37,758 nt of DNA, from positions 1 to 37,758 of the forward strand of contig JAVFKY010000010.1 in the NCBI GenBank assembly GCA_036169595.1, given 5' to 3'. The position numbers and the translations under genes are program-made. Source of the stretch: Dictyostelium firmibasis (taxonomy: Eukaryota > Evosea > Eumycetozoa > Dictyosteliales > Dictyosteliaceae). This document shows positions 1 through 37,758 of this stretch, in pieces; position 1 is the first letter of the stretch; each line of letters starts with the position of its first letter. The notes beneath the pieces are model-generated. The model had not been told where the DNA came from. It made no database searches and saw only the letters and a program-made list of their open reading frames with translations.

Positions 1-1945
1 AAAAATATAGAATAAATTAATTATATATATATCATTTTATTACCCTATCGATTAGCAATGTTTTTACATATAAATTATAATTTAATTAATTTATTTTATA
101 TTATAAAATAATTAAATAATTTTCATTGAAAATTAAAAAAAATTTCAGATAAAAGTTTTTATCTCTATCTTTGTGTAATTAGCATATCAGACATTGAAAA
201 CTTTTTTAAATAACTCCAAATAGACTATTAATGTTATTTATGATAGCTCGGGTACCTTGCAAGGTCATCGTATTATATTTAATCGGGTAAAAAACAATTT
301 CGAAGACAAAAAAAAATATTTTACAATTTAAAATTTTTAATTAGCCCATAACTAGCCTACAATGGTACCAATCGACTCCCTTTGAATTTAGACGCATATT
401 TATATATGAATTATATTTACAAGAGGTCATTAAGGTACATAAAATAAATTTTAAATTTTAAAAAATTGCAAACTTAATCAAAAATCAAAATCTCATAATG
501 ACCCCCAATAACAATGGGAGTTTGATTTTAGTAATCACCAACATCGATAACCTATAATTGTACGAGACAGTTATCGATTTTCGATTTAATTTAAAATTTT
601 GATTTTTTTGAAAAATCGTCAATTTGGTAGTTTTTCCACTTTTTTGAAAAATTTTATATGGGAAAAAAATTAAAAATTTCCAAAAAAAAATTAAACTAAT
701 CGACCCGTATCTAATCATGATGACCATATCACAGGACCATACCTACTTTTTTGAATACATAATCATTAATTACATATTTCATATGAGTGGTTTGTAAATA
801 TCATTAAATTATAAAAACTTGATTTTTTTGATTTTTTGACTTAGAAAAATTTTAAAAAAAAAAAAAAAAAATTGAAAATATATAGTAATTATTACTTTTA
901 TAATTTGAAATTACCGATTCAATCAATTATATATATATCATTTTATTACCCTATCGATTAGCAATGTTTTTATATATAAATTATAATTTAATTAATTTAT
1001 TTTATATTATAAAATAATTAAATAATTTTCATTGAAAATTAAAAAAAATTTCAGATAAAAGTTTTTATCTCTATCTTTGTGTAATTAGCATATCAGACAT
1101 TGAAAACTTTTTTAAATAACTCCAAATAGACTATTAATGTTATTTATGATAGCTCGGATACCTTGCAAGGTCATCGTATTATATTTAATCGGGTAAAAAA
1201 CAATTTCGAAGACAAAAAAAAATATTTTACAATTTAAAATTTTTAATTAGCCCATAACTAGCCTACAATGGTACCAATCGACTCCCTTTGAATTTAGACG
1301 CATATTTATATATTAATTATAATTACACGAGCTCATATAGGTACATAAAATAAATTTTAAATTTTAAAAAATTGCAAACTTAATCAAAAATCAAAATCTC
1401 ATAATGACCCCCAATAACAATGGGAGTTTGATTTTAGTAATCACCAACATCGATAACCTATAATTGTACGAGACAGTTATCGATTTTCGATTTAATTTAA
1501 AATTTTGATTTTTTTGAAAAATCGTCAATTTGGTAGTTTTTCCACTTTTTTGAAAAATTTTATATGGAAAAAAAAATTAAAAATTTCCAAAAAAAATTAA
1601 ATTAATCGACCCGTATCTAATCATGATGACCATATTATCGTATTATACATACTTTTTTGAATACAACATCATTAATTACATACTTTGTATGAGTGGTTTG
1701 TAAATATCATTAAATTATAAAAACTTGATTTTTTTGATTTTTTGACTTAGAAAAAATTTTAAAAAAAAAAATTGAAAATATATAGTAATTATTACTTTTA
1801 TAATTTGAAATTACCGAATGAATAAATTATAAATACTTCATTTTATTCCCTTATCGATTAGAAATCGTTTTATATATAAATTATAATTTAATTTATTCAT
1901 TTTAACCTATAAAATTATTAAATAATTTTCAATGAAAATAAAAAA
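1..1945 (+). repeat. Tandem ~0.9-kb units (two full, one partial), left arm
   Basis: The anchor CATTTTATTACCC occurs at 33 and 939, and a variant at 1839, giving periods of 906 and 900 bp. Units 1 and 2 are nearly identical throughout; for example both carry a ~240-bp block around 485-727 and its copy near 1390-1630. The third copy is diverged and stops near 1945. No coding content was recognised; the longest open frame is 80 codons and its start is not conserved in an obvious way. A more diverged copy lies outside the palindrome at about 34650-35290. Confidence 0.9.
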
Positions 1946-2162
1946 AAAAATTTTATTTTGATTTTTTTACAGTAATCATCAATATTATAATTTAAAATGA
2001 CCTTATAAACATTTATAAATTTATTAATTTTATAGGAATTTAAGTTTTATGCATTACAACGCTTTCAGCGATAGTTAATAAGCCCATTTCGATTTATAAA
2101 CATATAAATTACTCTATCTCTATTTTTTGGAAAAAAGGGAAAAATTAAAATTAATCCTTAAT

Positions 2163-2256
2163 GTTGATTTAGCTTAGTTGGTTAAGCTATAGGTTTTCAA
2201 AAACTTTGGGAAAAAAATTTTTCTGAGAGGTCGCGCGTTCGAATCCCGTCGATGAC
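2163..2256 (+). ncRNA. tRNA-like module 1 (best preserved), probable Pol III promoter
   Basis: The A-box TAGCTTAGTTGG (2170-2181) fits TRGYNNANNNGG fully and the B-box GTTCGAATC (2237-2245) fits GWTCRANNC fully. The D-stem pairs perfectly (GCTT with AAGC). The T-stem (2233-2237 with 2245-2249) pairs at 4 of 5 positions, one a wobble. The acceptor arms (2163-2169 with 2250-2256) pair only partly, with two mismatches and three wobbles. The A-to-B distance is longer than in a short tRNA, and no clean anticodon arm is visible, so I call it tRNA-derived rather than a working tRNA. An A-rich stretch follows, as in tRNA-derived SINE-like sequences. It points toward the palindrome centre. Confidence 0.7.
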
Positions 2257-2601
2257 AAAAAAATTGAAAAAAATGGACCCTCTGAGTATTTTAATGTTTT
2301 ATATATTATAATATTATTTAAATATAATGTATTTGGTATCAAAAGATAGCTTACTCCATTTTACATATTTATATATATATATGGAAATATCGGTTAATAA
2401 TTTTAATTAATATTTTTATATTACAAAAAAAAGTTTTAAAATTGAAAAACTTTTTCTATATCTATACATATCTAAATGAGCCCATTAATTATTGAAAATG
2501 GCTTTAAAATGTAGATAATATAGTTTTGTATATGAATATAGTTAATTTATTAGTTAATATAAAAATTAGATTACATAAATATGACTCAGTATAAATTTTG
2601 T

Positions 2602-2626
2602 AAAAAAAAAAAAAAAAAAAAAAAAA
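2602..2626 (+). repeat. 25-nt A homopolymer
   Basis: Unbroken run of 25 A. Its mirror in the right arm (30456-30480) is also 25 long. Runs of this length are unstable, so equal length in both arms argues for a very recent duplication, continuing homogenisation, or a single source molecule. Confidence 0.9.
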
Positions 2627-4371
2627 TCTACGAAAAACTTTTTTTAATATTAAAAAATTATGAAATGATCCAATAAATTCATTAAAATATGTCAGAATAT
2701 ACTTTAGACCATTTTATATTTATTTATACTAATTATATTAATTAAAATAATTTTTTTATATTTTTTTATATTTTTTAAAAAATTATGAAAAAAATAAAAA
2801 AAAACTATTATTACAATAATTTTTTTATTTGTTAGTTTTTAACATTGAAAACCTGTATTACTACTTATAATTTAATTACCCACCTTTTTAACTGGTTTTT
2901 AGATTATTTAGAATTCAATTTTAATGATTTTCTCAAATAATAGTCAAATCATGAATAGGACTTTAAATGACCTCCCAAATACCTTATTAAGGCTTTAATA
3001 GGTGCTAAATATAAAATTATTACCATTAGAGGTCTTATTACATGTTAAACATATACAAATAATTAATTTTATATGATTTTAAAAAAAAAAAATTAAAAAT
3101 TAAAAATATCATTTATATGTCAAAATTTAATTATACAAAGTTGTAAAAATACTCGGAAATTCTTAAAAATCGAGATCTACATTTTTTATTTGTTCCCATT
3201 GTTCAGGAAGTTCATTATAAAAACTTTTTTTTTTGGAAAAAAAAAAAAAAATTTCGATCCTAGTATTTCCAAAAAATAAATTTTATTTCATCCCCTATAT
3301 TTTTTTTAAATATATGAATTAATAGCTGAAAAGCAGATCTATTATAATATACTATTTTTATAATTTTATCAATTCATTTTAATACATAAAATAGTGTCCA
3401 AAAGTGCATCGAAAAAAAAAAAAAATTTGTAACTCAAAAAAATCGCTTATTTGTATATATATGAAATATTAAATAATCATGGATTGACATAACTGTCATT
3501 TCTCTACCTTTTACACTTTATTTGAGAATTTAACAGCCTAACCATTAGGATTTAAAAAAATATGGTCTACCCCCTGAATAGGCAATGAAATGACCCCATT
3601 TACACTTTAAATAATTATTAAAATATTAATATATTATATTTATTAATTTAAATGCTTAATATTTATTTGAAACAGATACAAATAATTTTTTTTTATCTCT
3701 ATCTTTAAAAAAGTTAAAAAAAATTTTTATATGTTAAAATAATGTTTAAAAAAATTGAAATATATCTTAAAAGATGTAAAATTGTGTTAGGAGTAGATTG
3801 ATATATTTTTCCAGTTATTATCTCTTAATTTAAAATTTTTAAAAATAAAATACTAACTCAGTGTCATAAAAAATTTTTAAAAAATTGAAAACATATAAAT
3901 TGTAATAAATATCTATATCTACCCAATATGTTATATTAATTGATATAAATAGAAACTATAAGACTGCAGCTATTCAACGACACCATATTGGATAGTTAAT
4001 GTGCTCAAATAATATTATAAAATACCATCACAAGTTGTCACTAAAAAATTAAAAAATTAAAAATTAAAAATATCTTTTATTTTTAAAGATATATATACCA
4101 AAATTAAATTTGATATATATTTAATGACTCCTAACATTATTACATATTCAAAATCAATATATCTCTTGATAAATTTTTGGATTTTTTTGGATACCCCCAA
4201 ATTATAGGACCATTTTTTAGTTTAAAATTAATATATTAACTAATTTTAAAAATATATATAAATAGACCTATATCTCACCTATATTTCAACAGTTTATTCA
4301 ATAGTTTTTATGCTCATTTAAACTTATAAAAATATAGATTAATGGCTTTCAAAAAAAAAAAAAAAAAAATT

Positions 4372-4391
4372 AGGTCGAGGGTTCGATTCTC
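4372..4391 (+). pseudogene. tRNA-like module 2, B-box remnant only
   Basis: A T-arm-like stretch (GGTCGAGGGTTCGATTCTC) with a full B-box GTTCGATTC (4381-4389) sits in phase with the ~2.1-kb array. The A-box position is taken by a long A run (about 4351-4369), so the front half is lost or replaced. Confidence 0.55.
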
Positions 4392-6496
4392 TTAAAAATT
4401 ATTTGACACCTCCTTACTAATTGACCATTTTATATCATTTAATTACATTAATTTCCCTTATAATTGTTATCATTAGATAGCTAACTCCATTTTAAACAAT
4501 AATATTTATATTTATAGATTTTAAATGTTAATTTTAATTAATTTTTTTTATATTAAAAAAACTTAAAAAAAATTTAAAAAAATAAAAAACTTTTAACATT
4601 TTTATATAATTTAAAATTAATATATTTTATTTTAATAAATATAAAAATATGTATAAAATTGAATTGTCTATCTATTAATATGTTATTTATTAATTTATAT
4701 TAAATTTTAACATCATAAAAATTAGTTGGTATAAATTCGGTAAAAAAAAAAAAAAAAAAATTTGGTTAAAAAAAAAAAAAAAACATCTTAAAAAAATATG
4801 AAATAACCCCATAAGCTTATGAAAATATGTTATAATATACTTTTTATCGTTCTATATTTAAATGTACTGCTTATATTAATTTATATATTTTTTTTATATT
4901 TTTTTTATATTTTTTAAAAAATTATTAAAAAAAATTAAAAAAATTATTATTACAATAATTTTTTTATTTGTTAGTTTTTAACATTGAAAACCTGTATTAC
5001 TACTTATAATTTAATTACCAACATTCCCAACTGGTTTTTAGATTATTTAAAATTTAATTTTAATGATTTTCTCAAATAATAGTCAAATCATGAATAGGAC
5101 TTTAAATGATCTCCCAAATACCTTATTAAGGCTCCAATAGGTACAAAAAATAATATTATTATCATTAGAGGTCTTATTACATGTTAAACATATACAAATA
5201 ATTAATTTTATATTTTTTTTTTTAAAATAAAAATAAATTTTAAAAATATTATTTATATATTAAAATTTAATTATACAAAGTTGTAAAAATACTCATAAAC
5301 TCTTAAAAATCGAGATCTACATTTTTTATTTGTTCCCATTGTTCAGGAAGTTCATTATAAAAACTTTTTTTTTTTGGTAAAAAAATATTTTTTTCGATCA
5401 GAGAATTTCCAAGAAATAAATTTTATTTCACCCCCCTATATTTTTTTTAAATATATGAATTAATAGCTGAAAAGCAGATCTATTATAATATACTATTTTT
5501 ATAATTTTATCAATTCATTTTAATACATAAAATAGTGTCCAAAAGTGCATCGAAAAAAAAAAAAATTTTGTAACTCAAAAAAATCGCTTATTTGTATATA
5601 TATGAAATATTAAATAATCATGGATTGACATAACTGTCATTTCTCTACCTTTTACACTTTATTTGAGAATTTAAAAGCCTAACCATTAGGATTTAAAAAA
5701 ATATGGTCTACCCCCTGAATAGGCAATGAAATGACCCCATTTACACTTTAAATAATTATTAAAATATTAATATATTATATTTATTAATTTAAATGCTTAA
5801 TATTTATTTGAAACAGATACAAATAATTTTTTTTTATCTCTATCTTTAAAAAAGTTAAAAAAAATTTTTATATATTAAAATAATCTTTAAAATATTTAAA
5901 ATATATATTAAAAGATGTAAAATTGTGTTACGAGTAGATTAATATATTTTACCAGTTACCATATATTAATTTAAGAATTTTAAAACTTAAATACTAACTC
6001 ACTGTCACAAAAAAAATTTAAAAAATTTAAAACATATAAATTACAATAAATATATACCATTAGCCTATATGTTCCCTATATTAGTATAAATAGAAACTAT
6101 AAGAATATACCTATATATATATATCATTTATAATAGTTAATATGCTCAAATAGTCTTATAAGATGCTATCACAAGTTGTCACTCAAAAATTAAAAAATTA
6201 AAAATTAAAAATATTTTTTATTTTAGGGGATGTATATACCAAAATTAAAATTCCAAGGTTTTAAATGATTCTTAACAAATCTGTATATTTAAAATCGACG
6301 TAGCTAATGTCAAAGTTTAAAATTTTTGGGAACACCCTACAGTAATTGACCATTTTTGAATTTAAAATGAGCATATTAACTATTTATAAATACATATTTA
6401 AAAAAATCAATATTTCAGCTATACAATGATATCATTTACTATATATTATATACTTATTTTAATCTATAAACATATAGATCAATGATTTCCAAAAAT

Positions 6497-6518
6497 GGCG
6501 AAAAAGTGAAATTTCGCC
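6497..6518 (+). other. Short hairpin upstream of tRNA-like module 3
   Basis: GGCGAAA (6497-6503) pairs with TTTCGCC (6512-6518) across an 8-nt loop, just before the tRNA-like module. It is mirrored at 26565-26586. Function unknown. Confidence 0.5.
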
Positions 6519-6523
6519 TTAAC

Positions 6524-6603
6524 TACACATTAGCTTAGCTGGTTAAGGGGTAAAAAAAATGAAAAAATTTCATGAGGTTGGGGGTTCGATTCTCGGAAAA
6601 GTT
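6524..6603 (+). ncRNA. tRNA-like module 3, probable Pol III promoter
   Basis: The A-box TAGCTTAGCTGG (6531-6542) and B-box GTTCGATTC (6584-6592) both fit the consensus, and the A-to-B distance is close to that of a tRNA gene. The D-stem pairs at 3 of 4 positions and the T-stem at about 3 of 5; the acceptor stem does not pair, so it is tRNA-derived rather than a functional tRNA. A run of A-rich sequence occupies the anticodon-arm region. It points toward the palindrome centre. Confidence 0.66.
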
Positions 6604-6955
6604 TTTAGAAGCATTCTGACTAATCGACCACTTTATATATATTAATGATCTTCTTTTTTTATATAATTGTTATCAATAGATAGCTTACTCCATGGAGCAT
6701 ATTTTAATACTAATAAGTCTACCTTTAATTAAAGTTTTAATAAATTTTTTTATATCACAAAAAAGTCAAAAATAAGTAATCTTTTGGAATATTAATATAA
6801 CTTAAAATGACCCCATAAGAACTCCTATATAGCACCAAAATGTAGATAATTTAGTTATCTATCTATTACCGGTTATTTTATTAGATAATATTAAAATTTC
6901 ATCCCAAAAAATGGTCTGCTATTAAAAACTGGAAAAAAAAAAAAATTTGAAAAAA

Positions 6956-7028
6956 GACTTAGAAAAAAAATTTTGAAATTTTTACGCATTAATTTATATG
7001 GCAAAAATTTTCGAAATTTTTCTAAGTC
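6956..7028. repeat. Inverted repeat with GACTTAGAAAAA ends
   Basis: GACTTAGAAAA at 6956 is answered by its complement ending CTAAGTC at 7028. The arms are about 25-28 bp with a few mismatches around a ~17-nt centre. The terminal sequence is the same TTTTTCTAAGT motif found scattered across the window. Mirrored at 26055-26127. It could be a small hairpin or a remnant of a miniature inverted-repeat element; no target duplication was identified. Confidence 0.55.
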
Positions 7029-8613
7029 AGAAGAATTTTGTAAAACCCCTCTAAAAATTGATGATTTAGGTATATAGGAACGCCATTTTCAAGAGCTATA
7101 CCCTAAATAATCATTCTGAATCTATTGGTACCACTTTGTCCGTTCCAAGTGCTCACCATAAAAACTTGTCTAAAAAGACCCGGTACCGAGTAACTGACAT
7201 TTCAAATGTGCTTAGAGTTGGTAGTTATATTTACTCGGAAGAATAGGACAAGCTAAACGAAGATTAAGACACATAAAATTTTGACAATTTTTCAATTGTA
7301 ACTTGTTAAAGTTTACCTATTCATCAGTTATTTTGACATTGATAGATTTGCCAACTCCTATTCACCTTACAGTTAATTTTTTTTTATCTGTTTCCAACAA
7401 ATAAAAATTTTAAAAAGATTTTAAATTTTTTTTCAAATTTTAAATTTTTAAAATTGATTGAAATTATATTTCCCAAAATTGAATTTTGAGTATATTGTAT
7501 ATTTTTTATAGTTAAGTCCGTTTACATTTGTCCAGACAACATAGAAGTTCATTTTAGTACCGATTTAGGTAAATTAGATCGTTTTAAAAAACAATGATAT
7601 AACTTTTTTATTTAAAGAGTTAACAATATTATATAAATCTTTTTATTAGTTACACAGGCATGTAATAAATTTTATAATAATATAAATTGTTTACTAGAAA
7701 ATTTTATAGGAAGTTCGGAAAAAAAAAAAAAAAATTAATATCCTCAAAAAAAAATTCTAAAAATATTCCGTCAAATAGAAATGGTAGATATTGATCTAAA
7801 ACCTCTAGAATCAAATTTTCGTTACACTATTCATAAATTTATAAAAGTTATTTATTTTTCAAAAAAAAAAAAATTTCAACATAAATTTTATTATTATAAT
7901 TTATGTATTAAAATTTAATTTTAAATAAATAAATATATAATATTCGAATAGAACGTTCAAAAATCTATTATATAATATAAAATTAAATAATTAAAAAATA
8001 AAATTCAATCATTTTCTAATTGTATAAACTTTCTCGAAAATTTTGAAGATTTTGATTTCTCGCATTAATTTTCGAAAAATTGAAAAAAAAAAATTTTTAC
8101 TATTTATTTGTATAATTTTTTTATTTGATAAATTTAATATTTCAAAGTGCTTCAAAATATCAAAAAAAAGATATGAACTATATCTATCCAATGAATATAA
8201 ATTTATTTATTTTAAATAAAAATATTCTATATAAATACTAAGTTTTATTAAAATTTTACACTAAAAAAATTGACCACACTTTTAACTTTATTGACCATTT
8301 TATAACCTGAAATGACCGGTTAAGTCGGACATATCATCCCAGTAGATTCATAATCAAATTCCTAATCTATTGGTGATAATTAGAATAATCTCACTATAAA
8401 TTTTAATAGATAAAATATTTTTTTAAGATTTAATTTTAATTATTTTTTAAAAAATATCAAATTTTTATAATGACCGTTTAAGTCTGCCAAACCTTCCCTA
8501 GCATACTTAAAATCATCGATAACCCCTATTTTGATGTAACGGTTGTTGTTTAAATCCATAAATATAAAATTTAATTTTATATGGTAAACCATTTTTTAAA
8601 ATTAATATGGTGA

Positions 8614-8631
8614 AATCGGAGTTCGAATCCC
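8614..8631 (+). pseudogene. tRNA-like module 4, B-box remnant
   Basis: AATCGGAGTTCGAATCCC contains a full B-box GTTCGAATC (8621-8629), in phase with the ~2-kb array. No A-box is recognisable upstream. Confidence 0.5.
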
Positions 8632-10353
8632 TAAAAACACAAATTAATAATTGAAATTAAGCTTTTATAAAAATCAAATTGGCACTAAAATATACTAGAA
8701 GAGCAGCTCTATTCACTAGAATAAAAGTATCTGTTTTATAAATTCAATTCATAAAATTTTTTTTTATAGTTATACAATTGCTACAAATTTCAAAAACAAA
8801 TAATTATCATAAATTTTTTATTTGTTGATAATTATCTCTAAAAATTTGTAATTACTCATAAATATCATATTTCTATGTTTTAAAAATAATGTATTTGTTA
8901 GTTTATTATCATAAATCAAAGTGTACAATATCTCTATCACTTTCGAATTTTAATTAAAATGACATGGGAAGTCTGCCAAAAAAATCAAGTAGGTATCATT
9001 TTTAACGCCATTACTGATGGCGGTATTTTTTTATTGTGTTAACTTTCGAATAACGCGGCCTATGTGAGAGATTTTTCAAAATTTGTGATATAAGTTTATA
9101 TATCGTAACATGGTCGTAAGTCATCGAAAATGAGTTATAATGACTCGTATTCAAAAGTTCTATCGTTATTTATCATTTTTATATGTATAGGTTTTAATTT
9201 TAAAATTTTGATTTTTCGAGAAAATTTTGAAATTATAATTTAATTATCTCTATGTAAAATATAAAATAGTGAGCCTATAAGTTCAATTTTTTTATGACAA
9301 TAAAAACTTGAAGAATTAGGCTATCATAATATATAGTTTTTATTAGTTGTAATGGTTATTAATACCTATAAAATGGTGCTCAAAGTTGCCACTCCCAAAA
9401 AAAAAATTTTGTATCTCAATTATCTTGATTATTTGATTCTCTACAACTTTCAATCCACCTCTAAAGTTCCGTTCTGGGTATAGAGAACCTACTGGACTAA
9501 TTTGGCCGACTTAAACTTAAATTTCACAGACTTGAAAAAAACCACTGACCCCCCTGAATAGGACCTGAAATGACCCCCCATAAATATGATATTTATATAT
9601 TATATAGTCATTGACCAGTAATGTAGGCTAGGGGTCAGTTTATAACTTGAACGTATACAAATAATAAAAAAAAAAATCATCTAAATTTTTAAACTTTTCA
9701 TATATGTTTATCGATGATCCTAACTTACATTGAATTCCTAAAAATCCGAGTAAGCATCTGTAAGAGTTCAGTACAACCTCCCAAAAAACTAGACCATTCC
9801 TGGGAGAAATATTGAATTTAAAAATACGATACTGGAAAATCCAAAAAAAAAAAAAAAAATTTGACCTAAACAAATAATTTAAAAATATTTTTTTATTTCA
9901 CCCCGTACAATAGCCATTCAATCGGTATAATAAACTAGACTCCAATATCTACTTACTGGGTTTTTAAATCCGACTTAAAGGCTCATTTCATTCAATTTTG
10001 TAAAGCTTAAAAGTTGGTCAAAAATCGTAAAAATTGAAAAAATTGAAAAAATTGCAAATTGAATAACTTTTTTATTTATCATCCAATGTCGTTCAAATTT
10101 TCCCAGTAAGGGTTTTGAAACATGGAGAACAATCTCTAATGGTTTAAATTGCTATAGCTCGATTCAAAGTCTCAACTATTTCTTTTTAGACCATTTTATA
10201 ATTTTAAATGACCCCATAAACTCTTGCCAATAAGATTTTTGACATCTACACTCATTTTCCTATTACCCATTACTTCTCCGGGGTTCGTATGTCTTCATTT
10301 CAGTTTATAAACCAATTGGGCTTCTAAAACGAAAAAAAAAAAAAAAAATTATT

Positions 10354-10434
10354 TCCAACTTTGCTTGGCTGGTTAAGGGGTTGACTAAAAAATGCGAAAA
10401 TTTCAAGGTCAAGTGTTCGAGTCCCGGAAAAAAA
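10354..10434 (+). ncRNA. tRNA-like module 5 (degenerate)
   Basis: The A-box-like TTGCTTGGCTGG (10361-10372) has two departures from consensus; the B-box GTTCGAGTC (10415-10423) is intact. The stretch GCTGGTTAAGGGGT after the A-box is shared with module 3, which shows common descent. The T-stem and acceptor stem pair poorly. It is the innermost recognisable member of the series. Confidence 0.55.
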
Positions 10435-10599
10435 AATGGATAGTCCGTCACTAAGTACATAGTTTAGGGGGTGAAATATTTATAGAAATTAATATATTTA
10501 GCATCATTGGATAGTCTACTCAATTACGAATCGAATGACACCATTTTTATAAAAAAAGGGGGTCATTTTAATAATTTTTTTTTATTAAACTTTTTTTTA

Positions 10600-12510
10600 A
10601 AAAAATTAATATGGGAAATTTTTTTTAAAAAAAAAAAGTTTTTATGATGAACTCCGTTTTAAATTCTGTAAAATGGTTTTACCTTAAAAAATGGTGGAGA
10701 TTATTTTCTACATAGTATTAATTTATCAAAAAATTAATTATGATAACTTTGTTAGCGTTGACTTTTTTTCCTGACCACTTGAGACCTTCAAATTAGCGCC
10801 AATAGGTGCATAATAGTATTCTAATGATTTATATATATAAATTATATGTATACCTATACAATAGTTACCTTATTTTTTAAAAATAAAAATTTTTTACCCC
10901 GTATGTTAATAATTTTAGTCTAGAATACCTTAAAATCGAGCGGTACTAACTTTTTTGAAACTCCCATCGATCCCCGAGCTCATTTTGAAAACTTGACTTT
11001 TTTGGAATTTTTTAACTTAGAAAAAATTTTTCAAAAAAATTCAAAATTTTGACCTAAACCTATCGGAGTAATTTTATAAATTAAAATGTTGTTATAGATA
11101 TATAGTTACTAATATGAAAATATAGATAACTCTTTAATGAAGTTAATGTCATCAAAGGTTACTACCCGGGAGAAAGTTTTACCTCATAAAATATTGTTAC
11201 AAAACTGTTAACTTGATTAGCATAAAAAATAGCTATCTCCGATGAAGGGTTTTTATACTTAAATGATCCTCTATTTTTATAATTTTATATTTAAAATACT
11301 TGTATTAGGGTCTACTACTTACTCGGTTTTAAAGTCTTAGCTAAATTAAAGTTATCATATATAAACATATTTTTTAATGATTATATTGAAAAAAAAAAAA
11401 AAAAAAATTTTCAAAAAACCGTCAGGGGTAATTTTATAAATTAAAATGATTGATTTGAATAATAATTTTTTGATAGAATGTAGAACATTCCATTTTACAT
11501 CGTTTACACTTTAAGCGAAAGGTAGTGAATAAAGTTACATCAACTAAATAATTTTTACAAAAAAGTTGAAAATTGAAAATTTTCAATTTTTAATTTTTAA
11601 TAATTTCAATATAAAATAAGTTTAAAAATTGAAATGACCTATAATCATTATAAATTACATATATATATGTTTACAAGCTCAATATCAATCTTTTGAATGT
11701 AATTTTATAATTATTTAATAAAATTAATTATTATAAAATTAGGTCATAAAATTTTTTTTCATGAAATAAACTTTGTACAATATTTTTAAAATTATTAATT
11801 ACCTTTAAAATATTAAATATTAGCTTATTAATGTTCACAAAGAGTAGATCTATCGATTCAATGGTCAATCATTAATAAATATTAATATTTCATAATCAAT
11901 TGACCCTCTTGAAAGTGTTAGTAAAAAAAAAAAAAAATTTAAAATTTTTTAACTTAGAAAAATTTCGAAATTTTTTTGAAAAATTTTACCATATTAATAA
12001 CTTGTAAGACCAAAATCTCTCTTATATATTGCCAGATTCCTATGAGAATTAGATATGTTATGCTCCTGGTACAAAGGAACATTCTATTAAAAAACTAGCT
12101 CTCAACTCCAACATCTTGAATTTTCGATCTTTCAAATTTTATTTTAATCAAATTAATATGTAGCCGTCATTTTCTTTTTCACCATAGTGTTCAAAAAAGT
12201 CTCGGCATTTCATTTTTCTTGGAGTTGAAATATGATTTTTGGAACATAAGTATAAACCCATTAGGAGGTAAACATACGAAGTTCTCGGCCAATTCCCAAC
12301 ATATAGTAACGATTTATGGTCATTTTACTGACCAAAAAAATGCAATTTTAAATCGATTTTTTTTTTTTTTTTTGATACCCAAAAATTATGGTAGTTATGA
12401 CTAACTGGTATAGAATTAAAAGTTACATCTTTTATACACAGTAACTGGTGTATAAAAAATTTATAAAAAATGGATAACCCTTGTCAAAGTTCTAGAGTCA
12501 CAGGTAGTAT
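10600..12510. other. A+T-rich stretch of the left arm, nothing recognised
   Basis: No RNA gene and no convincing repeat boundary were seen. There is a TTACTCGG-like fragment near 11320 and a TTAACTTAGAAAAA motif near 11006 and 11946. A 61-codon open frame (12219-12404) ends in a T-run and shows no protein-like pattern. It probably continues the same satellite in a more diverged state. Its mirror is about 20575-22485. Confidence 0.6.
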
Positions 12511-12514
12511 ACTT

Positions 12515-12546
12515 GACAAGGGAAGTTTGCCGAAAAATCCGAGTAA
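12515..12546 (+). repeat. 42-bp element, diverged partial copy
   Basis: Keeps ACAAGGGAAGTTTGCCGAA and TCCGAGTAA, but has lost the leading CGCCTG portion and differs in the middle. Outermost recognisable copy in the left arm. Confidence 0.75.
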
Positions 12547-12967
12547 GGATGTGGAAACATACTAAATATTATGGCAAATAAATTTTATTTACTCGATGAG
12601 CAAAAATTGACATCAAAAAATCACGAAGTTCGTACTCTAAAAAAATTTTGTGACAATGTTTTTTTAATGATAATTATATCAAATTTTTTGGAAAATTACA
12701 TGAATCGATAGGGAAAAAAATTATCTATCAAATGATGTATAAATCGATATAGGTTAACTTTAATCGAAAAAAAAAAAAAAAAAAATACGAAGTTCATTTT
12801 CAGAAAAAGTTAAAAAAATTTTTTTTTTGACTTTAAAAAAAAATTTTAAAAATATTAAATTATTCATTCAATGTGCGCCAAAAAATTTGTCGGACAAATT
12901 TTTCTTAAACTATTACTATCAAAAGTTGAATGGTTCACGATTCATATAGTTGTATTTTCGATTTATC

Positions 12968-13009
12968 TCAGAACGCCTGCAAGGGAAGTTTGCCGAATCT
13001 TCCGAGTAA
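12968..13009 (+). repeat. 42-bp element, full copy
   Basis: Full copy beginning TCAGAACGCCTG and ending CTTCCGAGTAA. GGAAG and CTTCC inside it can form a 5-bp stem with a 10-nt loop. It shares slightly longer flanks (ATC before, CAACTTG after) with the copy at 13747, 779 bp away. Confidence 0.9.
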
Positions 13010-13746
13010 CAACTTGAAACCTAATGGGATATTCTGATAAAGGTTTTATATTTACCAATTAAAAAATAAAAATTTTTTTTTGGGTATACACACACCCGGT
13101 TTTTCGATTTTGTGCACCATTTTTATATATTAAAATTTTGATTCCGAAGTTCGGAATTTTAATAGAATGTAGATATAATTAATATCTAACTATTTATAAA
13201 TAATTTTATTTTGAAAAAATTAATTTAAAAAATTCATTTAAAAAATATCGATTTTTTTCAAGTAATATGAACTTTTATGTGATTTTTTATTTTGTGATTT
13301 TTATTTCTATTTGTAGATAACTATGTTTTTATCATAAAAAAATACGTTTTTTTTTTTATCGATAGTTATTCGACGAATATTAAAGTGACTTTTTTCGGAG
13401 GTTTTTTTTTTAATTAAATGATCATAAACTTATATTGATTCGAATATATTTGCCTGAACTCCACCTCTAGTCACTCCTTGTCGAATATGGCGGACTTAAA
13501 TTGAAATTATAAAATTTTGAGTGAAAAAAAATTTAGGTAGCCTATGTAAGATTGATGTTTTTTTTGTACTCTACGGTGCATTTTAAAACGCTTCGGTTAA
13601 AAGATAGCTGTAATCAATAGACACATTATGGTATATAGGATTTGAAATCTCAAAATATTTTAAAAAGTTATTCAAAATTATTTTTTCATACTTTTCGAAA
13701 AAATGCCATTTTTGGACCAGTTACTCAAAATTGCGGATTGAATATC

Positions 13747-13788
13747 TCAGAACGCCTGCAAGGGAAGTTTGCCGAATCTTCCGAGTAA
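13747..13788 (+). repeat. 42-bp element, full copy
   Basis: Identical to the 12968 copy over all 42 bp, with the same few flanking bases. Beyond those, flanking sequence does not align by eye. Confidence 0.9.
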
Positions 13789-14670
13789 CAACTTGTAGGA
13801 CCTTACTACATGTTGGGAAACTTTTATATTAGCAGCGGTCGAAATAAAAAAGTTAATTGGACTTTACTGATTTTGCCTGTTTTTGGCAATTTTTGAAAAC
13901 TTGATTTTGAAAAAATCGTAAAAAAATCACATGACCCCCCAACCACTTGGCTTATCGATTTATAGCTTCCTATATGTCTTAACTACTATAATCTATAATT
14001 TTATATTTGTACGTGACTGTTTGTTATAAAAAAATTGCCCCGATTCATTTTAGTATAGTGAAAATTTTCAATTCTACACCTTGAACTTTTTTCATAACTT
14101 TTTTCAATATTACCCAATTTTAATGGGAGTAGGTTCATTTGATAGAGAATCAATTTAAACTCATTCTATTAAAATTTCAGTAATAACATTAAGTAATAAT
14201 AAAAAGTTATAAAATTTACAAAAAAAAAAAAATACTCAAAAAAATAATTTTAATAACTTTTTTTTATATCATTAAAAAACTATTCTATATTTGCCAATTA
14301 GTGTATGTAAATTATAAATATTAAAAAAAAAAAGTCCCATCGAATTTCTATGTCATTTTAAAAAGTTGTATTTCAATGACTGAAATTTTCAAAAATTTCA
14401 AAATCCCGAAGTTCGATTCGAATAATTATCTCGCGAAATTTTTATTTCTGTACTTTGATTTTTGTATATGTTAAGAGTTCATTTTTCACGATGCTAGAAA
14501 TGTCTAAGCGATAAAATTTCAAAGTAAAACATTAAATTAGATTTGATCTTACATAGGTGGATTTAAAAAAATCCTAAAAAATCGCAAAACTTCCGAATTT
14601 TTTTAGGACCTTATTTTTCGAGCTATGACCAAACCACTTTTGCCAATATTCATCGATATAGCCCATGAGT

Positions 14671-14712
14671 TTACTCGGAAGATTCGGCAAACTTCCCTTG
14701 CAGGCATTCTGA
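14671..14712 (-). repeat. 42-bp element, full copy, reversed
   Basis: Same element in opposite orientation, with one substitution (T for C at a CpG in AACGCC). Marks the start of the ~0.89-kb inner tandem unit. Confidence 0.9.
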
Positions 14713-15565
14713 CTTACAAGATTTTTTGAAATTTTTTAGTCCAAAAATGGTCAAAAAACAGGGGTACTCGACAACTTGCCTACTATTCAACTTTTAATCG
14801 TTTATCGATTTTTTTGATCCGTCAAATACAAAAGATAGCCTCATATCTCAATTAGATTCTATCAAATTATTATAGAAATGCACCGTTAGCATTTTAGTTT
14901 ACGAATTTTTTCCTGAACTTCAATTTTCAATTTCTCGCATTAATTTTTTTTTTTTTGACAATTTTTTAGAGTCAAAAAAAATTTTATAACTTTTGATGGT
15001 GAGCCTTCCCATCAAAAACAAAAAATACATTAGTATCCTGTTGAATAGCGCTATCTACTCGGTTTTAAAGTCTTTCTTATAGCTAAACGTAATAAATATA
15101 ATAACCAGGATCCGAGGTCCATTTTTTCAATTTTTCGCCTTGAATAAATTTTTATCCTATTTTTGGAAGTCTGACACTTTATCCTATAAGGCGCACTATT
15201 TAAATATCTATCTATTAAAAAAACAATCATTACCGCAAACGCTAACCATCAAAAGTTATCGATCATTTACATCAATTTTTGAAAATTTCGAAAAAAAAAT
15301 ATTTTTCGTCCGAAGTTCGCAAATTTAATAAACGTACATGAGTGAAATATGAAATTGTGTCAGAATCACGATAGTAGGGTCTAGATGCGAAAATTTAATA
15401 AGCGGTGACTGTAAACATCAAGCATTAAAACTTGCATATATTTTATTAAAAAAACTACCGTTTTTGGTCGTTTTTCGACCCCTTCCTTAAAAAAATTTCC
15501 ATACCCTTATTTAGATGGCTGCAAGTGAAAGTTTGTGTCATAATACCCCAATACTCTTGTAGTAT

Positions 15566-15607
15566 TTACTCGGAAGATTCGGCAAACTTCCCTTGCAGGC
15601 GTTCTGA
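15566..15607 (-). repeat. 42-bp element, full copy, reversed
   Basis: Identical over 42 bp to the 12968 and 13747 copies, in reversed orientation. It lies 895 bp from the previous copy, in phase with the inner tandem duplication. Confidence 0.9.
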
Positions 15608-15917
15608 CATATTTAAATTTTGGTCCTGGTCATGGTCGATTTTTCGCGTTTTTTCCATTTTCACTGCCTATTGCCACCATCAGAAATTTATTTCCTACTT
15701 TGTAAAATACAAACCATATTTCCAAAAGATGTAGATATACTATATGTTTAACATATACAAACATTATAAAAATGCACCGTAAGCATTAAAAGTTGCAAAG
15801 TTTTTACTTTCCATGAGCGAAAAATTCCTCGCATTAATTTTTTTTTTGAAATTTTTGAAATTTTTTTTTTTAGTAAAAGACCATTATCTTTTGATGGTGA
15901 CCGGTTAGAGTACTCTA

Positions 15918-16522
15918 GTAAACTGTAAAACATGTAGATTTTAATTATACATCCCCTAGGACCATATGTCAGACTTCCAGGCAAAAATAAAAATTTTATT
16001 TAAATTTTAAAAAAAAATTTTCATACCGCCGATCGGCATTGATATCTTTGTTATTTTTCAATTGAGGTTTGACTTTCAAGTCAGTTAGAATCACTTACAT
16101 TATATCTTGAATTTTAGAATAAGTTTTTAAGATTTAAAGTCATTTAAAAAATTTGAATAAAATTTTATGTGAAATTTTTAAAAAAAAAATTTTCATTTTT
16201 CGATCGGAGTTCGTAAATTTTTTATTCGATTATCGATGGCATTAACCTTATTTACCAAAAACACCGTATTACTGTCTAGTTGCTTAAAATCGATAAGGTT
16301 AACCTCATCGTTCGACAAGTATTAAAGTTGGAAACCACGATCCATTTTTCGCACCTTTTTTTTCGAAAAAGCTACATAGAAATAAAAAGTTGTGCATCTT
16401 TTAATGCTAGATATCCTCAAGTGCAATTTTGTGTCATAATCTAAGTTACTCGACCTAGTTACTGGTATAAAAATATGCATTTACACAACTTAGATGGTTT
16501 CAATATCTGTTGATCGCAAATT
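15918..16522. other. Centre-proximal zone where the two arms differ
   Basis: Comparing by eye with 16562-17166, I count about ten substitutions in 605 bp. They lie at 15918 (G/C), two T/A differences near 16002-16018, 16028 (G/A), 16057, 16069 and 16200 (T in left, C in right when read on the same strand), 16352 (C/A), 16468 (T/C) and 16507 (C/T). The adjoining stretch between about 15140 and 15900 shows no substitution against its mirror. The step from about 1.7% to about 0% is abrupt. Confidence 0.8.
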
Positions 16523-16561
16523 CGAGAATAGGCGTAAAAACACAAAAAGTGACATTTTGCA
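16523..16561. other. Palindrome spacer (centre), 39 nt
   Basis: This is the unpaired centre between the arms. The last paired base on the left is 16522 and its partner is 16562. The spacer is not a simple repeat and does not resemble the PacBio hairpin adapter as I remember it. The right boundary falls inside a 10-bp perfect palindrome, GCAAATTTGC (16559-16568), and the left boundary is in GCAAATT (16516-16522). A short inverted match flanking a short unpaired loop is what fold-back priming at a broken end would leave. That origin is inference. Confidence 0.88.
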
Positions 16562-17476
16562 AATTTGCGATCAACAAATATTGAAACCATCTAAGTTGTG
16601 TAAATGCATATTTTTGTACCAGTAACTAGGTCGAGTAACTTAGATTATGACACAAAATTGCACTTGAGGATATCTAGCATTAAAAGATGCACAACTTTTT
16701 ATTTCTATGTAGCTTTTTCGAAAAAAAAGGTTCGAAAAATGGATCGTGGTTTCCAACTTTAATACTTGTCGAACGATGAGGTTAACCTTATCGATTTTAA
16801 GCAACTAGACAGTAATACGGTGTTTTTGGTAAATAAGGTTAATGCCATCGATAATCGAATAAAAAATTTACGAACTCCGATCGGAAAATGAAAATTTTTT
16901 TTTTAAAAATTTCACATAAAATTTTATTCAAATTTTTTAAATGACTTTAAATCTTAAAAACTTATTCTAAAATTCAAGATATAATGTAAGTGATTCTAAC
17001 TGACTTGAAAGTCAGACCTCAATTGAGAAATAACAAAGATATCAATGCCGATCGGTGGTATGAAATTTTTTTTTTAAAATTTTAATAAAATTTTTATTTT
17101 TGCCTGGAAGTCTGACATATGGTCCTAGGGGATGTATAATTAAAATCTACATGTTTTACAGTTTAGTAGAGTACTCTAACCGGTCACCATCAAAAGATAA
17201 TGGTCTTTTACTAAAAAAAAAAATTTCAAAAATTTCAAAAAAAAAATTAATGCGAGGAATTTTTCGCTCATGGAAAGTAAAAACTTTGCAACTTTTAATG
17301 CTTACGGTGCATTTTTATAATGTTTGTATATGTTAAACATATAGTATATCTACATCTTTTGGAAATATGGTTTGTATTTTACAAAGTAGGAAATAAATTT
17401 CTGATGGTGGCAATAGGCAGTGAAAATGGAAAAAACGCGAAAAATCGACCATGACCAGGACCAAAATTTAAATATG

Positions 17477-17518
17477 TCAGAACGCCTGCAAGGGAAGTTT
17501 GCCGAATCTTCCGAGTAA
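17477..17518 (+). repeat. 42-bp element, mirror of the 15566 copy
   Basis: Full copy in the right arm, identical to its partner. Confidence 0.9.
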
Positions 17519-18374
17519 ATACTACAAGAGTATTGGGGTATTATGACACAAACTTTCACTTGCAGCCATCTAAATAAGGGTATGGAAATTTTTTTAAGGA
17601 AGGGGTCGAAAAACGACCAAAAACGGTAGTTTTTTTAATAAAATATATGCAAGTTTTAATGCTTGATGTTTACAGTCACCGCTTATTAAATTTTCGCATC
17701 TAGACCCTACTATCGTGATTCTGACACAATTTCATATTTCACTCATGTACGTTTATTAAATTTGCGAACTTCGGACGAAAAATATTTTTTTTTCGAAATT
17801 TTCAAAAATTGATGTAAATGATCGATAACTTTTGATGGTTAGCGTTTGCGGTAATGATTGTTTTTTTAATAGATAGATATTTAAATAGTGCGCCTTATAG
17901 GATAAAGTGTCAGACTTCCAAAAATAGGATAAAAATTTATTCAAGGCGAAAAATTGAAAAAATGGACCTCGGATCCTGGTTATTATATTTATTACGTTTA
18001 GCTATAAGAAAGACTTTAAAACCGAGTAGATAGCGCTATTCAACAGGATACTAATGTATTTTTTGTTTTTGATGGGAAGGCTCACCATCAAAAGTTATAA
18101 AATTTTTTTTGACTCTAAAAAATTGTCAAAAAAAAAAAAAAAATTAATGCGAGAAATTGAAAATTGAAGTTCAGGAAAAAATTCGTAAACTAAAATGCTA
18201 ACGGTGCATTTCTATAATAATTTGATAGAATCTAATTGAGATATGAGGCTATCTTTTGTATTTGACGGATCAAAAAAATCGATAAACGATTAAAAGTTGA
18301 ATAGTAGGCAAGTTGTCGAGTACCCCTGTTTTTTGACCATTTTTGGACTAAAAAATTTCAAAAAATCTTGTAAG

Positions 18375-18416
18375 TCAGAATGCCTGCAAGGGAAGTTTGC
18401 CGAATCTTCCGAGTAA
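18375..18416 (+). repeat. 42-bp element, mirror of the 14671 copy
   Basis: Full copy in the right arm; it carries the same single CpG-position substitution as its partner. Confidence 0.9.
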
Positions 18417-19297
18417 ACTCATGGGCTATATCGATGAATATTGGCAAAAGTGGTTTGGTCATAGCTCGAAAAATAAGGTCCTAAAAAAATTCGGAAGTTT
18501 TGCGATTTTTTAGGATTTTTTTAAATCCACCTATGTAAGATCAAATCTAATTTAATGTTTTACTTTGAAATTTTATCGCTTAGACATTTCTAGCATCGTG
18601 AAAAATGAACTCTTAACATATACAAAAATCAAAGTACAGAAATAAAAATTTCGCGAGATAATTATTCGAATCGAACTTCGGGATTTTGAAATTTTTGAAA
18701 ATTTCAGTCATTGAAATACAACTTTTTAAAATGACATAGAAATTCGATGGGACTTTTTTTTTTTAATATTTATAATTTACATACACTAATTGGCAAATAT
18801 AGAATAGTTTTTTAATGATATAAAAAAAAGTTATTAAAATTATTTTTTTGAGTATTTTTTTTTTTTGTAAATTTTATAACTTTTTATTATTACTTAATGT
18901 TATTACTGAAATTTTAATAGAATGAGTTTAAATTGATTCTCTATCAAATGAACCTACTCCCATTAAAATTGGGTAATATTGAAAAAAGTTATGAAAAAAG
19001 TTCAAGGTGTAGAATTGAAAATTTTCACTATACTAAAATGAATCGGGGCAATTTTTTTATAACAAACAGTCACGTACAAATATAAAATTATAGATTATAG
19101 TAGTTAAGACATATAGGAAGCTATAAATCGATAAGCCAAGTGGTTGGGGGGTCATGTGATTTTTTTACGATTTTTTCAAAATCAAGTTTTCAAAAATTGC
19201 CAAAAACAGGCAAAATCAGTAAAGTCCAATTAACTTTTTTATTTCGACCGCTGCTAATATAAAAGTTTCCCAACATGTAGTAAGGTCCTACAAGTTG

Positions 19298-19339
19298 TTA
19301 CTCGGAAGATTCGGCAAACTTCCCTTGCAGGCGTTCTGA
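19298..19339 (-). repeat. 42-bp element, mirror of the 13747 copy
   Basis: Full copy in the right arm, identical to its partner. Confidence 0.9.
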
Positions 19340-20076
19340 GATATTCAATCCGCAATTTTGAGTAACTGGTCCAAAAATGGCATTTTTTCGAAAAGTATGA
19401 AAAAATAATTTTGAATAACTTTTTAAAATATTTTGAGATTTCAAATCCTATATACCATAATGTGTCTATTGATTACAGCTATCTTTTAACCGAAGCGTTT
19501 TAAAATGCACCGTAGAGTACAAAAAAAACATCAATCTTACATAGGCTACCTAAATTTTTTTTCACTCAAAATTTTATAATTTCAATTTAAGTCCGCCATA
19601 TTCGACAAGGAGTGACTAGAGGTGGAGTTCAGGCAAATATATTCGAATCAATATAAGTTTATGATCATTTAATTAAAAAAAAAACCTCCGAAAAAAGTCA
19701 CTTTAATATTCGTCGAATAACTATCGATAAAAAAAAAAACGTATTTTTTTATGATAAAAACATAGTTATCTACAAATAGAAATAAAAATCACAAAATAAA
19801 AAATCACATAAAAGTTCATATTACTTGAAAAAAATCGATATTTTTTAAATGAATTTTTTAAATTAATTTTTTCAAAATAAAATTATTTATAAATAGTTAG
19901 ATATTAATTATATCTACATTCTATTAAAATTCCGAACTTCGGAATCAAAATTTTAATATATAAAAATGGTGCACAAAATCGAAAAACCGGGTGTGTGTAT
20001 ACCCAAAAAAAAATTTTTATTTTTTAATTGGTAAATATAAAACCTTTATCAGAATATCCCATTAGGTTTCAAGTTG

Positions 20077-20118
20077 TTACTCGGAAGATTCGGCAAACTT
20101 CCCTTGCAGGCGTTCTGA
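20077..20118 (-). repeat. 42-bp element, mirror of the 12968 copy
   Basis: Full copy in the right arm, identical to its partner. Confidence 0.9.
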
Positions 20119-20539
20119 GATAAATCGAAAATACAACTATATGAATCGTGAACCATTCAACTTTTGATAGTAATAGTTTAAGAAAAATTTGTCCGACAAA
20201 TTTTTTGGCGCACATTGAATGAATAATTTAATATTTTTAAAATTTTTTTTTAAAGTCAAAAAAAAAATTTTTTTAACTTTTTCTGAAAATGAACTTCGTA
20301 TTTTTTTTTTTTTTTTTTTCGATTAAAGTTAACCTATATCGATTTATACATCATTTGATAGATAATTTTTTTCCCTATCGATTCATGTAATTTTCCAAAA
20401 AATTTGATATAATTATCATTAAAAAAACATTGTCACAAAATTTTTTTAGAGTACGAACTTCGTGATTTTTTGATGTCAATTTTTGCTCATCGAGTAAATA
20501 AAATTTATTTGCCATAATATTTAGTATGTTTCCACATCC

Positions 20540-20571
20540 TTACTCGGATTTTTCGGCAAACTTCCCTTGTC
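20540..20571 (-). repeat. 42-bp element, mirror of the partial 12515 copy
   Basis: Diverged partial copy in the right arm with the same changes as its partner. Confidence 0.75.
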
Positions 20572-20574
20572 AAG

Positions 20575-22485
20575 TATACTACCTGTGACTCTAGAACTTT
20601 GACAAGGGTTATCCATTTTTTATAAATTTTTTATACACCAGTTACTGTGTATAAAAGATGTAACTTTTAATTCTATACCAGTTAGTCATAACTACCATAA
20701 TTTTTGGGTATCAAAAAAAAAAAAAAATCGATTTAAAATTGCATTTTTTTGGTCAGTAAAATGACCATAAATCGTTACTATATGTTGGGAATTGGCCGAG
20801 AACTTCGTATGTTTACCTCCTAATGGGTTTATACTTATGTTCCAAAAATCATATTTCAACTCCAAGAAAAATGAAATGCCGAGACTTTTTTGAACACTAT
20901 GGTGAAAAAGAAAATGACGGCTACATATTAATTTGATTAAAATAAAATTTGAAAGATCGAAAATTCAAGATGTTGGAGTTGAGAGCTAGTTTTTTAATAG
21001 AATGTTCCTTTGTACCAGGAGCATAACATATCTAATTCTCATAGGAATCTGGCAATATATAAGAGAGATTTTGGTCTTACAAGTTATTAATATGGTAAAA
21101 TTTTTCAAAAAAATTTCGAAATTTTTCTAAGTTAAAAAATTTTAAATTTTTTTTTTTTTTTACTAACACTTTCAAGAGGGTCAATTGATTATGAAATATT
21201 AATATTTATTAATGATTGACCATTGAATCGATAGATCTACTCTTTGTGAACATTAATAAGCTAATATTTAATATTTTAAAGGTAATTAATAATTTTAAAA
21301 ATATTGTACAAAGTTTATTTCATGAAAAAAAATTTTATGACCTAATTTTATAATAATTAATTTTATTAAATAATTATAAAATTACATTCAAAAGATTGAT
21401 ATTGAGCTTGTAAACATATATATATGTAATTTATAATGATTATAGGTCATTTCAATTTTTAAACTTATTTTATATTGAAATTATTAAAAATTAAAAATTG
21501 AAAATTTTCAATTTTCAACTTTTTTGTAAAAATTATTTAGTTGATGTAACTTTATTCACTACCTTTCGCTTAAAGTGTAAACGATGTAAAATGGAATGTT
21601 CTACATTCTATCAAAAAATTATTATTCAAATCAATCATTTTAATTTATAAAATTACCCCTGACGGTTTTTTGAAAATTTTTTTTTTTTTTTTTTTTTCAA
21701 TATAATCATTAAAAAATATGTTTATATATGATAACTTTAATTTAGCTAAGACTTTAAAACCGAGTAAGTAGTAGACCCTAATACAAGTATTTTAAATATA
21801 AAATTATAAAAATAGAGGATCATTTAAGTATAAAAACCCTTCATCGGAGATAGCTATTTTTTATGCTAATCAAGTTAACAGTTTTGTAACAATATTTTAT
21901 GAGGTAAAACTTTCTCCCGGGTAGTAACCTTTGATGACATTAACTTCATTAAAGAGTTATCTATATTTTCATATTAGTAACTATATATCTATAACAACAT
22001 TTTAATTTATAAAATTACTCCGATAGGTTTAGGTCAAAATTTTGAATTTTTTTGAAAAATTTTTTCTAAGTTAAAAAATTCCAAAAAAGTCAAGTTTTCA
22101 AAATGAGCTCGGGGATCGATGGGAGTTTCAAAAAAGTTAGTACCGCTCGATTTTAAGGTATTCTAGACTAAAATTATTAACATACGGGGTAAAAAATTTT
22201 TATTTTTAAAAAATAAGGTAACTATTGTATAGGTATACATATAATTTATATATATAAATCATTAGAATACTATTATGCACCTATTGGCGCTAATTTGAAG
22301 GTCTCAAGTGGTCAGGAAAAAAAGTCAACGCTAACAAAGTTATCATAATTAATTTTTTGATAAATTAATACTATGTAGAAAATAATCTCCACCATTTTTT
22401 AAGGTAAAACCATTTTACAGAATTTAAAACGGAGTTCATCATAAAAACTTTTTTTTTTTAAAAAAAATTTCCCATATTAATTTTT
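20575..22485. other. A+T-rich stretch of the right arm, nothing recognised
   Basis: Mirror of 10600-12510. No gene, RNA gene or clear repeat boundary was seen on either strand. Confidence 0.6.
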
Positions 22486-22651
22486 TTAAAAAAAAGTTTA
22501 ATAAAAAAAAATTATTAAAATGACCCCCTTTTTTTATAAAAATGGTGTCATTCGATTCGTAATTGAGTAGACTATCCAATGATGCTAAATATATTAATTT
22601 CTATAAATATTTCACCCCCTAAACTATGTACTTAGTGACGGACTATCCATT

Positions 22652-22732
22652 TTTTTTTCCGGGACTCGAACACTTGACCTTGAAATTTTCGCATTTTTTA
22701 GTCAACCCCTTAACCAGCCAAGCAAAGTTGGA
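22652..22732 (-). ncRNA. tRNA-like module 5, right arm mirror
   Basis: Mirror of 10354-10434; A-box-like sequence at 22714-22725 and B-box at 22663-22671 on the minus strand. An adjoining A/T homopolymer differs in length by about two between the arms. Confidence 0.55.
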
Positions 22733-24451
22733 AATAATTTTTTTTTTTTTTTCGTTTTAGAAGCCCAATTGGTTTATAAACTGAAATGAAGACATACGAA
22801 CCCCGGAGAAGTAATGGGTAATAGGAAAATGAGTGTAGATGTCAAAAATCTTATTGGCAAGAGTTTATGGGGTCATTTAAAATTATAAAATGGTCTAAAA
22901 AGAAATAGTTGAGACTTTGAATCGAGCTATAGCAATTTAAACCATTAGAGATTGTTCTCCATGTTTCAAAACCCTTACTGGGAAAATTTGAACGACATTG
23001 GATGATAAATAAAAAAGTTATTCAATTTGCAATTTTTTCAATTTTTTCAATTTTTACGATTTTTGACCAACTTTTAAGCTTTACAAAATTGAATGAAATG
23101 AGCCTTTAAGTCGGATTTAAAAACCCAGTAAGTAGATATTGGAGTCTAGTTTATTATACCGATTGAATGGCTATTGTACGGGGTGAAATAAAAAAATATT
23201 TTTAAATTATTTGTTTAGGTCAAATTTTTTTTTTTTTTTTGGATTTTCCAGTATCGTATTTTTAAATTCAATATTTCTCCCAGGAATGGTCTAGTTTTTT
23301 GGGAGGTTGTACTGAACTCTTACAGATGCTTACTCGGATTTTTAGGAATTCAATGTAAGTTAGGATCATCGATAAACATATATGAAAAGTTTAAAAATTT
23401 AGATGATTTTTTTTTTTATTATTTGTATACGTTCAAGTTATAAACTGACCCCTAGCCTACATTACTGGTCAATGACTATATAATATATAAATATCATATT
23501 TATGGGGGGTCATTTCAGGTCCTATTCAGGGGGGTCAGTGGTTTTTTTCAAGTCTGTGAAATTTAAGTTTAAGTCGGCCAAATTAGTCCAGTAGGTTCTC
23601 TATACCCAGAACGGAACTTTAGAGGTGGATTGAAAGTTGTAGAGAATCAAATAATCAAGATAATTGAGATACAAAATTTTTTTTTTGGGAGTGGCAACTT
23701 TGAGCACCATTTTATAGGTATTAATAACCATTACAACTAATAAAAACTATATATTATGATAGCCTAATTCTTCAAGTTTTTATTGTCATAAAAAAATTGA
23801 ACTTATAGGCTCACTATTTTATATTTTACATAGAGATAATTAAATTATAATTTCAAAATTTTCTCGAAAAATCAAAATTTTAAAATTAAAACCTATACAT
23901 ATAAAAATGATAAATAACGATAGAACTTTTGAATACGAGTCATTATAACTCATTTTCGATGACTTACGACCATGTTACGATATATAAACTTATATCACAA
24001 ATTTTGAAAAATCTCTCACATAGGCCGCGTTATTCGAAAGTTAACACAATAAAAAAATACCGCCATCAGTAATGGCGTTAAAAATGATACCTACTTGATT
24101 TTTTTGGCAGACTTCCCATGTCATTTTAATTAAAATTCGAAAGTGATAGAGATATTGTACACTTTGATTTATGATAATAAACTAACAAATACATTATTTT
24201 TAAAACATAGAAATATGATATTTATGAGTAATTACAAATTTTTAGAGATAATTATCAACAAATAAAAAATTTATGATAATTATTTGTTTTTGAAATTTGT
24301 AGCAATTGTATAACTATAAAAAAAAATTTTATGAATTGAATTTATAAAACAGATACTTTTATTCTAGTGAATAGAGCTGCTCTTCTAGTATATTTTAGTG
24401 CCAATTTGATTTTTATAAAAGCTTAATTTCAATTATTAATTTGTGTTTTTA

Positions 24452-24469
24452 GGGATTCGAACTCCGATT
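24452..24469 (-). pseudogene. tRNA-like module 4 remnant, right arm mirror
   Basis: Mirror of 8614-8631; the B-box lies on the minus strand at 24454-24462. Confidence 0.5.
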
Positions 24470-26479
24470 TCACCATATTAATTTTAAAAAATGGTTTACC
24501 ATATAAAATTAAATTTTATATTTATGGATTTAAACAACAACCGTTACATCAAAATAGGGGTTATCGATGATTTTAAGTATGCTAGGGAAGGTTTGGCAGA
24601 CTTAAACGGTCATTATAAAAATTTGATATTTTTTAAAAAATAATTAAAATTAAATCTTAAAAAAATATTTTATCTATTAAAATTTATAGTGAGATTATTC
24701 TAATTATCACCAATAGATTAGGAATTTGATTATGAATCTACTGGGATGATATGTCCGACTTAACCGGTCATTTCAGGTTATAAAATGGTCAATAAAGTTA
24801 AAAGTGTGGTCAATTTTTTTAGTGTAAAATTTTAATAAAACTTAGTATTTATATAGAATATTTTTATTTAAAATAAATAAATTTATATTCATTGGATAGA
24901 TATAGTTCATATCTTTTTTTTGATATTTTGAAGCACTTTGAAATATTAAATTTATCAAATAAAAAAATTATACAAATAAATAGTAAAAATTTTTTTTTTT
25001 CAATTTTTCGAAAATTAATGCGAGAAATCAAAATCTTCAAAATTTTCGAGAAAGTTTATACAATTAGAAAATGATTGAATTTTATTTTTTAATTATTTAA
25101 TTTTATATTATATAATAGATTTTTGAACGTTCTATTCGAATATTATATATTTATTTATTTAAAATTAAATTTTAATACATAAATTATAATAATAAAATTT
25201 ATGTTGAAATTTTTTTTTTTTTGAAAAATAAATAACTTTTATAAATTTATGAATAGTGTAACGAAAATTTGATTCTAGAGGTTTTAGATCAATATCTACC
25301 ATTTCTATTTGACGGAATATTTTTAGAATTTTTTTTTGAGGATATTAATTTTTTTTTTTTTTTTCCGAACTTCCTATAAAATTTTCTAGTAAACAATTTA
25401 TATTATTATAAAATTTATTACATGCCTGTGTAACTAATAAAAAGATTTATATAATATTGTTAACTCTTTAAATAAAAAAGTTATATCATTGTTTTTTAAA
25501 ACGATCTAATTTACCTAAATCGGTACTAAAATGAACTTCTATGTTGTCTGGACAAATGTAAACGGACTTAACTATAAAAAATATACAATATACTCAAAAT
25601 TCAATTTTGGGAAATATAATTTCAATCAATTTTAAAAATTTAAAATTTGAAAAAAAATTTAAAATCTTTTTAAAATTTTTATTTGTTGGAAACAGATAAA
25701 AAAAAATTAACTGTAAGGTGAATAGGAGTTGGCAAATCTATCAATGTCAAAATAACTGATGAATAGGTAAACTTTAACAAGTTACAATTGAAAAATTGTC
25801 AAAATTTTATGTGTCTTAATCTTCGTTTAGCTTGTCCTATTCTTCCGAGTAAATATAACTACCAACTCTAAGCACATTTGAAATGTCAGTTACTCGGTAC
25901 CGGGTCTTTTTAGACAAGTTTTTATGGTGAGCACTTGGAACGGACAAAGTGGTACCAATAGATTCAGAATGATTATTTAGGGTATAGCTCTTGAAAATGG
26001 CGTTCCTATATACCTAAATCATCAATTTTTAGAGGGGTTTTACAAAATTCTTCTGACTTAGAAAAATTTCGAAAATTTTTGCCATATAAATTAATGCGTA
26101 AAAATTTCAAAATTTTTTTTCTAAGTCTTTTTTCAAATTTTTTTTTTTTTCCAGTTTTTAATAGCAGACCATTTTTTGGGATGAAATTTTAATATTATCT
26201 AATAAAATAACCGGTAATAGATAGATAACTAAATTATCTACATTTTGGTGCTATATAGGAGTTCTTATGGGGTCATTTTAAGTTATATTAATATTCCAAA
26301 AGATTACTTATTTTTGACTTTTTTGTGATATAAAAAAATTTATTAAAACTTTAATTAAAGGTAGACTTATTAGTATTAAAATATGCTCCATGGAGTAAGC
26401 TATCTATTGATAACAATTATATAAAAAAAGAAGATCATTAATATATATAAAGTGGTCGATTAGTCAGAATGCTTCTAAA

Positions 26480-26559
26480 AACTTTTCCGAGAATCGAACC
26501 CCCAACCTCATGAAATTTTTTCATTTTTTTTACCCCTTAACCAGCTAAGCTAATGTGTA
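26480..26559 (-). ncRNA. tRNA-like module 3, right arm mirror
   Basis: Mirror of 6524-6603, with the A-box at 26541-26552 and the B-box at 26491-26499 on the minus strand. Confidence 0.66.
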
Positions 26560-28691
26560 GTTAAGGCGAAATTTCACTTTTTCGCCATTTTTGGAAATCA
26601 TTGATCTATATGTTTATAGATTAAAATAAGTATATAATATATAGTAAATGATATCATTGTATAGCTGAAATATTGATTTTTTTAAATATGTATTTATAAA
26701 TAGTTAATATGCTCATTTTAAATTCAAAAATGGTCAATTACTGTAGGGTGTTCCCAAAAATTTTAAACTTTGACATTAGCTACGTCGATTTTAAATATAC
26801 AGATTTGTTAAGAATCATTTAAAACCTTGGAATTTTAATTTTGGTATATACATCCCCTAAAATAAAAAATATTTTTAATTTTTAATTTTTTAATTTTTGA
26901 GTGACAACTTGTGATAGCATCTTATAAGACTATTTGAGCATATTAACTATTATAAATGATATATATATATAGGTATATTCTTATAGTTTCTATTTATACT
27001 AATATAGGGAACATATAGGCTAATGGTATATATTTATTGTAATTTATATGTTTTAAATTTTTTAAATTTTTTTTGTGACAGTGAGTTAGTATTTAAGTTT
27101 TAAAATTCTTAAATTAATATATGGTAACTGGTAAAATATATTAATCTACTCGTAACACAATTTTACATCTTTTAATATATATTTTAAATATTTTAAAGAT
27201 TATTTTAATATATAAAAATTTTTTTTAACTTTTTTAAAGATAGAGATAAAAAAAAATTATTTGTATCTGTTTCAAATAAATATTAAGCATTTAAATTAAT
27301 AAATATAATATATTAATATTTTAATAATTATTTAAAGTGTAAATGGGGTCATTTCATTGCCTATTCAGGGGGTAGACCATATTTTTTTAAATCCTAATGG
27401 TTAGGCTTTTAAATTCTCAAATAAAGTGTAAAAGGTAGAGAAATGACAGTTATGTCAATCCATGATTATTTAATATTTCATATATATACAAATAAGCGAT
27501 TTTTTTGAGTTACAAAATTTTTTTTTTTTTCGATGCACTTTTGGACACTATTTTATGTATTAAAATGAATTGATAAAATTATAAAAATAGTATATTATAA
27601 TAGATCTGCTTTTCAGCTATTAATTCATATATTTAAAAAAAATATAGGGGGGTGAAATAAAATTTATTTCTTGGAAATTCTCTGATCGAAAAAAATATTT
27701 TTTTACCAAAAAAAAAAAGTTTTTATAATGAACTTCCTGAACAATGGGAACAAATAAAAAATGTAGATCTCGATTTTTAAGAGTTTATGAGTATTTTTAC
27801 AACTTTGTATAATTAAATTTTAATATATAAATAATATTTTTAAAATTTTTTTTTTTTTTTTTAAAAATCATATAAAATTAATTATTTGTATATGTTTAAC
27901 ATGTAATAAGACCTCTAATGATAATAATATTATTTTTTGTACCTATTGGAGCCTTAATAAGGTATTTGGGAGATCATTTAAAGTCCTATTCATGATTTGA
28001 CTATTATTTGAGAAAATCATTAAAATTAAATTTTAAATAATCTAAAAACCAGTTGGGAATGTTGGTAATTAAATTATAAGTAGTAATACAGGTTTTCAAT
28101 GTTAAAAACTAACAAATAAAAAAATTATTGTAATAATAATTTTTTTAATTTTTTTTAATAATTTTTTAAAAAATATAAAAAAAATATAAAAAAAATATAT
28201 AAATTAATATAAGCAGTACATTTAAATATAGAACGATAAAAAGTATATTATAACATATTTTCATAAGCTTATGGGGTTATTTCATATTTTTTTAAGATGT
28301 TTTTTTTTTTTTTTTTCACCAAATTTTTTTTTTTTTTTTTTTACCGAATTTATACCAACTAATTTTTATGATGTTAAAATTTAATATAAATTAATAAATA
28401 ACATATTAATAGATAGACAATTCAATTTTATACATATTTTTATATTTATTAAAATAAAATATATTAATTTTAAATTATATAAAAATGTTAAAAGTTTTTT
28501 ATTTTTTTAAATTTTTTTTAAGTTTTTTTAATATAAAAAAAATTAATTAAAATTAACATTTAAAATCTATAAATATAAATATTATTGTTTAAAATGGAGT
28601 TAGCTATCTAATGATAACAATTATAAGGGAAATTAATGTAATTAAATGATATAAAATGGTCAATTAGTAAGGAGGTGTCAAATAATTTTTA

Positions 28692-28713
28692 AGAGAATCG
28701 AACCCTCGACCTA
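28692..28713 (-). pseudogene. tRNA-like module 2 remnant, right arm mirror
   Basis: Mirror of the 4372-4391 remnant; the B-box lies on the minus strand at 28695-28703 and the A-box is absent. Confidence 0.55.
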
Positions 28714-30825
28714 ATTTTTTTTTTTTTTTTTTTGAAAGCCATTAATCTATATTTTTATAAGTTTAAATGAGCATAAAAACTATTGAATAAACTGTTGAAA
28801 TATAGGTGAGATATAGGTCTATTTATATATATTTTTAAAATTAGTTAATATATTAATTTTAAACTAAAAAATGGTCCTATAATTTGGGGGTATCCAAAAA
28901 AATCCAAAAATTTATCAAGAGATATATTGATTTTGAATATGTAATAATGTTAGGAGTCATTAAATATATATCAAATTTAATTTTGGTATATATATCTTTA
29001 AAAATAAAAGATATTTTTAATTTTTAATTTTTTAATTTTTTAGTGACAACTTGTGATGGTATTTTATAATATTATTTGAGCACATTAACTATCCAATATG
29101 GTGTCGTTGAATAGCTGCAGTCTTATAGTTTCTATTTATATCAATTAATATAACATATTGGGTAGATATAGATATTTATTACAATTTATATGTTTTCAAT
29201 TTTTTAAAAATTTTTTATGACACTGAGTTAGTATTTTATTTTTAAAAATTTTAAATTAAGAGATAATAACTGGAAAAATATATCAATCTACTCCTAACAC
29301 AATTTTACATCTTTTAAGATATATTTCAATTTTTTTAAACATTATTTTAACATATAAAAATTTTTTTTAACTTTTTTAAAGATAGAGATAAAAAAAAATT
29401 ATTTGTATCTGTTTCAAATAAATATTAAGCATTTAAATTAATAAATATAATATATTAATATTTTAATAATTATTTAAAGTGTAAATGGGGTCATTTCATT
29501 GCCTATTCAGGGGGTAGACCATATTTTTTTAAATCCTAATGGTTAGGCTGTTAAATTCTCAAATAAAGTGTAAAAGGTAGAGAAATGACAGTTATGTCAA
29601 TCCATGATTATTTAATATTTCATATATATACAAATAAGCGATTTTTTTGAGTTACAAATTTTTTTTTTTTCGATGCACTTTTGGACACTATTTTATGTAT
29701 TAAAATGAATTGATAAAATTATAAAAATAGTATATTATAATAGATCTGCTTTTCAGCTATTAATTCATATATTTAAAAAAAATATAGGGGATGAAATAAA
29801 ATTTATTTTTTGGAAATACTAGGATCGAAATTTTTTTTTTTTTTTCCAAAAAAAAAAGTTTTTATAATGAACTTCCTGAACAATGGGAACAAATAAAAAA
29901 TGTAGATCTCGATTTTTAAGAATTTCCGAGTATTTTTACAACTTTGTATAATTAAATTTTGACATATAAATGATATTTTTAATTTTTAATTTTTTTTTTT
30001 TAAAATCATATAAAATTAATTATTTGTATATGTTTAACATGTAATAAGACCTCTAATGGTAATAATTTTATATTTAGCACCTATTAAAGCCTTAATAAGG
30101 TATTTGGGAGGTCATTTAAAGTCCTATTCATGATTTGACTATTATTTGAGAAAATCATTAAAATTGAATTCTAAATAATCTAAAAACCAGTTAAAAAGGT
30201 GGGTAATTAAATTATAAGTAGTAATACAGGTTTTCAATGTTAAAAACTAACAAATAAAAAAATTATTGTAATAATAGTTTTTTTTTATTTTTTTCATAAT
30301 TTTTTAAAAAATATAAAAAAATATAAAAAAATTATTTTAATTAATATAATTAGTATAAATAAATATAAAATGGTCTAAAGTATATTCTGACATATTTTAA
30401 TGAATTTATTGGATCATTTCATAATTTTTTAATATTAAAAAAAGTTTTTCGTAGATTTTTTTTTTTTTTTTTTTTTTTTTACAAAATTTATACTGAGTCA
30501 TATTTATGTAATCTAATTTTTATATTAACTAATAAATTAACTATATTCATATACAAAACTATATTATCTACATTTTAAAGCCATTTTCAATAATTAATGG
30601 GCTCATTTAGATATGTATAGATATAGAAAAAGTTTTTCAATTTTAAAACTTTTTTTTGTAATATAAAAATATTAATTAAAATTATTAACCGATATTTCCA
30701 TATATATATATAAATATGTAAAATGGAGTAAGCTATCTTTTGATACCAAATACATTATATTTAAATAATATTATAATATATAAAACATTAAAATACTCAG
30801 AGGGTCCATTTTTTTCAATTTTTTT

Positions 30826-30919
30826 GTCATCGACGGGATTCGAACGCGCGACCTCTCAGAAAAATTTTTTTCCCAAAGTTTTTGAAAACCTATAGCTTAA
30901 CCAACTAAGCTAAATCAAC
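30826..30919 (-). ncRNA. tRNA-like module 1, right arm mirror
   Basis: Mirror of 2163-2256 with identical A- and B-boxes, transcribed on the minus strand, again toward the palindrome centre. Confidence 0.7.
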
Positions 30920-31136
30920 ATTAAGGATTAATTTTAATTTTTCCCTTTTTTCCAAAAAATAGAGATAGAGTAATTTATATGTTTATAAATCGAAATGGGC
31001 TTATTAACTATCGCTGAAAGCGTTGTAATGCATAAAACTTAAATTCCTATAAAATTAATAAATTTATAAATGTTTATAAGGTCATTTTAAATTATAATAT
31101 TGATGATTACTGTAAAAAAATCAAAATAAAATTTTT

Positions 31137-33081
31137 TTTTTTATTTTCATTGAAAATTATTTAATAATTTTATAGGTTAAAATGAATAAATTAAATTATA
31201 ATTTATATATAAAACGATTTCTAATCGATAAGGGAATAAAATGAAGTATTTATAATTTATTCATTCGGTAATTTCAAATTATAAAAGTAATAATTACTAT
31301 ATATTTTCAATTTTTTTTTTTAAAATTTTTTCTAAGTCAAAAAATCAAAAAAATCAAGTTTTTATAATTTAATGATATTTACAAACCACTCATACAAAGT
31401 ATGTAATTAATGATGTTGTATTCAAAAAAGTATGTATAATACGATAATATGGTCATCATGATTAGATACGGGTCGATTAATTTAATTTTTTTTGGAAATT
31501 TTTAATTTTTTTTTCCATATAAAATTTTTCAAAAAAGTGGAAAAACTACCAAATTGACGATTTTTCAAAAAAATCAAAATTTTAAATTAAATCGAAAATC
31601 GATAACTGTCTCGTACAATTATAGGTTATCGATGTTGGTGATTACTAAAATCAAACTCCCATTGTTATTGGGGGTCATTATGAGATTTTGATTTTTGATT
31701 AAGTTTGCAATTTTTTAAAATTTAAAATTTATTTTATGTACCTATATGAGCTCGTGTAATTATAATTAATATATAAATATGCGTCTAAATTCAAAGGGAG
31801 TCGATTGGTACCATTGTAGGCTAGTTATGGGCTAATTAAAAATTTTAAATTGTAAAATATTTTTTTTTGTCTTCGAAATTGTTTTTTACCCGATTAAATA
31901 TAATACGATGACCTTGCAAGGTATCCGAGCTATCATAAATAACATTAATAGTCTATTTGGAGTTATTTAAAAAAGTTTTCAATGTCTGATATGCTAATTA
32001 CACAAAGATAGAGATAAAAACTTTTATCTGAAATTTTTTTTAATTTTCAATGAAAATTATTTAATTATTTTATAATATAAAATAAATTAATTAAATTATA
32101 ATTTATATATAAAAACATTGCTAATCGATAGGGTAATAAAATGATATATATATAATTGATTGAATCGGTAATTTCAAATTATAAAAGTAATAATTACTAT
32201 ATATTTTCAATTTTTTTTTTTTTTTTTTAAAATTTTTCTAAGTCAAAAAATCAAAAAAATCAAGTTTTTATAATTTAATGATATTTACAAACCACTCATA
32301 TGAAATATGTAATTAATGATTATGTATTCAAAAAAGTAGGTATGGTCCTGTGATATGGTCATCATGATTAGATACGGGTCGATTAGTTTAATTTTTTTTT
32401 GGAAATTTTTAATTTTTTTCCCATATAAAATTTTTCAAAAAAGTGGAAAAACTACCAAATTGACGATTTTTCAAAAAAATCAAAATTTTAAATTAAATCG
32501 AAAATCGATAACTGTCTCGTACAATTATAGGTTATCGATGTTGGTGATTACTAAAATCAAACTCCCATTGTTATTGGGGGTCATTATGAGATTTTGATTT
32601 TTGATTAAGTTTGCAATTTTTTAAAATTTAAAATTTATTTTATGTACCTTAATGACCTCTTGTAAATATAATTCATATATAAATATGCGTCTAAATTCAA
32701 AGGGAGTCGATTGGTACCATTGTAGGCTAGTTATGGGCTAATTAAAAATTTTAAATTGTAAAATATTTTTTTTTGTCTTCGAAATTGTTTTTTACCCGAT
32801 TAAATATAATACGATGACCTTGCAAGGTACCCGAGCTATCATAAATAACATTAATAGTCTATTTGGAGTTATTTAAAAAAGTTTTCAATGTCTGATATGC
32901 TAATTACACAAAGATAGAGATAAAAACTTTTATCTGAAATTTTTTTTAATTTTCAATGAAAATTATTTAATTATTTTATAATATAAAATAAATTAATTAA
33001 ATTATAATTTATATGTAAAAACATTGCTAATCGATAGGGTAATAAAATGATATATATATAATTAATTTATTCTATATTTTT
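31137..33081 (-). repeat. Tandem ~0.9-kb units, right arm mirror
   Basis: Mirror of 1-1945 in reverse orientation. It ends at 33081 only because the left partner is cut by the window start. The sequence beyond (33082 onward) continues as related satellite. Confidence 0.9.
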
Positions 33082-33880
33082 AAAATACAAACATTTAAAT
33101 TACTGTAACTTATATTAGCTCACCATATTAAATTTTTGAAATTTTTCTAAGTCTTTTTTTTTAAAGGAATTTTTTATGGTTATATTGAAAATGAATGGTT
33201 TTAATTGTAAAAAACATTAGAATTGATAGTTATGACTTTTGTCAATAGTGAGTATCGATCTCAGAGGTCATTATAAAAACTTTTAAGTTGCTCTTCCTAC
33301 GAGTACTCGTAGGAAGAGCAAGTTTGTTACCATATTTTATTTAGTAAAATATGTCGGTATTAATAAAGTCACTATTGGTTATAGACATAAAATTTAATTC
33401 TCTATCGATTGAATATAGTTTTAGCTAACTAAATCATCATTTTGAAAATTAAAATTTCGTTTTTCTCAAAATTACAGTTATCTAAAAATTGAATATTATT
33501 AATATGTTACTATGTATAAAAAGATGATAATTGATAGTTATGTCGTTTGTCCATAGCGAGTATCGATCCCAGAGGTCATTATAAAAACTCGAAAATTTTG
33601 AAGAAATGGGAAAATTTGATCCCTAGTATTGGAAAAATAATAATTTTATTTGTCGGTAGAGGGTATGTTACTATTGATAAAGGTATTAAAATTGCTAGTT
33701 ATAAAAGTTTCTCATAGCAAGTACCTATCGTGGGGCTCATTTTAAAAAGTTATATTCACTCTTACTGGTGCCCCATAATATATGAGTTCCACAACATTAG
33801 GTTTTTATAATTTATTTCTATTTGTTACAAACTTCTAAGAAATATGTAATATCATATGAAGTGTATAAAAAAGTTTGTGT
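33082..33880. repeat. Flanking satellite with ~305-bp-type units
   Basis: The stretch AGTATCGATC..AGAGGTCATTATAAAAACT occurs at 33251 and again at 33559 (308 bp apart), with a diverged form near 33719. The opening part (33086-33250) reappears diverged at about 35300-35480, implying a larger ~2.2-kb period. No coding frame seen. Confidence 0.65.
33288..33321. repeat. 34-bp perfect palindrome (two head-to-head 17-bp halves)
   Basis: TTGCTCTTCCTACGAGT (33288-33304) is followed immediately by its exact reverse complement (33305-33321). The same 18-bp sequence occurs singly at 35504, 35826, 36131 and 36964 (one mismatch) and as a spaced inverted pair at 36764 and 36804. It is GC-richer than its surroundings. 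It could extrude as a cruciform or be a protein-binding or recombination site; function not known. Confidence 0.9.
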
Positions 33881-34720
33881 GTATCAAATAGGGGTTCATC
33901 ATCATTAGATAGAGGTCGATTAGTCAAAATTTTTTTCTCATATAAATTTTTTGAAAAAACTGGAAAAACGCCCAAATCGACCATTTTTTTTAAAAAAAAA
34001 AAAATCAATTTTTTAGAAAACCAATTTTTTATAATTTATTTATAATTACGACCCATTTCTAAGAAATATTTAATATAATGTTTTAATTACAAAAAAGTTT
34101 GTCTGGTTCAATGAGGTGGTCATTATAATAAGTTAGAGGTTAATTAATATAAAAAATTTTCAATTTTTTTTCCCATATAAAAATTTTAAAAAAACTGGAA
34201 AAAACCCCAAATTGACCATTTTTTTTTTTTTTTTTTTTTAAAAAAAATTTAAATTTTTATAATTTATTTATATTTATTACCAGCTTCTAATAAATATGGT
34301 ATTTAACATTTTATTTACTAAAAAGTTTGTCTGGTACGGTGAAATGGTCATCATAATGATATATGAGTCGATTAATATAATTTTTTTCCCATATAAAATT
34401 TTTCAAAAAACTGGAAAAAAAGCCCAAACCAACGATTGTGTTGGTTTTTTTGTTTGTTTTCTAAAAAAAAAAAAAGTCAAGTTTTTATAGTTTGTTTGTA
34501 TTTATAACACACTCATAATGAATATGTAATACATAATTATTTATATAAAAAAGTTTGTTTGACTCTATTAGGTTCTAATCATCATTATATAATGGTCTAT
34601 TAGTATTAATTTTTTTTCAAAATTTTTTTCTTCATATAAAAATTTTTCAAAAAAATTGGGAAAAAGGCCAAATCGACCATTTTTTTAAAAAAATTAAAAT
34701 TTTAAATTACATCGAAAATC
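33880..34720. repeat. Tandem array of ~215-245-bp diverged monomers
   Basis: A stretch of the form CATATAAA-T-rich-CAAAAAACTGGAAAAA-CCAAATCGACCATTTTT recurs with CTGG-like anchors near 33960, 34195, 34411 and 34655. Each copy is preceded by a GGTCATCATNATTAGATA-like stretch. The same module forms part of the ~0.9-kb unit inside the palindrome (about 32355-32480), so flank and palindrome share ancestry. A 64-codon open frame here (34296-34490) is repeat-derived and not a gene. Confidence 0.65.
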
Positions 34721-35290
34721 GATAACCGTTTCGTCCAATTATAGGTTATAGACATCTGTGATTACTAAAATCAAACTCCCATCGTAATAGAACGTAATTA
34801 TAAAATTTTGATTTTTGATTAAGTTTAGGATTTTTTAAAATTTAAAATTTATTTTATGTACCTTAATGACCTCTTGTAAATATAATTCATATATAAATAT
34901 ACGTCTAAATTCACTAGCAATCGATTTGTACCACTTTGGATTATTTATGGGCTAATTAAAAAAATTAAATTTAAAATTACTTTTTTTTTGTATCCAAAAT
35001 GGTTTTTTACCCGATTACATGTGGTAAGATGGCCTTCTAAGGTATCCAATCTACCATAGATAACATTAATAGTATATTTGGAGTTATTTAAAAAAGTTTT
35101 CAATGTGTAGAATGTTAATTAAAAAAATATAGAGATTAAAACTTTTTTCTGAAATTTTTAAATTTTTTCATTAAATATTGTTTCATAATTTTATAATTTA
35201 AAACGAACATTTATAATTATTATTTATATGTTAAAATATTACCCATCGACATTATAATAAAATGATATATTTATAATTAATTAATTATAT
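34650..35290 (-). repeat. Diverged copy of the outer ~0.9-kb unit, outside the palindrome
   Basis: It runs parallel to the right-arm copies near 32440-33060. Shared blocks include ATCGAAAATCGATAAC, TTTTATGTACCTTAATGACC, GGGCTAATTAAAAA and TAACATTAATAGT. Many scattered differences make it clearly older than the near-identical copies within the arm. It shows that the tandem array continues beyond 33081. Confidence 0.8.
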
Positions 35291-35503
35291 AATTTTAAAA
35301 TAAAAACATTTAAATTATTGTAACTTAATATTAACTCACCATAGTAAAATTTTGAAATTTTTCTAAGTCTTTTTTTTGAATGGTAAGTTTTTATGGTTAC
35401 ATTAAAAATAAATGGTTGTAATTTTAAAAAACCTTAAAATTAATAGTTATATCTTTTGTCAATAGTAAGTATCGAACTTTGGGCTCATATTGAAAATTTT
35501 AAG

Positions 35504-36240
35504 TTGCTCTTCCTACGAGTACCATATTAAATTTATTAAGTTGTAGTCATATTTTTTTGGGTAAATTATATCGATAACAATTAAGTTATTATTGATTATA
35601 AACATAAAATTTAATTATCTATCGATTGGTGACATTTATAGCTAACTAAATAATCATTTTAAAAATTTAAATTTAAATTTCACTCATCTTGTAACCATTA
35701 AAAATTGAATAGTTTTATTTTTAAATAATAGGTCACTATTTATAAAAACTAAAAAACTGATAGTTATACAGTTTGTACACAGTGAGTATCGAACCCAGAG
35801 GTCATTATAAAAATTAAAATTTAATTACTCGTAGGAAGAGCAAAATTGTAACCCAATTTTGTTTATTAAATTACATAGATAAACATTAGATTATTATTTA
35901 TAATAATCATAAAATTTAATTATCTATCGATTGGTGACATTTATATCTAATTAAATAATCATTTTAAAAATTTAAATTTAAATTTCACTCACCTTGTAAC
36001 CATTAAAAATTGAATAATTTTATTTATAAATAATAGGTCACTATTTATAAAAACTAAAAAACTGATAGTTATACAGTTTGTACACAGTGAGTATCGAACC
36101 CAGAGGTCATTATAAAAATTAAAATTTAATTACTCGTAGGAAGAGCAAAATTGTAACCCAATTTTGTTTATTAAATTACATAGATAAACATTAGATTATT
36201 ATTTATAATAATCATAAAATTTAATTGTCTATCTATTAAC
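35504..36240. repeat. ~305-bp tandem repeat, two nearly identical units plus flanking partials
   Basis: The sequence from 35826 repeats at 36131 (period 305 bp) with only a few differences. Each full unit begins with TACTCGTAGGAAGAGCAA and ends with a GTATCGAACCCAGAGG stretch. The preceding segment (about 35580-35825) is a somewhat more diverged unit. Read on the minus strand, the ends contain GTTCGATAC, which fits the Pol III B-box pattern GWTCRANNC (35786-35794 and 36091-36099). Confidence 0.85.
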
Positions 36241-36763
36241 GAAATTAGTATCAATCCATAGGCTCATTTCAAAAACTTTGGTAATGAGTAAAATTTTTTT
36301 TTTTTTTTCTAAGTCAAAATAGAGATACATACAACTTTGATGTAAAAAAAAATTTTTTTTTAAAATGAAAATTAAAGATTTAATTATTGTCAAAATTAAT
36401 TTTAAATATGTCAAAGTATAGGTTATCGATGTTTTTGAATCGAATAAAGGTTGTTTGGATAAATTTGGAGGTTATTTTGATATTTTATTGATGTTTTTTT
36501 TTCAAAAAAAAAAAGACGCAGTAATGGCTAAAAATGGTTTACCCCTTCGTTTGGTATTATAAAAATGTAATCTAAGAAAGTTATGATGAAATTAAAAAAT
36601 TTTTTTTTTTCATATTAATTTTTTCAACTTTTAACCCTAAAAATATATCGATGGTAACTTCAAAATTCAATGACTACTATTGATAACTTACAGATAATCA
36701 TTGGTTCTACACATTATTCTTAGTGATCATCGATCTGGCGACTTAATTTAATCAAAAAAAAAC
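36240..36763. other. Diverged satellite remnant, no gene recognised
   Basis: Holds one degenerate copy of the ~305-bp unit end (about 36247-36280) and a CTAAGTCAAAA motif near 36309. A 61-codon open frame on the minus strand (36229-36414) is low-complexity. Nothing else recognised. Confidence 0.5.
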
Positions 36764-36821
36764 ACTCGTAGGAAGAGCAAAAATGAATTATAGGACTACT
36801 TGGTTGCTCTTCCTACGAGTA
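36764..36821. repeat. Spaced inverted pair of the 18-bp sequence
   Basis: ACTCGTAGGAAGAGCAA (to 36780) and its complement TTGCTCTTCCTACGAGT (from 36804) flank a 23-nt spacer, giving a strong potential hairpin. This is the opposite arrangement to the abutting palindrome at 33288. The spacer resembles nothing I recognise. Confidence 0.88.
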
Positions 36822-37206
36822 AAATTAAATTTGTAAGAGCATTTTTTCGATTAAATTTTTAGGTTAGAAATACGTTTAAACACTTAAAAACCATTAAATC
36901 ACGAGTTCTATCGATTGTTAATAGTGAGTATCGATCCCAGAGGTCATTATAAAAATTTGAAATTTTGCTCTTCCAACGAGAAATTAATATGTAAAATTTT
37001 AAAAATAAAAGAGGGTTTTTTTTCTTATTTCTCTGAATTTTCAAATGGTTACTATTAGTAATATTCACGAAATTAGTAGTTCTATCTTTTGTTCTTAGCA
37101 AGTATCGAATTTGGACCGCATTTTAAAAACTTTTTTTTTACCATATAGTGAACCAAGTCGCTCGAAACTATGTACTCGGCGACATCACCAAATACATATA
37201 TATAGG
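36822..37206. other. Last ~305-bp-type satellite remnants before the composition change
   Basis: Contains GAGTATCGATCCCAGAGG at about 36926 with TTGCTCTTCCAACGAG (one mismatch from the 18-bp sequence) at 36964, and a more diverged GTATCGAAT copy near 37102. An 80-codon minus-strand frame (36859-37101) covers the repeat and is not protein-like. Confidence 0.55.
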
Positions 37207-37346
37207 GAGTAGTATTTTTAAAAATGAAAAAATTTTTCTAAGTTAAAAAATACCATATAAAAAAATTAGAAATTTTCTAAGTTAAAAATACCATACTAAA
37301 AATTGCTAATTTTTCTAAGTTAGAAGAATGCATATAAATACTACTC
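37207..37346. mobile_element. Possible miniature inverted-repeat element (~140 bp), tentative
   Basis: GAGTAGTATTT (37207-37217) is answered by its exact complement AAATACTACTC (37336-37346). AGG lies immediately outside both ends, which could be a 3-bp target duplication. Inside are three copies of a TTTTCTAAGTT-containing 38-39-bp repeat (anchors 37238, 37277, 37315). It has no coding capacity. The ends are short and the A+T-rich background makes chance plausible; a non-mobile tandem repeat is the main alternative. Confidence 0.35.
37230..37322 (+). repeat. Three tandem 38-39-bp repeats with CTAAGTT
   Basis: CTAAGTT occurs at 37238, 37277 and 37315, each preceded by a T-run; the first two are followed by an AAAAATACCATA-like stretch. 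It is a clustered form of a motif found singly across the window. Confidence 0.75.
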
Positions 37347-37349
37347 AGG

Positions 37350-37758
37350 AACGTTATTTTAATATGAGAATTACTCATTTGGGGACCAGGACCTAATGAG
37401 AGGCAAGTTGCCTTGGGGTCAGCCAATGGGTATAGGTGGTCAAGGAACGCCATTTGTATGTGATATAAGGGATGGGTTGGGAGGGGTAATGGGGTGTAAG
37501 CTAGCTGATCAACCATAATGCGTAGCTTACAGGTCCTGTGAAGCAAATTAATATGAGAGCCAGCCAGCCGACCGACTGGCAAAGGCCAAGGAACGCCATT
37601 TGTATGAGAGACAGCCGCCAATTGACGGGTTGGTGGCACTAGGGAACGCCATTTGTATGGGGTGCGCTCATAGCCGGCAGCTGCCAACCAGCCGGTCAGC
37701 GCATAGTAAGCAAGCGCTCTTGGAACGCCATTTGTATAGTGCTCAACGGCCAGCAATA
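37350..37758. repeat. GC-richer block with four copies of a 16-bp repeat, runs off the window
   Basis: Composition rises abruptly to about half G+C. GGAACGCCATTTGTAT occurs exactly at 37444, 37590, 37643 and 37722, spaced 146, 53 and 79 bp; a degenerate copy may start at 37348. Between copies are GCCAGCC, GACTGGC and CCGGTCAGC-like stretches. A 159-codon minus-strand frame (37277-37756) crosses the block, but the 16-mer is read in different frames along it, so coding is unlikely. It may be the edge of a different genomic compartment or another satellite. Confidence 0.7.

What the first reader, a model, noticed from the sequence alone, without database searches (positions are those of the whole stretch)
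1..33081. A 33-kb near-perfect palindrome with no genes
Two 16.5-kb arms match almost base for base around a 39-nt spacer. Known giant palindromes (primate Y amplicons, rDNA palindromes in some protists, inverted duplications from fold-back repair) usually carry genes; this one appears to be pure satellite. Maintenance at near-identity implies a very recent origin, arm-to-arm gene conversion, or an assembly fold-back.
Basis: partly seen in the sequence, partly recalled or inferred. Interest (0 to 1): 0.85.

Follow-up and report, generated by a model that had tools for sequence, protein, structure and literature searches.

The report
Gene-free giant palindrome, probable rDNA core
The window really does contain a 33-kb, nearly perfect DNA palindrome in which no gene was found; its anatomy best fits the inner spacer and centre of the self-standing ribosomal-DNA palindrome that social amoebae carry, although an assembly fold-back has not been excluded.

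Summary
Bases 1-33081 form two arms around a 39-nt spacer at 16523-16561, and no gene was found. The palindrome is open-ended: its left arm begins at base 1.

The divergence is step-like. Of 12 substitution events between the arms, 10 lie in the innermost 605 bp (1.65%); the outer 15.9 kb shows seven homopolymer-length differences, one T/G and one 21-bp AT patch. An older, diverged inverted repeat thus sits at the centre of much younger, or homogenised, arms.

"Pure satellite" is only partly right: the arm has a few repeated blocks plus AT-rich DNA without strong repeats. It also carries over-represented Pol III B boxes, two with stringent A boxes. This matches what is published for the Dictyostelium extrachromosomal rDNA palindrome: gene-free spacer, B boxes in duplicated segments, a central region of asymmetry.

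Best explanation (0.55): the core of a dictyostelid-type rDNA palindrome. Main rival (0.3): fold-back or arm collapse in library or assembly at a real inverted repeat. No dictyostelid sequence was on hand and no rRNA gene was found in the window, so membership is unproven.

The parts
1..16522 (+). left palindrome arm, cut by the window start
   Evidence: self-BLAST and arm alignment
16523..16561 (.). 39-nt non-palindromic spacer
   Evidence: arm alignment; no sequencing-adapter-like sequence seen by eye (adapter recalled, not searched)
16562..33081 (-). right palindrome arm
15918..17166 (.). inner, older inverted repeat: 605-bp arms with 10 substitutions (1.65%) plus spacer
   Evidence: its innermost 206 nt (16440-16645) fold at -89 kcal/mol as DNA against a shuffle mean of -15
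10..1948 (+). 906-bp tandem repeat, 2.1 copies (mirror copy at 31134-33072)
   Evidence: TRF and self-BLAST
2330..6495 (+). segmental duplication: 2330-4355 against 4461-6495, 83.7% over 2052 columns; B boxes 2237, 4381 and 6584 lie within about 110 bp of the ends of its copies
   Evidence: box positions
2170..2245 (+). A/B-box locus: TAGCTTAGTTG, 56-bp gap, GTTCGAATC, with G 7 bp upstream of the A box
6531..6592 (+). A/B-box locus: TAGCTTAGCTG, 42-bp gap, GTTCGATTC; no +1 G (T instead)
4381..4389 (+). B box GTTCRANNC without a stringent A box (one permissive match)
8621..8629 (+). B box; neither stringent nor permissive A box
10415..10423 (+). B box; permissive A box only
14411..14419 (+). 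B box without a stringent A box (permissive motif not tried)
35469..36099 (-). three B boxes (35469, 35786, 36091) in the right flank, without stringent A boxes
   Evidence: the last two lie in a 305-bp tandem duplication
33082..37758 (+). right flank: the arm continued outwards, without a mirror copy because the window starts at base 1; it includes diverged (about 80%) copies of the 0.9-kb repeat

Best explanation
The window is the centre and inner, non-transcribed spacer of an extrachromosomal ribosomal-DNA palindrome of the dictyostelid (social amoeba) type, cut before the rRNA genes are reached. Shown here: the palindrome, the absence of any detected gene, the small asymmetric centre, the step-like divergence, and the excess of B boxes with two tRNA-like A/B loci. 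Inferred: the organism group, the rRNA genes further out, and the multicopy state. As to how it works, I infer that two mirror-image half-elements are joined at a diverged central inverted repeat, and that the arms stay identical because a lost or broken half is recopied from the other, either by fold-back priming at the central repeat or by arm-to-arm conversion. The published suggestion is that A/B boxes seat Pol III factors that may help replication of the element.
For: Published anatomy of the D. discoideum element (PMC5391098, section 14 part 1; [quoted passage not shown] The window, searched with the same B-box and stringent A-box motifs: 9 B boxes in 21.2 kb of non-redundant DNA (0.42 per kb; 22 in 44 kb is 0.50) against a mean of 1.9 and a maximum of 7 in 200 shuffles; 2 stringent A/B loci against a mean of 0.035 and a maximum of 1. 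B boxes 2237, 4381 and 6584 flank the copies of a duplicated block, and loci 4381 and 6584 (4354-4754 against 6552-6945, 68.5%) and 6584 and 10415 (6530-6600 against 10360-10431, 77%) are themselves alike. GC is 23%. D. firmibasis, 76% A+T, has two small contigs matching the D. discoideum palindrome with only one rRNA gene set assembled, among six small contigs of 24-118 kb (PMC11193728, passages), so a contig of this kind and size range is plausible.
Against: No rRNA gene was found and none of nine telomere-type motifs, tried as three tandem copies (the A(G)n ends of D. discoideum were not tried). No dictyostelid sequence could be compared; four of the six D. discoideum rDNA-end primers in PMC6759168 were tried and do not match, with 6 or more mismatches at best (they lie at the telomeric end, so this says little). 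B boxes also occur in tRNA-derived repeats of many eukaryotes (general knowledge). The nine B boxes are not independent, since several lie in repeated blocks, and at least one of the 200 shuffles reached 7. Only one of the two A/B loci has the +1 G that all six D. discoideum loci have. Read depth and extrachromosomal state are unknown.
Confidence: 0.55

Rival explanations
1. Assembly or library artefact: a genuine inverted repeat (about 1.25 kb, 98.3% identical arms, 39-nt spacer) in AT-rich repetitive DNA made the assembler, or a strand-switching polymerase, fold back, so the 16-kb left sequence is written twice. A variant: a real palindrome whose slightly different arms were collapsed by the assembler into one sequence.
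For: The step-like profile is what a retraced path at an inverted repeat would give; the palindrome starts exactly at base 1 and the flank continues only on one side; seven of the nine outer difference sites are homopolymer lengths, and 9 of 30 left-arm runs of 11 nt or more touch a difference while 0 of 203 runs of 6-10 nt do. Fold-back reads are a known unresolved artefact in long-read data (PMC12870357, passages), and amplified DNA yields many artificial palindromes (PMC6218980, passages).
Against: An un-split template-complement read needs no inverted repeat at its turning point (general knowledge) and would not put 10 substitutions next to it; no adapter-like sequence is seen in the spacer (by eye). 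The patch at 5214-5234 differs by 7 substitutions without a length change, unlike a homopolymer error. The B-box excess is not explained by an artefact, but does not exclude one.
Confidence: 0.3
2. A natural chromosomal giant palindrome of another eukaryote (for example on a sex or B chromosome), kept identical by arm-to-arm gene conversion that spares the innermost 600 bp.
For: Near-identity with substitutions concentrated at the centre; conversion keeps human Y palindrome arms above 99.9% similar (PMC3723533, passages).
Against: Escape from conversion near the centre might be expected to give a gradient (my inference); instead the differences end abruptly, and their mean distance from the spacer (360 bp) is not smaller than the uniform expectation of 303 bp (10 events, little power). 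No gene was found here, while most Y palindrome arms are enriched in genes (PMC3723533, passages).
Confidence: 0.1
3. A one-off in vivo fold-back at inverted repeat units in an unknown eukaryote: break, resection, annealing of the inverted repeats, fill-in synthesis, with no link to rDNA.
For: The anatomy is that of fold-back priming: an inverted repeat from the parental sequence at the centre and copied arms outside it (PMC10622511, passages); in yeast, divergent inverted repeats fold back in long single-stranded DNA, with only heterology beyond 25% suppressing it (PMC10164571, abstract). An approximately 890-bp periodicity of the arm seems to run across the divergence edge (two short matches at offsets 887 and 896, the second weak, besides one at 894 outside the edge), so the central repeat appears to belong to the surrounding array.
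Against: In the sae2 mutant yeast clones analysed the mismatches of the imperfect repeat were corrected, whereas here ten remain. It leaves the B-box excess unexplained.
Confidence: 0.05

Closest known systems
Dictyostelium discoideum extrachromosomal rDNA palindrome (about 88 kb, GenBank AY171066)
   Same: mirror-image arms, long stretches without known genes, B boxes at 0.4-0.5 per kb with stringent A/B loci, some in duplicated blocks, small asymmetric centre
Tetrahymena rDNA palindrome with its M repeats
   Same: two inverted repeats around a short non-palindromic spacer at the centre (42-bp repeats, 28-bp spacer; PMC5182062, passages); here 605-bp repeats, 39-bp spacer
   Different: M repeats are identical and short; the element is about 21 kb in all; the mechanism here is only inferred
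Fold-back inverted duplications (yeast, human, cancer)
   Same: inverted repeat at the centre of copied arms
   Different: spontaneous yeast cases have 3-15 bp repeats at their centres (PMC10622511, passages); here the central repeat is about 600 bp
Primate Y palindromes
   Same: near-identical large arms
   Different: most arms are enriched in genes, and they are chromosomal, in most cases with non-duplicated spacers (PMC3723533, passages)

Membership tests
dictyostelid extrachromosomal rDNA palindrome | rRNA genes on the arms | tested here: inconclusive
   none found in the window; the window reaches only 21 kb from the centre and the D. discoideum arm is about 44 kb
dictyostelid extrachromosomal rDNA palindrome | mirror-image arms around a small central region of asymmetry | tested here: met
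dictyostelid extrachromosomal rDNA palindrome | no other transcription units in the inner spacer | tested here: met
   no gene found (10 frames searched in Pfam; transcription itself not testable)
dictyostelid extrachromosomal rDNA palindrome | over-represented B boxes, some with A boxes, in duplicated segments | tested here: met
   9 B boxes and 2 A/B loci against 1.9 and 0.035 expected; duplication and similarity between loci
dictyostelid extrachromosomal rDNA palindrome | +1 G 7 bp upstream of the A box | tested here: inconclusive
   present at 1 of 2 loci
dictyostelid extrachromosomal rDNA palindrome | sequence similarity to a dictyostelid rDNA element | not testable with these tools
   no eukaryote collection on hand; four primers of the telomeric end did not match
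dictyostelid extrachromosomal rDNA palindrome | linear, about 100 copies per nucleus, with its own ends | not testable with these tools
   no reads; none of nine telomere-type motifs found
fold-back palindrome at an inverted repeat | older inverted repeat at the centre, copied near-identical arms outside | tested here: met
   10 of 12 substitution events in the inner 605 bp, change point 15918 (10 of 18 with the patch counted in full)

The most novel reading that the evidence does not exclude
The step in divergence is the scar of how such rDNA palindromes are renewed: a half-element is turned into a full palindrome by fold-back priming at a standing, diverged central inverted repeat, much as Tetrahymena makes its palindrome at the M repeats, so that everything outside the central repeat is recopied and identical while the repeat itself escapes and ages. 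If so, dictyostelid rDNA elements would be renewed by repeated palindrome formation rather than by ordinary arm-to-arm conversion.
Probability: 0.17. Interest if true: 0.68.

Novelty: new member of a known kind. Interest (0 to 1): 0.42.

Why it matters
If the contig is a dictyostelid rDNA core, it is an ordinary but useful further view of an element that is hard to assemble (in D. firmibasis only one rRNA gene set was assembled), and its divergence step gives a direct test of how giant rDNA palindromes are kept identical, an open question for Dictyostelium, whose element is said not to come from a chromosomal master copy (PMC5391098, passages). If it is an artefact, the step profile shows a simple way to recognise fold-backs at real inverted repeats.

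Tried and rejected
Missed SMRTbell adapter: rejected as sole cause, since the spacer shows no adapter-like sequence (by eye, adapter recalled) and substitutions are concentrated at the turn. Inserted fold-back transposon at the centre: not supported, because a roughly 890-bp periodicity seems to run through the edge and no ORF with a Pfam match was found. An older, decayed palindrome centred near 14.25 kb, suggested by the orientation of four 33-bp boxes (- - + +): one search gave somewhat raised scores for some unit pairs with the box masked in one of them (for the mirror pair 12200-13016 with 15560-16541, 43 against a maximum of 34 in 30 single-base shuffles; for the inner mirror pair 31 against a maximum of 38, so not raised); with the boxes masked throughout, none of the 6 inverted matches listed lay on that symmetry line, so I dropped it. 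Plant microRNA matches at the centre in Rfam (MIR837, MIR530) are far below gathering scores and I read them as reflecting the long hairpin. True tRNA genes: none (and a run with introns); a very relaxed ARAGORN run listed 67 low-grade hits, which I disregard. No match in phages (12000-16541), plasmids (32000-37758), E. coli genomes (37300-37758); the rest of the window was not searched there. Exact patterns gave 0 in viral contigs for two patterns and 0 in genome contigs for one; a 16-base pattern hit 17 viral contigs once each, which I take as chance, without following them. A search for a fold-back account of Dictyostelium rDNA found 0 papers holding 5 of 6 terms; that is one narrow search. 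Rows set aside before the count of 12 events: the spacer and the seven homopolymer-length differences (13 columns), and the extra A at 4766.
Full report
Observation. The window is 37758 bases, 23% GC. Bases 1-33081 align with their own reverse complement at 99.73%, and the arm alignment fits a 39-nt spacer at 16523-16561. The finding's coordinates are right. The left arm starts at base 1, so the palindrome may run further; the right flank 33082-37758 simply continues the right arm outwards.

Genes and repeats. Ten frames gave no Pfam match (5 left-arm, 2 right-arm counterparts, 3 flank). The longest stop-free frame in the unique arm is 94 aa against a mean of 96 in 40 shuffles; the number of frames of 50 aa or more is 47 against a mean of 35, range 23-48, so at the upper edge. 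One flank frame of 159 aa exceeds its 40 shuffles (maximum 131) but lies mostly in a 53% GC end piece and has no Pfam match. Rfam gave 7 matches at E up to 1, none at its gathering score. Repeats: a 906-bp unit in 2.1 copies, a 2.05-kb duplication, and diverged 0.9-kb repeats in the flank. Much of the arm beyond 6.6 kb is AT-rich DNA without strong repeats, so it is not pure satellite.

Divergence profile. I counted the 5214-5234 patch as one event and 4766 as one, and set aside homopolymer lengths and the spacer. That leaves 12 substitution events, 10 of them at 15918-16507. The rates are 1.65% (95% interval 0.79-3.0%) in 605 bp and 0.013% (0.0015-0.045%) in 15917 bp. The change point is 15918 (15789-15918), and 0 of 2000 random placements reached its likelihood ratio. 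Counting all 7 substitutions of the patch gives 10 of 18, the same change point (15786-15918) and again 0 of 2000. Within the inner block the events do not crowd towards the spacer. The centre therefore looks like an older inverted repeat inside arms that were copied or homogenised later. A roughly 890-bp periodicity of the arm seems to continue across the edge (matches 15274 with 16161, offset 887, and 15522 with 16418, offset 896, the latter only E 0.019), so the central repeat looks like part of the array rather than an insert.

What gives such a profile. Fold-back priming in cells: in yeast, inverted duplications have parental inverted repeats at their centres (PMC10622511, passages), and divergent repeats can fold back in single-stranded DNA (PMC10164571, abstract). 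An assembler leaving an inverted repeat by the wrong exit, or collapsing two slightly different arms, would give the same letters (inference). Arm-to-arm conversion that stops short of the centre is a third route. Sequence alone cannot separate these; against the first, the sae2 yeast clones had their mismatches corrected, while ten remain here.

The tRNA-like boxes. Reading the arm showed five GTTCGANTC motifs at about 2-kb spacing, all on one strand. PMC5391098 (section 14 part 1 read; further passages) describes B and A/B boxes on the D. discoideum extrachromosomal rDNA palindrome. PMC9012585 (text part 1 of 2) reports retrotransposon insertions upstream of three of its A/B positions. With the B-box motif of PMC5391098 the window has 6 in the arm and 3 in the flank against a mean of 1.9 (maximum 7) in 200 shuffles, and 2 stringent A/B loci against 0.035 (maximum 1). 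My script allowed A-B gaps of 25-62 bp, against 30-60 in the paper; the two gaps found are 56 and 42. Caveats: several B boxes lie in repeated blocks, only one of the two A/B loci has the +1 G, and tRNA-derived repeats with B boxes are common in eukaryotes (general knowledge).

Identification. An AT-rich palindrome without detected genes, with a small asymmetric centre and B boxes in or beside duplicated blocks, is what the inner spacer of a dictyostelid rDNA palindrome should look like. D. firmibasis has two small contigs matching the D. discoideum palindrome (PMC11193728, passages); whether the window is one of them I could not test. I put this reading at 0.55. The other amoebozoan cases seen differ: Physarum has a 60-kb rDNA palindrome; Didymium has a 20-kb rDNA chromosome with a single rRNA unit and a 4.2-kb palindrome whose halves are 99% identical (PMC13182076, passages).

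Novelty. As an object it would be a new member of a known kind. The step-like divergence may be new for this kind of element; I did not see the 2003 sequence paper (not held), so I cannot say whether the D. discoideum centre shows it.

Noticed in passing
12975-13007 (-), 13754-13786 (-), 14673-14705 (+), 15568-15600 (+) and mirror copies: A 33-bp box, ACTCGGAAGATTCGGCAAACTTCCCTTGCAGGC, is present in four perfect copies per arm at 0.8-0.9 kb spacing in both orientations, while the DNA between them is hardly alike; 8 perfect copies in the window against 0 in 100 shuffles. It looks constrained or recently spread.
   Followed up: partly
33291-36982: A 15-bp motif, CTCTTCCTACGAGTA, occurs 8 times (up to 2 mismatches) in both orientations in the right flank only, including one back-to-back inverted pair at 33291-33318 (mean 0.05 in shuffles).
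   Followed up: no
37381-37758: The last 378 bases are 53% GC against 22% beside them, with four perfect copies of GGAACGCCATTTGTAT; one 3-mismatch copy per arm lies at 7077 and 25991. It might be the edge of an rDNA promoter or enhancer region, or a joined foreign piece.
   Followed up: partly
5214-5234 and mirror 27849-27869: The arms differ by 7 substitutions in 21 AT-rich bases with no length change; by eye each arm resembles the paralogous stretch within 3030-3130 in a different part. Neither slippage nor a simple sequencing error readily explains it.
   Followed up: partly
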